63,422 nucleotides of DNA, taken from assembly GCF_017426725.1 (NCBI RefSeq), contig NZ_JAERMS010000013.1, forward strand, positions 1 through 63,422. The letters are read 5' to 3'. Every line of letters starts with the position of its first letter. The stretch's first letter is position 1. The notes below the pieces were generated by a model that saw only the letters and a list, made by a program, of their open reading frames with translations, did not search any database and was not told the origin of the DNA. Made by a program: the position numbers and the translations under genes. This DNA comes from Prevotella illustrans. Its GTDB lineage: Bacteria; Bacteroidota; Bacteroidia; Bacteroidales; Bacteroidaceae. Positions 1-63,422 of this stretch are shown here, in pieces.

Positions 1-78
1 ATGCTTTTTAATCAGAGATTTGATTAAATCTTTAGGTAATTGTTGGATTATTTGAGCGAAAAGTGTTATCTTTGTCAT
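1..78 (-). CDS. IS4-family transposase, N-terminal 26 codons only
   Basis: Read on the minus strand from an ATG at 78, the frame is open to the window edge. It begins MTKITLFAQIIQQLPKDLIK. This looks like the N-terminus of Bacteroidetes IS4-type transposases, which begin with a DUF4372-like domain; the DDE catalytic part would lie outside the window. The gene points out of the window. No good Shine-Dalgarno site is seen before the ATG. Instead the bases just upstream can pair with sequence about 55 bases further upstream. Family assignment is by resemblance and is fairly, not fully, secure. Confidence 0.65.
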   Translation of the reverse strand, partial: MTKITLFAQIIQQLPKDLIKSLIKKH

Positions 79-79
79 A

Positions 80-147
80 AAGGAAGTTTTGGTTTTGGGT
101 AAACACTAAGATAAGACTTTTTTACCTTAGCGAAAACAACTTCCTTC
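80..147 (-). promoter_or_regulatory. Inverted repeat over the transposase start region
   Basis: AAGGAAGTT at 80-88 and AACTTCCTT at 139-147 form a 9-bp perfect stem, with a further GTTTT/AAAAC block after a short bulge. In a transcript entering from outside the element, this stem would cover the sequence just before the transposase ATG. IS10 and IS50, both IS4-superfamily elements, are known to use such a structure to block read-through translation. That role is inferred here. Confidence 0.4.
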
Positions 148-253
148 ACTTTTTGAAAAATATTTAGGACACTATTGGATCGTAGGATACTTTTATAAAA
201 AGATAAAAGAGTAAAAGGCCACGCAACCTCATCAAGGTTTCATAAATAATATG

Positions 254-261
254 TAACTTTG
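254..261 (+). promoter_or_regulatory. Promoter -7 element for fmt
   Basis: TAACTTTG fits the Bacteroidetes TAnnTTTG -7 consensus and lies 40 bases before the fmt ATG. A clear TTTG -33 box is not visible at the expected spacing, so this is a moderate call. Confidence 0.5.
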
Positions 262-301
262 AAAGCGAAAATAAATTTATTCTCTACAAATTTGATTACA
301 G

Positions 302-1294
302 ATGGAAAAAAAAGATCTGAGAATTATATTTATGGGAACTCCGGAATTTGCTGTTGGAACCCTTGATAAACTTGTTACGGAGGGGTATAATGTTGTTGCT
401 GTGGTGACACAACCCGACAAACCTGTAGGTAGACACCAGGACTGTGCTCAACCGTCACAAGTAAAACTATATGCAGAAGCTCACCAACTTCCAGTTTTAC
501 AACCCGAGAAAATGAAGGACCCTGTATTTATTAAGGAATTACAGAGTTTTCAAGCTGATTTGCAAGTGGTGGTGGCTTTTAGAATGTTGCCAGAAATCGT
601 TTGGGCAATGCCGAAGTTTGGAACCTTTAATGTGCATGCGGCTCTTTTGCCACAATATCGTGGAGCAGCTCCTATAAACTGGGCAATTATTAATGGAGAA
701 AAAATAACAGGTGTAACGACCTTTTTTTTGGATCAGGAAATTGATACCGGTCATATCATCTTACAAAAGGAATTTCTGATTCCGGAAACTGCAGATGTAG
801 AATATGTATATAATGGGCTTATGCAATTGGGGGCTGAAGCCGCAGTAGAAACGATTGATAGAATTCTAAGTAGCGGTGGTAATATTGAGTCGACGGATCA
901 ATCTGTGCTTATACATTCGATGGCGTTACAATCAGGAGAACTTCGGCTGGCTCCCAAAATATTTAAGGACACTTGTGAAATCAATTGGAATCAGCCTGCT
1001 AAACGTGTATACGATTTTATCCGAGGTTTAAGTCCGTATCCAGGTGCGTGGTCTGCATCCCTTATATTAAAAACAGGAAATTCACAGATGGAGCAGCTTC
1101 CAACTATAAAGATTTATCAGGCTCAGCAATCGGATAAGACCTGTGATGAAAAGCCCGGAACATTGATAATTGAAGGGAAGCATCTCTATGTAGCATGTGT
1201 CGATTGTTGGCTCGAAATCAGGATCATTCAACCTGCAGGAAAAAAGCGCATGAATGCCATTGACTTTATCAATGGTAAGAAAAATCACAGGTAG
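302..1294 (+). CDS. fmt: Methionyl-tRNA formyltransferase
   Basis: This cytoplasmic enzyme formylates Met on the initiator tRNA using 10-formyltetrahydrofolate. At 330 residues it has the usual family length. The N-terminal domain carries the formyltransferase signature, with Asn110 and His112 (FNVHAALLPQYRG) and Asp148 (DQEIDTG) matching the known catalytic Asn/His/Asp triad. A C-terminal OB-like domain follows from about residue 205, including the usual FIRGLSPYPGAW stretch. The ATG at 302 directly follows a promoter-like region and precedes the formyltransferase fold at about residue 6. The neighbours tsaC and a ClC channel on the same strand may be co-expressed, although tsaC appears to have its own promoter. 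Confidence 0.97.
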   Translation: MEKKDLRIIFMGTPEFAVGTLDKLVTEGYNVVAVVTQPDKPVGRHQDCAQPSQVKLYAEAHQLPVLQPEKMKDPVFIKELQSFQADLQVVVAFRMLPEIVWAMPKFGTFNVHAALLPQYRGAAPINWAIINGEKITGVTTFFLDQEIDTGHIILQKEFLIPETADVEYVYNGLMQLGAEAAVETIDRILSSGGNIESTDQSVLIHSMALQSGELRLAPKIFKDTCEINWNQPAKRVYDFIRGLSPYPGAWSASLILKTGNSQMEQLPTIKIYQAQQSDKTCDEKPGTLIIEGKHLYVACVDCWLEIRIIQPAGKKRMNAIDFINGKKNHR

Positions 1295-1341
1295 TAAGGA
1301 GAAACATTATTCTTATTTTTTGGAAATTCATTAAATACATG

Positions 1342-1349
1342 TATATTTG
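1342..1349 (+). promoter_or_regulatory. Promoter -7 element for tsaC
   Basis: TATATTTG matches TAnnTTTG exactly. It overlaps a possible GTG codon at 1349, which argues against that upstream start for the following gene and gives a very short 5' leader to the ATG at 1367. Confidence 0.5.
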
Positions 1350-1366
1350 TGATACAATTATTGATA

Positions 1367-1936
1367 ATGATGAAGCAAGAAGACGATATTAAAAATGCAG
1401 TAGAATGCATGAAAAAGGGAGGTGTCATTCTTTATCCTACCGATACGGTATGGGGAATTGGATGTGATGCTACCAATCCTGAGGCTGTAGCTAAAGTGTA
1501 TCAAATTAAACGACGTGACGATTCAAAAGCACTCATTTGCCTTGTAGACAGTGATGCCCGGCTTCAACGCTATGTAAGGAATGTTCCTAATGTAGCATGG
1601 GATTTGATAGATGCAGCTGTTAAACCGATTACAATCATTCTTGATAATGCGGTAAATCTGGCCCCTAACTTGATTGCCGAGGATGGAAGTATAGCTCTGC
1701 GTATCACTAAAGAACCTTTCTCTAATGAATTATGTCGCCGTTTTCAAAAAGCTATCGTAAGTACAAGTGCCAATATCAGTGGCCAGCCTGCAGCTTCCAA
1801 TTATAGCGATATTAGTGAAGAGGTTCTAAAGTCCGTTGACTATGTCTGTTGGAGTCGCAGGCAAGAGCATAAGCCGCATACCCCCAGCAGTATTATAAAG
1901 TTGACAGAACATGGAGAAGTAACCATCATTAGATAA
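1367..1936 (+). CDS. tsaC: Threonylcarbamoyl-AMP synthase (Sua5/YciO/YrdC family)
   Basis: The product makes threonylcarbamoyl-AMP from threonine, bicarbonate and ATP, the first step toward the t6A modification of tRNAs that read ANN codons. The short form (189 residues) contains only the YrdC domain, without the Sua5 C-terminal extension. Visible marks are GGVILYPTDTVWGIGCDATN near the N-terminus, KRRDDSKALICLV (nucleotide/threonine site) and STSANISGQPA toward the C-terminus. The start chosen is the ATG at 1367 (1370 is equally possible), because a GTG at 1349 overlaps the promoter. Eight bases separate it from the ClC gene, so the two are probably co-transcribed. Confidence 0.93.
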   Translation: MMKQEDDIKNAVECMKKGGVILYPTDTVWGIGCDATNPEAVAKVYQIKRRDDSKALICLVDSDARLQRYVRNVPNVAWDLIDAAVKPITIILDNAVNLAPNLIAEDGSIALRITKEPFSNELCRRFQKAIVSTSANISGQPAASNYSDISEEVLKSVDYVCWSRRQEHKPHTPSSIIKLTEHGEVTIIR

Positions 1937-1943
1937 AAAAACG

Positions 1944-3719
1944 TTGACCAAAGAAAAAATTATACGATGGAGAGAGGCACATCTGTCAGACAGACAGGCC
2001 ATTCTCATTCTTGCTTTTGCCATAGGATTCTTTGCATCAGTCGCAGGCTATATCCTACATGTCATAATCAAGGAAGTGCAATTTATTTTAACATCGGGAT
2101 TTGATACCTCTACTTTCAACTGGTTGTATCTTCTATTCCCGGTTTTAGGTATTTGGCTTACTTCGCTCTTTGTACGTCACATCGTCAAAGATAACATTTC
2201 GCATGGTATTACTCGTGTGCTCTATGCGATATCAGCTAAGCAGGCAAAACTTAAAGGACACAATTGTTGGTCGAGTGTAATCGCATCTGGTATAACAATC
2301 GGTTGTGGCGGTTCGGTAGGAGCTGAAGCTCCGATCGTACTTACAGGAAGTGCAATCGGATCTAACTTAGGAAAACTTTTTGGCATGGATAACCGACAGT
2401 TGATATGGTTGGTTGGCTGTGGTGCCGCAGCTGCTATCGCCGGTATTTTTAAAGCTCCTATTGCCGGTCTTGTCTTTACACTCGAAGTCTTGATGGTCGA
2501 CCTTACAATGGCGTCATTGCTCCCTATCCTTATCTCATGCGTAACCGCTACAGGTTTTACTTACATATTTGTGGGAGATAACAACCTTTTTACTTTTCAT
2601 CTTGATAATAGCTGGATATTGGAACGGACTCCGGCCTGTATTCTGCTTGGAGCTTTTTGTGGCTTTGTCAGCCTTTATTTCATGCGGACAATGACTGCTT
2701 GCGAAAATATGTTTGCCCGTATGAATGCTCATCCTTATCGCAAGCTTGTAGTCGGTGGCCTTATACTTAGCACTCTCATTTTTCTTTTTCCTTCGCTCTA
2801 TGGTGAAGGTTATAATGCAGTGAATATATTGCTTAGTGGTAATACAACAGCTGACTGGGGAAAAGTGATGAACAATTCGCTTTTTGCTGGTAATCAGGAT
2901 TTGCTTATTCTTTATATCGGGTTGGTACTCATAACCAAGGTTTTTGCTACGTCTGCTACTAACGGCGCAGGAGGTTGTGGCGGAACGTTTGCCCCCAGCC
3001 TGTTTATCGGAGGTTTTGCCGGCTTTCTTTTTGCACGTGTCTGGAATGTTTATCAGATAGGTACTTACATTCCAGAAAAAAATTTTACTCTGATGGGTAT
3101 GGCGGGAGTCATGGCGGGTGTAATGCACGCTCCACTCACAGGTATATTTTTAATCGCAGAACTTACTGGTGGTTATCAACTTTTCATGCCTTTAATGATC
3201 GTTTGTATTTGTTCGTATCTGACAATTAATATTTTTGAACCTCACAGCATTTATGGTATGCGTTTGGCCAGGGCAGGAAAACTTATCACCCATCACACTG
3301 ATAGTGCGATTTTGACACTGATGAGTTTGGAAAGTATCATTGAGCGGCAGTTTGAATCTGTCGATCCGGAGTTGCCTTTAGGCAAACTGATTAATGTTAT
3401 TAGTAAAAGTCATACGAGTTTCTTGCCCGTGCTTGATCATGCAGGGATACTTTTGGGGGAGATTGATATAACCAAGATACGTCATATCATGTTCAGGTCC
3501 GAATTATATAATAGGTTTACCGTCAGCCAAGTTATGACACCTGTTAAAGCGACACTTGGTATTAATGACAAGATGGCTGACGTGATGCGCAAGTTTGAAA
3601 CCACGAATAGTAATTTCCTGCCAGTCGTAGATGTTAATAACCAACTGAAAGGTTATGTTTCACGCACACGTATGTATAGTATGTATCGTAAAATGGTTGC
3701 CGACTTCAGTGCGGAATAA
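1944..3719 (+). CDS. ClC-type chloride channel/antiporter with C-terminal CBS pair
   Basis: This inner-membrane ClC protein (591 residues) should move chloride, probably in exchange for protons. The family motifs are present in modified form. SVGAEAP stands where GREGP is usual and keeps the gating glutamate, and GGTFAPSLFIGG matches the GxFxP motif. About ten hydrophobic segments fill residues 15-420. Two CBS domains follow at about 470-585, a fusion common in Bacteroidetes. The frame has no ATG before the first helix, and an upstream in-frame stop at 1920 leaves TTG at 1944 as the only reasonable start. Chloride selectivity against exchange cannot be decided from sequence. Confidence 0.9.
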   Translation: MTKEKIIRWREAHLSDRQAILILAFAIGFFASVAGYILHVIIKEVQFILTSGFDTSTFNWLYLLFPVLGIWLTSLFVRHIVKDNISHGITRVLYAISAKQAKLKGHNCWSSVIASGITIGCGGSVGAEAPIVLTGSAIGSNLGKLFGMDNRQLIWLVGCGAAAAIAGIFKAPIAGLVFTLEVLMVDLTMASLLPILISCVTATGFTYIFVGDNNLFTFHLDNSWILERTPACILLGAFCGFVSLYFMRTMTACENMFARMNAHPYRKLVVGGLILSTLIFLFPSLYGEGYNAVNILLSGNTTADWGKVMNNSLFAGNQDLLILYIGLVLITKVFATSATNGAGGCGGTFAPSLFIGGFAGFLFARVWNVYQIGTYIPEKNFTLMGMAGVMAGVMHAPLTGIFLIAELTGGYQLFMPLMIVCICSYLTINIFEPHSIYGMRLARAGKLITHHTDSAILTLMSLESIIERQFESVDPELPLGKLINVISKSHTSFLPVLDHAGILLGEIDITKIRHIMFRSELYNRFTVSQVMTPVKATLGINDKMADVMRKFETTNSNFLPVVDVNNQLKGYVSRTRMYSMYRKMVADFSAE

Positions 3720-3740
3720 TAATAAAATGTGTGATTTTGT

Positions 3741-3771
3741 TTTGCCATATCAGGCAATTAAATTATCTTTG
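3741..3771 (+). promoter_or_regulatory. Promoter for the ROK kinase gene
   Basis: TTTG at 3741-3744, a 19-base gap and TATCTTTG at 3764-3771 make a full Bacteroidetes promoter. It lies 50 bases before the ATG at 3821. Confidence 0.7.
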
Positions 3772-3820
3772 TCGCAGAATCATCTTAGAACAACTATAAA
3801 CATAAATTATAACGAAAAAC

Positions 3821-4798
3821 ATGAATTCAGAAGAAACATTGAAACCGTATGTTATCGGTTTGGATCTTGGAGGAACCAACTCTGTATTTGGTATTGTAGA
3901 TAGTAGGGGTGAGATAAAAGCTACAACGGCCATCAAGACTCAAGGGTATGATAATGTAGACGAATATGTAGCTGCATCGGTAGAGGCACTTCATGTCATC
4001 ATTGATCAGGTAGGTGGTATTGATAAAATTAAAGCAATGGGTATCGGTGCTCCTAATGGTAATTATTATAAAGGTACGATAGAGTTTGCGCCGAACTTGA
4101 GTTGGGGGCATAGTGGCATTGTTCCATTGGCAGAATTATTCAGCAAAAAGCTCGGTATTCCTGTAGCTTTAACAAATGACGCTAATGCAGCTGCAATCGG
4201 TGAGATGACATATGGAGTAGCTCGAGGCATGAAAAACTTCATTGTGATAACTTTAGGCACAGGTGTAGGCTCAGGTATTGTTGTCAATGGGCAGTTGCTT
4301 TATGGAAGCGATGGCTTTGCGGGCGAATTGGGCCATGTTATCATGCGCGAAGAGAACGGTCGCAGTTGTGGTTGTGGACGCAATGGTTGTCTGGAAGCTT
4401 ATTGCTCAGCTACAGGTGTGGCAAGAACAGCCCGTGAGTTACTTGAAACGACACAAGAACCCTCGCTTCTTAGGGAATTAAAACCGGAAGATATTACGAG
4501 TCTTGATGTAAGTATTGCTGCCGGTAAAGGAGATAAGTTGGCCAAAGATATCTATGAGTTTACAGGTGAAATGTTGGGAGAGGCTTGCGCAAACTTTGCA
4601 GCTTTCTCTTCACCAGAAGCTTTCATTTTCTTTGGAGGACTGACCAAGGCCGGTGATTTGATAATGGAGCCAATCAAGCGCAGTTATAATGAGCATGTCC
4701 TCAGGATTTTCAAAGGTAAGGCAAAGTTCTTGATCAGCGGTTTGGAGGGAAGCTCTGCAGCTGTACTCGGCGCGAGTGCCGTAGGCTGGGAAATTTAA
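3821..4798 (+). CDS. ROK-family sugar kinase, probable glucokinase
   Basis: The protein is a cytoplasmic ROK kinase of 325 residues that likely phosphorylates glucose, or another hexose, at C6. The ATP-binding DLGGTN motif is at residues 15-20. The substrate motif GELGHV leads into the ROK zinc-binding signature CGCGRNGCLEAY at about 185. A second phosphate-loop region, GTGVGSGIVVNGQL, is also visible. The gene stands alone between its own promoter and a terminator at 4824. Sugar specificity is inferred from family habit, so N-acetylhexosamine kinase activity cannot be excluded. Confidence 0.9.
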   Translation: MNSEETLKPYVIGLDLGGTNSVFGIVDSRGEIKATTAIKTQGYDNVDEYVAASVEALHVIIDQVGGIDKIKAMGIGAPNGNYYKGTIEFAPNLSWGHSGIVPLAELFSKKLGIPVALTNDANAAAIGEMTYGVARGMKNFIVITLGTGVGSGIVVNGQLLYGSDGFAGELGHVIMREENGRSCGCGRNGCLEAYCSATGVARTARELLETTQEPSLLRELKPEDITSLDVSIAAGKGDKLAKDIYEFTGEMLGEACANFAAFSSPEAFIFFGGLTKAGDLIMEPIKRSYNEHVLRIFKGKAKFLISGLEGSSAAVLGASAVGWEI

Positions 4799-4823
4799 TA
4801 GTGTGAGATTGTATATAGATAGG

Positions 4824-4858
4824 GAAGATGGCACTTGTTGAGCGCCATCTTCTTTTTT
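4824..4858 (+). terminator. Rho-independent terminator after the ROK kinase
   Basis: GAAGATGGC (4824-4832) pairs with GCCATCTTC (4844-4852) across an 11-base loop and is followed by six T residues. Confidence 0.85.
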
Positions 4859-4868
4859 ATGGAATTAT

Positions 4869-4899
4869 TTTGATATTCCAACTAATCTAAGTAATTTTG
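4869..4899 (+). promoter_or_regulatory. Promoter for the LysE-type exporter
   Basis: TTTG at 4869-4872, a 19-base gap and TAATTTTG at 4892-4899 fit the Bacteroidetes consensus. The ATG is only nine bases beyond the -7 box, so the mRNA may be leaderless or nearly so. Confidence 0.65.
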
Positions 4900-4907
4900 C
4901 ACAAGAT

Positions 4908-5579
4908 ATGCCGTTTCAACTTCATATAAATATTATCGATTTAATTCTGAAGGGAATACTGATAGGAATCATCGCCTCAGCGCCTATGGGACCGGTTGGT
5001 GTACTATGTGTACAACGCACGCTCAATAAGGGCCGGTGGTATGGATTTATAACAGGTGTAGGCGCTGCTTTAAGTGACTTTATCTATGCACTGTTGACTG
5101 GGCTTGGCATGAGTTTCGTGCTTGATTTTATTTCTAATCCAAGCTATAAGTTTCTGATTCAGCTGTCGAGTAGTATCATTCTGCTTCTATTTGGTCTTTA
5201 TTGTTTCAGAAGCAATCCTACAAAGAACATGCATAAAAGTGGAAATACCAAAGGGACACTTTGTCATAACGGTATAACGGCATTTCTTGTGACCTTTTCC
5301 AATCCAATGATCATGTTCCTTTTTATCTTCCTTTATGGCTTGTTTGCTTTTTCTATTCCAGCCCATCCTTTTGAAATGTGTATTAGCTTCCTTAGTATTA
5401 TGGCGGGAGCATTACTTTGGTGGTTTGGCTTGACATGGCTTGTTGACAAGATTAGAGGCAAGTTTGATGATAGCGGTATCTTGATTATTAACAAGGTAAT
5501 TGGTAGTTTGGTTATTATTTTTTCTTTAGTTGTGTTTTTGGGGACGGCTTTTAATCTATATCATCTACCTGAATTATAA
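4908..5579 (+). CDS. LysE-family amino acid/metabolite exporter
   Basis: This 223-residue inner-membrane protein has about six hydrophobic segments. It shows the LysE/RhtB hallmark near the N-terminus, SAPMGPVGVLCVQRTLNKGR, followed by the GxGAALSDFIYA helix. Members export amino acids or related metabolites by proton exchange, and the substrate here is not predictable. The start is the ATG immediately downstream of a promoter. A DUF4924 gene follows after 30 bases and is probably co-transcribed. Confidence 0.88.
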   Translation: MPFQLHINIIDLILKGILIGIIASAPMGPVGVLCVQRTLNKGRWYGFITGVGAALSDFIYALLTGLGMSFVLDFISNPSYKFLIQLSSSIILLLFGLYCFRSNPTKNMHKSGNTKGTLCHNGITAFLVTFSNPMIMFLFIFLYGLFAFSIPAHPFEMCISFLSIMAGALLWWFGLTWLVDKIRGKFDDSGILIINKVIGSLVIIFSLVVFLGTAFNLYHLPEL

Positions 5580-5609
5580 TATTTCACATTCATTTTTGTT
5601 GTTTTTATC

Positions 5610-6191
5610 ATGTATATAGCGCAAGAACTCAGAAAGAAATCAATTGCGGAATACTTGCTTTATATGTGGCAGGTAGAAGATATTATCAGGGCTTACGATT
5701 GCTACATGCCGGCTATTCGTAAACAATATATAGAACAGTTTGACTATTCGGACGAGCAAAAAGAAGAAATGGCAGATTGGTATGGCAATCTGGTAAGGAT
5801 GATGAATGAAGAGGGCAAGAGAGAATATGGTCATCTTAATATTAATGAGATACTCTTGAAAGATTTGCTTGATCTGCATGTCCGCCTCCTTCAATCGTCT
5901 AAATTTCCATTCTATAGCGCAGCTTATTATAAAGTTTTGCCTTTCATTGTCGAGTTACGGGCCAAGAATCGTAAAGGCAGGGCAGAAGAAGAAAATGTGA
6001 CGTCTGAAAACGAATCGGAACTGGAAACCTGCTTTGATGCATTGTATTGTGTGATGATGCTTAAACTACAGAAGAAGGAAATTACTTCCGATACAGCTCA
6101 CGCGGTCAGGGAAATTACAACTTTCATCGGCCTATTGAGTGACTACTATATAAAAGATCGTGACGAGGGATTAAACTTTGGAGAAGAATAG
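5610..6191 (+). CDS. DUF4924 family protein
   Basis: The protein has 193 residues, is soluble and is rich in charged residues. It begins MYIAQELRKKSIAEYLLYMW, a sequence I recognise as the conserved start of the Bacteroidetes family DUF4924. Its function is unknown. It looks mainly helical, with an acidic low-complexity link (residues about 125-140) between two helical parts. It lies between a LysE exporter and rfbD, four bases before the latter's ATG, which suggests one transcript but no shared pathway. Confidence 0.8.
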   Translation: MYIAQELRKKSIAEYLLYMWQVEDIIRAYDCYMPAIRKQYIEQFDYSDEQKEEMADWYGNLVRMMNEEGKREYGHLNINEILLKDLLDLHVRLLQSSKFPFYSAAYYKVLPFIVELRAKNRKGRAEEENVTSENESELETCFDALYCVMMLKLQKKEITSDTAHAVREITTFIGLLSDYYIKDRDEGLNFGEE

Positions 6192-6195
6192 GCCT

Positions 6196-7074
6196 ATGAA
6201 TATACTTGTTACAGGAGCCAATGGCCAACTTGGTAGAGAAATGCAGATCGTTTCGCGCCATAGCCAGGATCACTATATTTTTACGGATGTGATCGATGGG
6301 TATCAAAAACTTGATATTACGCGACTTGATGATATTCGTCTATGTGTAAAAGATAATCATATTAACTGCATTGTCAATTGTGCTGCATGGACAAATGTAG
6401 ATGCCGCGGAAACCGCGGGAGAGATTGTAAGACAGCTGAATGCTCAGGCCCCAGAATACCTTGCCGTGGCTATGAAAGAGGTGAATGGACTGCTCGTTCA
6501 TATCAGTACCGACTATGTGTTTGGCAGTGAGCTATATAATGAGCCTTGCAAGGAAACTCAGAAAGGGACACCTACAGGTGTGTATGGGCAAACTAAACTG
6601 TTGGGGGAACAACTTGTTGAGGCTACCGGTGTAGAATATCTTATCATCCGTACAGCATGGCTCTACTCTGAATACGGTAAGAATTTTTTAAAAACAATGC
6701 TGGAACTTATGTCAAGCAGGACGCAACTGAAAGTCGTTTTCGATCAGATAGGAACTCCGACTTATGCAGGAGATCTGGCACGAGCGATTTATGAAATCAT
6801 AGAAAATCGTAAATTTACGAATCACTCCGGCATATACCATTATTCAAACGAAGGAGTTTGCTCGTGGTATGACTTTGCTAAGGTTATAGCTTCGATAGCT
6901 AATAACACGACCTGCTTAATTGCCCCCTGTCATACTAATGAGTTCCCAAGTCCGGTAAAACGTCCGGCATATTCCGTTTTGGATAAAACAAAAATCAAAA
7001 ATACATTTGGAATTTCTATCCCTTATTGGATGGATTCACTGAAAGTCTGTATGGACAGGCTTTTAAATGAATAA
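6196..7074 (+). CDS. rfbD: dTDP-4-dehydrorhamnose reductase
   Basis: This enzyme reduces dTDP-4-keto-L-rhamnose to dTDP-L-rhamnose with NAD(P)H, the last step of dTDP-rhamnose synthesis for surface glycans. It belongs to the extended SDR family. The Rossmann motif is GANGQLG near the N-terminus, STDYVFG marks the active-site strand, and the catalytic YxxxK is YGQTK. The ATG at 6196 is preferred over an in-frame TTG at 6178, because [10 protein letters not shown] is the normal family start. The stop overlaps the prfC start by eight bases. The partner gene rfbA lies about 28 kb away. Confidence 0.95.
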
Positions 7075-8665
7075 TGAAATGAACGAAATACAAAGAAGAC
7101 GTACATTCGCGATTATCTCGCATCCGGATGCCGGTAAAACAACTCTGACGGAGAAATTTCTTCTTTTCGGTGGGCAGATACAAGTAGCTGGTGCCGTAAA
7201 AAATAATAAGATTCGCAAGACGGCAACCTCCGACTGGATGGATATTGAAAAGCAGCGTGGTATCTCCGTGTCGACCTCTGTTATGGAGTTTGATTATCTT
7301 CCCGACAGCGAAACCGGTAATCCTTACAAAGTCAATATCTTGGATACTCCGGGGCACCAGGACTTTGCAGAAGACACTTACAGGACATTGACGGCTGTCG
7401 ATTCTGCCATTATTGTTGTTGATGGAGCTAAAGGAGTTGAGGCACAGACCCGAAAACTGATGGAAGTCTGCCGCATGCGTAATACTCCTGTAATTATCTT
7501 TATCAATAAAATGGATAGAGAAGGGCGTGATCCTTTTGACTTGTTGGATGAACTTGAAGAAGAACTTCAGATCAAAGTGCGTCCACTCAGTTGGCCAATC
7601 GGGCAGGGTGCCAGATTCAAAGGTGTATATAATATCTATGAGCAGCAACTGAATCTCTTTACTCCAAACAAACAACGAGTCACAGAAAAGATTGCGGTCG
7701 ATATTCAGAGTCATCATCTTGACGAGCATGTTGGCGAACGTGAGGCACGGCAACTTCGTGACGATTTGGAACTGATCGATGGCGTCTATCCTGATTTTGA
7801 TGTGGAAACTTATCGCAGCGCGGAAGTGGCGCCGGTATTTTTTGGTTCGGCATTAAATAATTTTGGTGTTCAGGAATTGCTCAACTGCTTTGTCGAAATA
7901 GCGCCAAGTCCTAAGCCCACCCAGGCAGAAGAGCGTATGGTGCAGCCCGATGAATCCAAATTTACAGGGTTTATCTTCAAGATTACGGCTAATATCGATC
8001 CTAACCATCGCAGTTGTATTGCTTTCTGTAAAGTATGTTCAGGCAAGTTTGTTCGTAATCAGCCTTATCTGCATATACGTTTGGGCAAGACAGTCAGATT
8101 TTCTTCTCCTACTCAGTTCATGGCACAACGCAAAAGTACCATTGATGAAGCCTATCCCGGTGATATCGTAGGTTTGCCCGATAATGGCATCTTTAAAATC
8201 GGTGACACGCTAACCGAGGGAGAACAACTTCATTTCCGTGGTCTTCCGTCGTTTTCTCCCGAAATGTTCAAATACATAGAAAACGACGACCCGATGAAGA
8301 GCAAGCAATTCCAGAAAGGAATAGAGCAACTCATGAATGAAGGCGTGGCCCAGCTGTTTGTCAACCAGTTCAACGGGCGTAGAATCATTGGGACCGTAGG
8401 ACAGTTGCAATTTGAAGTAATCCAGTACAGATTAGAGAACGAATACAATGCCAAATGTCGTTGGGAACCTGTTCATTTGTATAAGGCTTGTTGGGTTGAG
8501 GCCGACGATGTTGCCGAACTTGAGAATTTCAAGAAGCGCAAATACCAATACATGGCCAAGGATATTGAAGGGCGAGACGTATTCCTTGCCGATTCCGGAT
8601 ATGTTTTAAGTATGGCGCAAGAAGACTTTAAAGGTATAAAGTTCCACTTCACCAGCGAGTTTTAA
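7067..8665 (+). CDS. prfC: Peptide chain release factor 3
   Basis: RF3 is a translational GTPase that releases RF1/RF2 from the ribosome after termination. At 532 residues it has normal length. The G1 box [13 protein letters not shown], the switch region with [13 protein letters not shown], the G3 box DTPGHQDF and the G4 box NKMDRE are all in the first 150 residues. Domain 2 and the RF3-specific C-terminal domain follow. The first codons overlap the end of rfbD (ATGAATAA), so translation is probably coupled. Confidence 0.97.
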
Positions 8666-8673
8666 TCACATAA

Positions 8674-9228
8674 ATGTCCAGGTCTATGAATAATATCATT
8701 CGGTTCGAGGAAGTGAACGATAAAATCGTGCAACTGCGTGGGCAAGAAGTCATACTCGACTTTGCCGTGGCAGAACTGTACGGTGTTCAGACTAAAGAAG
8801 TCAATCAGGCGGTAAAGAACAACCCAAAGAAGTTTCCCGAGGGATATGTGTTTACGGTTGAACGAAAGGACATGGAAGATTTGCGGTCAAAAATTTTGAC
8901 CGCAAACAACCCTAAAAGCCGCACACTTCCCAAGGCCTTTACGGAAAAGGGGTTGTATATGCTTGCCACGATACTTAAAGGCGACAAGGCCGTCGGCACG
9001 ACACTTGGCATCATAGAGGCTTTCGCTAAACTTCGCGAACTCTCACGCACCATCGGCGAGATGGCAAAGAGTCCGGACGAGTTCAAGCAGAAGTCGCTGA
9101 TGCAGCGAAGCAGCGAGATAGTAGACAATCTTTTCGGTGACGAAATGCAGACAACGGATACAGAAACCGAAATAGAGTTGAATTTTGCTGTGTTGAAGTT
9201 AAAGCATACCATCAAGCGCAAAAAATAA
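8674..9228 (+). CDS. ORF6N domain protein (phage-type accessory regulator)
   Basis: The first half of this 184-residue protein is an ORF6N domain: LRGQEVILDFAVAELYGVQT, then KNNPKKFPEGYVF, and later FTEKGLYMLATILK. ORF6N/KilA-N proteins are phage anti-repressor-like or mobile-element DNA-binding proteins. The C-terminal part is a charged helical region without a recognised domain. It starts nine bases after prfC and could use that transcript. It is followed by a stem-loop element and a palindrome array rather than by other phage genes, so it looks like a solitary accessory insertion. Its function here is unknown. Confidence 0.85.
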   Translation: MSRSMNNIIRFEEVNDKIVQLRGQEVILDFAVAELYGVQTKEVNQAVKNNPKKFPEGYVFTVERKDMEDLRSKILTANNPKSRTLPKAFTEKGLYMLATILKGDKAVGTTLGIIEAFAKLRELSRTIGEMAKSPDEFKQKSLMQRSSEIVDNLFGDEMQTTDTETEIELNFAVLKLKHTIKRKK

Positions 9229-9285
9229 GCAGAGCCGGGCGAATGCAGATTCCCCGGTCTCCTCTGTTTGTAAAATAGCATTCCC

Positions 9286-9373
9286 GTCCCACGTTCCGCA
9301 TCGTCCGAGAGCGTGGGACGATTGTTTTCCGCAAACCGCCGGCCGGGATTTTCCGTTTTCCGTCGTGTGTTCA
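9286..9373. repeat. Dispersed stem-loop element, copy 1
   Basis: GTCCCACG (9286-9293) pairs with CGTGGGAC (9312-9319). It is followed by GATTGTTTTCC, GCAAACCGCC and GTTTTCCGTCGTGTG. About 85 bases match copy 2 at 29963-30043, and a diverged copy is at 52127. It could act as a terminator for the ORF6N gene (TTGTTTT tail), but the similarity extends well past the stem. Confidence 0.75.
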
Positions 9374-9399
9374 ATGCCAAATTTCACGATTTTTGTTTA

Positions 9400-9496
9400 T
9401 CCGAGGCCTCGGATGAGTGGAAAACAAGAAAAACAGTGCTTCCGAGGCCTCGGATGAGCGGAAAATGAGAAAATCTACGCTTCGGCCACGGCCGAA
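9400..9496. repeat. 41-bp-period palindrome array A (three units)
   Basis: TCCGAGGCCTCGGA is present at 9400-9413 and 9441-9454, and TTCGGCCACGGCCGAA at 9481-9496. The palindrome centres are 9406.5, 9447.5 and 9488.5, exactly 41 apart. The linkers share a GGAAAA...AGAAAA pattern. The third palindrome differs in sequence but remains symmetrical. With the stem-loop element this fills the 378-base gap between ORF6N and trpB. Confidence 0.85.
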
Positions 9497-9606
9497 ATGC
9501 AGAAAACGGTAAAATCTATGGGGCTTACGGTTGAATACATTTGTTAAGCCAATATATTTATATTTCATACCTTATCATTCTAAAATAATCAGTACGGACA
9601 AGGGTG

Positions 9607-10809
9607 TTAGAAGTTACCATACTCTTTGGCGAGGGCCTTGTTCTTGAGATAAGTATCTACGTCTTTGTCGCCACGTCCGCTGACTGTCAGCACGACAATA
9701 TCGTCACTTTTAAATTCTATTTTACTCAAGGCCGCAACGGCATGGGCACTCTCAATAGCCGGGATGATACCCTCCATTCGGGTGAGTTCATAACCCGCGT
9801 AAATCGTTTCGTCGTCGTTGATGGCCAAGACCTGTGTGCGGCCGCTTTGTGCCAGTTGCGCGTGCATCGGTCCGATACCCGGATAATCCAGTCCGGCACT
9901 GATGGAAAACGCCTCTTTGATTTGTCCGTCATCCGTTTGCATGACGAGGGTGCGCGCTCCATGAATGACACCTTCGGTGCCGCAGTGCATTGTGGCTGCC
10001 GTAAAGTCGGTATCAATTCCTTGACCACCGGCCTCTGCCAGGTATATCTTTACCCTTTCGTCTTCAATGTAGTGATATATGGTGCCTGCGGCGTTACTGC
10101 CTCCGCCAATACAAGCTACCAGATAGTCGGGGTAATCACGTCCGACCTGTTCTTGTAATTGGTATTTTATTTCTTCAGAAATGACACTCTGCATCCTTGC
10201 CACAATGTCGGGATACGGATGAGGTCCCACGGTAGAGCCGACGATATAGAATGTGTCTTGCGGATGGCAGCACCAGTCACGGATGGCTTCTGAGCAGGCG
10301 TTGCTCAGGGTCATGTTGCCTGTCGTGACGGGATGAACCGTTGCTCCTAACATGCGCATGCGTTCTACATTGACATGCTGGCGTTCTATATCGGTGGCAC
10401 CCATGAATATTTCACACTGCATGCCCATCAAGGCGCAAACCGTAGCGGTCGCAACGCCATGCTGGCCTGCGCCGGTTTCGGCAATGATGCGTGTTTTCCC
10501 CATCCGGCGGGCCATCAGAATCTGCCCGACCGTGTTATTTATTTTATGTGCGCCGGTATGATTGAGATCTTCACGCTTCAAGTAGAGCCGGCAACCATAT
10601 TTCTCGCTCATACGCCGGGCATAATAAAGAGGCGAGGGCCGACCCACATAATCCTTCAGCAGTTGATGATACTCTTTCTTGAAAGATTCGCTTTCAAGAA
10701 TGGATTGATAGGACTGTTGCAAATCGGTTACGCACTTGTACAATATCTCCGGAACATAGGCACCGCCAAAGTTTCCGTAAAAGCCATTATTATCGGGTTG
10801 ATTTCTCAT
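9607..10809 (-). CDS. trpB: Tryptophan synthase beta chain
   Basis: This PLP enzyme condenses indole with serine to make tryptophan, normally in an alpha2-beta2 complex with TrpA. At 400 residues it is of standard TrpB1 type. The PLP lysine lies in REDLNHTGAHKINN, and the phosphate-binding loop is GGGSNAAG. The beta-replacement segment ETGAGQHGVA is intact. No trpA is found in the window. It is the last gene of a shortened trp operon, 34 bases after trpF, and converges on the ORF6N gene. Confidence 0.97.
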   Translation of the reverse strand: MRNQPDNNGFYGNFGGAYVPEILYKCVTDLQQSYQSILESESFKKEYHQLLKDYVGRPSPLYYARRMSEKYGCRLYLKREDLNHTGAHKINNTVGQILMARRMGKTRIIAETGAGQHGVATATVCALMGMQCEIFMGATDIERQHVNVERMRMLGATVHPVTTGNMTLSNACSEAIRDWCCHPQDTFYIVGSTVGPHPYPDIVARMQSVISEEIKYQLQEQVGRDYPDYLVACIGGGSNAAGTIYHYIEDERVKIYLAEAGGQGIDTDFTAATMHCGTEGVIHGARTLVMQTDDGQIKEAFSISAGLDYPGIGPMHAQLAQSGRTQVLAINDDETIYAGYELTRMEGIIPAIESAHAVAALSKIEFKSDDIVVLTVSGRGDKDVDTYLKNKALAKEYGNF

Positions 10810-10843
10810 CTTGTTTATATAGTTATCATGTTATAAAAACAAT

Positions 10844-11560
10844 CTATAGGTCTGAACAGCTATTGAGTAAACTGATAAAATCCTTCAATAAAACAACATC
10901 TTTCATTCCGGGGGAAGTCTCGAATCTTGAATTTAAATCTATTCCTGCCATTCGGGGATGGCGCAGAGAATGAATTCGAATGGCGTCGTTGGGGCCAATG
11001 CCGCCACTCAGTAAGAAGGGAATATCTCCATCGTATGATTCGAGCAAAGACCGGTCGAACTGTTGGCCACTACCTCCTTGTAATGGTGTCTTTGTGTCGA
11101 AGAGAAAAAGGTCTACATCGTGCTCATAAGCTTTGTATTGTTCGATATCCTCACGGCTTGCTATTGATATAGTCTTGATTATTTTGATATGTGGTTGAAT
11201 GTCGGGTATTAAAGTAGCCCGTAGATTGCGAATCATCGTGGGACTCTCGTGCCCATGAAGTTGAATATAATCAAGACCGAAAGTGTAAACGCGTGTAATG
11301 ATATTCTGAGCCATATCGTCCACAAAGACGCCAACACGCTTGGGTCTACGCTTCACGGTTGAGGCTGTTGAAGCTATTGGTTCCGTACTAAGAGGCTTTT
11401 TCTCCTTTTGAGTCGAAATCGGCGTTTCCGGCAGCCGTGGAATTGCTGCCACGTAACGTTTGCTCTGTGGGTGGAAGATAAAACCTAACATGTCTACATC
11501 TAAAGCAGAAACTGCTGCTATATTTTTGGCATCACGCATGCCACAAACTTTTATAATCAT
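10844..11560 (-). CDS. trpF: Phosphoribosylanthranilate isomerase with a long insert
   Basis: TrpF isomerises phosphoribosylanthranilate in tryptophan synthesis. The (beta/alpha)8 start MIIKVCGMRD carries the catalytic Cys, and a catalytic Asp is expected in VGVFVDD. Other core strands are DYIQLHGHE and FLLSGGIG. The protein has 238 residues, longer than the usual 200-210. The excess lies at about residues 40-73, a Lys/Pro/Ser/Thr-rich stretch between strands, probably a disordered loop. Its ATG overlaps the TGA of a trpC remnant (ATGA), the normal coupling for an intact trpC-trpF junction. Confidence 0.92.
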   Translation of the reverse strand: MIIKVCGMRDAKNIAAVSALDVDMLGFIFHPQSKRYVAAIPRLPETPISTQKEKKPLSTEPIASTASTVKRRPKRVGVFVDDMAQNIITRVYTFGLDYIQLHGHESPTMIRNLRATLIPDIQPHIKIIKTISIASREDIEQYKAYEHDVDLFLFDTKTPLQGGSGQQFDRSLLESYDGDIPFLLSGGIGPNDAIRIHSLRHPRMAGIDLNSRFETSPGMKDVVLLKDFISLLNSCSDL

Positions 11561-11683
11561 CTTAATTCATTTAAAAATTGATACAATGCAAGGGTGGGTT
11601 GTGAGGATTTCATAAAGTATTGTTTCTTCACGGGTTAGCAACTCGTGATTCATGATTCTGGAAAAAACTTCTTTTGTATCCAT
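11557..11683 (-). pseudogene. trpD-trpC deletion scar
   Basis: An ATG at 11683 opens a 38-codon frame that begins MDTKEVFSRIMNHELLTREE, like the N-terminus of anthranilate phosphoribosyltransferase (TrpD), and then turns into unrelated sequence ending at TGA (11567). From about 11622 another frame reads QYFMKSSQPTLALYQFLNEL followed by R and a TGA that overlaps the trpF ATG. This resembles the C-terminus of TrpC. The simplest reading is one deletion joining the first 20 or so codons of trpD to the last 20 or so of trpC out of frame. The TrpD match is the weaker of the two. Confidence 0.6.
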
Positions 11684-11720
11684 AAGTTATATATTTTAGA
11701 TATAAGCAAAGTTGAATGAT

Positions 11721-11750
11721 AAAAAAGGCCTGCCGTAAGAACGACAGGCC
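11721..11750 (-). terminator. trp attenuator terminator
   Basis: On the minus strand GGCCTGTCG pairs with CGGCAGGCC (one U-G pair) and is followed by a run of T residues. It lies between the leader peptide and the trpD remnant, the position of a classical transcription attenuator. Confidence 0.85.
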
Positions 11751-11792
11751 CCCAATATGTATTTCTTATATGAATGATAACACACGGCTTCG

Positions 11793-11855
11793 TTACTCAC
11801 GACTTTTGAATCTTGAGCTACGCCACCACCATGATGCTGTTAAAATCATATTCAT
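11793..11855 (-). CDS. trpL: trp leader peptide
   Basis: This 20-codon frame encodes MNMILTASWWWRSSRFKSRE, with three consecutive Trp codons, just downstream of a strong promoter and upstream of a terminator hairpin. Ribosome stalling at the Trp codons when charged tRNA-Trp is scarce should favour read-through into trpF-trpB. It is short, but the triple Trp, the position and the terminator together make the call firm. The leader now controls a damaged operon. Confidence 0.85.
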   Translation of the reverse strand: MNMILTASWWWRSSRFKSRE

Positions 11856-11882
11856 ATTTGCAATGAGATTAATAATCAGTTG

Positions 11883-11913
11883 CAAATATACGGCTTTTCT
11901 GTAAACCGACAAA
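11883..11913 (-). promoter_or_regulatory. trp operon promoter
   Basis: On the minus strand TTTG (11913-11910), a 19-base gap and TATATTTG (11890-11883) form a full consensus promoter, about 28 bases before the trpL ATG. Confidence 0.75.
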
Positions 11914-12119
11914 TATTTTTATATAAAAAGTGAAGAAAAAGTAGTGTTTTGTTAGTAAACAGGTTAAAATATACGCATGCTCCTGACGAATATACCGGTG
12001 ATGAAACCTCCTGCTTCACCATTTAAGTCCATCCTGCTTCCCGTGGTTTTGTCAGAAAAAATGCCCTGATTTTAACACTTCCGCAACGCTTCATCCGGCT
12101 GCCGGCACGGCGGAAAAAG

Positions 12120-12279
12120 TCCTTCGCTTTGCCGATTTTTTATACCCTTTTACGCCCAAAGCTATGCTTTTATCGGCTCAAAGCATAGCGATTACACCGC
12201 CAAAGCATAACTTTTAGCCGGCAAAAGGGCCGCGATTATGGCCTAAAAGCATAGCGATTAAAGGTAAAAAAGCGAAGGA
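12120..12279. repeat. 22-bp-period palindrome array D, flanked by an inverted repeat
   Basis: Five 15-bp units of the form CAAAGCTATGCTTTT, some degenerate, have centres at 12164, 12186, 12208, 12230 and 12252, exactly 22 apart. TCCTTCGCTTT (12120-12130) and AAAGCGAAGGA (12269-12279) are perfect inverted flanks. A related array is at 52476. The bases 11941-12119 before it hold no gene I can support. Confidence 0.8.
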
Positions 12280-12447
12280 TAAATACACTAAAAAGCACAA
12301 ACTATTGATAACCAGCGTTTTATAAACTCGCTCTACAATCGCTTATTTTCGTCCGTCTCTTTTCTTTTTCCAAATAAGGCCACTTTTTTGAGGGTAGATG
12401 TAAAGATTATTCAGGGTAAAGACATAAGGACAGATTTTCCATGTGTT

Positions 12448-12628
12448 TTTTTTGACATAAAGACATAAAGACATATTTTTATATGAGGCGTCGCAAGCGA
12501 CGGAATAAAGACATAAAGCTAATCACACTTCACATTAGCTTTATGTCTTTTTGGGCCGCTTGCGGCCCTTATGTCTTTGTTCCTCGCGGCCGAAAAATAT
12601 GTCCTTATGTCTTTATGTCAAAAAACAA
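12448..12628. repeat. Nested palindromes with a GACATAAAG repeat
   Basis: TTTTTTGACATAAAGACATA around 12453-12472 is repeated inverted at about 12608-12627. Inside lie three perfect hairpins: CGTCGC/GCGACG (12489-12502), AAAGACATAAAGCTAAT with its complement (12507-12550), and GGGCCGC/GCGGCCC (12553-12568). Another copy of the outer arm follows near 12642. Reading frames that cross this stretch are repeat artefacts. The bases 12280-12447 and 12660-12870 contain no gene I can support. Confidence 0.75.
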
Positions 12629-12870
12629 CAACCTAAGAAAAATATGTCCTTATGTCTTATTGCTTTTACAACAAGGTTTGCAAGATACGTCTTCATTTTC
12701 TTTTTGTCAAGCTTCTTATTAAGGGTTTTTAAGGAGATATTAAGGTTTTTAAGATGCGATAATGCGTTAAAAATGACCTTTCCATTAAAAAATCTCAAAT
12801 TCGCAACTCATTTTTTGTTATTTTTGTGTAGCCGTTTGCTGTTTTCGCACGAAACGAACAACCCGGCAGG

Positions 12871-13001
12871 CGTAGGGGCGTGATTCATCACGTTCCGAAT
12901 CCCACGAGAAAACAAACAATCACGCCCCACGCCATGACAATGAACCCGACGCTGGCGGCTCACGCCACGACAGGCGGAACGTGATGAATCACGCCCCTAC
13001 G
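12871..13001. repeat. 27-bp perfect inverted repeat
   Basis: CGTAGGGGCGTGATTCATCA plus CGTTCCG at 12871-12897 is exactly reverse-complemented at 12975-13001. The 77 bases between are GC-rich with further ACGCC motifs. Repeats beginning GTAGGGGCG are common intergenic elements in many bacteria, so this is probably one member of such a class. Confidence 0.75.
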
Positions 13002-13048
13002 GCTGACGCCACGACGCGCCCCCGATAACCCGCAACCCTATATATAAT

Positions 13049-13345
13049 GAAAGAATTTGGAGGATTTGGAAAGATTTGTAGAATTTACTCGCCTGTCGGC
13101 TCATCAACTCGTCTCGGCGAAGCCGACTGAAGGAGTGTGCCTCACGGCACAGAAATCTTACAAATCGGGACAAATCGAACAAATAGATACAGATGGAAAA
13201 GGATTTGTAGAATTTGGAAAGATTTGTAGAATTTCTCGGCGAAGCCGACTGAAAAAGAATGTGCCTCCCAGCACAGACGTGTTGATGAGCCGTCAGGCGA
13301 GTAAATCCTACAAATCGGGACAAGTCGAACAAATAGAAAAGGAAT
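13049..13345. repeat. GxxExxY-associated hairpin repeats, upstream units
   Basis: There are two units of about 148 bp before the GxxExxY gene. Each starts with GATTTGGAAAGATTTGTAGA-like sequence, has an inner TCGGC/GCCGA hairpin and a GTGCC/GGCAC hairpin, and ends in ACAAATCGGGACAAATCGAA. The outer arms are complementary (12 of 14 inner and 12 of 16 outer positions), so each unit can fold on itself. The second unit carries the GTTGATGAGCCGTCAGGCGA block inverted relative to the others. Confidence 0.8.
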
Positions 13346-13348
13346 AGC

Positions 13349-13774
13349 ATGAATTTGATAGACAGACATAACAAGAAGTATGAGTTCTTCTGTGAGATAA
13401 CCGGAGAGGCTATGCGTGTGCACCGCGAATATCACCATGGTCTGTTAGAATCTGCCTATGAGGCGGCATTGAAATACTTGCTGGAACAGAAAGGATTCAA
13501 GGTTGAACAACAGGTTATGCTTCCCATCTATTGGAAAACCGTCAGACTTGAGCAAACCTATAGAATGGATTTGGTGGTAAACGGAAATATCATTATAGAA
13601 CTGAAAGCAATTAACCATGTTGACACTCCTCATCGTCGTCAGCTTTGGAACTATATGAACCTGACCCACCTACCTTATGGTATGCTGATAAATTTCAGTC
13701 CTGATGGTTTGTATTCTGAATGGTATCACCGCAACGAAGTCACAGGAGAAATAGACAAAATCAAGCTTATGTAA
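13349..13774 (+). CDS. GxxExxY family protein (PD-(D/E)XK-like)
   Basis: This 141-residue soluble protein contains the name-giving GLLESAY (about residue 31), a conserved CEITGEAMRVHRE lead-in, and RMDLVVNGNIIIELKAI. The last gives the D...ELK pattern of the PD-(D/E)XK nuclease fold (PDDEXK_3-like). Biological function is not established. The gene sits alone, enclosed on both sides by long hairpin repeats, and starts four bases after the end of one unit. Its AT-rich composition contrasts with the GC-rich island downstream. The start ATG gives MNLIDRHNKKYEFFCEITG, the usual length before the first motif. Confidence 0.88.
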   Translation: MNLIDRHNKKYEFFCEITGEAMRVHREYHHGLLESAYEAALKYLLEQKGFKVEQQVMLPIYWKTVRLEQTYRMDLVVNGNIIIELKAINHVDTPHRRQLWNYMNLTHLPYGMLINFSPDGLYSEWYHRNEVTGEIDKIKLM

Positions 13775-13775
13775 A

Positions 13776-14250
13776 ATGGAGGATTTGGAAGATTTACTCG
13801 GCGCAGCCGACTGAAAGAGAGTGTGCCTCACGGCACAGAAATCTTACAAATCGGGACAAATCGAACAAATAAATATAGATGAAAAAGGATTTGGAGAATT
13901 TGGAAAGATTTGGAGGATTTATTCGCCTGACGACTCATCAACTCGTCTCGGCGCAGCCGACTGTAGGAGTGTGTCTCTCGGCACAGAAATCTTACAAATC
14001 GGGACAAATCGAACAAATAAATATAGATGAAAAAGGATTTGGAGAATTTGGAAAGATTTGGAGGATTTATTCGCCTGACGACTCATCAACTCGTCTCGGC
14101 GCAGCCGACTGGAAGGAGTGTCCTGCGGACAGAAATCTTACAAATCGGGACAAATCGAACAAATAAATATAGATGAAAAAAGATTTGGAAGATTTGGAAA
14201 GATTTGGAGGATTTCTCGGCGAAGCCGACTGAAAAAGAGTGTGCCTCACA
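13776..14250. repeat. GxxExxY-associated hairpin repeats, downstream units
   Basis: A shortened unit (13776-13886), two full units (13887-14034, 148 bp, and 14035-14180, 146 bp) and a 5' half-unit (14181-14250) follow the gene in direct orientation. They match the upstream units closely. The units are open in several frames on both strands, so predicted proteins here repeat one another and are not considered genes. Beyond them, 14251-14330 contains a CGGGCGGGCCGCCCG hairpin and a TATATGTATAATAAG tail. Confidence 0.8.
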
Positions 14251-14383
14251 ATAGTCATCCGACCCCACGCTAACGGGCGGGCCGCCCGATAATACGCAAC
14301 TATATGTATAATAAGATGAAAAACGGCAAATGCCGGCAGGCTTTCCGGCCTCTCAAAAAACATTCCTACAAATGCCGACAGCC

Positions 14384-14644
14384 TTGCCGAGGTTCGGCAA
14401 ACGTCAAGACGTAACGGATGTTAAATGCCGAGGTTCGGCAAACGTCAAGACGTAACAGATGTTAAATGCCGAGGTTCGGCAAACGCCAAGACACAACGGA
14501 TGTTAAATGACGAGGTTCGGCAAACGTCAAGACACAACGGATGTTAAATGCCGAAGCTCGACAAACGTCAAGGCGTAACAGATGTTAAATGCCGGAGTTC
14601 GGCAAACGTCAAGGCAAACGACGGCAGACTTTCCGAAGCTCGGC
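14384..14644. repeat. 41-bp-period palindrome array B1 (seven units)
   Basis: The units are centred on GCCGAGGTTCGGC-type dyads at 14392, 14433, 14474, 14515, 14556, 14597 and 14638, each exactly 41 apart. Linkers read AACGTCAAGACGTAACGGAT followed by GTTAAAT, with small changes. Dyad variants include GCCGGAGTTCGGC and TCCGAAGCTCGGC. There is no unique spacer, and 41 is not a multiple of three, so it is neither CRISPR nor coding. It marks the left edge of the GC-rich surface-protein island. Confidence 0.9.
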
Positions 14645-14718
14645 AAACGCCCCGGCAAACGAGGGGACAAAAAACAAGAAATCATTTTTAATCATTTAAT
14701 CAAAAAAAAGAATTTATT

Positions 14719-15534
14719 ATGGCAAACGAAAGCAAAGTAGCTCAGGTTGGTACCATTGACTTGCACAGCCTGACCAACGACGCTCACTTCATCTATATGA
14801 AGGACGTGGAGAATGTGATAGAAGAAGACGAGGCGGCAAAAACCGTGGCGAGAATACAAACCGCCGTGAAAGCCCTCAAGGAAGCCGTGAAGGAGGAAGA
14901 CGAACGCCTCATCCTCTCGAAGAAAAGTCAATACACCGACCAGATTGCCGCCAAGGACCGCGAGCGCGACTCCATTTTCCGAGGCTACCGCACCGCCGTG
15001 AAGGGAATGCTGCGCATGCCCGTGGCGGAAATGGCCGAGTCGGCCGCCGACCTGTGGCAGCACCTCAAGGACTACAACATCGACCCCGAGATGCAGCTCG
15101 AGCGCGAGACGGCGCGCATCATGAACCTCGTCGACGACCTCAACACCAAGTTCGCCACGCAGGTGAGCAAGCTCGGTCTGAAGCCCTACGTCGACGCCCT
15201 CAGGGCAGCCAACGACACGGTGGAAGAACTGCTCGCCACCCGCACCGACGATCGCTCGCAGCAGATAGCCGGCGCGCTGCGCAAGGCACGCTTGGCAAGC
15301 GACGAGGCCTATCTGGACACCGTGCGCCTGATCAACGCCATGGCCGTGGTGGGCACCGAGAAGAGCCTCACGCCGCTCATCAACTACCTCAACGCCAACA
15401 TCAAGCGCTACAAGGAGCAGGTGATGACGCGCGGCAAGAAAAAGGACGACGACCGACCCGAGAAGTACGGCGGCGACAACACGACGACCGCCCGCACGGC
15501 CGACACGCTTACGGCAGCGGACGAGAATTCATAA
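14719..15534 (+). CDS. DUF6261 family protein
   Basis: This 271-residue, soluble, highly helical and charged protein begins with a short strand and then DLHSLTNDAHFIYM, a stretch I associate with the Bacteroidetes family DUF6261. Function is unknown. No signal peptide is seen, unlike its neighbours. The C-terminal 40 residues are Lys/Asp/Thr-rich and probably disordered. It opens the GC-rich island, with the large surface gene only 30 bases away, so the two are likely co-transcribed. Codon use is clearly richer in G/C at third positions than in the genes outside the island. Confidence 0.7.
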   Translation: MANESKVAQVGTIDLHSLTNDAHFIYMKDVENVIEEDEAAKTVARIQTAVKALKEAVKEEDERLILSKKSQYTDQIAAKDRERDSIFRGYRTAVKGMLRMPVAEMAESAADLWQHLKDYNIDPEMQLERETARIMNLVDDLNTKFATQVSKLGLKPYVDALRAANDTVEELLATRTDDRSQQIAGALRKARLASDEAYLDTVRLINAMAVVGTEKSLTPLINYLNANIKRYKEQVMTRGKKKDDDRPEKYGGDNTTTARTADTLTAADENS

Positions 15535-15564
15535 AACAAAACTTTTACTAAAATAATAAGCAAA

Positions 15565-18500
15565 ATGAAAACAAAAAATTTAATCGAGAGGCTCAGCCTC
15601 TTCTTGCTTGCCCTCGTGCTGACGATGCCGGCGTGGGCGCAGGGCAGCTCCGGAAACGAGAGCGAGACCATTACGATTGCATCGAAAGCAGACTGGAAAG
15701 CGTTCTGCAATCGGGTGAACAAAGGCGAGGCCACCCTCAACGCCAAGCTGACAAAGGACGTGGACCTCGGCGAGGAGATCGTGATGGTGGGCAAATATGA
15801 AAAAATGTATTCCGGCACGTTCGACGGACAGGGACATACGCTGAAGTTCAACTGGAATCGCAGCGACAAGGGCAACCTCGCCCCCTTCTGGTGTGTGAAG
15901 GACGCCACCATCCGCAACCTGCGCACCCAAGGGAAGATCACGACGAAGGGTTTCGGCTTGTCCGGATTGATTCGTGAGGCCAATGGCACCACCACCATCA
16001 CGGGCTGCGCCAGCGACGTGGAGATCACGGGGGGCCGTTTGGGGGAGGCATCCCAAGCGGCGGGCATGGTTCTCGTTGTAGCCAGAGGTGCCTCGGTTCA
16101 AATCACCGACTGCCTCGTCAAAGGCAGCATCACCGACAATGCGTGGGAAAGCCAGAGAGGAATGGCCGGCTTTGTCTATTGGGCTGAGGGCAGCTGCACC
16201 ATGACCCGCTGCCTCTACGTCGGCAAGAACAACTCCACCGGCGATCCCAACAGCAACACCTTCGCCAAGGGCAACGGCACCGGCACCACCCTCACCGACT
16301 GCTACTACCTCAACGCCTGCGGCGAAGCACAGGGCACGCAGGTGAGCGAAGCGCAGGTGAAGTACGGCGCTTTGGCCTACAAGCTGCAAGCCGGCCGCAC
16401 CGACAACATCTGGGGGCAGTCGATCCTCACCGACAACGAGCCGCTGCCCACGGCCCTCGCAAGCAAGCACGTGTACAAGGTAGACTTCACCTACAACGGC
16501 AACACGGTTTCGCGCTACACCAACTACAACGGCAACATCGTCGGCGGTATGCCCACGGCCAAGGAGCTGGTGGGCGCTGACTTCGACGAAACGAAAACCT
16601 ACACGATGATCTTCGACGGCGGCTTCGAGGTCTTCACGCTCGTAACGGCCGACATAACCGTGCCCGTGCAGATCACCGCCCATGTCAACGATGTCGCCAT
16701 CTCGACGGCCGCTGACTGGAAAGCGTTCTGCCAGCGCGTGAACGGCGGAGAGCACAACCTCAACGGCAGACTGACGCAGGACATCGACCTCGGCACCGAG
16801 ATCGTGCAGGTGGGCAGATATTTACATCCGTATGTCGGCACGTTCGACGGACAGAACCACACGCTCACGATCAACTGGCAGGGCGAAGCGGGAGCTACTC
16901 CCTTCCTTAACGTGGAGAATGGCGCCGTCATCAAGAACCTGCGCATAAAAGGAAAAATCACGGTGGATGAAAGCAATACGGCCGGATTGGCTTATGCAGT
17001 CTATGGCAACGTTACCATTTCCAACTGCATCACCGACGTCGACATCACGGGAGGCCACAGCGGAGAGCCGTCCAACGCGGGGGGCCTGATTAGCGGCGTA
17101 GGCAGTGCCCACCTCACCATTACCGACTGCGTGGTCATGGGCAGCATCACCGACCGGTCGGAGGAAAGCGTGCGACAATTGGCCGGCTTCATCTATACCG
17201 ATTGGGCCGACTGCACGATGACCAACTGCCTCTACCTCGGCACGAACAACGCCTCCGACAACGGAAAATGCCACACCTTCTTACGCAAGGGCGGCACCTT
17301 CGAAAACTGCTACTACCTCAACGCCAGCGGCACGCTGCAGGGCGAGCAGGTAACGGCCGAGCAGCTCAAGAGCGGCGAGGTGGCCTACAAGCTGCAAGCC
17401 GGTCGCACCGACCAAGTGTGGGGACAGACGCTCGGCACCGACACCGTTCCACTGCTCACCAACGACGCCACAAAACAGGTGTACGGGGTGAAGTTCACCT
17501 ACAACGGCAATGAGATGGCCTCGCGCTACGCCAACAACGCCCAGCCCGTCTTCGGCGGTCTGCCCACGGCCAAGGACATCCTCGGCACGGGCTATAACCC
17601 GCAGAACACGTACACGATGATCTTCGACGGCGGCAACTTCACCGCCGAAACGCTCGTAACGGAAGACAAGACCGTGCCCGTGAGCATGACCGTGGGCGGC
17701 ACCTTCGAAATCGCCACCAAGGACGACTGGAAAGTGTTCTGCGCCCTCGTGGCCGGCGGACAGACCGGCATCAACGCCAAGATGACCGCCGATGTCGACC
17801 TCGGCACGGACATCGCGATGGTGGGAACTACCAATAACCTTTATGGCGGCACGTTCGACGGGCAGAACCACACGCTCACCGTCAACTGGGATGCCGGCTC
17901 GGCCAACGACGTCGCCCCCTTCAGAAGAGTGAGCGGCGCCACGATCAAAAACCTGCGCACCGAAGGAGCCATCCGGTCGGACAGCTACTATCTGGGCGGA
18001 CTGATTGACGAAGCGATCGGCGAAAACACCGTCACGGGCTGCGTGAGCAATGTGAACCTTACGACCAGCTATGACTATTCCTCATGCGACGCGGCGGGCC
18101 TGATTTGCTATATATACACCACTGGCCGCGTTACCATCAGCGACTGCCTCGTCAAGGGCTCGATCAACGCCACCGGCAAGAAAGGCAGGAGAGGCATGGG
18201 CGGATTTGTATATGTTCAGAACGGCACCCTCGTGATGAACAACTGCCTCTACGCCGGCACGAACAACGCCAGCGGAGGCTACACCTTTGCCTCGGACTCT
18301 GACGACGAGGCCACCACCACCCTCAACAACTGCTACTACCTCAACCCCTGCGGCAAGGCACAGGGTGAGCGGATAGTCGAGAAGCAACTCAAGAGCGGCG
18401 AGGTGACAAAGAAGTTGCAAGGCGACCGTACCGACAAGTGCTACTGGGCACAGCAGTTGGGTGAAATGCCCGACTTCTACAACGCAGCCGACAAGAGCAA

Positions 18501-19227
18501 GGCGAACTACGTGTACTACGACGCGGCAAAGAAAGGCTGGGTGTGCGACGACTTCCGCCTCACCGACGGACAGTCGCTACCCATCGGGTTCGACTTTACC
18601 GCCGCCACCGTTACCTACGAGCGCAACTTCAATGGCGCGCAGAAAGCCACGCTGTGTCTGCCTTACGACTTGTCTGCTCAGGGCTTCAAGGCCTACACCC
18701 TCTCGGGCGGCAACAAAAACGAAGTCCATTTCAAGGAAACGAAAGATAAGCTCACGGCATACACACCGTATTACATCACTGCCGACGGCACGCCACTGCT
18801 CGGTGGCACGAACATCGAGGTGAAAGCCTACACCGGAGCTAATCTGACGACCAGCGCCAATGGCTACTCTATCAAGGGCACGGTGGTAAGCATGGACAAC
18901 GCTACGGCTGCCGCAGCCAACGCCTACATCCTGCAGGACGATGGTATGTTCCACAAGGTAACGACCGACAACCCCGGTGCCACCGTTCCTGCTTATCATG
19001 CCTACATCATCTGTCCACCGCAAGCGTCAGGTGCCAAGCAGCTCTCTGTCGTCCTCGACGGCGAGACCACCGGCATCGGCGACGTGACGAACGAGGCGAC
19101 CGACGGAAAGAACGGTCCGGTATATGACCTGCAAGGCCGCCGCGTGGCCGACCGCTTAGACGACGCACGCCACCAGCTGCCCGCAGGCGTCTACATCGTA
19201 GGAGGACGGAAGGTAGTCGTGAAATAA
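15565..19227 (+). CDS. Large secreted repeat protein with GLUG-like modules and C-terminal sorting-like tail
   Basis: This 1220-residue protein has a clear signal peptide (residues 1-25, ending MPAWAQG). It has three tandem modules starting near 42, 382 and 720, so about 339 residues each. Each module runs from DWKAFC through DVDLG, TFDGQGHTL and (T)IKNLR to a ring of short ITxC/GGL repeats typical of beta-helical GLUG proteins. A linker with QAGRTDxxWGQ and TYTMIFDGG follows modules 1 and 2. The tail YDLQGRRV...LPAGVYIVGGRKVVVK resembles type IX secretion C-terminal signals. It is probably exported to the cell surface. Its ligand or substrate is unknown, and no catalytic motif is seen. Confidence 0.85.
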   Translation: MKTKNLIERLSLFLLALVLTMPAWAQGSSGNESETITIASKADWKAFCNRVNKGEATLNAKLTKDVDLGEEIVMVGKYEKMYSGTFDGQGHTLKFNWNRSDKGNLAPFWCVKDATIRNLRTQGKITTKGFGLSGLIREANGTTTITGCASDVEITGGRLGEASQAAGMVLVVARGASVQITDCLVKGSITDNAWESQRGMAGFVYWAEGSCTMTRCLYVGKNNSTGDPNSNTFAKGNGTGTTLTDCYYLNACGEAQGTQVSEAQVKYGALAYKLQAGRTDNIWGQSILTDNEPLPTALASKHVYKVDFTYNGNTVSRYTNYNGNIVGGMPTAKELVGADFDETKTYTMIFDGGFEVFTLVTADITVPVQITAHVNDVAISTAADWKAFCQRVNGGEHNLNGRLTQDIDLGTEIVQVGRYLHPYVGTFDGQNHTLTINWQGEAGATPFLNVENGAVIKNLRIKGKITVDESNTAGLAYAVYGNVTISNCITDVDITGGHSGEPSNAGGLISGVGSAHLTITDCVVMGSITDRSEESVRQLAGFIYTDWADCTMTNCLYLGTNNASDNGKCHTFLRKGGTFENCYYLNASGTLQGEQVTAEQLKSGEVAYKLQAGRTDQVWGQTLGTDTVPLLTNDATKQVYGVKFTYNGNEMASRYANNAQPVFGGLPTAKDILGTGYNPQNTYTMIFDGGNFTAETLVTEDKTVPVSMTVGGTFEIATKDDWKVFCALVAGGQTGINAKMTADVDLGTDIAMVGTTNNLYGGTFDGQNHTLTVNWDAGSANDVAPFRRVSGATIKNLRTEGAIRSDSYYLGGLIDEAIGENTVTGCVSNVNLTTSYDYSSCDAAGLICYIYTTGRVTISDCLVKGSINATGKKGRRGMGGFVYVQNGTLVMNNCLYAGTNNASGGYTFASDSDDEATTTLNNCYYLNPCGKAQGERIVEKQLKSGEVTKKLQGDRTDKCYWAQQLGEMPDFYNAADKSKANYVYYDAAKKGWVCDDFRLTDGQSLPIGFDFTAATVTYERNFNGAQKATLCLPYDLSAQGFKAYTLSGGNKNEVHFKETKDKLTAYTPYYITADGTPLLGGTNIEVKAYTGANLTTSANGYSIKGTVVSMDNATAAAANAYILQDDGMFHKVTTDNPGATVPAYHAYIICPPQASGAKQLSVVLDGETTGIGDVTNEATDGKNGPVYDLQGRRVADRLDDARHQLPAGVYIVGGRKVVVK

Positions 19228-19282
19228 TGTCTCTCTTCTTATCGGGGGGAGCGTCCACCAAGAAGAGACGCGCTCCCCGATA
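19228..19282 (+). terminator. 3' stem-loop, possible pseudoknot, after surface gene 1
   Basis: TATCGGGGGGAGCG (19240-19253) pairs with CGCTCCCCGATA (19271-19282) with a two-base bulge. A second stem, TCTCTTCTT (19232-19240) with AAGAAGAGA (19260-19268), interleaves with it. No strong T-run follows, so terminator function is uncertain. Confidence 0.5.
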
Positions 19283-19313
19283 GCACATAACTAATAAATT
19301 ATAAACAAAAAAT

Positions 19314-19517
19314 ATGAAAAAGTATATTAAACCGACCATGAAGGTCAAGCCTCTTGAAATGGAAAACTGCATCCTCGCCGGCTCCACCAGCGTGGGCATC
19401 AGTGAAGACCCCGCCACGGGACCTGCACTGTCGAAAGGTAATAACTTCTTTGGCGACGACGAGGAAGCAAGCGAGGGCAACCGCGGCAATGCTCCGTACT
19501 CGGTATGGGGCGAGTAA
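19314..19517 (+). CDS. Small 'LAGS' protein, copy 1
   Basis: This 67-residue protein begins MKKYIKPTMKVKPLEMENC and runs to ILAGS, then continues Ser/Gly/Asp/Glu-rich and ends PYSVWGE. The pattern Y-x-KP, E-x-E, LAGS, S-hydrophobic-WGE is shared with the 63-residue protein at 39037. Small proteins starting KKYxxPxxxV...LLAGS are frequent in Bacteroidales, and their function is unknown to me. There is no typical signal peptide. The gene lies between two large surface genes and is flanked on both sides by similar GC-rich stem-loops. Confidence 0.75.
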   Translation: MKKYIKPTMKVKPLEMENCILAGSTSVGISEDPATGPALSKGNNFFGDDEEASEGNRGNAPYSVWGE

Positions 19518-19535
19518 CGTTCCCGCCTGCATTCG

Positions 19536-19573
19536 TCGGGGGCGCGTCTGCCAATCGGTGCGCGCTCCCCGAT
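19536..19573 (+). terminator. 3' stem-loop after the small LAGS gene
   Basis: TCGGGGGCGCG pairs with CGCGCTCCCCGA (one-base bulge) around a 15-base loop. It is close in sequence to the stem-loop after surface gene 1. The bases 19574-19690 hold an AT-rich leader without a clear promoter box. Confidence 0.5.
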
Positions 19574-19690
19574 AAACCATCATTTGACAAGCAAAATGAG
19601 GACAACCACAAGAGAATAAAAAACATGATGATGAATATATTTACTTCAACCAATTATTAACATATTAAATTATCAAATGATTAAATTAAA

Positions 19691-22645
19691 ATGAAACAGA
19701 AACTTCTTTTTTTATTGGCGCTGGCCTTCGTCAGCATCAGCGCCATGGGGCAAGTTACGTTCACGGCCATCGGCGGCTCCGATTTCGACGACGGCGAAGG
19801 CTCGAAGATGGCGTGTGACGGAAACATCAACACCAAATGGTGCAAGCGAGGCAACGACAACGTAGACAACTGCTACTTGGTGGTGAAGGCCAGCGAGGCC
19901 ACCTACATCGAAGGCTTCAGCATGACCACGGGCAACGACAGTGAAACCTACCGCGGGCGCGCTCCAAGGGATTACACCATCTTCGGTAGCGATAACAACA
20001 CCGACTGGGACGTCATTTATCACCAGCAGGACGACAACCTTATTGAGGACGAGAACTTCAAAACCTACACGGTGTATTGCAACAGCAAGAAGATGTACAA
20101 GTACTTCAAGCTATGGATCAAGGCATCGCACAACACAAAGGGCAATGACGGCAGACTGTTTCAGATTTCCGAGTTCGTCCTGTTGCCGGCTACACAAGGG
20201 ATGACCTTGATGTCGGGCGATGCCAAGGCCATGGATGGCGAGACCGGACAGAAGTGGGAGGCCAACACCCCCGGGAACGTCGTGGTGAAAGCCAGCTTAA
20301 AATGCTTTCTGAAAGGCTACCAGTTCACCACGGGCAACGACAATGCTGAACACCACGGCCGCAATCCGAAGGACTGGAAAGTGGAAGGTTCCAACGACCA
20401 GACCAACTGGACCGTGCTGGACACCGAGACCGGCAACACGGTGATGGAGGACAAGAACTGCTATCCCTACTTCTTCGAGGTAACATCGGCGAGCGTCGGT
20501 TACCAGTACTTTCGCTTCACCGTCAGCGGCGCGGCGGACGGCACGTATTTCCAGATAAGCGAGCTGGCCCTGAAAGCTGAAGTGGCTCATGAGCACAACT
20601 ACGTAGATGGCTACTGCACGATTTGCCATCGCCCCGACCCCGCTTACATGACGGTCAATACCGAGGGATTCTATGAGTTAGGCACAGCCGCCCAGATGAA
20701 ATGGTGGAGCGCGATGGTTGCGGACGGCCATGCCAACATCAACGCCAAGCTGACCGCCGACCTCGAACTCGACAAAAACTTCGTGCTGGTGGGCACAGAA
20801 AAACATAAGTATGCCGGCACGTTCGACGGCCAGGGCCACACGCTCACCGTCAACATCGTGGGCACCGGGCAGGGTACTGCCCCCTTCCACCGCACGAATG
20901 GCGCCACCATCCGCAACCTTACCATCGCGGGCACCATAACCGCCGCGCCGGAGGGCACGGACAATTGCCACACGGCCGGCTTGGTGGGCTTCTGTGAAAA
21001 CACAACCCTCCAGCGTTGCGTCGTGAAAGCCGCCATACATATTGGAAAGAGGTACGGCCAGTACTCGGCAGGCCTCGTGGGCCACATCTTGTCGGCCAAG
21101 ACCACAATCGACGATTGCGCCTTTATCGGTTCTATCACGGGCGACAAGGGCAGCGTTTACAAGATCTCCGGCCTCGTAGCCTGGGGCGATGACGGCACGC
21201 TCATCATCCGCAACAGCTACGTGAATGCCGGCTACAGCGGGGTGTGGGAGCTCAATCCGATCCTGTGCCGGAAAAATGGTTCGCAGAACAACCTGAGCCA
21301 CGTGTATTATTCCGAGAGGTCTAAAGGCATTGATCAGGATAATAACATGAACGGCAACTTGGGCGAGCAGATCACCAACGAGCAGGTGAAGAACGGCTTT
21401 TTGGCCTATCACTTGCAGGCCGGCCGCACCGACCAAGTCTGGGGACAGACGATCGGAACGGACGATGAGCCACTGTTCACCAGTGACGCCGCGAAGCACG
21501 TGTATCAGGTAACCTTCGCCTACAACGACAAGAAGGCCTTCCGCTACGCCAACTACGGCAATCCCATCGCCGGCGGCCTGCCCATAGCACGAGACATCCT
21601 CGGCGCAAGCTACAACCCCTACAATTCTTATACGCTCACCTTTGCCGATGGCTTCGACGCTACGACCACCGTAACGGCAGACCGCACGGTGAAGGTGCAA
21701 ATGGCCATCGTCGAGAATGGCTATTTCGCCGTCTCCTCGAAGGCCGACTGGAAGGAGCTCTGCGACTTGGTGAACGGTGGCGAGACCGGCCTCAACGCCA
21801 AGCTGACAAAGGACGTAGACCTCGGCACGGACATCGTGATGCTGGGAACAGTCCACCAGCAATATTCCGGCACGTTCGACGGACAGGACCATACGCTCTC
21901 GTTCAACTGGGATGCCGACAGAGGTGGCTACATCGCCCCCTTCCGGAATGTGAACAACGCCACGATCCAAAACCTGCGCACCAAAGGGAGGATCATGACG
22001 GGCGGTGACAATTTGTCCGGATTGGTTATGGAGGCCAATGGCACCACTACCATCTCCCGTTGCGTCACCGACGTGGACATTACGGGAGGCCACCATTCCT
22101 CTCCAGCCTATGCAGCGGGCATGGTTGCAAATGTAGAGAATGGTGCCTCGGTTATCATCACCGACTGCCTCGTCAAAGGCAGCATCACCGACGCCTCGTT
22201 GTATGCGGGTAAAAGAATCAGCGGGTTTGTAGGTGGCTACAAGGGCACCCGCACGATAACCAACTGCCTCTACTTAGGCACGAGCGAGTACGACGAGTAC
22301 GGAGAGTACTACACCTTCACCTTCGTCTACAATGCCACCATCAACAACTGCTACTACCTCAACGCCTGCGGCAAGCCACAGGGCACGCAGATCACCGAGG
22401 CGCAGCTGAAGAACGGCGAGGTGGCCCGTCTGCTGCAGGCCGGCCGCAGCGACCAGTTCTGGCCACAGCTGCTCGGCAGCATCACGGGCATCAACGACGT
22501 GACGGTCGACAGGGTAGGCGCAAGGAGCACGGCGGTGTATGACCTGCAAGGGCGCCGCGTGGCCGACCGCTTAGACGACGCCACACGCAACTCGTTGCCC
22601 GCCGGCATCTACATCGTGGGCGGCCGCAAGATGGTCGTGAAGTAA
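19691..22645 (+). CDS. Secreted protein with discoidin-like and GLUG-like modules
   Basis: This 984-residue protein has a signal peptide at 1-20 (ending SAMGQ). Two F5/8 type C (discoidin)-like regions follow at about 20-165 and 170-295, each with a GxxFTTGND or FSMTTGND element and a closing YFxxxxxA...FQISE strand. They suggest carbohydrate binding. Next come HNYVDGYCTICHRPDP, a Cys/His motif common in Prevotella surface proteins, and two GLUG-like modules from about 330 and 684. The tail YDLQGRRV...LPAGIYIVGGRKMVVK resembles a type IX secretion signal. Its second GLUG module is very close at the DNA level to module 1 of the neighbouring protein. No enzyme motif is visible. Confidence 0.82.
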   Translation: MKQKLLFLLALAFVSISAMGQVTFTAIGGSDFDDGEGSKMACDGNINTKWCKRGNDNVDNCYLVVKASEATYIEGFSMTTGNDSETYRGRAPRDYTIFGSDNNTDWDVIYHQQDDNLIEDENFKTYTVYCNSKKMYKYFKLWIKASHNTKGNDGRLFQISEFVLLPATQGMTLMSGDAKAMDGETGQKWEANTPGNVVVKASLKCFLKGYQFTTGNDNAEHHGRNPKDWKVEGSNDQTNWTVLDTETGNTVMEDKNCYPYFFEVTSASVGYQYFRFTVSGAADGTYFQISELALKAEVAHEHNYVDGYCTICHRPDPAYMTVNTEGFYELGTAAQMKWWSAMVADGHANINAKLTADLELDKNFVLVGTEKHKYAGTFDGQGHTLTVNIVGTGQGTAPFHRTNGATIRNLTIAGTITAAPEGTDNCHTAGLVGFCENTTLQRCVVKAAIHIGKRYGQYSAGLVGHILSAKTTIDDCAFIGSITGDKGSVYKISGLVAWGDDGTLIIRNSYVNAGYSGVWELNPILCRKNGSQNNLSHVYYSERSKGIDQDNNMNGNLGEQITNEQVKNGFLAYHLQAGRTDQVWGQTIGTDDEPLFTSDAAKHVYQVTFAYNDKKAFRYANYGNPIAGGLPIARDILGASYNPYNSYTLTFADGFDATTTVTADRTVKVQMAIVENGYFAVSSKADWKELCDLVNGGETGLNAKLTKDVDLGTDIVMLGTVHQQYSGTFDGQDHTLSFNWDADRGGYIAPFRNVNNATIQNLRTKGRIMTGGDNLSGLVMEANGTTTISRCVTDVDITGGHHSSPAYAAGMVANVENGASVIITDCLVKGSITDASLYAGKRISGFVGGYKGTRTITNCLYLGTSEYDEYGEYYTFTFVYNATINNCYYLNACGKPQGTQITEAQLKNGEVARLLQAGRSDQFWPQLLGSITGINDVTVDRVGARSTAVYDLQGRRVADRLDDATRNSLPAGIYIVGGRKMVVK

Positions 22646-22653
22646 CGCCTTCC

Positions 22654-22691
22654 ATCGGGGGCGGCGGCCAATGGGGTGGGCCGCTCCCGAT
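22654..22691 (+). terminator. 3' stem-loop after surface gene 2
   Basis: ATCGGG at 22654-22659 pairs with CCCGAT at 22686-22691, with an inner GCGG/CCGC stem. It has the same layout as the stem-loops after the two preceding genes. It is followed by a TATATATATAATAAG tail that is also found at about 13030 and 14300. Confidence 0.5.
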
Positions 22692-22743
22692 CGCCCGCCA
22701 TCCTATATATATAATAAGGTGGAAACGACAAACGACGGGAGAC

Positions 22744-22801
22744 TTGCCACAGCGTGGCAAACGTCACGGCAAACGACGGCGGCCTTGCCGAAGCTCGGCA
22801 A
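22744..22801. repeat. 41-bp-period palindrome array B2 (two units)
   Basis: TTGCCACAGCGTGGCAA is centred at 22752 and TTGCCGAAGCTCGGCAA at 22793, exactly 41 apart. The arms differ by compensating changes (GCCAC/GTGGC against GCCGA/TCGGC). It marks the right edge of the surface-protein island. The rest of the 22646-23008 gap holds a promoter and an untranslated leader. Confidence 0.8.
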
Positions 22802-22939
22802 ATATTTTCCTCATTGATGATTTCCTACTTCCTCCGAATTTGGTGGCAAACGCTCATAAGGGATGCAAAAAGTCCGTGTTTTTGTACAGAACAAATTGAA
22901 AAAACATTATTCAGTCGCAGAATTATCTATACTTTTGAC

Positions 22940-22947
22940 TACCTTTG
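22940..22947 (+). promoter_or_regulatory. Promoter -7 element for mscS
   Basis: TACCTTTG fits TAnnTTTG. A GCTTCC/GGAAGC hairpin at 22968-22986 lies in the predicted leader, close to the ATG at 23009. Confidence 0.55.
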
Positions 22948-23008
22948 CATCAATATCACAGCTTTTTGCTTCCGCCCTATGGAAGCATATCATTGAAAAG
23001 GGGCATTT

Positions 23009-25447
23009 ATGAATAAAAGGTCATTTGTTTGGTTGCTGCTTGTCATGCTCGTCTCAATTCCCTCAAAGGCCGTGCTGAAAGAGCGTGATTTATCTAAGAC
23101 TCTCTCCATTCTTCGGCAGGAACTTACCGAACAACACGAAGAACTCGAACGGCAGTCGGATTATCTGAAAGAGCAACAGCAGCAAGTGCAACAAAACATG
23201 TATCGTATCATGAATCAAAGCAACCAGAACTCGCTCATGCTTTATTCACAAAAACAAGGATACGTGTTTGACCTTAGCTATGCCTGCCATGAAGCGACTG
23301 AACAGTATCATGAATTCAAGGAAACAGTTAAGCCGTTTAACTTGTTCATTACTAAAACCAATAATGAGATAGCACGCTTTGACAGTTTGATTATTAACCT
23401 AAGTAATATGCCGTTGATGTCGCTCACGCTTAGGGAACAAACCGACCGAAGCGTTTGTTTGGCATTGGCTGTAAACATAAGAAGAACGCTTAATGAGAAT
23501 GCCGCGCAGTTCAAGGAATTTATCCGTTATTACAAACTTACCGAAGATCACTTGCGAAACTTGGACGATTACGCCAATAAACGTTACAAGGAGATACAGA
23601 ATCATATATTTAATAATGGTAGCGACAACTATTTTTCTATACTGAAAAATTTTCATCATAACCTCAAGGAGACGACAGAAACAATAGCGGATAAATACAA
23701 AATAGACAGGAAAGTAAGATCAGACTGGGATGCCAGGGTATTGGTTGGCCTGCTGATGCTAATTGTGGGCTGGGGAATCTTTTCGGTCTTTCTCAATTTT
23801 ATTTTCGTCAGACTGTTTCTGTCGCGCGTTCTTCGCAATGCCAAAGTCAGTCAGTTCTTTTCCAGATTTATGAACAAGGTTAACGAACACGCGATAGCCG
23901 AATCGTTTTTTGAAAAGCGCACTTGCATTTTTCTGGCTACGACGGTTATTACTTTCGCGATTGTCTTGGGTGTCATTCGTATGATCTGGATAGACCAGAA
24001 CTTTATCATCATGGCCAGTCAGCTACTTGTAGAATATGCCTGGCTCATGGGCGTAATTTCCATTTCACTGCTAATCAGGCTGGATGGACACCAAATCAAG
24101 GCAGGTTATCGCATCTACATACCATTGTTGGTCGTAGGTTTTCTGGTTATTTCATTTCGTATCATTTTGATACCTAATGATTTGGTAGAACTGGTTTTCC
24201 CCCCGGTCTTGTTGGGTTGTACTATTTGGCAATGGATTTCCATTCAACACAACAACAAGAAAATACCCAAGTCGGATGTCTTCTATACGTATATGTCTTT
24301 GACGGTGTTTTTAATATCGCTTATCTGTTCATGGATAGGCTATGTTTTATTGTCGGTGCAGCTACTCATCTGGTGGATCATGCAACTTACCTGTATTCTG
24401 ACGATCACTTGTATTCAAGGCATATTACAAAACTATGGTAAACGCAAAGGTTACTTTGATGGTGAAAAGACAATCAATGATACTTGGTTCTTCAAATTGA
24501 TTTACCAAGTGATTCTACCGGTTTTGGGCATCGTTTCCATTATCATTTCCATTTATTGGGCGGCGGACGTATTCAATCTCAGTGACACGACTTGGAGAAT
24601 CTTTACGGAGAGAATCATCAACAATCCCAATTTCACGCTAAGCATTATGGGCATTTCGCAAGTCATGGTGCTGTATTTCATATTCAAATACTTGAATCAT
24701 ACGGTTATCGAATGGCTTGAATATTACTTCAAGAAAATGGATCCGACTACCTATATCAGTCGGACAGCCATGTCGAAAAACGTCATTCAGGTAGTGATAT
24801 GGGGAACTTGGCTGTTGATTAGCTTATCCATTTTCAATGTTAACAATTCATGGCTGGTCGTCGTTTCAGGCGGTTTGTCAACCGGTATCGGTTTCGCCAT
24901 GAAGGATATTCTGGAAAATATCTATTATGGCATATCTCTGATGGCCGGTCGTATCAAAATCGGCGACTGGATAGAATGTGACGGCATTCGCGGAAAAGTG
25001 AGTTCTATTTCATATACGAGCACCCAACTCGACACGGTTGATGGCAGCGTAATAGCCTTTCAGAACAGTCAGCTCTTCACGAAAAATTATAAGAATCTCA
25101 CAAAGAATCACGGTTATGGCCTATCGGTAGTTCCTATTGGTGTGGCCTATGGGAGCAATGCCAACGAAGTGAAAACGATTCTTATTGACGCGATCAAGAA
25201 ATTGGATTGTCTGGATAAGCGACGCGAAGTAAAAGTGGTGTTTGCAGGATTCGGTGCCGACAGCATCGATTTTAAAGTGCTTGCGTGGGTTCCGGTTTTA
25301 CAACAGACATACGCGGAGGGCGAAATAATGGAAACGATCTATCAAACACTCAATGCCCACCATATAGAAATTCCATTTCCGCAGCGTGATATTCATATTA
25401 TCCGGGCAGATGATGAAAACGAACTCAAAATGGCTACAAATTATTAA
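23009..25447 (+). CDS. MscS-family mechanosensitive channel, large form
   Basis: This 812-residue inner-membrane protein should open under membrane tension to release solutes in hypo-osmotic shock. It has a signal peptide (1-22) and a Gln/Glu-rich coiled-coil periplasmic region to about 235. Several hydrophobic helices follow, and then the MscS core from about 600, including SGGLSTGIGFAMKDILENIY (the pore-lining TM3 and its extension), GDWIECDGIRGKV (beta domain) and a C-terminal alpha/beta part. The size and periplasmic coiled coil place it with MscK/YbdG-like large forms. It leads a compact run with kdsA, kdsD and a phospholipase-like gene. Confidence 0.9.
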   Translation: MNKRSFVWLLLVMLVSIPSKAVLKERDLSKTLSILRQELTEQHEELERQSDYLKEQQQQVQQNMYRIMNQSNQNSLMLYSQKQGYVFDLSYACHEATEQYHEFKETVKPFNLFITKTNNEIARFDSLIINLSNMPLMSLTLREQTDRSVCLALAVNIRRTLNENAAQFKEFIRYYKLTEDHLRNLDDYANKRYKEIQNHIFNNGSDNYFSILKNFHHNLKETTETIADKYKIDRKVRSDWDARVLVGLLMLIVGWGIFSVFLNFIFVRLFLSRVLRNAKVSQFFSRFMNKVNEHAIAESFFEKRTCIFLATTVITFAIVLGVIRMIWIDQNFIIMASQLLVEYAWLMGVISISLLIRLDGHQIKAGYRIYIPLLVVGFLVISFRIILIPNDLVELVFPPVLLGCTIWQWISIQHNNKKIPKSDVFYTYMSLTVFLISLICSWIGYVLLSVQLLIWWIMQLTCILTITCIQGILQNYGKRKGYFDGEKTINDTWFFKLIYQVILPVLGIVSIIISIYWAADVFNLSDTTWRIFTERIINNPNFTLSIMGISQVMVLYFIFKYLNHTVIEWLEYYFKKMDPTTYISRTAMSKNVIQVVIWGTWLLISLSIFNVNNSWLVVVSGGLSTGIGFAMKDILENIYYGISLMAGRIKIGDWIECDGIRGKVSSISYTSTQLDTVDGSVIAFQNSQLFTKNYKNLTKNHGYGLSVVPIGVAYGSNANEVKTILIDAIKKLDCLDKRREVKVVFAGFGADSIDFKVLAWVPVLQQTYAEGEIMETIYQTLNAHHIEIPFPQRDIHIIRADDENELKMATNY

Positions 25448-25449
25448 TT

Positions 25450-26223
25450 ATGGACAATCCTCAGTTATCCCCCATATTGATTGCCGGTCCTTGTGTTATC
25501 GAATCTGCTCAGCTGCTTGACACGGTTGCGCTGGAACTTGCCAAAATTCGCAAGACCCTCGGCGTAGATATCATCTTTAAGGCCTCGTTCGACAAGGCTA
25601 ATCGCACTTCCATTCGCTCGTTTCGCGGACCGGGTTTGGAAAAGGGACTCCAAATGCTTGCCGATGTCAAAGAGAAATATGATCTGCGCGTCCTCACGGA
25701 TATTCACGAAAGCTATCAGGCTGAAGCCGTAGGCTCCGTTTGCGACGTCATCCAGATTCCCGCATTTCTGTGTAGGCAAACCGACCTATTGATAGCCGCG
25801 GCTAAGACGGGGAGAATCGTGAATATAAAAAAAGCGCAATTCCTAAGTGGCAAGGACATGAAATATCCCGTAGAGAAAGCGCTTGAGAGCGGTGCCAAGG
25901 AAGTTTGGCTGACAGAAAGGGGTAATTGCATGGGATATAATAATCTGGTTGTTGATTTCAGAAATATTCCCGACATGAAGGAGATTGTTCCGAATGTTAT
26001 CATGGACTGCACGCATAGCGTGCAACGACCGAGCGCCGGAGACGGCAAAACAGTCGGCGACCGTAAGTTTGTCCCCATGATGGCTTTGGCGGCCAAGGCC
26101 TTTGGAGCTACAGGGTATTTCTTTGAAGTGCATCCTAATCCCGATCAAGGACTATCTGACGCGGCCAACATGTTGGAATTGGCAAAACTCGAAGGATTGA
26201 TTCGGGATATATTAAAAAAGTAA
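25450..26223 (+). CDS. kdsA: 3-deoxy-8-phosphooctulonate synthase
   Basis: KdsA condenses arabinose-5-phosphate with phosphoenolpyruvate to give KDO-8-phosphate for lipopolysaccharide. At 257 residues it is slightly shorter than the E. coli enzyme. The TIM-barrel motifs IAGPCVIES, KASFDKANRTS, FRGPG and DCTHSVQRP are intact. It starts two bases after the mscS stop and precedes kdsD, which makes its arabinose-5-phosphate substrate, so the pathway context is consistent. Confidence 0.97.
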   Translation: MDNPQLSPILIAGPCVIESAQLLDTVALELAKIRKTLGVDIIFKASFDKANRTSIRSFRGPGLEKGLQMLADVKEKYDLRVLTDIHESYQAEAVGSVCDVIQIPAFLCRQTDLLIAAAKTGRIVNIKKAQFLSGKDMKYPVEKALESGAKEVWLTERGNCMGYNNLVVDFRNIPDMKEIVPNVIMDCTHSVQRPSAGDGKTVGDRKFVPMMALAAKAFGATGYFFEVHPNPDQGLSDAANMLELAKLEGLIRDILKK

Positions 26224-26250
26224 TAACACAAAATTCTTAATCTTACCCAG

Positions 26251-27228
26251 ATGAAAACCAGCATAGAGGAAAGAATAAAAGAAGCCAAGCAATACGGCAT
26301 ACAGTGTCTGAAAGACGAAGCTGACGCGATTCGTAATCTCACGGAACAATTAGATGACAGCTTTGAGAAAGCTGTCAAAATGATATATTCTTGTCATGGA
26401 AAAGTGATTGTAACAGGAGTTGGTAAAAGTGGAAATATCGGTGCCAAGATCGCCGCGACGCTTGCTTCGACAGGCACTCCCGCCTTCTTTATTAATCCAC
26501 TCGACGTATATCATGGAGATTTGGGAGTCATGACATCCGAGGATGTAGTGCTTGCGCTTAGCAACAGCGGGCAGACAGACGAGCTGCTCCGGTTTATTCC
26601 GATGGTGCTGCATATGAATGTGCCAATTATCTCGATGACAAGTAATCCCGATTCACTGCTTGCTAAATATAGCAACGCCCATATCAAGGTATGGGTTGAT
26701 CATGAAGCCTGTCCGCTCAATCTGGCTCCAACCAGCAGCACGACCGCGGCTTTGGCAATGGGCGACGCGTTGGCAGTGGCACTGATGATCGTCAGAGATT
26801 TCAAGCCACGCGACTTTGCGCAATTCCATCCGGGAGGCGAACTCGGCCGTAAGCTGCTGACCATGGCAGAGGATGTCATGCGTACCGAGGATTTGCCTGT
26901 CATCTCTAAAGACATGCACTTAGGCGAGGCCATCATCCATGTAAGCAAAGGTAAACTGGGACTTGGGGTTTCACTTGAAAACGGCAGGGTCATTGGACTT
27001 ATCACCGACGGCGACATCAGAAGAGCCATGGAGAAATGGCAAGCGGAATTCTTCAATAAGACAGTGAGCGATATCATGACACGCAACCCCAAACAGGTTT
27101 CTCCCAAGACAAAAATATCGGAGATACAGAGAATCATGCATGATAATAAAATCCACAGTGTATTGGTTGTCGACAAGGAGAATCATTTAATGGGCGTAGT
27201 AGATAGCTACGCGGCTACTCTGCTGTAA
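26251..27228 (+). CDS. kdsD: Arabinose-5-phosphate isomerase (KpsF/GutQ type)
   Basis: The enzyme converts ribulose-5-phosphate to arabinose-5-phosphate for KDO synthesis. It has 325 residues. A SIS sugar-isomerase domain occupies about 30-180, with VTGVGKSGNIGAKIAATLAS and SNSGQTDELL. Two CBS domains (about 205-325) follow the FHPGGELGR linker, the standard KdsD layout. It lies 27 bases after kdsA and almost touches the next gene, so it is clearly in the same operon. Confidence 0.95.
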   Translation: MKTSIEERIKEAKQYGIQCLKDEADAIRNLTEQLDDSFEKAVKMIYSCHGKVIVTGVGKSGNIGAKIAATLASTGTPAFFINPLDVYHGDLGVMTSEDVVLALSNSGQTDELLRFIPMVLHMNVPIISMTSNPDSLLAKYSNAHIKVWVDHEACPLNLAPTSSTTAALAMGDALAVALMIVRDFKPRDFAQFHPGGELGRKLLTMAEDVMRTEDLPVISKDMHLGEAIIHVSKGKLGLGVSLENGRVIGLITDGDIRRAMEKWQAEFFNKTVSDIMTRNPKQVSPKTKISEIQRIMHDNKIHSVLVVDKENHLMGVVDSYAATLL

Positions 27229-27229
27229 A

Positions 27230-28531
27230 ATGAATGTAATTATGAAGCGTTCTGCCAGACGTATTTTCAATATTCTCACACGCTGCCTATTATACTTTTT
27301 ATTACACGCAAGCATAGCCAATGCTCAGAAAGCGGATTCGCTCATCGTACAAGACCTAAGGGCCGAACGAGTCACATTCAGTCATAATAATTCAGTGACA
27401 CTCCTGACGGATGGCCAGCAAAAGTTTGATGATCTGTTCAAGGCCATCCGACAGGCCAGGGAGAGTGTGCACTTGGAATATTTTAATTTCAGAAATGATT
27501 CAATTGCGCGGATGTTGTTCGAATTGCTCATCGCCAAAGCGCGTGAAGGCGTCGAGATAAGAGCGCTTTTCGACGCTTTCGGAAACTCTTCCAATAACCG
27601 TCCGCTAAAGAATTATCATTTAGACAGCATTCGGGCCGCAGGCATTGAAATATATAAGTTTGATCCGATCACTTTTCCGTGGATCAATCATGTATTTTCA
27701 CGCGACCACCGTAAAATAGTAGTCATTGATGGCAGAATTGCTTATACGGGAGGGATGAATGTTGCCGACTATTACATAAAAGGAACAAAAGTAGTTGGCG
27801 AATGGCATGATATGCACTGCCGCATTTCGGGCGAGGAGGTGAATACGCTGCAGCGCATCTTTCTGAAAATGTGGAATAAAGTAGCCGGTCAGCATGTAGA
27901 CGAAAGCCGATATCTGAATGGGGGGAAAGACATATCTTATTTCAGGAATCTCAAGCCCGATGAATGTGAATCACGCGGCAACAAGATGGTGGGTATCATC
28001 AATCGTGAGCCCCGCGTCAGCAATAAGATTATCAGAACGTTTTACTTATCGGCCATCAACAGAGCACAAGACAGTATCAAATTGATCAACCCATACTTCA
28101 CACTCAATCGCGGCATCAAAAAAGCGCTTAAACGGGCTGCCGGACGTGGTGTAAAAGTGGAAATCATGCTGAGTGTCAAAAGCGATATTCCCCTGACACC
28201 GGATTGTGGCTTCTATAACGCCTACCAACTTATGAAAGCCGGATGCGCGGTGTGGATGTACAAACCGGGCTTTCATCATACAAAAATCATAACAGTAGAC
28301 GGCAACGTCTGTACGGTGGGTAGCGCGAATCTGAATTCAAGAAGCCTCAGTTGGGATTACGAGGAAAACGCGGTCATCGTAGACCGGTGCACAACAGCCC
28401 AACTTGATAATTTGTTCGATAAGGAAAAGGCCGACTGCTTCAAACTGACGAGCAAAAGCTGGAACCAATGGAGAAACGGTTGGCAGAAATTCAAAGGATG
28501 GTTTGCCCATTTACTGGCACCATTTCTATAA
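27230..28531 (+). CDS. Phospholipase D superfamily protein (cardiolipin synthase-like)
   Basis: This 433-residue protein has two HKD motifs, HRKIVVID with GGMN and HTKIITVD with GSANLNSRS. It therefore has the double active site of cardiolipin synthases and related phospholipid transferases. Unlike the classical bacterial cardiolipin synthase, it lacks the two N-terminal transmembrane helices and instead has a signal peptide (about residues 1-30, ending ANAQ), so it probably acts in the periplasm. The ATG at 27230 directly follows the kdsD stop, and one at 27242 is an alternative. Cardiolipin synthesis is likely, but another phosphatidyl transfer or nuclease activity is possible. Confidence 0.85.
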   Translation: MNVIMKRSARRIFNILTRCLLYFLLHASIANAQKADSLIVQDLRAERVTFSHNNSVTLLTDGQQKFDDLFKAIRQARESVHLEYFNFRNDSIARMLFELLIAKAREGVEIRALFDAFGNSSNNRPLKNYHLDSIRAAGIEIYKFDPITFPWINHVFSRDHRKIVVIDGRIAYTGGMNVADYYIKGTKVVGEWHDMHCRISGEEVNTLQRIFLKMWNKVAGQHVDESRYLNGGKDISYFRNLKPDECESRGNKMVGIINREPRVSNKIIRTFYLSAINRAQDSIKLINPYFTLNRGIKKALKRAAGRGVKVEIMLSVKSDIPLTPDCGFYNAYQLMKAGCAVWMYKPGFHHTKIITVDGNVCTVGSANLNSRSLSWDYEENAVIVDRCTTAQLDNLFDKEKADCFKLTSKSWNQWRNGWQKFKGWFAHLLAPFL

Positions 28532-28546
28532 CTCAAAATAAACAAA

Positions 28547-29164
28547 ATGACCAATGATAATTTGAAACAGAAGGGAATGCGACCTAAAATAGCCATTATC
28601 GACAAGAACACGCTTGCTGTAATGGGCCTCAAACAGATTCTGCAAAACGTCATGCCCATTATGAAAGTAGATCATTTCGCGACCTTGGAAGAACTGCAAA
28701 GATGTGATCCGGACTCTTATGTCCATTACTTTGTCGCGATGAACATCATACTTGAGAATCGGCAGTTCTTTCTTGACCGTCGTGTGAAAACAATAGTCTT
28801 GGTGCCGTCAAATGATCCTAATTCTCAATTAAAAGGATTTAATTGCCTCTGCCAGAGCGTATCAGAGGAGCAGTTTGTCAAAAATCTGCTCATACTGGAA
28901 CAACATGCTCATCCTCACGGAGAGCATTTTCCCGAAATGCCTAAGCCGTTGAAAGCCAAGATACTGAGTGCCCGCGAGATTGAAGTCCTGTCGCTCATAG
29001 CCCAGGGAATGCTCAACAAGGAAATAGCCGAGCAGCTCAACATCGGCATGACCACCGTCATCACACACCGCAAGAACATCATCGAGAAGTTAGGACTGAA
29101 AAGCGTTTCCGCCCTCACGATCTACGCCGTCATGCACGGCTACGTAGACATCAGCAAGATATAA
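28547..29164 (+). CDS. LuxR-type regulator with degenerate receiver domain
   Basis: This 205-residue DNA-binding regulator has an N-terminal part that resembles a receiver fold (KIAIIDKNTLAVMGLKQIL), but the phosphoacceptor Asp expected after the third strand is not seen (HYFVAMNIILE). The C-terminal LuxR helix-turn-helix is well kept: LSAREIEVLSLIAQGMLNKE, then IAEQLNIGMTTVITHRKNI and KLGLKSVSALTIYA. It is probably a phosphorylation-independent transcription factor. It follows the phospholipase-like gene by 15 bases, at the end of the mscS-kds run. No cognate kinase is nearby. Confidence 0.87.
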   Translation: MTNDNLKQKGMRPKIAIIDKNTLAVMGLKQILQNVMPIMKVDHFATLEELQRCDPDSYVHYFVAMNIILENRQFFLDRRVKTIVLVPSNDPNSQLKGFNCLCQSVSEEQFVKNLLILEQHAHPHGEHFPEMPKPLKAKILSAREIEVLSLIAQGMLNKEIAEQLNIGMTTVITHRKNIIEKLGLKSVSALTIYAVMHGYVDISKI

Positions 29165-29316
29165 GCGTTAGCGTAAAACCGCGTTTTTTCGGAGAAAAGC
29201 CTGCAAAGCAAATCATGGAAACGAAAATCCACGCAGCGGATTTGGAATTATTGTAGGAAAACGCTATATTTAGATAAGATACTCACGCTCGACAAAGCAA
29301 ATTAAAACAAGTTTTA

Positions 29317-29348
29317 TTTGCATTTGCGCTCGCTAAATCGTATATTTG
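29317..29348 (+). promoter_or_regulatory. Promoter of the toxin-antitoxin pair
   Basis: TTTG (29317-29320), a 20-base gap and TATATTTG (29341-29348) fit the consensus. The remaining 29165-29316 contains no gene I can support. Confidence 0.6.
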
Positions 29349-29446
29349 CAGAAAATGGCGGCACTCGGCAAATTGAAAACAAACTTTCTTTGCACTCGTT
29401 TGCACAATTTTTGCACCGGAACAATAAAAGAACAGGAGGTAAAACT

Positions 29447-29632
29447 ATGAATATCAACGAACGCACGAAGGAAGGACGCAGCATCGTGGACTACCTGCGC
29501 GAAAAGGGTTTGATATCAACAGCCAAGACAGACAACGGAAGAGAGGCTACGCGCCGTGCACTCCGCGAATTGAGCGAGGGCAAGGTAACCCATTGTAGAA
29601 ATTTTGACGACTATCTGAAAAGTGTCAAGTGA
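29447..29632 (+). CDS. RelB/DinJ-like antitoxin
   Basis: This small basic/acidic protein of 61 residues starts at an ATG eight bases after a strong AGGAGG ribosome site (29434-29439), so a longer upstream reading is rejected. The sequence MNINERTKEGRSIVDYLREK and the terminal FDDYLKSVK fit antitoxins that neutralise YafQ/RelE toxins, although similarity to DinJ is not strong. Its stop overlaps the toxin start (TGATG). Such pairs usually autoregulate; no operator was identified beyond the promoter. Confidence 0.75.
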   Translation: MNINERTKEGRSIVDYLREKGLISTAKTDNGREATRRALRELSEGKVTHCRNFDDYLKSVK

Positions 29633-29937
29633 TGCGTGAAATCGTCTATACAGGGCAATATAAGCGCGACTTGAAGCGTGCCCGCAAACGTCGGATGCCG
29701 GAAGATGACCTTAACGAAGGCATTCGCCTACTGGCAGAAGACAAACCATTGCCCGCAGAAAGACGCGACCATGCACTTACAGGCGAATTCTCCGGGCTGC
29801 GTGAATGCCACATTCATCCCGATTGGCTGTTGGTGTACAGCAAAGAAGATGTCATTTCTGCAGAAAAGGAATCAGTGGAAAAGGAATTGCATATTCTGAT
29901 TCTTATACGCACCGGCACACACGCCGATTTGTTCTGA
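29632..29937 (+). CDS. YafQ/RelE-type mRNA interferase toxin
   Basis: This 101-residue protein is basic at the N-terminus, with KRDLKRARKRRM, then LAEDKPLPAERRDHALTGEF and RECHIHPDWLLVYS. The last block is the YafQ signature and includes the catalytic His pair. YafQ toxins cut mRNA on the ribosome. The C-terminus ends RTGTHADLF, the usual 'tGsHsdLF'-type ending, which argues that the toxin is intact. Translation is coupled to the antitoxin by a one-base overlap. The pair lies directly before a stem-loop element and a palindrome array. Confidence 0.88.
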   Translation: MREIVYTGQYKRDLKRARKRRMPEDDLNEGIRLLAEDKPLPAERRDHALTGEFSGLRECHIHPDWLLVYSKEDVISAEKESVEKELHILILIRTGTHADLF

Positions 29938-29962
29938 CATTTCTTTTGCGGAAATCTTTTCC

Positions 29963-30043
29963 GTCCCACGTTCACGAGCAGAGCGTGGGACGCTTGTTTT
30001 CCCACAAACCGCCAGCCGAGATTTTTTGTTTTCCGTCGTGTGG
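29963..30043. repeat. Dispersed stem-loop element, copy 2
   Basis: GTCCCACG (29963-29970) pairs with CGTGGGAC (29984-29991), followed by CTTGTTTTCC, CAAACCGCC and GTTTTCCGTCGTGTG. It is closely similar to copy 1 at 9286 over its full length. As there, it lies just after an accessory gene and just before a 41-bp array. Confidence 0.75.
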
Positions 30044-30055
30044 TCTATGTTGAAA

Positions 30056-30250
30056 TGCTCTCTCGGGAGCAGAAAACTGCGATTTTTCTTCGGAAATAGC
30101 CGTCGGGAACTCAGAAATCGCGATTTTTCGACAGAAATCGCCGTCGGGAACTCAGAAACTGCAGGTTTTTGACAAAAATAGCCGTCGGGAACTCAGAAAC
30201 TGCAGTTTTTCAGCAAAACTTCCTGTAAGGAGCAAATAAATCGCGATTTT
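30056..30250. repeat. 41-bp-period palindrome array C (five units)
   Basis: Core palindromes have centres at 30079.5, 30120.5, 30161.5, 30202.5 and 30243.5, exactly 41 apart. In units 2 and 5 the core is AAATCGCGATTT, and in unit 4 it is AAACTGCAGTTT; units 1 and 3 are near-symmetrical forms. Units 2-4 share GCCGTCGGGAACTCAGAAA before the core. The sequence family differs from arrays A and B, but the period is the same. Confidence 0.88.
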
Positions 30251-30275
30251 TCAGTAATCTTTTAGCCAAAAATCC

Positions 30276-30452
30276 ATGGAAATCAAGACAATCAACAAGG
30301 CACTCTACCAGCCGCGTCAGGAGGAAAGAACCAAGGGTCTGGAGAAGTTGGATCGCAAGCGCGACCAAGCCTACGCTCGCTGCAACACGGTCGAAAAGAA
30401 ATCGACGCGCACCACGACTGCTCCGGAAACGCCTGCTACTGAAGCGCCGTAG
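30276..30452 (+). CDS. Small charged hypothetical protein
   Basis: This 58-codon frame starts MEIKTINKALYQPRQEERTK, continues Lys/Arg/Glu-rich, and ends in a Thr/Pro/Ala-rich tail. It directly follows palindrome array C and ends 25 bases before a strong terminator, which supports its being a real, separately terminated gene. No clear ribosome site or promoter was found. No family is recognised. Confidence 0.4.
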   Translation: MEIKTINKALYQPRQEERTKGLEKLDRKRDQAYARCNTVEKKSTRTTTAPETPATEAP

Positions 30453-30477
30453 GATGGTAGCGGAAAGAGATATTCAA

Positions 30478-30529
30478 AACAAGACGAACCTCGAAAGTCA
30501 ATCATCCGACTTTCGAGGTTCGCCTTGTT
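30478..30529. terminator. Bidirectional terminator
   Basis: AACAAG and CGAACCTCGAAAGTC pair with GACTTTCGAGGTTCG and CTTGTT, a stem of about 22 bp with one mismatch and an eight-base loop, with a TTGTTTT tail on the plus side. It separates the small gene from rny, which converges on it. Confidence 0.85.
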
Positions 30530-30597
30530 TTCTCCCCATGGAGAACTTCGGCCCGGCAAGAGCCTCTGTTTTATGATGGTAGAATGGCCCCTGCCGG

Positions 30598-32133
30598 TTA
30601 CTTGGCGTAGGCCACGGAACGGGTTTCGCGAATGACCGTGATTTTTACCTGTCCCGGGTAGGTCATCTCATTCTGTATCTTGGTGGCTATCTCGGAAGAG
30701 AGCTTCTCTGATTCGGTGTCGTTCATCTTGTCGGCGCCAACAATCACTCGCAGCTCACGACCGGCCTGGATGGCGTAGGTCTTCGTCACGCCCGGATAAC
30801 TCATCGCGATAGCTTCCAGGTCGTTCAGTCGCTTGATGTAGGCCTCAACAATCTCGCGGCGGGCACCCGGTCGAGCGCCGGATATCGCGTCGCAGACCTG
30901 CACGATAGGGGCCAACAGCGTATTCATTTCTATCTCATCGTGGTGGGCTCCGATTGCGTTGCAGATGTCTGGCTTTTCCTTATATTTCTCCGCGATTTTC
31001 GCGCCATAGAGGGCGTGCGGCAGTTCGCTTTCCTCGTCTGGCACCTTGCCGATGTCGTGGAGCAGGCCGGCACGCTTGGCTTTCTTGGGGTTCAATCCCA
31101 ATTCGGAAGCCATGACGGCACAGAGATTGGCGGTTTCGCGCGCGTGCTGCAGCAGGTTTTGGCCATAAGAAGAACGGTATTTCATCTTGCCGACGATGCG
31201 GACCAGCTCGGGATGCAGTCCGTGGATGCCCAAGTCAATGGCGGTACGCTTTCCTGTTTCAATAATCTCGTTTTCGAGTTGTTTTTTCACTTTCGCGACA
31301 ACTTCCTCGATGCGGGCCGGATGGATTCTTCCGTCTGCGACAAGTTGATGCAGGGCCAGGCGGCACACTTCGCGACGGATCGGATCGAATGCAGAAATAA
31401 CAATCGCTTCGGGCGTATCGTCGACAACAATTTCAACGCCTGTGGCTGCTTCCAAAGCGCGGATGTTGCGACCTTCGCGTCCGATGATTCGCCCTTTCAC
31501 CTCGTCGTTGTCGATGTGGAAAACGCTCACGGAATTTTCTATGGCCGTTTCTGTCGCGGTGCGTTGGATGGTCTGAATAACGATTTTTTTGGCTTGTTGG
31601 TTGGCGTTGAGTTTGGCTTCGTCCATGATCTCATTGACATAACTTGCCGCGTCGAGCTTGGCCTGATCCTTCAGGCTTTCTATCAGGCGTTCCTTGGCTT
31701 CTTCTGCGCTTATGCCTGAGAGTTCCTCGAGCTTAGCACGCTCTCGGTCCTGCATCTTATCCAGTTCTTCCTGCTTGATAGACAAGAGTTTTTTCTCGTT
31801 GTCGATTCGCTGTTGATTCTGTTCTACCTCTTGCTTTCTGCGGGTGATTTCTTCCTGTCGCTGATTGAGAGAAATTTCGCGTTGCTTCAAGCGATTCTCG
31901 TTTTGCTGAACTTTCAGATTACGCTGCTGGACTTCTTTTTCCAGTTCGCTTTTCTTGTTAAGGAATTTCTCTTTTACCTCAAGGAGCTTTTTCTCTTTAA
32001 TCACATCGGCCTCTTTCTGAGCCGAATCAATCATCGCATTGTATTTTCCTTTAATCATATAACGGAAAACACTATATCCTGCCGCTCCGCCTATGATTAA
32101 GGCAACAGCGGCCGTGATTAGTAATTCTATCAT
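30598..32133 (-). CDS. rny: Ribonuclease Y
   Basis: RNase Y is a membrane-anchored endoribonuclease that starts decay of many mRNAs. The 511-residue protein has the full layout. There is one N-terminal transmembrane helix (residues 1-23) and a long Lys/Glu/Gln coiled coil (about 30-190). A KH domain follows (about 200-265, with [15 protein letters not shown]), and an HD domain holds LLHDIGK near 355. It is the last gene of a minus-strand group with zapA, 39 bases downstream of it. Confidence 0.97.
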
Positions 32134-32172
32134 TTTGTTTTATTTAAGTAAGTATAAATCATATTCTCAAAT

Positions 32173-32481
32173 TCATTTAGCCAGAGCCGATTCGATTTCA
32201 GAAGTCAACTTGTCGAGAATATCATTGTAGGGTTGCGCGTCGTTACGATCTTCTATCCTCTGATAGCGCAATGCTATATCAACCAAAGCCATATACAGGA
32301 TTTCCTTGTCACTTTTCTGGTTCTTGAAAATATTTGCGTAAGTATTAACGGCGTCGTTGATCATTTTGCCTGCGTCACGATACAACTTCTCCTCTTCGCG
32401 ATTAATAATCACGGTGAGATTTGTATCATACAGATGCAAATTAATATGTAATTTCTCTTTGTTTTCTCCTGCCATCGTCAC
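32173..32481 (-). CDS. zapA: Cell division protein ZapA
   Basis: This 102-residue FtsZ-associated protein supports Z-ring bundling. It has the family N-terminal globular part, LHINLHLYDTNLTVIINREE, followed by AGKMINDAVNTYANIFKNQK and a C-terminal coiled coil. It lies between a short coiled-coil gene and rny, an arrangement often seen in Bacteroidetes, and is presumably co-transcribed with both. Confidence 0.9.
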   Translation of the reverse strand: MTMAGENKEKLHINLHLYDTNLTVIINREEEKLYRDAGKMINDAVNTYANIFKNQKSDKEILYMALVDIALRYQRIEDRNDAQPYNDILDKLTSEIESALAK

Positions 32482-32483
32482 TC

Positions 32484-32777
32484 TTATTTTTCACTCAACA
32501 AAGTGAGACATTTGTTGACATCCCTGATTAGCTTGGATAATCTTTTCTTGGCGCTTTCCATATCCGTGTCGGAGACTTCGATCATTCTTGCTATCTTCAG
32601 GCTCTCATAGCTTTTCTTTGCCAAATCCAATTGTTCTTCCAACTGCTTGATCTTGATGTCACGTTCGTCAACCATCGTGTACAGGTCTGCGTTTTCATTC
32701 TTCAATTCCTGGTATTGAATGATCAGCTGCCTGACACGGGTAGAAAACGTATTTAATCTTTTCTCAGCAGACTCCAT
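32484..32777 (-). CDS. Small coiled-coil protein upstream of zapA
   Basis: The 97 residues are almost entirely heptad-like: VRQLIIQYQELKNENADLYT, then KIKQLEEQLDLAKKSYE. No membrane segment is present. Size and position next to zapA suggest a ZapB-like or other division accessory role, but that is inference from context. It is the first gene of the zapA-rny transcript, with a promoter just upstream. Confidence 0.65.
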   Translation of the reverse strand: MESAEKRLNTFSTRVRQLIIQYQELKNENADLYTMVDERDIKIKQLEEQLDLAKKSYESLKIARMIEVSDTDMESAKKRLSKLIRDVNKCLTLLSEK

Positions 32778-32795
32778 AGAATTACAATTTGATTA

Positions 32796-32827
32796 CAAAA
32801 ATATAAGATTTTATTGATAAGCCCAAA
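32796..32827 (-). promoter_or_regulatory. Promoter of the zapA-rny group
   Basis: On the minus strand TTTG (32827-32824), a 20-base gap and TATTTTTG (32803-32796) fit the consensus and lie 18 bases before the first ATG. Confidence 0.6.
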
Positions 32828-32844
32828 CTTTTTAAAGTTTTTGC

Positions 32845-33471
32845 CTATTCAGCCTGCCCATCTGCAGGCTTAGGTTCTTTTTTGGCAAGCATCACGACTT
32901 GGTATACAAAACCAGAAACCCACTTTTGACTAAAGCCCAGACGGTTATTATATTTGCGTATGGCCAACACTGCCTTAATGACACCGGCGTCTGAAAAATC
33001 GTTTTTATTAAAAATGTCGTTGACCGTCTTCTCTGTCATCGTATAAAGCGCGCTCTTCAGAAATGAAGGCAAACGCAATTTATATTTCATCAGATTGCCG
33101 GTCAGCATCATCAAATCCTGGCTGAAGCCCTGAAACTGAATCATATACGTCTGAACGTCTGTCACTTTATGGCAGTTTTTGCGAATACTTTGATCAATTT
33201 CTTTAAAAAACGTGTCATCCGTTTTATAAAGTTCCTTCATCATCTTACGGCAATGGCTCTTTTCGCCTATACCTAATTTATTATTAACAGTCGGAATATG
33301 CAATGAAGCCTTGAAGGTTCGCAAATCTGGAAGCATGGCCAAATTATTGATTCCCAATGTCGCAGCAATTGAAGCCTGGAAATAGACTCTCACTAACGTC
33401 ATGTAGTCTTCCATGCCTCCCGCTTTTTTCTCATATTCTTTCTTCTTGAATAATTTTTCAAATATTCCCAT
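32845..33471 (-). CDS. Conserved hypothetical protein of Bacteroidales type
   Basis: This 208-residue soluble protein is basic and probably mostly helical. It begins MGIFEKLFKKKEYEKKAGGM and contains LRTFKASLHIPTVNNKLG and QTYMIQFQGFSQDLMMLTG. I do not recognise a domain and see no catalytic pattern or signal peptide. It has its own promoter and lies between the zapA group and the divergent exopolysaccharide genes. The Met/Lys-rich N-terminus could contact the membrane, but this is a guess. Confidence 0.6.
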   Translation of the reverse strand: MGIFEKLFKKKEYEKKAGGMEDYMTLVRVYFQASIAATLGINNLAMLPDLRTFKASLHIPTVNNKLGIGEKSHCRKMMKELYKTDDTFFKEIDQSIRKNCHKVTDVQTYMIQFQGFSQDLMMLTGNLMKYKLRLPSFLKSALYTMTEKTVNDIFNKNDFSDAGVIKAVLAIRKYNNRLGFSQKWVSGFVYQVVMLAKKEPKPADGQAE

Positions 33472-33505
33472 GATTATTAATAAAGTCTTAAATATATTTC
33501 TGTTG

Positions 33506-33538
33506 CAAAGATAGTAACTTTCATCTTATTTTTGCAAA
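33506..33538 (-). promoter_or_regulatory. Promoter of the hypothetical gene at 32845
   Basis: On the minus strand TTTG (33538-33535), a 21-base gap and TATCTTTG (33513-33506) fit the consensus. Confidence 0.6.
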
Positions 33539-33597
33539 AAAGGCCTATAAAACAAAGATTTTGCGGTGACAATATGACCATTTTCAACAAAATTGAT

Positions 33598-33605
33598 TAA
33601 CTTTG
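33598..33605 (+). promoter_or_regulatory. Promoter -7 element of the exopolysaccharide genes
   Basis: TAACTTTG fits TAnnTTTG, 65 bases before the sugar transferase ATG. A -33 box is not distinct. Confidence 0.5.
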
Positions 33606-33669
33606 CGACAAAATCAAGTTATTTTCCCGTTTGTTCCAATTAATGGTACATGCCTGAATAAAAGATAAC

Positions 33670-35082
33670 ATGAATTATTATAATAGTAATAATGAGGCCG
33701 TTCAATCAATGGTTTATTTGATTGATTTCTTGGTTCTTAATATATGTATGCTTGTATTTTGCTATGCTATGCCAGGCATAGTGCCCAATTATATTTATAA
33801 CGCAACAAAGATTTCTGTACTGGCAGCAAATTTTGCGATGGCCATTTCGCAATACTTTTTCTCAACAATCGTTCTTGTGGGGGCGGTCTCATTTTACAAC
33901 ATGATGGGCCGAATATTTCAGTTAGTCTTTTCGCAAGGGGTTATCATGTTGCTTTTTTTAAGTATTTTGAGCCATGAGAATTTTTTGCGCTACTGCATCT
34001 TTCTTTCAATTACATTTTATTTTAGTTTGACCATTGTACGCTATTGCGAACTGTTGGTAATCAGATATTTTCGAAAGCAAGAAAGAAATATCCGTAACAT
34101 TCTGTTTGTGGGGCACGATCCTGCGATTGTCAATCTATACAAAGATATGATTTCCGACTTTTCTACGGGTTATCGGTTCTTGGGTTATTACAGCGACAGA
34201 GAAATCAATAATTGTCCTGAAAAATTGTGTCATCTTGGTTCCATAGATGACCTTAATAGTAAGATGGAAAGTTTTCCTGGCTCTCATAGTTCGAAAATAG
34301 ATAATATATTTGTTTGCCTTTCTCATGATGAATCGGATGAGATTATAAAAATCATGAGGTTTTGCGATAAGAATGTTATTCATTTCTACTATCTTCAGCG
34401 AATGTTTGGCAATTACATGTTGCATCTCAAGGCGGAGCAATTCGGTTCGAATCAACTCTTTGTTAATTATAAGGGTCCACTTTCACATTGGACAAATAGT
34501 TTTGTCAAACGGACTTTTGATATTCTTGTCAGCGGAATTATATGCCTATGTATGATCCCACTGATTCCTATTATTGGGATTATTATTAAACTTCAAAGTC
34601 CGGGACCGGTTTTCTTTGCACAAAAGAGAACAGGTATCAATGGTAAAACTTTTCTTTGTTATAAATTCCGTTCCATGCATATTAACAAACATGCAGACAT
34701 GATACAGGCAACGGAACATGATGTTCGTAAATTCGCGTTTGGTAGTTTCATGCGTAAAACTAATCTTGATGAATTTCCCCAATTTTTCAATGTGTTGTTG
34801 GGAGACATGAGTATCGTTGGCCCTCGTCCACACATGCTACTTCACACCTCGGAATATAGCCGATTAATAGACAAATACATGGTTCGTCATTTTTGCAAGC
34901 CCGGTATTACAGGCTGGGCCCAAGTCACGGGTTTTAGAGGTGAGACCAAGGAGTTGTGGCAAATGGAGGAAAGGGTTAGACGAGATATCTGGTATTTAGA
35001 GAATTGGACCATTTTTCTTGATTTCAAAATTATGCTATTGACAGCAAAAACGATATTTATTCCCGACAAAAACGCATATTAA
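33670..35082 (+). CDS. Polyprenyl-phosphate glycosyl-1-phosphate transferase (WcaJ/WbaP type)
   Basis: The enzyme starts a surface polysaccharide repeat unit by moving a sugar-1-phosphate to undecaprenyl phosphate at the inner membrane. The 470-residue protein has four to five N-terminal hydrophobic helices and a central Rossmann-like region with [10 protein letters not shown]. The C-terminal bacterial sugar-transferase domain (from about 285) holds [45 protein letters not shown] and [10 protein letters not shown]. The sugar may be glucose or another. It is one base from rfbA, so translation is coupled. Confidence 0.93.
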
Positions 35083-35083
35083 C

Positions 35084-35956
35084 ATGAAAGGAATAGTCTT
35101 AGCAGGTGGTAGTGGCACGCGTCTCTATCCCATAACAAAAGGGGTCAGCAAACAGCTTATCCCCATCTACGATAAGCCGATGATTTATTATCCAATCTCG
35201 GTCCTCATGTTAGCAGGCATACGCGACATTCTTATCATCAGCACTCCATACGATTTGGCGGGATTCAAGCGTCTTCTCGGTGACGGACATGAAGTAGGCG
35301 TTCGTTTCGAATATGCCGAACAGCCTACTCCCGACGGTCTGGCTCAGGCATTTATCATCGGAGAATCATTTATTGGCAATGACGATGTGTGTCTCGTATT
35401 AGGCGATAATATCTTTTATGGCGCAGGCTTCTCGGGACTTCTCAAAGAAAGTATTGAAGCGGCTAAGCGGGGTGTTGCCAGTGTCTTTGGTTACTACGTC
35501 AATGACCCGGAAAGATATGGTGTGGCAGAGTTGGACCACGAAGGCAATTGTATATCCATAGAAGAAAAGCCACAACATCCTAAAAGCAACTATGCCGTTG
35601 TAGGACTCTATTTCTATCCTAACAGTGTTGTAGAAATTGCAAAACAGATTAAACCTTCCATGCGAGGTGAACTTGAAATAACAACTGTTAATCAGCAATA
35701 TCTCGCAACTCATTCTCTAAAAGTCAGGACATTGCAAAGGGGATTTGTCTGGCTCGATACAGGAACTCACAACAGTCTGTCAGAAGCAAGTTCCTTCATA
35801 GAAGTGATCGAAAAGCGTCAGGGACTTAAAGTGGGTTGTCTGGAGGAAATCGCGTTTAGGCAAAACTGGATTACAGCCGAACAACTCAAAGAAAACGCAA
35901 AGCCTATGCAGAAAAATGAATATGGAAAATATTTGTTAGGTTTTATTAAGTCATAG
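35084..35956 (+). CDS. rfbA: Glucose-1-phosphate thymidylyltransferase
   Basis: RfbA makes dTDP-glucose from dTTP and glucose-1-phosphate, the first step toward dTDP-rhamnose. At 290 residues it has normal length. The N-terminal [18 protein letters not shown] carries the nucleotide-binding signature, and [10 protein letters not shown] and [19 protein letters not shown] are the conserved metal and sugar-binding blocks. It stands between the sugar transferase and the tyrosine kinase. rfbD is about 28 kb upstream, and rfbB and rfbC are not in the window. Confidence 0.97.
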
Positions 35957-36015
35957 CTTGAAGCTGATAAAGTACAATCTATACGAATAATAAAAAAAAA
36001 GAAGTTATAATAAAA

Positions 36016-38577
36016 ATGGAAGAAAACAAAAACGCGGTCCCAGAAGAGTTATTGGAGAAAGACGAACAGTCTTTTTTCGACTTTCAACTTATCTACACAA
36101 CTCTCATTTTGAATTGGAAATGGTTTGTGTTCTCATTGATTGTCTGTTTGGGAGCCGCGTATGCTTACTTGCGCTATACCACTCCCATGTATCAAGCTTA
36201 TGCCAAGCTTTTGATTAAAGACGACGAACGTTCGCCTCGGGGCAATAGTATTCAAAACGCGGCTAATCTGGGGCTTATCACGAACTCCAATGGTATTGAT
36301 AACGAGATGGAGCTCCTTACTTCACATTCTATAGCTGAAGCTTCTGTCCGTGATCTGAAAATTTATGTCAACTATTTTATGGAAGGTAAAGTCAGAGACC
36401 ATGAACTTTATCGTACTCAACCTTTTAATATTGATGTAGACGCGGCTCATTTGAATCGGTTGGATGTTCCAATGCGTATAATAATAGAAAAAACTTCTGT
36501 AGGTTATAGTATTACCGGGACCTACTATGTGACACTTACTGAAGGACGTGTCGACGGTCCCTTCACTATCAACAAGTCAGTCTCTCAAATACCAACGGTT
36601 ATCAATACGAAAGCCGGCACTATCAGTATCACGCGGAATATGCTTTCAATGGTGAAAGATCTTAATGAGGGGCAGATTTTAAAAGTAAAAATATCATCGC
36701 CCAAGATGGCGGCCTACAAATATATTCGAAATCTGGCAGTTAATCAAACATCGAAAACGACAACGATAGCGCAACTGACTTTGGAGGATCAAATTCCGCA
36801 ACGTGCTATCGACTATCTTAAACAGATGGCAGTTGCATATAACCGGCAAGCTAACGAAGACAAGAATGAGATAGCTCAAAAAACAGAATCATTTATCAAC
36901 TCGCGTTTGGAAAAAATCAATGCGGAGCTTGGAAGCACCGAGGGAGCGCTTGAAAATTACAAACGGAGAAATAATATGGTAGAACTCAAGATGAATGCCG
37001 GACAGGCTGTAGCCAACCAAGATCAATATGCCCAAAAACTTGCCGAAGCTAATGCGCAAGTAGCTCTGCTCAATGAGATGAGTCAATATATGAACCAACC
37101 CGGTAATCGATACGAGGCTCTACCCTCAAGTGTAGGACTAACCGATCAGAACGCCACCGTACTTATCAATAAATATAATGAAATAGCAATGGAACGCAAG
37201 CGGTTGCTCCGTAGTGCTTCTGAATCCAGCCCAACAGTCACTCCGCTGACGGCTCAATTGGATGATTTGACTAACAGTATTCGCCGTGCTATGAATCAGT
37301 CTCGTAGGGGAATGGAGATACAGCGCAATGCAGTGGCGTCACAATTGAATAAATACAGCGGCGAAGTAGGTGCGACTCCGGAACAAGAGCGTATGCTGAC
37401 TCAGATTGGCCGCCAACAAGAAGTCAAATCCGGTCTTTATTTGATGTTGCTTCAAAAACGCGAAGAGAATTCAATTTCCCTTGCCGCTACAGCCGATAAG
37501 GGTAGACTTATTGACGATCCGGAATTTGCTGGTAAAGTAAGCCCCAAGTCAAGTATTGTCATTTTAATTGCCTTGTTGCTTGGTCTTTCAATTCCTGCCT
37601 TGATTTTGTTTATTTTACAGTTCTTCCATTATCGTATTGAAGGCCATATGGATGTAGCTCGTCTCACCACATTACCAATTATTGCTGATATTCCTGTGGC
37701 AAGTGAGTCGGCAAAGACCAAGGCCGATATTGTTGTTCATGAGAACAAGAATAATCTTATGGAAGAAATTTTCCGTAGCTTGCGTACAAATCTACAGTTT
37801 ATGCTGAAAGAAAATGAAAAGGTCATTGCTTTTACCTCATCAACAACTGGTGAAGGAAAAACTTTTACAGCAGCCAACCTGGCAGTTAGCCTTGCGCTTT
37901 TAGGGCGTAAGGTCATCTTGGTCGGCCTTGATATTCGCAAGCCACGTCTTGCCGAATTGTTTGAGCTTGATGACCACCAACATGGAATTACCAATCTGCT
38001 TATTCAAAGTCATCCTTCTGTAGAGGATATCAAGAAGCAAATCCTTTCTTCGGGCATCAATAACCATCTCGAATTGCTTATGGCCGGCCCAACTCCTCCT
38101 AACCCTGCGGAATTGCTGGCCCGTAAAAGTCTTGATACGATTTTTGAACAGTTGCGCATGATGTATGATTATATCATCATTGACACTGCTCCTGTAGGAT
38201 TAGTGACTGATACCTTGCAAATCTCTCGCGTTGTAGATGCCACAGTTGTGATGACCCGTGCCGATTATACGGCAAAAGAAAGTATTGGTCTTATTAATTC
38301 TTTGGCGGATAGTAATAAAATGCCAAATGTCTGCATTGTCATCAATGGTATTGATATGTCAAAGAAAAAACATGGCTATTATTACGGTTATGGCAAATAT
38401 GCCAAATACGGACGCTATGCGCGCTTGGGCAGTAACTATGGAAGCTATGGGCGCTACGGTAGCTATGGTAGCTATGGCACATATGGTTCATATGGCAACT
38501 ATGGAAGTTATGGTAGCTATGGTAATTATTCAAACAGTCACTATGGTGACAAAAATGATGACTCAATAAAAAAATAA
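36016..38577 (+). CDS. Polysaccharide co-polymerase/BY-kinase (Wzc-like) with long Tyr-Gly tail
   Basis: This 853-residue inner-membrane protein controls chain length and export of exopolysaccharide. It has an N-terminal Wzz-type domain bounded by transmembrane helices near 35-55 and 505-530, and a periplasmic coiled coil at about 280-440. A cytoplasmic bacterial tyrosine kinase has Walker A at about 608 (TGEGKTFTAANLA), Walker A' at about 635-645 (VILVGLDIRKPRLAE) and Walker B at about 720 (YDYIIIDTAP). The last 65 or so residues are an unusually long GSYG-repeat tail with 19 Tyr, the expected autophosphorylation cluster. No Wza-type exporter is adjacent. Confidence 0.93.
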   Translation: MEENKNAVPEELLEKDEQSFFDFQLIYTTLILNWKWFVFSLIVCLGAAYAYLRYTTPMYQAYAKLLIKDDERSPRGNSIQNAANLGLITNSNGIDNEMELLTSHSIAEASVRDLKIYVNYFMEGKVRDHELYRTQPFNIDVDAAHLNRLDVPMRIIIEKTSVGYSITGTYYVTLTEGRVDGPFTINKSVSQIPTVINTKAGTISITRNMLSMVKDLNEGQILKVKISSPKMAAYKYIRNLAVNQTSKTTTIAQLTLEDQIPQRAIDYLKQMAVAYNRQANEDKNEIAQKTESFINSRLEKINAELGSTEGALENYKRRNNMVELKMNAGQAVANQDQYAQKLAEANAQVALLNEMSQYMNQPGNRYEALPSSVGLTDQNATVLINKYNEIAMERKRLLRSASESSPTVTPLTAQLDDLTNSIRRAMNQSRRGMEIQRNAVASQLNKYSGEVGATPEQERMLTQIGRQQEVKSGLYLMLLQKREENSISLAATADKGRLIDDPEFAGKVSPKSSIVILIALLLGLSIPALILFILQFFHYRIEGHMDVARLTTLPIIADIPVASESAKTKADIVVHENKNNLMEEIFRSLRTNLQFMLKENEKVIAFTSSTTGEGKTFTAANLAVSLALLGRKVILVGLDIRKPRLAELFELDDHQHGITNLLIQSHPSVEDIKKQILSSGINNHLELLMAGPTPPNPAELLARKSLDTIFEQLRMMYDYIIIDTAPVGLVTDTLQISRVVDATVVMTRADYTAKESIGLINSLADSNKMPNVCIVINGIDMSKKKHGYYYGYGKYAKYGRYARLGSNYGSYGRYGSYGSYGTYGSYGNYGSYGSYGNYSNSHYGDKNDDSIKK

Positions 38578-39011
38578 TGAAGATAGCAGTAGACTTTGAT
38601 GGAACAATCGTTACACACCGCTATCCAGCCATCGGAGAAGAAATTCCCTTTGCAACGGAAACTTTGAGAATGTTGATCAGAGACGGTCATCAGCTTATTC
38701 TTTGGAGCGTGCGTGAAGGTGCGCTCCTCCAAGAAGCAATTGACTGGTGCAAGGAAAGGGGGGTTGATTTTTGGGCTGTAAACCGTGACTATCCGGAAGA
38801 AAAAGTTGAAAATAATAATCACTACTCCAGAAAGTTGAAAGCGGACATGTTCATTGACGACCGGAATATCGGTGGGCTCTTGGAATGGGGACAGATTTAC
38901 CATATGATACATGATAGTTATAGCCTCAATGATATCATCCAAGAACGTATCAACCAACAAAGTTTTGCGACGCGCAACATGCCAAAGAAGAAGCATTGGT
39001 GGCAATTCTAA
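38577..39011 (+). CDS. HAD-superfamily phosphatase (BT0820-like)
   Basis: This small soluble 144-residue protein has the HAD motif I DFDGTIV near its N-terminus, LILWSVREG (motif II region) and KADMFIDDRNIGG (motif IV, acidic pair). It resembles small HAD phosphatases of Bacteroidetes such as BT0820. The substrate is unknown. Its ATG overlaps the last base of the wzc-like stop, so it is translated from the exopolysaccharide transcript, which may hint at a sugar or nucleotide-sugar phosphate substrate. Confidence 0.85.
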   Translation: MKIAVDFDGTIVTHRYPAIGEEIPFATETLRMLIRDGHQLILWSVREGALLQEAIDWCKERGVDFWAVNRDYPEEKVENNNHYSRKLKADMFIDDRNIGGLLEWGQIYHMIHDSYSLNDIIQERINQQSFATRNMPKKKHWWQF

Positions 39012-39036
39012 GCTTCAATTAACTATTTTCAATACT

Positions 39037-39228
39037 ATGACAACGATACAAAAGACATACAACAAGCCAGCCTCCAAACGGATTCATATAGAGACAGAAT
39101 CAACTTTGTTAGCTGGTAGTAATGCTACGCAACAAGAAAAAAATATACCTATTTACGACGACGGTCTACCTGATGGAGCGTCTGCACAAGCTCGGCGTAA
39201 TAGCATTTGGGGTGAAGATAATGAATAG
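39037..39228 (+). CDS. Small 'LAGS' protein, copy 2
   Basis: This 63-residue protein contains KTYNKPASKRIHIE, then TLLAGSN, an acidic middle, and RRNSIWGEDNE at the end. It shares Y-x-KP, E-x-E, LLAGS and S-I-WGE with the 67-residue protein at 19314 in a different locus. There is no signal peptide by the usual criteria. It starts 26 bases after the HAD gene. The family is common in Bacteroidales; its role is unknown to me. Confidence 0.72.
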   Translation: MTTIQKTYNKPASKRIHIETESTLLAGSNATQQEKNIPIYDDGLPDGASAQARRNSIWGEDNE

Positions 39229-39334
39229 AAAAGACATCCTCTTCAGTTGTCACTAACTGTGGGAACATTTCATTTTTGTAATCTGTAGATTGCAATTTTT
39301 TGGTTAAATAGCGTAATAATACCAAAAATATATC

Positions 39335-39342
39335 TATCTTTG
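39335..39342 (+). promoter_or_regulatory. Promoter -7 element of the nuo operon
   Basis: TATCTTTG fits TAnnTTTG and lies 65 bases before the nuoA ATG. A proper TTTG box is not visible at 19-21 bases upstream. Confidence 0.6.
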
Positions 39343-39406
39343 CAGCGCTAATTGGTAGATAGGCCTCTGCCGCACGGTTAGCTTATTATTAATAACGTTA
39401 TATTTT

Positions 39407-39757
39407 ATGTACTTTACTTTATTTATTACCGTTTTGTTGACGGCTTTCGTCTTGGTGGTTGGCGCTTACGTCATCGCTAAGCTGATCGGTCCGCGTTCCT
39501 ACAATCCGGTGAAAGGAGAGCCTTTTGAGTGTGGTATCCCTACACGTGGAAGCAGTTGGCTGCCCATGCACGTAGGATATTATCTCTTTGCCATCCTTTT
39601 TCTGGTGTTCGACATAGAGACCGTTTTGCTTTACCCATGGGCGGTCGTCGTCAAGCAGTTTGGTCCCCTTGCCTTAGTGAGCATCGGATTCTTTCTGTTG
39701 GTATTGGTATTTGGCTTGGCTTATGCTTGGCGGAAAGGAGCTTTGGAATGGAAGTAA
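39407..39757 (+). CDS. nuoA: NADH-quinone oxidoreductase subunit A
   Basis: NuoA is a small membrane subunit at the joint between the arms of complex I. The 116 residues form three helices, with the family signature PVKGEPFECGIPTRGSSWLP after helix 1 and FDIETVLLYPWAV in helix 2. It opens a ten-gene operon. The stop overlaps the nuoB start by ten bases. The absence of nuoE, F and G in the cluster implies a non-NADH electron donor or a separate input module. Confidence 0.95.
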   Translation: MYFTLFITVLLTAFVLVVGAYVIAKLIGPRSYNPVKGEPFECGIPTRGSSWLPMHVGYYLFAILFLVFDIETVLLYPWAVVVKQFGPLALVSIGFFLLVLVFGLAYAWRKGALEWK

Positions 39758-40470
39758 GAAAGCCGAAAATCAAAAGTATTCCTTACGAGGAGTTTAAGGA
39801 CAATGATACGCTGGAGGAAATGACCCGGCAATTAAATGAAGGCGGTGCCAATGTGATTGTAGGATCGTTAGATCAGGCTATCAACTGGGGGCGTAGCAAT
39901 TCGTTGTGGTCATTGACTTTCGGAACCTCATGTTGCGGTATCGAGTTCATGTCCGTGGGCTGCGCCCGTTACGATTTCTCACGCTTTGGTTTTGAGGTAA
40001 CCCGCAACTCTCCACGGCAGGCTGACTTGATCATGTGTGCCGGTACGATTACCAATAAGATGGCGCCGGTCTTCAAACGCTTGTATGATGAGATTGCCGA
40101 ACCGAAATACGTGGTGGCAGTCGGTGGTTGTACCATCAGTGGAGGTCCCTTCAAGAAGAGCTACAATGTTGTGCGCGGTATTGATGAGTTAGTGCCTGTA
40201 GATGTGTATATTCCGGGTTGCCCTCCGCGTCCCGAGGCAATTCTCTACGGCATGATGCAGTTGCAGCGTAAGGTGAAGGTTGAGAAATTCTTTGGAGGTG
40301 CCAATCATAAGATGACCGCAGAAGAACGCGCACGCTCGATGAGCAAGGGCGGACTTCATGGGCTTTCGAACGAAAACCTCTCCGATAAGCAGAAGTTGGG
40401 ACACCGTGAGCCGATTATCGTGATGGATGTTCCGTCGGATTTCGATCCGCAAAAGGGATTGGAGGAGTAA
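39748..40470 (+). CDS. nuoB: NADH-quinone oxidoreductase subunit B
   Basis: NuoB holds the N2 iron-sulfur cluster that passes electrons to quinone. The protein has 240 residues, with the cluster cysteines in FGTSCCGIEF, CAGT, GGCTISGG and PGCPPRPEAI. The start is the ATG at 39748 inside the end of nuoA; readings that begin earlier in this frame overlap nuoA and are rejected. The C-terminal 50 residues are a charged extension. Confidence 0.95.
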   Translation: MEVRKPKIKSIPYEEFKDNDTLEEMTRQLNEGGANVIVGSLDQAINWGRSNSLWSLTFGTSCCGIEFMSVGCARYDFSRFGFEVTRNSPRQADLIMCAGTITNKMAPVFKRLYDEIAEPKYVVAVGGCTISGGPFKKSYNVVRGIDELVPVDVYIPGCPPRPEAILYGMMQLQRKVKVEKFFGGANHKMTAEERARSMSKGGLHGLSNENLSDKQKLGHREPIIVMDVPSDFDPQKGLEE

Positions 40471-40491
40471 TATATAATAAGGTATTGGAAT

Positions 40492-42063
40492 ATGAAACTA
40501 AATAACATAGAACTCAATTTTGACAACTTTGCCGGTGAAATGGTCAAGTTGAAGAGTGAGAAGCATTTTGATTACCTTGTTACCATTATAGGTGAAGACT
40601 TCGGTGAAGAAGGATTGGGATGTATTTATATCCTGGAAAATACGCAGAGCCATGAGCGTTGTTCGACCAAGGTCATCGCGAAACAGGTGGGGGAGGACTA
40701 TGTGATTCCTTCCGTGTTGAAGATTTGGAACGCCGCCGACTTGCTGGAGCGCGAGGTCTTTGATTTCCTGGGAATTAAATTCTTGGGCCATCCTGACATG
40801 CGCCGTCTGTTCATGCGTAATGATTTTGCGGGCTACCCATTGAGAAAAGACTTCAATATGAGTCCGGAAGCCAATCGATTTCCGACGACCGACGAGCCTG
40901 AAACCGATTTCACGACGGAGTGGAATTTGGATAAGCATGGTAATCTTGTCGCAACGCGTCATCGCTTGTTTGACGAAGATGATTTCGTTGTTAATTTCGG
41001 TCCGAACCATCCAAGTATGCACGGTGTGTTGCGTTTGCAAGCCGTACTGGATGGCGAGACGGTTAAACATATCTATCCTCATCTCGGCTATATCCATCGG
41101 GGTATGGAGAAGATGATGGAAAGCATGACCTACCCTCAGACTTTGGCCATGACTGACCGTTTGAATTATCTTTGCGCGATGATGCATCGCCATGCGCTTG
41201 TCGGCGTTATAGAAGACGGGATGGGCATTGAGCTGTCGGAACGAATCCAATACATCCGTACGATTATGGATGAATTGCAGCGTATTGACAACCACTTACT
41301 TTATTTGGGTACGGCAGCGCAGGATATGGGCGCCCTCACGGCATTCCTCTATTGTATGCGTGACCGTGAACATGTACTGAACGTAATGGAGGAGACAACC
41401 GGTGGACGACTGATTCAGAACTATTATAGAATAGGTGGCTTGCAGGATGACATTGATCCCAATTTTGTTGAGAATACCAAGACTCTTTGCAAATACCTCC
41501 GTCCTATGATTCAGGAGTACATGGATGTGTTCGGCGATAACGTGATTACGCACAATCGTTTTGAGGGAGTAGGCCCCATGGGACTTGAAGATAGTATCAA
41601 CTACGCTTTGACAGGTCCTGCCGGTAGGGCTGCAGGCTGGCATAACGACGTTCGCAAGAATCATCCGTATGCCTGCTATGGTCAGGTGAATTTCAAGGAA
41701 ATCACGCTTGATGGGGCTGATGCCATGGCTCGTTACATGGTTCATATCAATGAACTTTATCAGAGTCTGGATATTATAGAGCAACTGATAGACAATATTC
41801 CTGAAGGAGAATTTTACATCAAGCAGAAACCTATCATCAAGGTTCCTGAAGGACAATGGTATTTCTCGGTTGAAGGAGGTGCCGGTGAGTTCGGTGTTTA
41901 TCTGGATAGCCGAGGCGACAAGAGTCCTTATCGCTTGAAGATGCGTCCAATGGGACTTACCCTGACCGGCGCTTTCGATAGGATGTTGCGCGGACAGAAA
42001 GTGGCTGATTTGGTTACAGCAGGTGCCACGATTGACTTCGTAATACCGGATCTTGATAGATAA
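40492..42063 (+). CDS. nuoCD: NADH-quinone oxidoreductase fused subunit C/D
   Basis: This is a 523-residue fusion. NuoC (30 kDa-type) occupies about 1-130, with VFDFLGIKFLGHPDMRRL, and NuoD (49 kDa-type) follows from about 160, with FGPNHPSMHGVLRL, LGYIHRGMEK and RFEGVGPMGLEDS. NuoD forms the quinone pocket with NuoB. Fusion is usual in Bacteroidetes and enterobacteria. Confidence 0.95.
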   Translation: MKLNNIELNFDNFAGEMVKLKSEKHFDYLVTIIGEDFGEEGLGCIYILENTQSHERCSTKVIAKQVGEDYVIPSVLKIWNAADLLEREVFDFLGIKFLGHPDMRRLFMRNDFAGYPLRKDFNMSPEANRFPTTDEPETDFTTEWNLDKHGNLVATRHRLFDEDDFVVNFGPNHPSMHGVLRLQAVLDGETVKHIYPHLGYIHRGMEKMMESMTYPQTLAMTDRLNYLCAMMHRHALVGVIEDGMGIELSERIQYIRTIMDELQRIDNHLLYLGTAAQDMGALTAFLYCMRDREHVLNVMEETTGGRLIQNYYRIGGLQDDIDPNFVENTKTLCKYLRPMIQEYMDVFGDNVITHNRFEGVGPMGLEDSINYALTGPAGRAAGWHNDVRKNHPYACYGQVNFKEITLDGADAMARYMVHINELYQSLDIIEQLIDNIPEGEFYIKQKPIIKVPEGQWYFSVEGGAGEFGVYLDSRGDKSPYRLKMRPMGLTLTGAFDRMLRGQKVADLVTAGATIDFVIPDLDR

Positions 42064-42100
42064 TACTAAAATTAATGATTATAAATAAACGAAATAGCAT

Positions 42101-43174
42101 ATGTTTGATTTTAGTATAGTTACTTCATTTGTCGACAATCTTCTGCGTCAGACGCTTGGCTTGGGAGATTTTTGGACCATATTGATTGAGTGCGTGCTTG
42201 TAGGATTGGGCATTTTAGTCGGCTATGCGTTGCTGGCCATTGTGCTGATCTTTATGGAACGTAAGGTTTGCGCTTATTTCCAATGCCGTATCGGTCCTAT
42301 GCGTGTAGGTCCCTGGGGCATATTCCAGGTGTTTGCCGATGTGTTGAAGATGTTGATAAAGGAGATATTCGCCATAGACAAAGCTGATCTTTTGCTCTAT
42401 TACGTAGCTCCTTTCCTTGTTATCATTGCCTCTGTAGGAACATTCTCCTTCCTTCCTTGGAATAAAGGTATGAGCGTTCTCGACTTTAATGTCGGCATTT
42501 TCATGATTACGGCCATAAGTTCTATCGGCGTTGTCGGTATCTTTATGGCGGGTTGGGGCAGCAATAATAAATACTCTGTGGTAAGTGCCATGCGTGGTGC
42601 CGTTCAGATGATTTCTTACGAGATGTCGTTGGGACTTTGTCTTATTTGCGCGGTCATTCTAACAGGCACGATGCAGATGAGCGGTATCGTGGACGCGCAG
42701 ACAGGTCCGTGGAAATGGCTCATCTTCCAAAGTCCAACCGCGATAATCGCCTTCTTGGTTTTCCTTGTTTCGGGAAACGCGGAGGCTAACCGTGGTCCCT
42801 TTGACTTGGCCGAAGCCGAAAGCGAGTTGACCGCCGGCTATCATACGGAATATTCGGGTATGGGTTTCGGTTTTTATTATCTGGCGGAATATCTTAATCT
42901 TTTCGTTATTTCAGGTCTGGCCTCTGCCGTATTCCTCGGTGGTTGGGCACCTGTGAACATTGGGTTGGACGCTTTTGATCATGTGATGAATCTGATTCCC
43001 GGAATTTTCTGGTTTTTGGGCAAGTCCTTCTTGGTTGTCTGGATTCTGATGTGGGTGCGTTGGACCTTCCCCCGTTTGCGTATCGACCAGATATTGAAAC
43101 TCGAGTGGAAATATCTGATGCCTTTGATGTTGCTCGTTTTGATTCTGACAACAGCCTGGGTAGCACTCGTCTAA
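42101..43174 (+). CDS. nuoH: NADH-quinone oxidoreductase subunit H
   Basis: This 357-residue membrane subunit has about eight helices and lines the quinone channel. Conserved blocks are FMERKVCAYFQCRIGPMRVG and FDLAEAESELTAGYHTEYSG, the latter being the acidic loop important for coupling. It stands in normal operon order after nuoCD. Confidence 0.96.
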   Translation: MFDFSIVTSFVDNLLRQTLGLGDFWTILIECVLVGLGILVGYALLAIVLIFMERKVCAYFQCRIGPMRVGPWGIFQVFADVLKMLIKEIFAIDKADLLLYYVAPFLVIIASVGTFSFLPWNKGMSVLDFNVGIFMITAISSIGVVGIFMAGWGSNNKYSVVSAMRGAVQMISYEMSLGLCLICAVILTGTMQMSGIVDAQTGPWKWLIFQSPTAIIAFLVFLVSGNAEANRGPFDLAEAESELTAGYHTEYSGMGFGFYYLAEYLNLFVISGLASAVFLGGWAPVNIGLDAFDHVMNLIPGIFWFLGKSFLVVWILMWVRWTFPRLRIDQILKLEWKYLMPLMLLVLILTTAWVALV

Positions 43175-43199
43175 CTCTTTAATATTTTTAATTAAGGAA

Positions 43200-43733
43200 A
43201 TGGAAAATAATAAATCATATTTCGGTGAAATAGGAGCTGCCCTGAAAACGCTCGGTACCGGTTTGAGGGTTACCATGAAAGAGTATTTCACGCCAAAGTC
43301 TACTGAGCAGTATCCGGAAAACCGCAAAACAACACTGCATGTGGCTAAACGTCACCGTGGGCGCCTTGTCTTTAAGCGTAATGAAGACAGCAGCTATAGG
43401 TGTACGACCTGCATGATGTGTGAGAAAGCCTGTCCGAATGATACGATTAAGATTACGGCCCATATGGAAGAAGATCCGGAAACGGGGCGTAAAAAGAAGA
43501 AACTTGACGATTATCAGTATGATTTGGGAGATTGCATGTTCTGCCAGTTATGTGTGAACGCTTGTAATTTCGACGCGATAGAGTTTACGAATGATTTTGA
43601 AAATTCGGTCTTCGATCGCAACAAGCTGGTTCTGCATTTGGATAAGGAAGTTTATCAAGGCGGTTCGCTACCGGAGCTTATCAACGGTGGTGCGCCATTG
43701 ACAATCGGTAAGTTTAACACCAAAACCAAGTAA
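43200..43733 (+). CDS. nuoI: NADH-quinone oxidoreductase subunit I
   Basis: NuoI carries two [4Fe-4S] clusters (N6a, N6b). The 177-residue protein has both motifs, CTTCMMCEKACP and CMFCQLCVNACN, with more space between them than in E. coli, filled by a Lys/Glu-rich loop. It is a peripheral subunit bound to NuoB and NuoH. Confidence 0.95.
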   Translation: MENNKSYFGEIGAALKTLGTGLRVTMKEYFTPKSTEQYPENRKTTLHVAKRHRGRLVFKRNEDSSYRCTTCMMCEKACPNDTIKITAHMEEDPETGRKKKKLDDYQYDLGDCMFCQLCVNACNFDAIEFTNDFENSVFDRNKLVLHLDKEVYQGGSLPELINGGAPLTIGKFNTKTK

Positions 43734-43739
43734 TAGATT

Positions 43740-44261
43740 ATGGCAAATATTATTATGTTTTGCATCTTGGCTGTAGTCATTCTTGGTTCAGCCGTGATGT
43801 GCGTAACCACCAAAAGGATTATGCGGGCAGCAACCTTCTTGCTCTTTGTCCTCTTTGGTATTGCGGGAATTTACTTCCTGCTGGACTATACGTTCTTGGG
43901 CGCCGCGCAGATATCAGTTTATGCCGGTGGTATAACCATGTTGTATATCTTTGCGATTCAGCTTGTATCCAAGCGTACGCTCCAAGGCCTTGTGGAACGT
44001 CTCAAGGGTAGCCGTGTCGTCGTCGGAGCTCTTGCGACCTTGGCGGGCCTTGTAACGGTAGTCGCCGTATTATTGAAGAATCAATTTATCAACGCCGCAC
44101 TCGGTACGAGCGATACGGAAGTTCCCATGGAACAAATTGGCAAGGCCCTTGTGGGGTCAGGAAAGTATGAATACGTGCTTCCATTTGAGTTTATCTCTCT
44201 CTTTCTGTTAGCTTGTATTGTGGGTGGTATTATGATGGCAAGAAAGGAGGAGGAGAAATGA
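43740..44261 (+). CDS. nuoJ: NADH-quinone oxidoreductase subunit J
   Basis: This 173-residue membrane subunit has five hydrophobic helices, including the conserved DYTFLGAAQISVYAGGITML segment in helix 3. Its stop overlaps the nuoK start (ATGA), a sign of coupled translation. Confidence 0.94.
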   Translation: MANIIMFCILAVVILGSAVMCVTTKRIMRAATFLLFVLFGIAGIYFLLDYTFLGAAQISVYAGGITMLYIFAIQLVSKRTLQGLVERLKGSRVVVGALATLAGLVTVVAVLLKNQFINAALGTSDTEVPMEQIGKALVGSGKYEYVLPFEFISLFLLACIVGGIMMARKEEEK

Positions 44262-44569
44262 ATATTCCTGTAGAATGCTATTTAGTGCTCAGTTCGCTAT
44301 TGTTTTTTATCGGCGTATTTGGTTTTGTCACCCGTCGTAATTTGATAGCGATGCTCATTTCCATAGAGTTGGTGTTGAACGCCGCCGATTTGAACTTTGC
44401 CGTTTTCAATCGGGTTCTTTTCCCCGGACAGTTGGAAGGTTTCTTCTTTACGCTGTTTTCTATGGGTGTAGCAGCTGCGGAGACGGCAGTTGCCATTGCC
44501 ATTATCATCAATGTTTACCGCAACTTCCATAGTGATCAGGTGAACAGTATCAAAAACATGAAATTATAA
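44258..44569 (+). CDS. nuoK: NADH-quinone oxidoreductase subunit K
   Basis: This 103-residue, three-helix antiporter-like subunit has membrane glutamates in LISIELVLNAADLNF and AAAETAVAIAI that are part of the proton path. The start is the ATG at 44258, preceded by AAGGAGGAGG; earlier in-frame ATGs overlap nuoJ and are unlikely. Confidence 0.95.
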   Translation: MNIPVECYLVLSSLLFFIGVFGFVTRRNLIAMLISIELVLNAADLNFAVFNRVLFPGQLEGFFFTLFSMGVAAAETAVAIAIIINVYRNFHSDQVNSIKNMKL

Positions 44570-44574
44570 AAACA

Positions 44575-46542
44575 ATGGAATACAGTTATGCATTTTTGAT
44601 ACTTCTTCTCCCGTTTTTGAGCTTTCTGCTGATTGGTCTTGCGGGAATGAAGATGAAAAAGCCGGTAGCTGGCCTTATCGGAACCTTGGTTATAGGTAGT
44701 GTATTCGCCATGTCGGTGTTTACGGCGTACGAATATTTCTTTGCCGTGGGCAGAGACGCCGCCACCGGATTATATCCGACGGTTACCGTATTTAACCTGA
44801 CTTGGCTGAAGTTTACCGAGCTGCTTACTTTCAACATCGGTTTTAGGCTGACTCCCATCAGCGTGATGATGTTGATCGTAATTACCACCGTTAGCTTCAT
44901 GGTTCATATTTATTCGTTCGGCTACATGGCGGAACGTGACGAAAACTATAAGAAGGAAGAGTACGAACCCGGATTCCAGCGTTTCTACGCATATCTTTCC
45001 CTCTTTACCATGAGTATGTTGGGACTGGTCGTGGCTACAAACATCTTCCAGATGTATCTCTTTTGGGAACTCGTGGGTGTTTGCTCTTATCTTCTTATCG
45101 GATTCTACTATCCCAAGCACGCTGCTGTGCATGCTTCCAAAAAGGCGTTTATCGTTACGCGCTTTGCCGATTTGTTTTTCCTTATCGGCATTCTGTTCTA
45201 CAGTTTTTATGTAGGAACGTTCAATTACGATTTGTCCGCTACACCGGAGTTGCAGTCTAACCTGGCCGGTGCGGCATGGGTGTTGCCTATGGCGTTGTTC
45301 CTGATGTTCATCGGTGGCGCCGGTAAGAGCGCGATGTTCCCATTGCATATTTGGCTCCCCGACGCGATGGAGGGTCCGACACCTGTCAGCGCGCTGATTC
45401 ACGCCGCAACGATGGTGGTCGCAGGTGTTTACCAAGTAGCCAGCCTGTTCCCGATTTGGGTGGAATACGCGCCTAATCAGTTGCATTGGGTGGCTTATAT
45501 CGCCGCGTTCACGGCCTTCTATGCTGCCGCAGTGGCTTGCTGCCAAAGTGATATCAAGCGTGGTCTCGCGTTTTCTACCATCTCTCAGATTGCTTACATG
45601 CTCGTTGCCTTGGGCGTTTGTACGGCCATGGAAGGAGAAGGCGGCGTTGGCTATATGGCCAGTATGTTCCACCTCTTTACACATGCCATGTTCAAGGCTT
45701 TGCTATTCCTTTGCTCCGGTGCCATTATCGTGATTATCGGCAGCAATTTCAAGGAATATATGGGAGGGTTGCATAAGTATATGCCCATTACCAACATCTG
45801 TTTCTTGATAGGAACCATCGCCATCAGCGGTTTCTTCCCATTGGCAGGTTTCTTCTCAAAAGATGAGATTGTAGACGCATGTTTCCATTTCTCTCCGTTT
45901 ATGGGCTACTTCATGACCTTGGTATCCGGGATGACGGCATTCTACATGTTCCGCCTCTATTACGTGATATTCTGGGGCAATTCCTATTATGAAGCCGATC
46001 CCGAACATCGCCGCAAACCTGCCGAGGTTCCTTTTGTCATGTGGGGACCACTTGTTTTCCTTGCCGTCGTTTCGTGCTTTGCCGGCTGGATTCCGTTCGG
46101 CCATTTCGTAAGCGCCGACGGTCACGCGGAGGATATTGCCCTTCAGAGCCTTCACTTCGGCCCAACCGCCTGGATGAGTCTTTGTGTAGCCTTTGTCGGT
46201 TTCGGCTTGGCCACATGGATGTATGCCAAGGGCACCAATCCGCTTCCCGACATGCTTCAGCGCCGAATGCCTCGTCTTCACAAGGCGGCGCTCAACCGTT
46301 TCTACATTGATGACGCATGGCAATTCTTCACACACAAGATTGTGTTTGGCCTTTTCTCCAAACCGATCGCTTGGTTCGATCGTCGTGTCATTGACGGAAC
46401 GTTCAATTTCATGGCTTGGGGTGCTCAGGAAGCCGGCGAGACAATCCGTCCTTGGCAAAGTGGCGACGTCCGCTCCTATGCCGTATGGTTCCTGACAGGT
46501 ACCGTAGCGCTCACCCTGATATTGTTGGCCATAGCCCTGTAG
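44575..46542 (+). CDS. nuoL: NADH-quinone oxidoreductase subunit L
   Basis: This 655-residue proton-pumping subunit is related to Mrp antiporters. The core includes FWELVGVCSYLLIGFYY, GKSAMFPLHIWLPDAMEGPT (helix 7 with the key Lys) and ALIHAATMVVAGVY. A long C-terminal lateral helix region follows after about 540. It stands five bases after nuoK. Confidence 0.96.
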   Translation: MEYSYAFLILLLPFLSFLLIGLAGMKMKKPVAGLIGTLVIGSVFAMSVFTAYEYFFAVGRDAATGLYPTVTVFNLTWLKFTELLTFNIGFRLTPISVMMLIVITTVSFMVHIYSFGYMAERDENYKKEEYEPGFQRFYAYLSLFTMSMLGLVVATNIFQMYLFWELVGVCSYLLIGFYYPKHAAVHASKKAFIVTRFADLFFLIGILFYSFYVGTFNYDLSATPELQSNLAGAAWVLPMALFLMFIGGAGKSAMFPLHIWLPDAMEGPTPVSALIHAATMVVAGVYQVASLFPIWVEYAPNQLHWVAYIAAFTAFYAAAVACCQSDIKRGLAFSTISQIAYMLVALGVCTAMEGEGGVGYMASMFHLFTHAMFKALLFLCSGAIIVIIGSNFKEYMGGLHKYMPITNICFLIGTIAISGFFPLAGFFSKDEIVDACFHFSPFMGYFMTLVSGMTAFYMFRLYYVIFWGNSYYEADPEHRRKPAEVPFVMWGPLVFLAVVSCFAGWIPFGHFVSADGHAEDIALQSLHFGPTAWMSLCVAFVGFGLATWMYAKGTNPLPDMLQRRMPRLHKAALNRFYIDDAWQFFTHKIVFGLFSKPIAWFDRRVIDGTFNFMAWGAQEAGETIRPWQSGDVRSYAVWFLTGTVALTLILLAIAL

Positions 46543-46572
46543 ATGTCTCACACTTAATGAATCAATAATAAG

Positions 46573-48084
46573 ATGAATATATTAACTTTATTCGTAGTAA
46601 TTCCGGTCTTGATGTTGATTGGCCTTTGGTTGAGCAAGAACGACAATCAGGTGCGCGGCGTCATGGTAACCGGTGCCACGGCTCTTCTGGGCTTGGCCAT
46701 CTATTTGGTTTTCGCGTTTCTTGAAATGCGTGAGACGATGCCCGCCGATCAATACCCCATGCTGTTCACTTACAGCACACCTTGGTTTAAGGCGCTCAAT
46801 ATCGAGTATGCTATAGGTGTCGACGGAATCTCCGTTGTCATGATATTGCTTTCCGCCATCATTGTCTTTACAGGAACGTTTGCCTCTTGGCAGTTGGAAC
46901 CGATGAAGAAAGAGTACTTCCTTTGGTTTGTCCTGTTGAGTTCCGGCGTATTCGGCTTCTTCATTTCCGTAGACCTCTTTACTATGTTCATGTTCTATGA
47001 GGTGGCCCTCATTCCCATGTATCTGCTGATTGGCGTTTGGGGAACCGGTCCGAAAGAATATGCGGCCATGAAACTTACGCTGATGTTGATGGGCGGTTCA
47101 GCCTTGCTGATAATCGGTATATTGGGTATCTATTACTTCAGTGGCGCGACCACCATGAATATCAACGAGATTGCGGCGATGGCCAACATTCCCGTCGAGA
47201 TTCAGAAGATATTCTTCCCCTTCCTTTTTATCGGTTTCGGCGTTCTTGGCGCTTTGTTCCCTTTCCACACATGGTCACCCGACGGTCACGCTTCGGCTCC
47301 GACCGCCGTATCTATGTTGCATGCCGGTGTGCTGATGAAGCTGGGTGGTTACGGTTGTTTCCGCATAGCTATGTACTTATTGCCCGGCGCGCTTGATGCC
47401 TGGGCACCCGTATTCCTCGTGCTGACAACTATCTCCGTCGTTTACGGCGCACTCTCCGCCTGTGTACAGACCGACTTGAAGTACATCAACGCGTATTCTT
47501 CCGTATCTCACTGCGGCATGGTGCTCTTTGCGTTGTTGATGATGACACGTACCGCCATCACCGGTGCCGTTCTGCAGATGCTCTCGCACGGTTTGATGAC
47601 TGCCCTCTTCTTTGCGGTTATCGGTATGATTTATCACCGTGCCGGAACGCGTGACGTGCGTTATTTGGGCGGTCTGATGAAGGTCGTGCCTTTCCTCTCC
47701 GTAGGTTATGTTGTAGCCGGTTTGGCCAACCTCGGCTTGCCGGGCTTCTCGGGCTTTGTAGCTGAAATGACCATTTTCGTGGGCTCTTTCCAGAATGCGG
47801 ACACATTCCATCGCGTCTGTACAATCATTGCTTGCACCTCTATCGTGATTACCGCCGTCTATATTCTTCGTGTCGTGGGTAAGATTCTTTACCAGAAGAT
47901 ACCCAATCAGGAGTTCTATAAGCTGCACGACGCTACTTGGGACGAACGTATAGCCGTGATAGGCCTTATCGCCTGTGTCGCGGGCCTTGGTATGTTCCCC
48001 TTGTGGGCCGACGAGATCATCGACGGTGCTGTAGCCCCTGTTATCAATCATATCAGTCAGTTTACGGCAGTTGCGGGTTTGTAA
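46573..48084 (+). CDS. nuoM: NADH-quinone oxidoreductase subunit M
   Basis: This 503-residue antiporter-like proton-pumping subunit has YEVALIPMYLLIGVWG (key Glu), LGALFPFHTWSPDGHASAPT and SMLHAGVLMKLGGYG as conserved blocks. It is normal in length and position between nuoL and nuoN. Confidence 0.96.
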   Translation: MNILTLFVVIPVLMLIGLWLSKNDNQVRGVMVTGATALLGLAIYLVFAFLEMRETMPADQYPMLFTYSTPWFKALNIEYAIGVDGISVVMILLSAIIVFTGTFASWQLEPMKKEYFLWFVLLSSGVFGFFISVDLFTMFMFYEVALIPMYLLIGVWGTGPKEYAAMKLTLMLMGGSALLIIGILGIYYFSGATTMNINEIAAMANIPVEIQKIFFPFLFIGFGVLGALFPFHTWSPDGHASAPTAVSMLHAGVLMKLGGYGCFRIAMYLLPGALDAWAPVFLVLTTISVVYGALSACVQTDLKYINAYSSVSHCGMVLFALLMMTRTAITGAVLQMLSHGLMTALFFAVIGMIYHRAGTRDVRYLGGLMKVVPFLSVGYVVAGLANLGLPGFSGFVAEMTIFVGSFQNADTFHRVCTIIACTSIVITAVYILRVVGKILYQKIPNQEFYKLHDATWDERIAVIGLIACVAGLGMFPLWADEIIDGAVAPVINHISQFTAVAGL

Positions 48085-48111
48085 TAAACGTTTTAATAGC
48101 TATTTAGAATC

Positions 48112-49569
48112 ATGAATATAGATTATAGTCAATTTCTCAATATGGTACCGGAAGTGACTTTGACGTTGCTTTTGGTCATAGCCTTTATTGCGGACTTTTG
48201 CAGCGCAAAGAATACGCTTCGCAAATGGTTCAACCCATTGATGTGCGTATTGATGTTGGTTCACGTGCTGGTCAATCTCGGTCCTACCGCAGCAGCCACA
48301 ACATTTGGCGGCATGTATATAACAGGTCCTTCCATCGGTGTCATCAAGTCGATACTGGCTCTCGGAACCCTCATCGTTCTCATCCAGGCCAAGGAGTGGC
48401 TTTCCCGTGAAGACACGGCTTTCAAGGAGGGCGAGTTCTATATGCTGGTCTTCTCTACGCTCTTGGGTATGAACATGATGGTCAGCGCCAACCACTTCCT
48501 TCTCTTCTTCTTAGGGCTGGAAATGGCTTCGGTACCCATGGCTTGTCTGGTCGCTTTCGACAAGTATCGGCACAACTCGGCCGAAGCCGGAGCCAAATTC
48601 ATTCTAACCGCCACGTTCTCGAGTGGTGTCATGCTCTTTGGAATCTCTTTCCTCTATGGCGCGGTGGGCACACTTTACTTTAATGACGTGGCCGCCAGAA
48701 TTACGACAAGCCCTCTAACTATCATGGGACTGGTGTTCTTCTTCAGTGGTCTCGGTTTCAAGATTTCTTTGGTGCCATTCCATTTCTGGACGGCCGACTC
48801 TTATCAGGGCGCTCCTACCACCGTTACGGGTTATCTGTCGGTCGTTTCCAAGGGTGCCGCGGCCTTTACGCTGTGCGCCATCCTCATGAAGGTCTTTGCC
48901 CCGATGGTAGAATATTGGCAGTATTTGCTTTATATCGTCATCGTGCTTTCCATCACGGTTGCCAACCTCTTCGCCATCCGCCAGACCGATCTGAAGCGCT
49001 TCATGGCCTTCAGTTCCATCTCACAGGCCGGCTATATCATGTTAGCGGTGGTTGGTAACAGCGCTATGAGCGTTACCGCCTTGTCTTTCTACGTACTGGT
49101 CTATGTCGTAGCCAATATGGCCGTCTTCTCTATCATCAGCGTTGTAGAAGAGCATAACGACGGCACTGTTAACATGAACAGCTACGACGGTTTTTATAAG
49201 ACCAATCCTCGGTTGGCTTTCCTGATGACGTTGGCCCTGTTCTCTTTGGGTGGTATTCCTCCGTTTGCGGGCATGTTCTCCAAGTTCTTCGTGTTCATGG
49301 CAGCCGTGAATGGTGCTGACGTAACGGCGACGAACGGAGCCTTGGCTTATGGAGTCATGTTCGTTGCTTTAATCAATACAGTAGTCAGTCTTTACTACTA
49401 CTTGCTCATTGTGAAGGCCATGTATATCAAGCGCAATGACAATCCGTTGCCAACCTTTACCAGCAGTGTCAACACCAAGTTGGCCTTGGCCCTGTGTGTT
49501 GCCGGTATCGTTGCCTTTGGTGTTTGTTCCGGTGTTTATGAATGGATCAACATGGCTTCTCTGATGTAA
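48112..49569 (+). CDS. nuoN: NADH-quinone oxidoreductase subunit N
   Basis: This 485-residue antiporter-like subunit is the last gene of the operon. Visible blocks are [38 protein letters not shown] and [16 protein letters not shown] terminator follows 22 bases after the stop, so the operon is A-B-CD-H-I-J-K-L-M-N, with no EFG. Confidence 0.95.
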
Positions 49570-49590
49570 TATTTACATCTTATTATATAA

Positions 49591-49633
49591 AAGAGGATGT
49601 GTTCTATCAACGATAGGCATATCCTCTTTTTTC
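49591..49633 (+). terminator. nuo operon terminator
   Basis: AAGAGGATGTG pairs with CATATCCTCTT (one G-U pair), with an inner CTATC/GATAG stem, and is followed by a T-run. Confidence 0.85.
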
Positions 49634-49691
49634 TTTTTAGTAGTTACGTGCTTTTCATTTGTCCCTTTTCTTGACTGTTAAAACAGAAGGG

Positions 49692-49742
49692 AACCGGCGT
49701 ATTTTCTGAAACATGCGTGACTCATGGGTTTCTTCACCGGTT
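49692..49742 (+). promoter_or_regulatory. Leader stem-loop before surface gene 3
   Basis: AACCGG (49692-49697) pairs with CCGGTT (49737-49742), and an inner GAAAC/GTTTC pair strengthens it. It is followed by the TATAAATATAATAAG-type tail seen near other surface genes. Whether it is the end of an older terminator or a leader structure is unclear. The remaining 49743-49839 shows no promoter box. Confidence 0.35.
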
Positions 49743-49839
49743 GCCTATAAATATAATAAGAATTCTCTAACGCCCGGGCCTCCTACAAGGCGTTGCCCCA
49801 CACCGAAAAAGGGGATTCAACAGGGAGACACCTATTATT

Positions 49840-51258
49840 ATGAAAACAACATTACTCAGGAACATGCTCACGACGACAGCCACGCTGCTCATCGCCCTCT
49901 TCGCCCTGCCGCGACAGGCGCAGGCGCAGAACTCCGTCACCATCGACGGTGTCGAGAAAACCATCCGCTCCATGAAGTTCTTTGAAAGCTATGGCGACGA
50001 CAACGCTTTCTCGGTCAACCTCTGCCTCTCGACTGACAAGAAAGAGTATGTGTCGATTAGTGGCAACAAGGACCTGCACGCCACCTACAACGACATCGAC
50101 CTCACCAAGAAGGAGCCGGTGCACGAGGGACAGCAGTATTGGAAAGTGTCTTACGAGAAGGACGGGAAGACGCTGTTCGACGCCTATGCCAAGCCCGACC
50201 TCGACTACGCGCTCTTCACGGCTGGAAAGATATGCATCTCTGGCGACCCTCGCTTCTCGCGCAAGATCTGCGGCATCAGCCTTGGCAATGGCGAGATTAC
50301 CGACACGAAGAACGGCGACGGCAAGAAGCACACCCTCAAGATTGACTATAAGTATGAGCGCACCAAACCCACAGCGGGCACGCTCACGGTGGGCAACGTG
50401 ACCTCCTACACCGTCACCGGCTTAGAGCCCGGCACGGAATACGAGGTGAATATCCGCATAAAGGACGAGTCGGGCAACTACAATCGCTATGGCATGCAGA
50501 CCGTCACCACGAAGGGAGAGAAGACCTACGACCTCGAGATTGCCGGCACGCAGGTGACCTCCGCCAACTGCGGCGACCTTTCCGTGATCGACGGTGTAAG
50601 CGGAACGGTGAAGTATGACCCAGACAGCAAGGTGCTCACCCTGAAAAATGCTACAATCAATGTATCGGGTGAAAACGAAGGAATCAGGTCAAAGATAGAG
50701 GGAATGATTATTCATGTCGAGGGAACCAATACCATTACTACCGGCGCCTTCTCGGCTCTCATGACCGAAAAATCGCACTGCACTATCAGCGGTGGAGGAA
50801 AACTCAACCTCTCGGGGAAGTATTTCGGACTGTATGCGATGTGGAAATCTTTTGTTACCATTGAGGATTGCGAAATAAATTGCGGCGGTTCTTTCGGTAC
50901 CAACAACATTGATGCCGAGATAACCATCAACAACTCTACCGTAACGGCAAAGAGCAAGTATTACATATTCGGAACCATGCGTGGCATTCGGGCCCTCAGC
51001 CTCGACGGCTGCACCATCACCCAACCCGCGGGCGCGGCGTTCGACGCATCGCTCGGCGGCGTGGCTCTGAACGGAGAGCTCGTGAAGACAAAGGTGACCA
51101 TCACCAAGGGTGCCACCGGCATTGACGCAGTGACCGCCGATATGCCTGCCCACAAGCGGGGCATCTACACCCTGCAGGGCGTGAAGATGAACACGGCGTT
51201 CGACCGGTTGCCGGCAGGAGTGTATATCGTGGATGGCAAAAAGGTGGTGAAGAAGTAA
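49840..51258 (+). CDS. Secreted protein with FN3-like and right-handed-helix-like regions
   Basis: This 472-residue protein has a signal peptide (about 1-29, ending QAQAQ). An N-terminal globular part runs to about 160. A fibronectin III-like stretch follows near 165-230 (TSYTVTGLEPGTEYEVNIRI). Then comes a region of short strand repeats (LTLKNATINVSG, ITIHVEGTNTIT-like, CTISGGGKLNLSG) seen in Prevotella beta-helical surface proteins. The tail YTLQGVKM...LPAGVYIVDGKKVVKK again resembles a type IX secretion signal. It is GC-rich like the 15-22 kb island. Its 3' end is repeated about 1 kb downstream. Confidence 0.8.
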   Translation: MKTTLLRNMLTTTATLLIALFALPRQAQAQNSVTIDGVEKTIRSMKFFESYGDDNAFSVNLCLSTDKKEYVSISGNKDLHATYNDIDLTKKEPVHEGQQYWKVSYEKDGKTLFDAYAKPDLDYALFTAGKICISGDPRFSRKICGISLGNGEITDTKNGDGKKHTLKIDYKYERTKPTAGTLTVGNVTSYTVTGLEPGTEYEVNIRIKDESGNYNRYGMQTVTTKGEKTYDLEIAGTQVTSANCGDLSVIDGVSGTVKYDPDSKVLTLKNATINVSGENEGIRSKIEGMIIHVEGTNTITTGAFSALMTEKSHCTISGGGKLNLSGKYFGLYAMWKSFVTIEDCEINCGGSFGTNNIDAEITINNSTVTAKSKYYIFGTMRGIRALSLDGCTITQPAGAAFDASLGGVALNGELVKTKVTITKGATGIDAVTADMPAHKRGIYTLQGVKMNTAFDRLPAGVYIVDGKKVVKK

Positions 51259-51273
51259 ACCATGTGGGTGCGT
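51243..51273. repeat. 31-bp direct repeat, left copy
   Basis: GGTGGTGAAGAAGTAAACCA followed by TGTGGGTGCGT is identical to 52252-52282. This copy is the last five codons of surface gene 3 plus downstream bases. Confidence 0.85.
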
Positions 51274-51323
51274 CAAAACTAAAATGAAGGCTACCTAAAA
51301 TTGCTATTTGTAACTTTAAGATA

Positions 51324-51371
51324 AAAAGAGCCATATCAAACTCGGTGGTCGAGTGCTGATATGGCTCTTTT
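51324..51371. terminator. Bidirectional stem-loop/terminator
   Basis: AAAAGAGCCATATCA pairs perfectly with TGATATGGCTCTTTT over 15 bp, with an inner ACTCG/CGAGT stem. A/T runs on both sides suit termination in either direction. Confidence 0.8.
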
Positions 51372-51518
51372 CATTGTCTTTAAGGGCGGGCAAGTTTCAA
51401 ATGATCAGTCCGTGTTTATCAAAATTGAGTTTTGATACGGCCTCTACAATCAACAAAAAAGTGTTCTTTGGAGTACTGACTGACGACGGGAAACGGGAGA
51501 AAAACATTGTCACCGATG

Positions 51519-51550
51519 TTTGGCATTGTCGGCGGAAAACATTATCTTTG
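51519..51550 (+). promoter_or_regulatory. Promoter of the DUF4160/DUF2442 pair
   Basis: TTTG (51519-51522), a 20-base gap and TATCTTTG (51543-51550) fit the consensus, 16 bases before the DUF4160 ATG. Confidence 0.65.
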
Positions 51551-51566
51551 CAAAAAACAGCAAGAT

Positions 51567-51824
51567 ATGCCACAACTCAGTTTCTTTTACGGAATCATCA
51601 TCATGATGAACTTTGCCGACCATGCGCCAGCTCATTTCCACGCATGGTATGGCGACTATAAAATTATCGTTTCCATCAAGGACGGCATCGTGAAAGGCGA
51701 AATGCCCGGACGAGCCTTGCGGATGATACTCGAATGGCTCGACCTGCACCGAGACGAGCTGATGGCTAACTGGGAAAAAGCCTGCAAGGGCGACCCACTC
51801 GACAAAATAGAACCGTTAAAATAA
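51567..51824 (+). CDS. DUF4160 family protein
   Basis: This 85-residue protein starts MPQLSFFYGIIIMMNFADHA and contains APAHFHAWYGDYKIIVSI, the conserved His-rich block of DUF4160, then ALRMILEWLDLHRDELMANW. DUF4160 genes commonly pair with DUF2442 genes, and such pairs are often listed as putative toxin-antitoxin-like modules; no activity is established here. The start at 51567 matches the family start and lies just past the promoter, so longer readings are rejected. The next gene begins 15 bases downstream after an AAAGGAGG site. Confidence 0.88.
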   Translation: MPQLSFFYGIIIMMNFADHAPAHFHAWYGDYKIIVSIKDGIVKGEMPGRALRMILEWLDLHRDELMANWEKACKGDPLDKIEPLK

Positions 51825-51839
51825 AAAGGAGGACAACGT

Positions 51840-52079
51840 ATGATGTTTACAGAAGTAGTGAAAGCCGAATATGCGGGAGGCTACCGTGTAAGGCTGTGGT
51901 TCAACGATCATGTTGAAAAGACAGTCGATTTGGAGAATTCGCTTCGGGGAAAAGTCTTTGAGCCTCTCAAGAATCCCGAACTTTTCAAGCGTTTCAGCGT
52001 CAAGTTCAACACCATAGAATGGGAGAACGGTGCCGACTTCGCCCCAGAGTACCTATACGCATTGCCCGTGGCCGACTAA
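51840..52079 (+). CDS. DUF2442 domain protein
   Basis: This 79-residue protein has VKAEYAGGYRVRLWFNDHVE, DLENSLRGKVFEPLKNPELF and IEWENGADFAPEYLY, the recognisable DUF2442 (NE0471-like) pattern. It is partnered with the DUF4160 gene in one transcript. Function is unproven; regulation of, or binding to, the DUF4160 partner is inferred from co-occurrence. The ATG at 51840 or 51843 can serve. A stem-loop element follows the stop by about 50 bases. Confidence 0.88.
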   Translation: MMFTEVVKAEYAGGYRVRLWFNDHVEKTVDLENSLRGKVFEPLKNPELFKRFSVKFNTIEWENGADFAPEYLYALPVAD

Positions 52080-52126
52080 GTGCTACGTCCGGAGGCAGCC
52101 TCGCTTTTTGACCAATTCCCTTTTCC

Positions 52127-52200
52127 GTCCCGCATTCCTCTTTCGCAAGGAGTGCGGGACGATTGTTTTCCCCCATGCCGTACGCGTCGGGGCGGACATC
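52127..52200. repeat. Dispersed stem-loop element, diverged copy 3
   Basis: GTCCCGCA (52127-52134) pairs with TGCGGGAC (52153-52160), extended inward by TCC/GGA, and is followed by GATTGTTTTCC. Relative to copies 1 and 2, the stem has changed on both sides (ACG/CGT to GCA/TGC) and pairing is kept. Downstream similarity is weaker. Confidence 0.6.
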
Positions 52201-52251
52201 GCCGTGTGTCTGCTTGCGGGAAAATGCAACAACCGTCTCCGCTCTCAAGCC

Positions 52252-52282
52252 GGTGGTGAAGAAGTAAACCATGTGGGTGCGT
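52252..52282. repeat. 31-bp direct repeat, right copy
   Basis: It is identical to 51243-51273. In frame it reads VVKK followed by a stop, so it may be a cut-off end of a surface gene. It runs on into a C-rich stretch like the stem-loops that follow other surface genes. Confidence 0.85.
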
Positions 52283-52428
52283 TCCCCCCCGCACATAGGA
52301 TTTGCCTTGCCCGAAACGGGTACACAATATAGGGAAAATTCGTTTTTTTGTAAAGTATTTATCCCTTATTTTAACACTTCTGAAGTGAGCAATCTAGCGT
52401 TTGTGGAGCCTGTTTACTAAGCTTTTGG

Positions 52429-52582
52429 ACCCGTTGTAATGCGGTTTTTTGCTAACTTGGATGCTTTTGCGTTCTAAAAGCTATGCTTTTGGAATGTAAA
52501 AGCTATCCTTTTAGGGGCTGAAAGCTATGCTTTTGTACCGTCAAAGCAGCCCTTTTACAAGTAATTTGCTTACAAAATGGGT
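52429..52582. repeat. 22-bp-period palindrome array D2, with inverted flanks
   Basis: Four 15-bp units, AAAAGCTATGCTTTT and variants, have centres at 52483, 52505, 52527 and 52549, exactly 22 apart. ACCCGTTGTAA (52429-52439) and TTACAAAATGGGT (52570-52582) are imperfect inverted flanks. A 15-bp direct repeat TTTTGTAAAGTATTT lies further out at 52346-52360 and 52715-52729. TTTTAACACTTC precedes both this array and array D. Confidence 0.8.
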
Positions 52583-52652
52583 GAGAATGAGCGCGCATGA
52601 ATGGTCTTGAAAACGTAAATAGTTGATTGTCAAATGTTTATGATTATTGCCG

Positions 52653-52668
52653 AAAAACGCGCGTTTTT
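52653..52668. repeat. 16-bp perfect palindrome
   Basis: AAAAACGCGCGTTTTT is fully symmetrical. It lies in the gene-free region 52583-52832, which otherwise shows nothing I can name. Confidence 0.6.
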
Positions 52669-52832
52669 GGAGTAAAGTTTTTCTTCGTTGAGAATAACGC
52701 GGCTACGAGAGAGCTTTTGTAAAGTATTTTGACGCAAAAAGAATGCTGATCTATTGATTCTTGCTGATTGTGAGATTAGATAGCCGGATAGTGATAAATT
52801 ATAAGATAAATATAAATTATCATTTTAGAATA

Positions 52833-52863
52833 TTTGTAATCTCGCCAAATTAATATATCTTTG
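52833..52863 (+). promoter_or_regulatory. ilv operon promoter
   Basis: TTTG (52833-52836), a 19-base gap and TATCTTTG (52856-52863) give a full consensus promoter about 60 bases before the ilvD start. No leader peptide rich in branched-chain residues was found. Confidence 0.75.
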
Positions 52864-52930
52864 CAATTTAATATGAAGTCCTTGTCGGATTTCGCGGATG
52901 GATAATAGAGAAAGAATTAAAATCGTAATT

Positions 52931-54733
52931 ATGAAACATCGGTTGAGAAGTGCGGTTTGCACGGAGGGCAGACGTATGGCCGGCGCCCGTGCGCTTTGGG
53001 TCGCCGCGGGTATGAAACAGGAGCAATTTGGTAAGCCGATTATCGCGATTGTGAATAGTTTTACGCAGTTTGTGCCGGGACATACGCATCTGCATGAAAT
53101 CGGACAGATCGTCAAGAAAGAGATAGAGGCGATGGGGTGTTACGCGGCGGAATTCAATACGATAGCCATTGATGATGGGATTGCGATGGGGCATGACGGC
53201 ATGCTTTATTCTTTGCCCAGTCGGGATATCATTGCCGACTCTGTAGAATATATGGTAAACGCCCATAAGGCTGATGCCATGATCTGCATTTCCAACTGTG
53301 ATAAAGTAACGCCGGGCATGCTGATGGCCGGCATGCGCCTTAACATCCCGACGGTATTCTGCTCGGGCGGTCCCATGGAAGCCGGACGTTGGCGCAATGA
53401 GAATGCCGACTTGGTAACGGCGATGGTTAAGGGTGCCGACGAATCGGTGTCGGACGAGGAAGTAGCCGAACTGGAACGCACGGCCTGTCCGGGCTGCGGC
53501 AGTTGTTCGGGGATGTTCACGGCCAACTCCATGAATTCCCTGACCGAGGCCATCGGTTTGAGTCTGCCGGGTAATGGCACGATTCTGGCTACCCATGTCA
53601 ATCGCGTTGAACTCTTCAAGGCCGCGGCCCGGCAGATTGTCAGGAATGCTTTTGCCTATTATCAGGATGGCGACGAGAGCGTGTTGCCCCGCAATATCGC
53701 TACGCGCGAGGCCTTTCTAAACGCCATGACCTTGGATATAGCCATGGGTGGCAGTACCAATACGGTGCTTCATCTGTTGGCCGTTGCGCAAGAGGGTGGG
53801 GTGGACTTCAAAATGGAAGACATTGATAGATTGAGCCGCAAGGTTCCCTGCTTGTGCAAACTGGCTCCCAACACGCAGAAATACAGTGTACAGGAATGTA
53901 ACCGGGCCGGTGGCATTCTCGGCATTTTGAACGAACTGAACGAAGGCGGACTGATCTATGGCAACGCCAAACGGGTGGATGGCAAGACGCTCGATGAGCA
54001 GATGAGGGCCTACGACATCACTGTTGAGCAGCCCGAAGCCGAAGCCCGTCGTATCTATTCCTCGGCTCCGGGAGGGCGGTTCTCAACCCGTATGGGCAGT
54101 CAGGACACCTGTTGGTCCGACCTCGACACAGACCGTGAGGGTGGGTGCATCCGTGATTTGGAACACGCTTATACGCGCGACGGAGGATTGGCTGTGCTTT
54201 TCGGTAATATCGCGCGGAACGGTTGTGTCGTCAAAACGGCCGGTGTGGATGAAAGTCTTTGGCATTTTGAGGGGCCTGCCGTGGTCTTCGACTCGCAGGA
54301 CGACGCTTGCGAAGGGATCCTATGCGGCAAAGTGAAGGCGGGCGACTGTGTTGTCATCACGCACGAAGGCCCCAAGGGTGGCCCGGGCATGCAGGAAATG
54401 CTCTATCCAACCAGTTATATTAAGAGTCGCCATCTGGGTAAAGTGTGCGCGCTTATCACCGACGGCCGCTTTTCGGGTGGTACGTCGGGGCTGAGTATCG
54501 GACATATTTCGCCCGAAGCCGCTGCCGGCGGCAACATCGGAAAGATTAAAGACGGCGATATCATCGTGATAGATATTCCCAATCGACTGCTTCAGGTGAA
54601 GCTGACCGACGAGGAGCTGAATGCCCGTCAGCAGCAACCCTTGAAGCGGAAGAGAGTTGTCAGCAAGGCTTTGCGGGCTTATGCGCAGAGTGTCAGCTCG
54701 GCAGATAAGGGCGGAGTAAGAATAATAGACTAA
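52931..54733 (+). CDS. ilvD: Dihydroxy-acid dehydratase
   Basis: IlvD dehydrates 2,3-dihydroxy acids to the 2-keto acids that precede valine and isoleucine. From the ATG at 52931 it has 600 residues. This start gives [20 protein letters not shown], the family N-terminus; an in-frame ATG at 52898 adds 11 unlike residues. Iron-sulfur cysteines lie in [11 protein letters not shown] and [35 protein letters not shown] near the end is intact. Confidence 0.96.
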
Positions 54734-54739
54734 AGAATT

Positions 54740-56455
54740 ATGGCAAAAGAAGTCATAACAGGGGCAGAAGCGCTGATGCGTTCACTGCACAAGGAAGGCG
54801 TGGAAACAATCTTTGGGTATCCCGGAGGTGCGATCATGCCTGTTTTTGATCATTTGTATCATTATACACGAGGCGAGTCAAAGATGTTTGACCATATTCT
54901 GGTCAGACACGAGCAGGCCGCCGCGCATGCGGCCCAAGGCTACGCACGGGTGAGTGGAGACGTTGGCGTATGCCTGGTAACGAGCGGACCGGGGGCCACG
55001 AATACTTTGACGGGCGTGGCCGACGCGATGATGGACTCTACGCCACTGGTGGTCATTGCCGGCCAGGTGGGAGTAGGCGCGCTCGGAACAGACGCTTTTC
55101 AGGAGGTAGACTTGGTGGGTGTGGCACAGCCAATCACCAAGTGGGCCTATCAGATACGCCGACCGGAAGATGTGGCATGGGCTGTGAGCCGTGCGTTCTA
55201 TATCGCTCGCAGCGGCCGCCCCGGCCCGGTTGTGCTTGACTTTCCTAAAAACGCGCAGACACATACATGCGAGTGGATTGACGTAAAGGTAGATCATGTG
55301 CGGTCGTATGAGCCTTATCCTAAGTTGAAGGAGGATGTTATCCGGCGTGCCGCGGACCTGATCAATCAGGCCGAGCGCCCTTTTGCCCTTGTGGGACAAG
55401 GAGTAGAGTTGGGGAATGCGCACCATGAATTGATGGAATTTCTGGAGAAGGCCGATATTCCCGCGGGCCGAACTTTACTCGGATTGTCGGCTTTGCCAAG
55501 TAATCATCCGCTGAATATGGGCATGTTGGGTATGCATGGCAGTTACGCGACCAACTTGAAGACGCAGGAGTGTGACGTGCTGATAGCCATTGGCATGCGT
55601 TTCAGCGATCGTGTGACGGGAGTACCTTCTACCTACGCGAAGCAGGCTCACATTATTCATTTGGATATTGACAGCGCGGAGATTAACAAGAATATCAAAT
55701 GTGAGGTGCCGGTAATCGGCGATTGCAAGAAGTCGCTGCCGGCAATAACCCGCCTTTTAAAGAAGAACAGCCATACGGAGTGGATAGCTTCTTTCGAGAC
55801 CTATCGGCAGATGGAGGAAGAACAGGTCATTCAGCCCGACATTCATCCCGCCGAAGGACCGCTGCTCATGGGCGAGGTGGTCAATGTGGTGGCTGAAGCT
55901 ACGGCGGGGAAAGCTGTGTTGGTGAACGATGTAGGCCAGAATCAGATGATTTCGAGTCGCTACTTTAAGTTCCATACCCGGCGTTCTATCGTGACAAGTG
56001 GCGGTTTCGGCACGATGGGCTTCGGGCTTCCTGCGGCAGTAGGTGCTACTTTTGGATCGCCCGACCGTACAGTTTGCTGCTTTATGGGAGATGGCGGTTT
56101 TCAAATGAGCATTCAGGAATTAGGTACGATTATGGAGCAACAGGCTCCTGTCAAGATGATTCTCTTGAACAACAATTACTTGGGTAATGTCAGACAATGG
56201 CAGGATTTGATGTTTGGTGGTCGCCGGTCGTTCACCCACATGATGAATCCACGTTATGCCGACATCGCTAAAGGCTATGGTATTCCGTATGATATAGCGG
56301 TCGACAGAAGGGATTTGAAGAAGAAAGTAGCACAGATGTTGAACACTGAAGGCCCTTATCTGCTTGAATGCGTAATCAAGGAAGACGAGGACATCGTGCC
56401 GATGACCATGCCGGGAAAAAGTGTTGACGAGATGCAGCTGACACTTACGTATTAA
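54740..56455 (+). CDS. ilvB: Acetolactate synthase large subunit
   Basis: This ThDP- and FAD-dependent enzyme makes acetolactate or acetohydroxybutyrate. It has 571 residues and three domains. The N-terminal ThDP-binding part has the activating Glu in VRHEQAAAHAAQGYARVSG. The C-terminal part has the GDG...NN cofactor motif (MGDGGFQMSIQELGT through LLNNNYLGNVRQWQ). It starts six bases after ilvD, and its regulatory subunit is the next gene. Confidence 0.97.
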   Translation: MAKEVITGAEALMRSLHKEGVETIFGYPGGAIMPVFDHLYHYTRGESKMFDHILVRHEQAAAHAAQGYARVSGDVGVCLVTSGPGATNTLTGVADAMMDSTPLVVIAGQVGVGALGTDAFQEVDLVGVAQPITKWAYQIRRPEDVAWAVSRAFYIARSGRPGPVVLDFPKNAQTHTCEWIDVKVDHVRSYEPYPKLKEDVIRRAADLINQAERPFALVGQGVELGNAHHELMEFLEKADIPAGRTLLGLSALPSNHPLNMGMLGMHGSYATNLKTQECDVLIAIGMRFSDRVTGVPSTYAKQAHIIHLDIDSAEINKNIKCEVPVIGDCKKSLPAITRLLKKNSHTEWIASFETYRQMEEEQVIQPDIHPAEGPLLMGEVVNVVAEATAGKAVLVNDVGQNQMISSRYFKFHTRRSIVTSGGFGTMGFGLPAAVGATFGSPDRTVCCFMGDGGFQMSIQELGTIMEQQAPVKMILLNNNYLGNVRQWQDLMFGGRRSFTHMMNPRYADIAKGYGIPYDIAVDRRDLKKKVAQMLNTEGPYLLECVIKEDEDIVPMTMPGKSVDEMQLTLTY

Positions 56456-56492
56456 ATTAAGATCATGTCGCAAACATTATAGATAGAGAAAA

Positions 56493-57035
56493 ATGATGGA
56501 TAGTAATAAGAAATTATATACATTATTGGTTTATTCTGAAAATATAGCCGGTATACTGAACCAGATTACGGCAGTGTTTACAAGACGACAGGTTAACATA
56601 GAGAGTCTCAATGTGTCGGCCAGCAGTATTGCCGGTATTCATAAATATACAATTACTGTTTGGAGTGACGAAGAGCAGATTGTGAAAATAACGAAATCCA
56701 TTGAAAAAAAGATAGATGTGGTGAAAGCAAACTACTTTTTGGATGACGATCTGTTTATTCATGAGGTCGCGCTTTTCAAGATTTCTACGCCTGTTTTGAT
56801 GGAGCATTCTGAAATATCTCGCAGCATTCGTAAGCACGACGCCCGCATGATGGAGGTGAATCCTACATACGCGACGGTGTTGTTGGCCGGTCTTACAGAG
56901 GATATTGCCGATTTGTTCAATCAATTGAATGAGTTTGGATGCCTTCTTCAATACACTCGCTCCGGACGGATTGCCGTCACCCGTAGTAAGGAAGAGATGA
57001 TCTCAGATTATTTGGAAACTCAAGAGAAAAGATAA
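56493..57035 (+). CDS. ilvN: Acetolactate synthase small (regulatory) subunit
   Basis: The 180-residue protein has an N-terminal ACT domain (LLVYSENIAGILNQITAVFT, then RRQVNIESLNVSAS) that binds the feedback inhibitor valine in this family, and a C-terminal domain that stimulates the large subunit. The start could be the ATG at 56493 or the one three bases later. Order ilvB-ilvN is normal. Confidence 0.94.
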   Translation: MMDSNKKLYTLLVYSENIAGILNQITAVFTRRQVNIESLNVSASSIAGIHKYTITVWSDEEQIVKITKSIEKKIDVVKANYFLDDDLFIHEVALFKISTPVLMEHSEISRSIRKHDARMMEVNPTYATVLLAGLTEDIADLFNQLNEFGCLLQYTRSGRIAVTRSKEEMISDYLETQEKR

Positions 57036-57040
57036 TAAAA

Positions 57041-57805
57041 ATGAAGCTTGGCAAGATAGGTGAGTATGAATTTGTAGCAGAACCTTTTCATTGCGATTTT
57101 TCTCATCAGCTGATGTTGGGACATCTGGGCAATTCCATGCTCAACGCGGCCGATTATCACAGCAATGATCGCGGATATGGCATGGAATACCTCAATACGG
57201 TTCATCGTACATGGGTGTTGAGTCGGTTGGCCATTGAGATGGAACGCATGCCCAAGGCGTATGATAAATTCAAGATCGCTACATGGGTTGAAAGCGCGAT
57301 GAAGTATTTTACGAGCCGAAACTTTGCCGTTATGTCGGCCGACGGCCGGCCATTAGGCTACGGGCGTAGCATTTGGGCAATGATAGATACCGATACTCGA
57401 CAGCCTGTGGATATTCTGGCGGTTCGTGATGGCTTGATATCTGAATATATTGAAACAGACCAACCATGCCCTATTTGTAAAAGCTCGCGGGTGAAAATAG
57501 ACGATGATGTTGAACTCGTAAGAAGCGTTTCTACTTATTATAGTGATGTAGATGTTAATGGGCACGTCAATTCCGTGAAATATATTGAGCATGTACTTGA
57601 TTTATTTGATATAGATTTTTATAAGACGCATCGCTTGAAACGAATGGATGTTGCTTATGTCGCGGAAAGTCATCAGGGGGATTTGCTGAATTTCTATGTG
57701 CAGCAAATGGGTGATACTCATATAATTAGAATTACTAAATCGTCTTGTTCTAAGACTGAAGAGGTTGAGGTTGTTAGGGTTTCAATGGATTTTATAAAAG
57801 AATGA
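57041..57805 (+). CDS. Acyl-ACP thioesterase
   Basis: This 254-residue protein has two hot-dog domains. It resembles FatA/FatB-type bacterial acyl-ACP thioesterases: the first domain has LGHLGNSMLNAADYHSNDRG, the second has YYSDVDVNGHVNSVKYIEHV with the Asn/His of the active region. It would release free fatty acids from acyl-ACP. It lies five bases after ilvN, inside the branched-chain operon; this is a recurrent arrangement in Bacteroidetes and may link branched-chain amino acid and branched fatty acid supply. Confidence 0.9.
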   Translation: MKLGKIGEYEFVAEPFHCDFSHQLMLGHLGNSMLNAADYHSNDRGYGMEYLNTVHRTWVLSRLAIEMERMPKAYDKFKIATWVESAMKYFTSRNFAVMSADGRPLGYGRSIWAMIDTDTRQPVDILAVRDGLISEYIETDQPCPICKSSRVKIDDDVELVRSVSTYYSDVDVNGHVNSVKYIEHVLDLFDIDFYKTHRLKRMDVAYVAESHQGDLLNFYVQQMGDTHIIRITKSSCSKTEEVEVVRVSMDFIKE

Positions 57806-57813
57806 AATTGTAT

Positions 57814-57844
57814 TTTGGTATTTGATAATAATTGTTTACCTTTG
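57814..57844 (+). promoter_or_regulatory. ilvC promoter
   Basis: TTTG (57814-57817), a 19-base gap and TACCTTTG (57837-57844) fit the consensus, so ilvC has its own promoter and a leader of about 140 bases. Confidence 0.7.
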
Positions 57845-57956
57845 CACGCGTTATAATTTTGTTCCTAAGCTGCTTCTTTGAATAATTGGTGGATGGATCC
57901 GATGATTGATTGTTTTTGGATAAAGCGGATTGGATTCAGTAGGAAATAGTCAACCC

Positions 57957-57976
57957 GTAGCCACTTTTGAGGCTAC
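57957..57976 (+). promoter_or_regulatory. Hairpin in the ilvC leader
   Basis: GTAGCC (57957-57962) pairs with GGCTAC (57971-57976), ending 15 bases before the ATG at 57992. A role in translation control is possible but unproven. Confidence 0.35.
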
Positions 57977-57991
57977 ACAAAGATTTTATTT

Positions 57992-59035
57992 ATGGCAGAA
58001 ATGAATTTCGGTGGCGTTGTAGAGACTGTGGTCACCAGTAAGGAGTTTTCCTTGGAAAAAGCTCGTGAAGTGTTGAAAAATGAAACAATAGCCGTTCTCG
58101 GTTATGGTATTCAGGGTCCGGGACAGGCTTGCAACTTGCGTGACAATGGCTTTAACGTGATTATTGGTCAGCGTGAAGGCAAGACTTATGAGAAAGCGAT
58201 TGCTGACGGATGGGTGCCGGGAAAGACTTTATTTTCGATTGAGGAAGCCGTACAGCGTGGTACTATTGTATGTATGTTGCTGTCCGATGCGGGCCAGATT
58301 GCTGTTTGGCCGAAGATTAAGCAGTACCTGACTTCAGGCAAGACGCTTTATTATTCTCATGGTTTTGTCATTAACTGGAACGACCGTACGGGCGTGGTTC
58401 CTCCTTCGGATGTCGATGTTGTCATGGTTGCGCCGAAGGGATCGGGTACTTCTCTTCGTACGATGTTCTGCGAAGGCAGGGGATTGAACAGCTCTTATGC
58501 TATTTATCAGGATGCTACCGGTCACGCGGAAGAAAAGACGATAGCCCTCGGTATTGGTATCGGTTCCGGTTATCTCTTTAAAACAACATTCCAAAGAGAG
58601 GCAACCTCTGACCTTACAGGCGAGCGTGGCACATTGATGGGTGCGATTGAAGGTCTTTTAGAAGCACAATATGAAGTTCTTCGTGAGCATGGTCATTCTC
58701 CTTCGGAAGCCTTCAATGAAACCGTTGAGGAGCTTACGCAGAGTTTGATGCCGTTGTTCGGCGCGAATGGGATGGATTGGATGTACGCTAATTGTTCGAC
58801 CACGGCTCAGCGGGGCGCGCTGGATTGGGCACCTCGGTTCCGCGAAGCGATCAAGCCTGTTATGGAGTGGCTCTATCTTAGCGTGAAGACCGGCAACGAA
58901 GCACAGATTTCCATAGACCGGAACTCACAGCCCGATTATCGTGAAAAGCTGAATGCCGAGCTGAAAGCGATGCACGATAAGGAAATGTGGCGTGCCGGTG
59001 AGACCGTAAGGAAGCTGAGACCGGAAAATAACTGA
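57992..59035 (+). CDS. ilvC: Ketol-acid reductoisomerase
   Basis: IlvC converts acetolactate to dihydroxyisovalerate with NAD(P)H and Mg. The 347-residue protein has the nucleotide motif LGYGIQGPGQACNLRDNG near residue 35, MVAPKGSG, the metal/substrate block SDLTGERGTLMGAIEGLLEA and ANCSTTAQRGALDW near the C-terminus. It follows the thioesterase but has its own promoter and terminator. Confidence 0.96.
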   Translation: MAEMNFGGVVETVVTSKEFSLEKAREVLKNETIAVLGYGIQGPGQACNLRDNGFNVIIGQREGKTYEKAIADGWVPGKTLFSIEEAVQRGTIVCMLLSDAGQIAVWPKIKQYLTSGKTLYYSHGFVINWNDRTGVVPPSDVDVVMVAPKGSGTSLRTMFCEGRGLNSSYAIYQDATGHAEEKTIALGIGIGSGYLFKTTFQREATSDLTGERGTLMGAIEGLLEAQYEVLREHGHSPSEAFNETVEELTQSLMPLFGANGMDWMYANCSTTAQRGALDWAPRFREAIKPVMEWLYLSVKTGNEAQISIDRNSQPDYREKLNAELKAMHDKEMWRAGETVRKLRPENN

Positions 59036-59063
59036 TTTTTCTCATACATAACATATTAATGAA

Positions 59064-59095
59064 GGGAGTTTTCCACTGTGGAAAGCTCTCTTTTT
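59064..59095 (+). terminator. ilvC terminator
   Basis: GGGAGTTTTCCAC pairs with GTGGAAAGCTCTC (G-U pairs included) and is followed by five T residues. Confidence 0.85.
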
Positions 59096-59234
59096 ATTTG
59101 GGTATATGCGAAAGAGGAACGTGAGGGAAGGGGAGAGCGATAATTGGCTTTACCTTATTTTATTATTGCTGTCCGATAAACAATTATAACGATAAATCAT
59201 GCCTCTTCGCCGTCCCGGCAAATGCCGACAGCCT

Positions 59235-59415
59235 TTCCGGGCTCTCGGAAGACGTCAAAGCAAAACAGATGTTAAATGCCCAGCTTGGGCAAATGCCAAG
59301 GTATAACAGGTGTTAAATGCCGGAGTTCGGTAAACGCCAAAGCAAAACAGATGTTAAATGCCGGAGTTCGGCAAACGCCACGGCAAATGACGGCAGCCTT
59401 TCCCGGCGCGTGGAA
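59235..59415. repeat. 41-bp-period palindrome array B3 (five units)
   Basis: Dyads are centred at about 59242.5, 59284, 59325, 59366 and 59407: TTCCGGGCTCTCGGAA, GCCCAGCTTGGGC, GCCGGAGTTCGGT, GCCGGAGTTCGGC and a GGCGCG-cored TTTCC/GGAAA form. Linkers (AACAGATGTTAAAT) match array B1. The arms differ between units yet stay complementary. The rest of 59096-59559 contains no gene I can support. Confidence 0.88.
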
Positions 59416-59559
59416 AACACCAAACCAAAAGAAAAGGAATGTTTTTAGTAAGGGTTGCTATTTGGGGCAAAAAGTAAGCCACTACCGGCTATACATGCCT
59501 GTAGTGCCGATAAATAAAGGATTGCAGAACTGTCAATCGGTTTTTACCGGACACTAATA

Positions 59560-61455
59560 TTATTTTATATAGACACGGTCTCCTTTTATATGAATTGTTT
59601 CTTCCGTTCTCAATTGGTTGATTGCGGCTAAAAGCTGCCTTCTTGGTAAGCCTAAGTTCAGGATATCCTGCAATGGATGGAGTTGCTTATCCGACAATAA
59701 ACGCAGTATTTTTTGTATGATTGGCCCCAATCTCTCTTCTGCTTCCTGGTCAGTTTCCTGTTCCAAGCATACGTCACAGCTATGGCATGCAGGTATGTTT
59801 ACCTGCCCAAGATAGTTCAATAACTGGCGACTCCTGCAGATTTGATTGTTTGAGGCATAGCTAATGATAGCGTCTATACGTTTTTGGAATTGTATTTTTC
59901 TATCTTCATATATCTCTTTACCAATGACAACATTTTCTCCATCGATTCTATCGGTCAGGTAAGTTATGAATGGCACTTTTCTTTGAGGTATGAAATGAAG
60001 AATGCGTCGTTGGCTAAGTGATTTCAAGTGGAGATAGACCTGTTCTTTTGTCATACCACAGGCAGTAGCTATACGTGCTTCGTCGATATAAGCATAATCG
60101 GTAAACAGTCCTCCGTAAAGTCGTAAAAGCGTTGTGATAAGGTTCTCTTCCGTATCGGAGAGCGCATGTATTCTGTACAATTCGTTCTTCGTCAGTAGCA
60201 TCATTAGTCTGGCTGAAGAGTCAGGTTCATTTTCATAGTAAATATAACCGGCTCGTTGCAGTATCTTAAGTGAAGTGTCTACATGAACGGGGAAGTGCTT
60301 GAAAATAAGACAGAATTTATCTATTTCAAAATTAAAAGTGTGCGATTTGCCACTGCCAACTCCTATTTGGAAATAGTAAGCTAATTGTTCATACACTTGT
60401 TTTATATAGTTTTTCTCAGGAAAAGTATCGCCGATACGTGCATGAAGTTTTTTCTTGTCGTTGTTATTATATAGCAGTACGGCGTAAGCCTTGTTGCCAT
60501 CTCTGCCGGCTCTTCCTGCTTCCTGAAAGTAGGCTTCGATAGAATCGGGGCAATCCATGTGGATTACAACTCTGACATTGGGTTTGTCAATCCCCATGCC
60601 AAACGCGTTTGTAGCAACCATAACGCGAGCCTTGTCTTCTTGCCATTGCTTTTGGCGTTCATCCTTGGTATAATGATCAAGTCCTGCGTGATAGAAGGTG
60701 GAAGCAAAACCCTCATGCTTTAACAAGTCGTTTATCTCTTTACACCTTCTTCTACTTCTAACGTATACAATGGCACTGCCGTTTACAGAACCTAAGATAT
60801 GGGTAAGTTCATGTTCCTTATTCTCTGCGGTTCTGACGACATACGACAGGTTTTTGCGCTCAAAGCTCATTCTGAATACGTTGGGTTCATGAAACTTGAG
60901 CTTCGCCTGTATGTCTTCTACCACTTGCGGGGTAGCTGTTGCCGTCAGTGCCAATACGGGAATTCCCGGCAGTTGGTCTCGAATTGCGGCAATCGCAAGG
61001 TATGAAGGACGAAAGTCATAGCCCCATTGGCTGATGCAGTGGGCTTCGTCAATTGTGATGAAACTCACTTTCATGTGTCGGAGCTTGACCTGAAATAGTT
61101 CGGAAGAAAGTCGTTCAGGTGAAACATACAAGAATTTGATACCGCCAAAGACACAATTTTCCAGTGTCTTCAGAATCTCTTGCCGAGTCATGCCCGAATA
61201 GATAGCGGCAGCCCTGACACCTTTGGCCAGCAAATGGTCTACTTGGTCTTTCATCAGAGCAATCAAAGGGGTGATGACGATGCACACGCCATCCTTGGCA
61301 AGAGCCGGAACCTGAAACGTGATAGACTTGCCACCGCCCGTCGGCATGAGGCCAAGCGTATCTCGACCACAGCCTATACTGTCGATAATTTCTTTCTGAA
61401 TGCCACGGAATTCATTGTAGCCCCAATATTGCTGAAGGATTTCTTTATATCCCAT
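59560..61455 (-). CDS. recQ: ATP-dependent DNA helicase RecQ
   Basis: RecQ is a 3'-5' helicase for recombination and repair. The 631-residue protein has Walker A (LMPTGGGKSITFQVPAL, about 36-52), the DEAH box with IDEAHCISQWGYDFRPSYL and motif VI QEAGRAGRDG. A zinc-binding part has CxxCDVC-like cysteines near 565 (NIPACHSCDVCLEQE), followed by a short winged-helix-like C-terminus. No separate HRDC domain is seen. It lies 30 bases after recJ and is probably co-transcribed with it. Confidence 0.95.
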   Translation of the reverse strand: MGYKEILQQYWGYNEFRGIQKEIIDSIGCGRDTLGLMPTGGGKSITFQVPALAKDGVCIVITPLIALMKDQVDHLLAKGVRAAAIYSGMTRQEILKTLENCVFGGIKFLYVSPERLSSELFQVKLRHMKVSFITIDEAHCISQWGYDFRPSYLAIAAIRDQLPGIPVLALTATATPQVVEDIQAKLKFHEPNVFRMSFERKNLSYVVRTAENKEHELTHILGSVNGSAIVYVRSRRRCKEINDLLKHEGFASTFYHAGLDHYTKDERQKQWQEDKARVMVATNAFGMGIDKPNVRVVIHMDCPDSIEAYFQEAGRAGRDGNKAYAVLLYNNNDKKKLHARIGDTFPEKNYIKQVYEQLAYYFQIGVGSGKSHTFNFEIDKFCLIFKHFPVHVDTSLKILQRAGYIYYENEPDSSARLMMLLTKNELYRIHALSDTEENLITTLLRLYGGLFTDYAYIDEARIATACGMTKEQVYLHLKSLSQRRILHFIPQRKVPFITYLTDRIDGENVVIGKEIYEDRKIQFQKRIDAIISYASNNQICRSRQLLNYLGQVNIPACHSCDVCLEQETDQEAEERLGPIIQKILRLLSDKQLHPLQDILNLGLPRRQLLAAINQLRTEETIHIKGDRVYIK

Positions 61456-61485
61456 TTCTGTATCGTTGCCAGGCTTTGATTCCCG

Positions 61486-63207
61486 TTATCGGTCTTCCGG
61501 TCTGATATCTTCTATTTGCAACTGAATCTGATTCCTTTTAAAGACATTGCTTTCCAGCGTATAGGCAATGTCAAAACTCCTTTTCGACTTGATGTATCGG
61601 GCCGAAGCACTCTGGCCAAAAGCTATGCCATTGACAACATTTGACGATTTCGAGTCAACGAGTTCAAGTTTGATATGTTCCTGTTCTCTGCCCACGACCT
61701 TGCTGGTTCCGTAATCGTAAACGCCCATTGTGCAGAACATGGGCTTGGAGTTGTCGGGGCCAAAAGGAGCGAATTTCTTCAAGTCGGTGTATAATTTCTT
61801 TGAAATATCCTTGAAATCGATTACTTCATCAATTCTGATAATCGCTTCCGTTTGCTCCGGTTGGATATGCTCTTCTACGTAAGTTTGGAATTTCTTTCTG
61901 AAAACAGGTATGTCATCCCATTTTAGCGTAAGACCGGCAGCGTATGTATGGCCTCCGAAATTCATGAGAAGATCTCGACAGTGCTTGATGGCTGAATAGA
62001 CATCAAAGCCTGCCACGCTTCTGGCAGAACCCGTGGCGAGTTCACCGTCTTTCGTCAATACGACCGTAGGTCTGAAATAAATTTCAGTCAGTCGCGACGC
62101 TACAATACCGATAACACCCTTCTTCCAGTTCTCATCATACAAGACAATCGACGACTGATGCTTTTGGCTTTCTAATTTAGAGACAATCTGGTTGGCCTCT
62201 TCTGTCATCTGTTTGTCAATGTCTTTGCGCTGTTCGTTATATTCATCAATATGCTTCGCTTTTTTGAGAGCTTCCGATAAATCTTTTTCTATCAGCAAAT
62301 CAACACTTTTCTTGCCGTTCTCCATCCTGCCCGAAGCATTGATACGAGGGCCTATTTTGAAGACAATATCACTCATGGAGATTTCTCTTCCGCTGAGACC
62401 GCAAATGTCGATGATGGCTTTGAGTCCAACACTTGGATTTTGATTTAACTGCTTTAATCCATGAAAAGCCAAAATCCGGTTTTCCTCTATGACAGGAACA
62501 ATGTCGGCAGCAATTGATACCGCGCAGAAGTCCAGCAGAGGAATCAGATTTGAAAAAGGTATGCCGTTGTTCTTGGCCCACCCCTGCATGAATTTGAACC
62601 CGACTCCACAGCCGCATAGATGTTTGAAAGGGAATGAATCATCGGGCCTTTTAGGATTGAGGATTGCCACCGCATTGGGCATGACTTCATCAGGCACATG
62701 ATGATCACAGATAATAAAATCTATGCCAAGGGATTTGGCGTACTCAATCTCCTTGATTGCTTTGATACCGCAATCAAGAATGATTATCAATTTAACACCG
62801 GTTTCTTTGGCGTAGTCTATTCCTTTTTTACTTACACCATATCCTTCATCATATCTGTCGGGGATATAATAATCGATATTGGAGTAAAACTGTTGTAGAA
62901 ACTTATAAACCAAGGCTACTGCCGTGCATCCATCTACATCATAGTCTCCATAGACAAGTATGCGTTCCTTATGTCCCATCGCGTCATTCAGCCGATCAAC
63001 AGCCACATCCATATCCTTCATGAGAAACGGGTTGATGAGGTCTGCCAGTTGTGGACGAAAGAATCTTTTAGCGCCGGATTCTGTTGATATACCACGCCGG
63101 ATGAGTAAATGCGCGAGGATGGGACTGATACTTAGCTTATCGCCAAGTTCAGCTGCCGCTGCTTTTTCTTCTGATGTAGGTGGTTCGTAATTCCATTTGA
63201 AATGCAT
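61486..63207 (-). CDS. recJ: Single-stranded-DNA-specific exonuclease RecJ
   Basis: RecJ degrades single-stranded DNA 5' to 3' in recombination and repair. The 573-residue protein has the DHH-family motifs GDYDVDGCTAVALVY, LDCGIK and ICDHHVPDE, then the DHHA1 part with FGGHTYAAGLTL and a C-terminal OB-like region. Co-transcription with recQ on the minus strand is functionally sensible, since both process ends in the RecF pathway. A weak TATCTTTA box at 63314-63307 may be its promoter. Confidence 0.95.
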   Translation of the reverse strand: MHFKWNYEPPTSEEKAAAAELGDKLSISPILAHLLIRRGISTESGAKRFFRPQLADLINPFLMKDMDVAVDRLNDAMGHKERILVYGDYDVDGCTAVALVYKFLQQFYSNIDYYIPDRYDEGYGVSKKGIDYAKETGVKLIIILDCGIKAIKEIEYAKSLGIDFIICDHHVPDEVMPNAVAILNPKRPDDSFPFKHLCGCGVGFKFMQGWAKNNGIPFSNLIPLLDFCAVSIAADIVPVIEENRILAFHGLKQLNQNPSVGLKAIIDICGLSGREISMSDIVFKIGPRINASGRMENGKKSVDLLIEKDLSEALKKAKHIDEYNEQRKDIDKQMTEEANQIVSKLESQKHQSSIVLYDENWKKGVIGIVASRLTEIYFRPTVVLTKDGELATGSARSVAGFDVYSAIKHCRDLLMNFGGHTYAAGLTLKWDDIPVFRKKFQTYVEEHIQPEQTEAIIRIDEVIDFKDISKKLYTDLKKFAPFGPDNSKPMFCTMGVYDYGTSKVVGREQEHIKLELVDSKSSNVVNGIAFGQSASARYIKSKRSFDIAYTLESNVFKRNQIQLQIEDIRPEDR

Positions 63208-63367
63208 TTAATATATTATTTTATTTTCTTCAAACTTGATGCGGTAGTGCTTTTCACCGCGTAATGAATTTTATTGCCTCTTTTCCGAATAAGCAATATT
63301 TCGGTGTAAAGATAATAAATTAATATGAATTACGATCTATTTTCTTGAAGAAAAATATAGTTTAAAA

Positions 63368-63422
63368 CAATAGTGTCCTAAATATTTTTCAAAAAAGTGA
63401 AGGAAGTTGTTTTCACTAAGGC
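63368..63422 (+). mobile_element. End of an IS4-like insertion sequence (right copy)
   Basis: Bases 63368-63421 are the reverse complement of 125-177 with two small differences. The element starts around 63368 and runs out of the window, with its transposase expected to read rightward. It is the same end of the element as at the left edge, in opposite orientation. Confidence 0.7.

What the first reader, a model, noticed from the sequence alone, without database searches (positions are those of the whole stretch)
9400..59415. Unrelated palindrome arrays that share an exact 41-bp period
Five arrays in three sequence families all keep palindrome centres exactly 41 bp apart: A (9406.5, 9447.5, 9488.5), B1 (seven centres, 14392-14638), B2 (22752, 22793), C (30079.5-30243.5, five centres) and B3 (59284, 59325, 59366, 59407). 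The sequences of A, B and C do not align with one another, so the shared spacing is not explained by common ancestry alone. Forty-one base pairs is close to four turns of B-DNA, which would put every palindrome on the same face. This suggests binding by a dimeric protein that polymerises along DNA, or a copying mechanism with a fixed step. There are no unique spacers as in CRISPR, and 41 is not a coding period.
Basis: partly seen in the sequence, partly recalled or inferred. Interest (0 to 1): 0.85.

Follow-up and report, generated by a model that had tools for sequence, protein, structure and literature searches.

The report
Gene-linked DNA arrays with fixed pitch
In bacteria of the order Bacteroidales, most of the examined genes for an unstudied protein called DUF6261 have just in front of them a row of DNA repeats whose letters differ almost completely from gene to gene while the 40-43 base-pair pitch stays, and such a row is likely a DNA scaffold on which a paired protein, predicted to be DUF6261 itself, would line up every two turns of the double helix.

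Summary
In detail: the 21 listed palindrome centres are there, 41 bp apart, a few of them imperfect. In 816 kb of this genome 13 of 22 runs of three or more equidistant palindromes are at 41 bp (shuffled sequence: 3 runs at all spacings together). What the arrays share is a gene. B1 lies directly upstream of a DUF6261 (PF19775) gene; C is followed by a DUF6261 relic; so is another array with A's leader; B3 is a B array inside a 396-bp MITE-like element.

Across Bacteroidales, 108 of 136 examined DUF6261 genes have an array within 500 bp upstream, 107 of them at 40-43 bp or double that. Downstream: 6 of 135. Upstream of other genes: 3 of 115, none at this period. About 100 unrelated unit sequences share the period. 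In 26 of 99 units a second, unrelated palindrome sits exactly half a period away (shuffles: mean 0.9), so dyads recur every two helical turns. Strand tests gave no clear RNA signature.

Best reading: a face-phased DNA scaffold, probably for DUF6261. Binding is untested; DUF6261 is acidic without a recognised DNA-binding domain, many arrays have no DUF6261 beside them, and the window's own units lack the half-period dyad.

The parts
9281..9376 (+). leader of array A with an inverted repeat (GTCCCACG..CGTGGGAC), shared with C
   Evidence: blastn self-match window 9281-9376 to 29958-30049, 80% over 97 columns; sequence
9399..9497 (+). array A: three palindromes, centres 9406.5, 9447.5, 9488.5; the third (TTCGGCCACGGCCGAA) differs in sequence from the first two
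14379..14649 (+). array B1: seven palindromes 41 bp apart, directly upstream of the DUF6261 gene
   Evidence: upstream autocorrelation z 18.5 at lag 41
14719..15534 (+). DUF6261 (PF19775) gene, 271 aa, predicted all-helical protein
   Evidence: Pfam E 3.4e-46; AlphaFold mean pLDDT 81.0, pTM 0.51
22725..22802 (+). array B2: two palindromes behind a B-type leader (TATATATAATAAGGTGGAAACGACAAACGACGG); no DUF6261 gene found within 600 bp
29958..30049 (+). leader of array C, homologous to the leader of A
30070..30250 (+). array C: five palindromes, centres 30079.5-30243.5
30258..30449 (+). open frame directly after array C that holds a DUF6261 relic (first ATG at 30276; shorter than the gene, apparently by internal deletion)
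   Evidence: profile match of this frame, E 9e-5; frame read as it stands
59155..59163 (.). left copy of the 9-bp target-site duplication (TTATTTTAT)
59164..59559 (+). MITE-like element with terminal inverted repeats (TATTGCTGTCCG.. / ..CCGGACACTAATA) carrying array B3
   Evidence: of 9 related copies inspected, the 4 in which a pattern found both ends have 9-bp duplications matching at 8 or 9 of 9 positions
59245..59415 (+). array B3: four palindromes, centres 59284-59407
59560..59568 (.). right copy of the target-site duplication; its first three bases are the stop codon of the recQ-like gene on the minus strand

Best explanation
By sequence or by neighbourhood the five arrays belong to a class of tandem DNA arrays that is found directly upstream of most DUF6261 genes examined in Bacteroidales and keeps a 40-43-bp period whatever its sequence, and such an array is likely a double-stranded DNA scaffold on which a dimeric protein, predicted to be the neighbouring DUF6261 protein, would assemble with one twofold contact every two helical turns. 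Shown: the gene linkage, the fixed period in about 100 unrelated sequences, palindromes above chance, a second unrelated palindrome exactly half a period from the first in about a quarter of units, and no clear RNA strand signature. Inferred: each protomer covers ~20.5 bp and touches two different half-sites, so protomers would meet head-to-head at one dyad and tail-to-tail at the next, all on one face of B-DNA. That would explain why two dyads of unrelated sequence alternate at equal steps and why the period stays at four turns while the letters drift with the cognate protein. Arrays away from any DUF6261 gene (some spread by MITEs, such as B3) would be further docking sites or decoys. The cellular output (autoregulation, local silencing, segregation or selfish spread) is not known; autoregulation of DUF6261 is the guess I would test first.
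For: Linkage: 136 non-duplicate DUF6261 ORFs with >=400 bp upstream, 108 with a periodic array in the 500 bp upstream (z>=8), 107 of these at lag 40-43 or 82-86; downstream 6 of 135 (two of the six at 42 and 84); 115 upstreams of other ORFs in the same loci 3, none at 40-43 or 80-86. Of the 28 misses, 15 have their best sub-threshold lag at 41-43 or 83-84. Period: 116 of 136 upstreams give a TRF unit of 39-44 bp: 40 (5), 41 (56), 42 (47), 43 (8). Sequence freedom: 103 clusters at 66% identity among 116 arrays; unit identity at shuffled level (0.41-0.42) when proteins are <50% identical and 0.62-0.78 above 70%; Mantel r 0.27, 0 of 500 permutations; at least 35 period changes on the protein tree. 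Palindromes: mean score 5.76 against 4.16 shuffled, Wilcoxon p 4.5e-16; 40 of 116 at p<=0.05. Half-period dyad: score >=4 in 26 of 99 non-redundant units, 200 shuffles mean 0.9, maximum 5; z 13.3 at exactly P/2, 3.5 or less at +-0.5 bp; symmetry mostly above chance from 1.5 to 8 bp from the second centre and back to chance at 8.5-9.5; the two halves share no sequence (0.254 against 0.255). DNA rather than RNA: stems change half as often as linkers within arrays (0.070 against 0.140), and G-U-type and A-C-type changes are equal in stems (84:85; linkers 504:393); sense strand no more foldable than antisense. Where a promoter-like -7 motif is seen, the array lies after it in some loci and before it in others, which suits a DNA site better than an RNA leader.
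Against: No binding was tested. The DUF6261 domain is acidic (median pI 5.7, n=134), has no recognised DNA-binding domain and its models have no significant Foldseek match. The A, B, C and C116 units of this genome score 0-2 at half period, and 73 of 99 units do not reach score 4 there. Palindrome p<=0.05 in only 40 of 116 units taken singly. Many arrays are not beside DUF6261: 6 of 26 are in the G000 sample (3 genes, 3 relics), 1 of 15 in 400 kb of G499, and G015 has 5 arrays, one A-like, but no DUF6261 was found in that genome. Different stems within one array suggest that pairing, not sequence, is kept, which a sequence-specific binder would not need.
Confidence: 0.42

Rival explanations
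1. [quoted passage not shown]
For: Array on the 5' side of the gene, 2-13 units; -7 motif upstream of the array in 9 of 54 loci with a short gap (expected 1.5); linkers A-rich on the gene strand (A 923, T 558); palindromes could be hairpins with 3-4 nt loops; raw stem mismatches lean slightly to G-T (119 against 90 A-C), and in B-type boxes pair 6-10 is G-T in 15 and A-C in 3 of 54; terminator-like signals between array and gene exceed expectation (9 of 116, expected 1.3).
Against: No G-U tolerance in stem changes when set against linkers (84:85 against 504:393) and no per-array bias (24 against 26); antisense folds as well as sense; terminator-like signals are in few loci and as many on the antisense strand (14 of 116); in the long-gap loci the -7 motif lies between array and gene (14 of 46, expected 4.3); no ToxN-type domain; a fixed four-turn period and half-period dyads are not needed by RNA.
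Confidence: 0.18
2. The palindromes are single-stranded DNA hairpins processed or copied by DUF6261, a REP/RAYT-like partnership in which the gene-linked array is the parent and the solo arrays are its offspring.
For: Solo arrays related to gene-linked arrays in the same genome: 22 B-like matches at about 20 places in G000, B1-B3 included, further places in G095 and G154; different stems within one array with pairing kept above independence at pairs 3-13, 4-12 and 5-11 but not at 2-14, 6-10 and 7-9; no strand preference.
Against: No conserved H-x-H motif in DUF6261. The B copies with mapped ends sit in elements with terminal inverted repeats and 9-bp duplications, the mark of an ordinary cut-and-paste transposase. 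Hairpin processing does not predict half-period spacing.
Confidence: 0.15
3. The arrays are selfish minisatellites carried by MITEs, and the period reflects a slippage or amplification mechanism with a fixed step; DUF6261 is a passenger or a preferred neighbour.
For: B3 and related copies are in MITE-like elements; P. gingivalis MITE464/PgRS carries 41-nt tandem repeats (PMC4596501, section 7); many arrays have no DUF6261.
Against: Strong and one-sided linkage to DUF6261; stems conserved over linkers; half-period dyads of unrelated sequence need selection or a very peculiar copying process.
Confidence: 0.15
4. Another DNA-binding host protein forms the lattice, and DUF6261 is only regulated by it.
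For: DUF6261 is acidic; arrays persist in G015, where no DUF6261 was found; a second, unrelated family has 21-bp arrays on its 3' side.
Against: 103 unrelated unit clusters, several in one genome, would have to be read by the same host protein.
Confidence: 0.1

Closest known systems
MITE464/PgRS and BrickBuilt of Porphyromonas gingivalis (PMC4596501; abstract and first part of section 7 read)
   Same: MITE-like elements of a Bacteroidales species with tandem repeats of 41 nt (464/PgRS) or 23 nt (BrickBuilt) inside; B3 is built the same way
   Different: Different terminal repeats (the paper reports ends like those of IS5-family elements; here TATTGCTGTCCGG with 9-bp duplications); no linked protein family, palindrome geometry or rule for the period was reported in the parts read
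Type III toxin-antitoxin systems (ToxIN, AbiQ, TenpIN, CptIN; PMC5086642, passages)
   Same: Tandem repeat array on the 5' side of a protein gene
   Different: No ToxN-type domain, terminator-like signal in few loci, no clear RNA signature, fixed pitch, dispersed solo arrays
REP/REPIN-RAYT (REPtron) pairs (PMC3733652 passages; PMC8266576 abstract)
   Same: Palindromic repeats tied to one protein gene and dispersed as solo copies in the genome
   Different: DUF6261 has no HUH motif; arrays are tandem rows with fixed pitch; dispersal of B goes at least partly by MITE-like elements
Plasmid iterons and parS-type or ParR-bound arrays (recalled, no call)
   Same: Helically phased protein sites next to the gene of the binding protein
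   Different: No replication or partition domain recognised in DUF6261; units have unrelated sequence at most loci; two dyads of different sequence alternate in a quarter of units

Membership tests
REP/RAYT (REPtron) | HUH motif and catalytic tyrosine in the linked protein | tested here: not met
   No H-x-H among conserved residues: H23-F24 is the only (nearly) invariant histidine of 72 sequences; the closer set of 30 adds H115
REP/RAYT (REPtron) | palindromes beside the gene and dispersed elsewhere in the genome | tested here: met
Type III toxin-antitoxin | tandem repeat array directly 5' of the protein gene | tested here: met
   108 of 136
Type III toxin-antitoxin | ToxN/AbiQ-type endoribonuclease | tested here: not met
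   Pfam scan of six DUF6261 proteins gives only PF19775 above cut-off; fold comparison says nothing either way
Type III toxin-antitoxin | Rho-independent terminator between array and gene | tested here: inconclusive
   Terminator-like signal in 9 of 116 loci on the sense strand and 14 on the antisense, 1.3 expected; a crude consensus scan that includes the last palindrome
Type III toxin-antitoxin | toxicity of the protein and neutralisation by array RNA | not testable with these tools
   needs expression
CRISPR array | unique spacers between repeats | tested here: not met
   In the window's arrays whole 41-bp units repeat, with no unique spacers
MITE (array B3 only) | terminal inverted repeats, target-site duplication, no coding capacity, several copies | tested here: met
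   Of 9 related copies inspected, 4 had both ends by pattern and all 4 show 8-9 of 9 bp duplications; one end seen in further copies
MITE464/PgRS of P. gingivalis | ends GAGACTGTTGCA / TGCAACGGTCTC | tested here: not met
   B3 ends are TATTGCTGTCCG / CCGGACACTAATA against the paper's table
Cognate operator or iteron array bound by DUF6261 | the neighbouring protein binds the array | not testable with these tools
   inferred from linkage and geometry

The most novel reading that the evidence does not exclude
Bacteroidales have a family of DNA-scaffold systems in which selection fixes the geometry, one twofold axis every two turns of B-DNA, but not the sequence: each DUF6261 protein reads its own pair of alternating half-sites and polymerises head-to-head and tail-to-tail along its array, protein and array drift together so fast that about 100 mutually unrelated 'alphabets' exist, and MITEs spread the docking arrays through the genome. 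A second, unrelated protein family with 21-bp arrays on its 3' side would be an independent invention of the same two-turn lattice.
Probability: 0.3. Interest if true: 0.93.

Novelty: categorically new. Interest (0 to 1): 0.83.

Why it matters
It turns a curiosity of one contig into a rule that can be tested in any Bacteroidales genome: where there is a DUF6261 gene, expect a 40-43-bp array just upstream, whatever its letters. It gives a first lead on a protein family with no known function, offers a context for the 41-nt repeats reported in oral Bacteroidales, and, if the lattice model holds, provides about 100 natural pairs of protein and target for studying how DNA recognition changes while geometry stays fixed.
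Full report
WHAT WAS CLAIMED AND WHETHER IT IS THERE. Direct reading confirms them, with 30079.5 and 59407 the weakest centres. TRF assigns period 41 to each array. The window is a whole contig (C32) of a 3.09-Mb, 138-contig genome, G000. Named relatives of its DUF6261 protein are in oral-type Prevotellaceae: 95% identity in Prevotella sp. oral taxon 376, 94% in Segatella buccae and Hoylesella pleuritidis. B-like sequence gives 22 matches at about 20 places in G000, B1, B2 and B3 included; A-like arrays are on C18, C63 and C95 besides the window; C is at one other place, C9. In 815,961 bases of G000 (window plus 40 stretches, chosen mostly because they hold arrays), 13 of 22 runs of three or more equidistant palindromes are at 41 bp and 3 at 82; one shuffled copy gives 3 runs at all spacings. 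In that strict scan only A and B1 of the window's arrays register. Of 44 tandem arrays with period >=25 bp, 26 are at 40-43 bp or multiples.

WHAT TIES THE THREE FAMILIES TOGETHER. Pfam finds three DUF6261 (PF19775) genes in G000 and none in 14 control genomes. Each is directly downstream of a 41-bp array: B1 in the window, a B-like array on C97, and on C116 an array with the unrelated palindrome TTCCCAACTTTGGGAA. A profile of the family also finds three relics in the 816-kb sample: in the frame at window 30258-30449, directly after array C (E 9e-5); on C9 after the other C array (5e-5); and on C63 after an array that begins with A's leader and first unit (6e-6). So an intact DUF6261 gene or a relic lies next to at least one array of each of the three kinds. 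A and C also share a leader. The window's own A array, B2 and B3 have no DUF6261 match within 600 bp; in the sample 6 of 26 arrays do. B3 is carried by a 396-bp MITE-like element (59164-59559) with a 9-bp target duplication; of 9 related copies inspected, the four in which a pattern found both ends have such duplications at 8 or 9 of 9 positions. In one relative, G013, the genes that flank B3 are close neighbours with no array between them. Other B copies sit in a second frame with different ends (GGTTCGGAATAAG..).

THE LINKAGE IS GENERAL. DUF6261 is in 11 of 60 genomes drawn from the genus, 33 of 251 of the family and 46 of 393 of the order, G000 counted in each, with up to 14 matches in a genome. 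I collected 141 loci (3 own, 11 genus, 9 named, 29 family, 40 further places order and 20 further places; L092 and L102 left out beforehand), found 143 DUF6261 ORFs in them (two loci hold two pieces of a gene) and dropped 3 exact duplicates. A first count on 92 loci gave 70 of 89 upstream and 6 of 90 downstream. The full count: of 136 ORFs with at least 400 bp upstream, 108 have an array (autocorrelation z>=8, lags 12-100 scanned), 97 at lag 40-43, 10 at 82-86 and one at lag 19 (a B array broken by a run of N); 6 of 135 downstream, two of them at 42 and 84; 3 of 115 upstream of other ORFs in the same loci, none at 40-43 or 80-86. Of the 28 below threshold, 15 still have their best lag at 41-43 or 83-84. 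Distances between successive units of the 99 non-redundant arrays, 371 in all, are 39-43 bp in 353 cases, 82-86 in 17 and 49 in one.

PERIOD WITHOUT SEQUENCE. TRF gives a unit of 39-44 bp for 116 of 136 upstreams: 40 (5), 41 (56), 42 (47), 43 (8). The units form 103 clusters at 66% identity. When the DUF6261 proteins are under 50% identical, units are as alike as shuffled sequence (0.41-0.42); above 70% they are recognisably related (0.62-0.78). On the protein tree (FastTree) the fewest changes of period are 35, yet it stays in the band. Drift with such complete turnover of letters would be expected to widen the period (inference).

A HIDDEN HALF-PERIOD DYAD. Unit consensi are more palindromic than shuffled ones (5.76 against 4.16, Wilcoxon p 4.5e-16), although only 40 of 116 pass p<=0.05 singly. 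Two solo arrays suggested a second palindrome half a period from the first. Over 99 non-redundant units the second dyad scores >=4 at exactly P/2 in 26 (200 shuffles: mean 0.9, maximum 5); the mean score has z 13.3 at P/2 and 3.5 or less at +-0.5 bp. Its symmetry is mostly above chance from 1.5 to 8 bp from the centre (not at every step) and at chance at 8.5-9.5 bp, with a weak rise at 10 (z 2.1), so the unit looks like two ~16-bp dyads with ~4-bp gaps rather than one long palindrome. The halves are unrelated in sequence on average. Examples: L179 CTGCAAATTTGCAG and TTCCCGGAGCGGGAA; L201 CCTGCATACTGCAGG and GTACTGGAATCAGTAC. Against this: the A, B, C and C116 units score only 0-2 at P/2, and 73 of 99 units are below 4.

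DNA OR RNA. Within arrays, stem positions change half as often as linkers (0.070 against 0.140), so the stems are under constraint. Changes that would leave a G-U pair in RNA are no commoner in stems than those that leave A-C (84:85; linkers 504:393; Fisher p 0.13). An earlier raw mismatch count leaned to G-T (119:90) without a per-array bias (24 against 26). Among 54 distinct B-type boxes picked up by a pattern (some of them background), pairing exceeds independence at pairs 3-13, 4-12 and 5-11 but not at 2-14, 6-10 and 7-9; G-T exceeds A-C at pair 6-10 (15 against 3) and not at 7-9 (13 against 12). The sense strand folds no better than the antisense (z -1.45 and -1.65). The -7 motif TAnnTTTG (recalled as the Bacteroidetes consensus) is over-represented upstream of the array when the gap to the ATG is under 70 bp (9 of 54, expected 1.5) and between array and ATG when it is over 120 bp (14 of 46, expected 4.3); most loci show neither. 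Thus the array can apparently be on either side of the start of transcription. Together this favours a DNA-level role, without excluding RNA.

THE PROTEIN. DUF6261 is predicted all-helical (mean pLDDT 81.0, pTM 0.51), with D80, R83, Y119, N136, D140, N165, R191, D195 and N225 invariant in 72 sequences. Its domain is acidic (median pI 5.7, 10-90% range 5.0-8.9, n=134). No relative above cut-off in Pfam or NCBIfam, none in PADLOC, none convincing in PHROGs, no significant Foldseek match. It is a solitary gene with varied neighbours. The B1 module in several relatives lies among large repetitive genes of the kind seen on both sides in the window.

PROPOSED MECHANISM (inferred). Two-turn spacing of dyads, two unrelated dyads alternating, fixed four-turn period and lack of strand bias are what a dihedral protein filament on one face of B-DNA would select: one protomer per ~20.5 bp, head-to-head at one dyad and tail-to-tail at the next, so that each protomer reads two half-sites. 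The neighbouring DUF6261 is the natural candidate, because the unit sequence changes with it. Solo arrays would be extra docking sites.

WHAT DOES NOT FIT. Arrays outnumber DUF6261 genes: in 400 kb of G499, 15 of 19 arrays with period >=25 bp are at 40-43 bp or multiples and only one is beside DUF6261; G015 has 5 of 11 (one A-like) though no DUF6261 was found in its genome; G023, also without DUF6261, has none of 7. Two of the solo G499 arrays lie 3' of genes of another family without a Pfam entry. Of 29 rows with enough sequence on the 3' side (28 genes, because L293 and L346 are the same; L293 and L299 were the seeds), 22 rows, that is 21 genes, have arrays at lag 21, 42, 63 or 84 there, and none has such an array upstream. 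This supports a two-turn rule beyond DUF6261, but these 21-bp arrays are not obviously palindromic and 21 is a multiple of three, so coding was not excluded for them.

COMPARISON. The nearest published things are the 41-nt repeats of MITE464/PgRS and the 23-nt repeats of BrickBuilt in P. gingivalis (PMC4596501), type III toxin-antitoxin loci (PMC5086642 passages) and REPtrons (PMC3733652 passages; PMC8266576 abstract). For the last two a defining protein feature was tested and not met. In the held library I found no report of the DUF6261 link; most subscription papers are not held.

Noticed in passing
L293:470-1739, L299:12842-14400, L326-L352: A second protein family without Pfam entry (consensus MASTSETGHAKN..YNPSN, 22 of 198 genomes of the order) has tandem arrays at lag 21, 42, 63 or 84 bp within 500 bp on its 3' side in 21 of 28 genes, none upstream.
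   Followed up: partly
window 52461-52547 and 25 other places in 816 kb of G000: A separate palindromic family (many units like TAAAAGC..GCTTTTA) with period 22 or 44 bp, as common as the 41-bp class in the sample; also near two helical turns. Its linked gene, if any, was not sought.
   Followed up: no
window 59164-59568: The element that carries B3 is inserted directly against the stop codon of the recQ-like gene (minus strand, ends 59560); its target duplication starts with that stop codon.
   Followed up: partly
L009, L010, L011, L016: B arrays also sit in a second MITE-like frame with ends GGTTCGGAATAAGTTTTT, so two transposon families appear to have taken up the same array.
   Followed up: partly
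window 13797-14214: A 148-bp tandem repeat (2.8 copies, 94% alike) just upstream of the B1 array, with homologues near DUF6261 in relatives.
   Followed up: no
window 29629-29937: A YafQ-type toxin gene of a type II toxin-antitoxin system directly precedes the leader of array C.
   Followed up: no
contig ends of G000: C62 near 38, C127 near 39, C63 near 38648: Ends reading ATTGCTGTCCGGTAAA at contig breaks suggest a multi-copy insertion sequence that may be the parent of the B3-type element.
   Followed up: no
window 30482-30544 (-): Weak match to Rfam P37 (E 0.0089, 32.3 bits, below the gathering score of 50) beside the DUF6261 relic.
   Followed up: no
L312:2765-3012 (genome G015): An array with nearly the same unit as window array A (TCCGAGGGCTCGGATGAGCAGAAAACAAGAAAAAATGG) in a related genome in which no DUF6261 was found.
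   Followed up: partly
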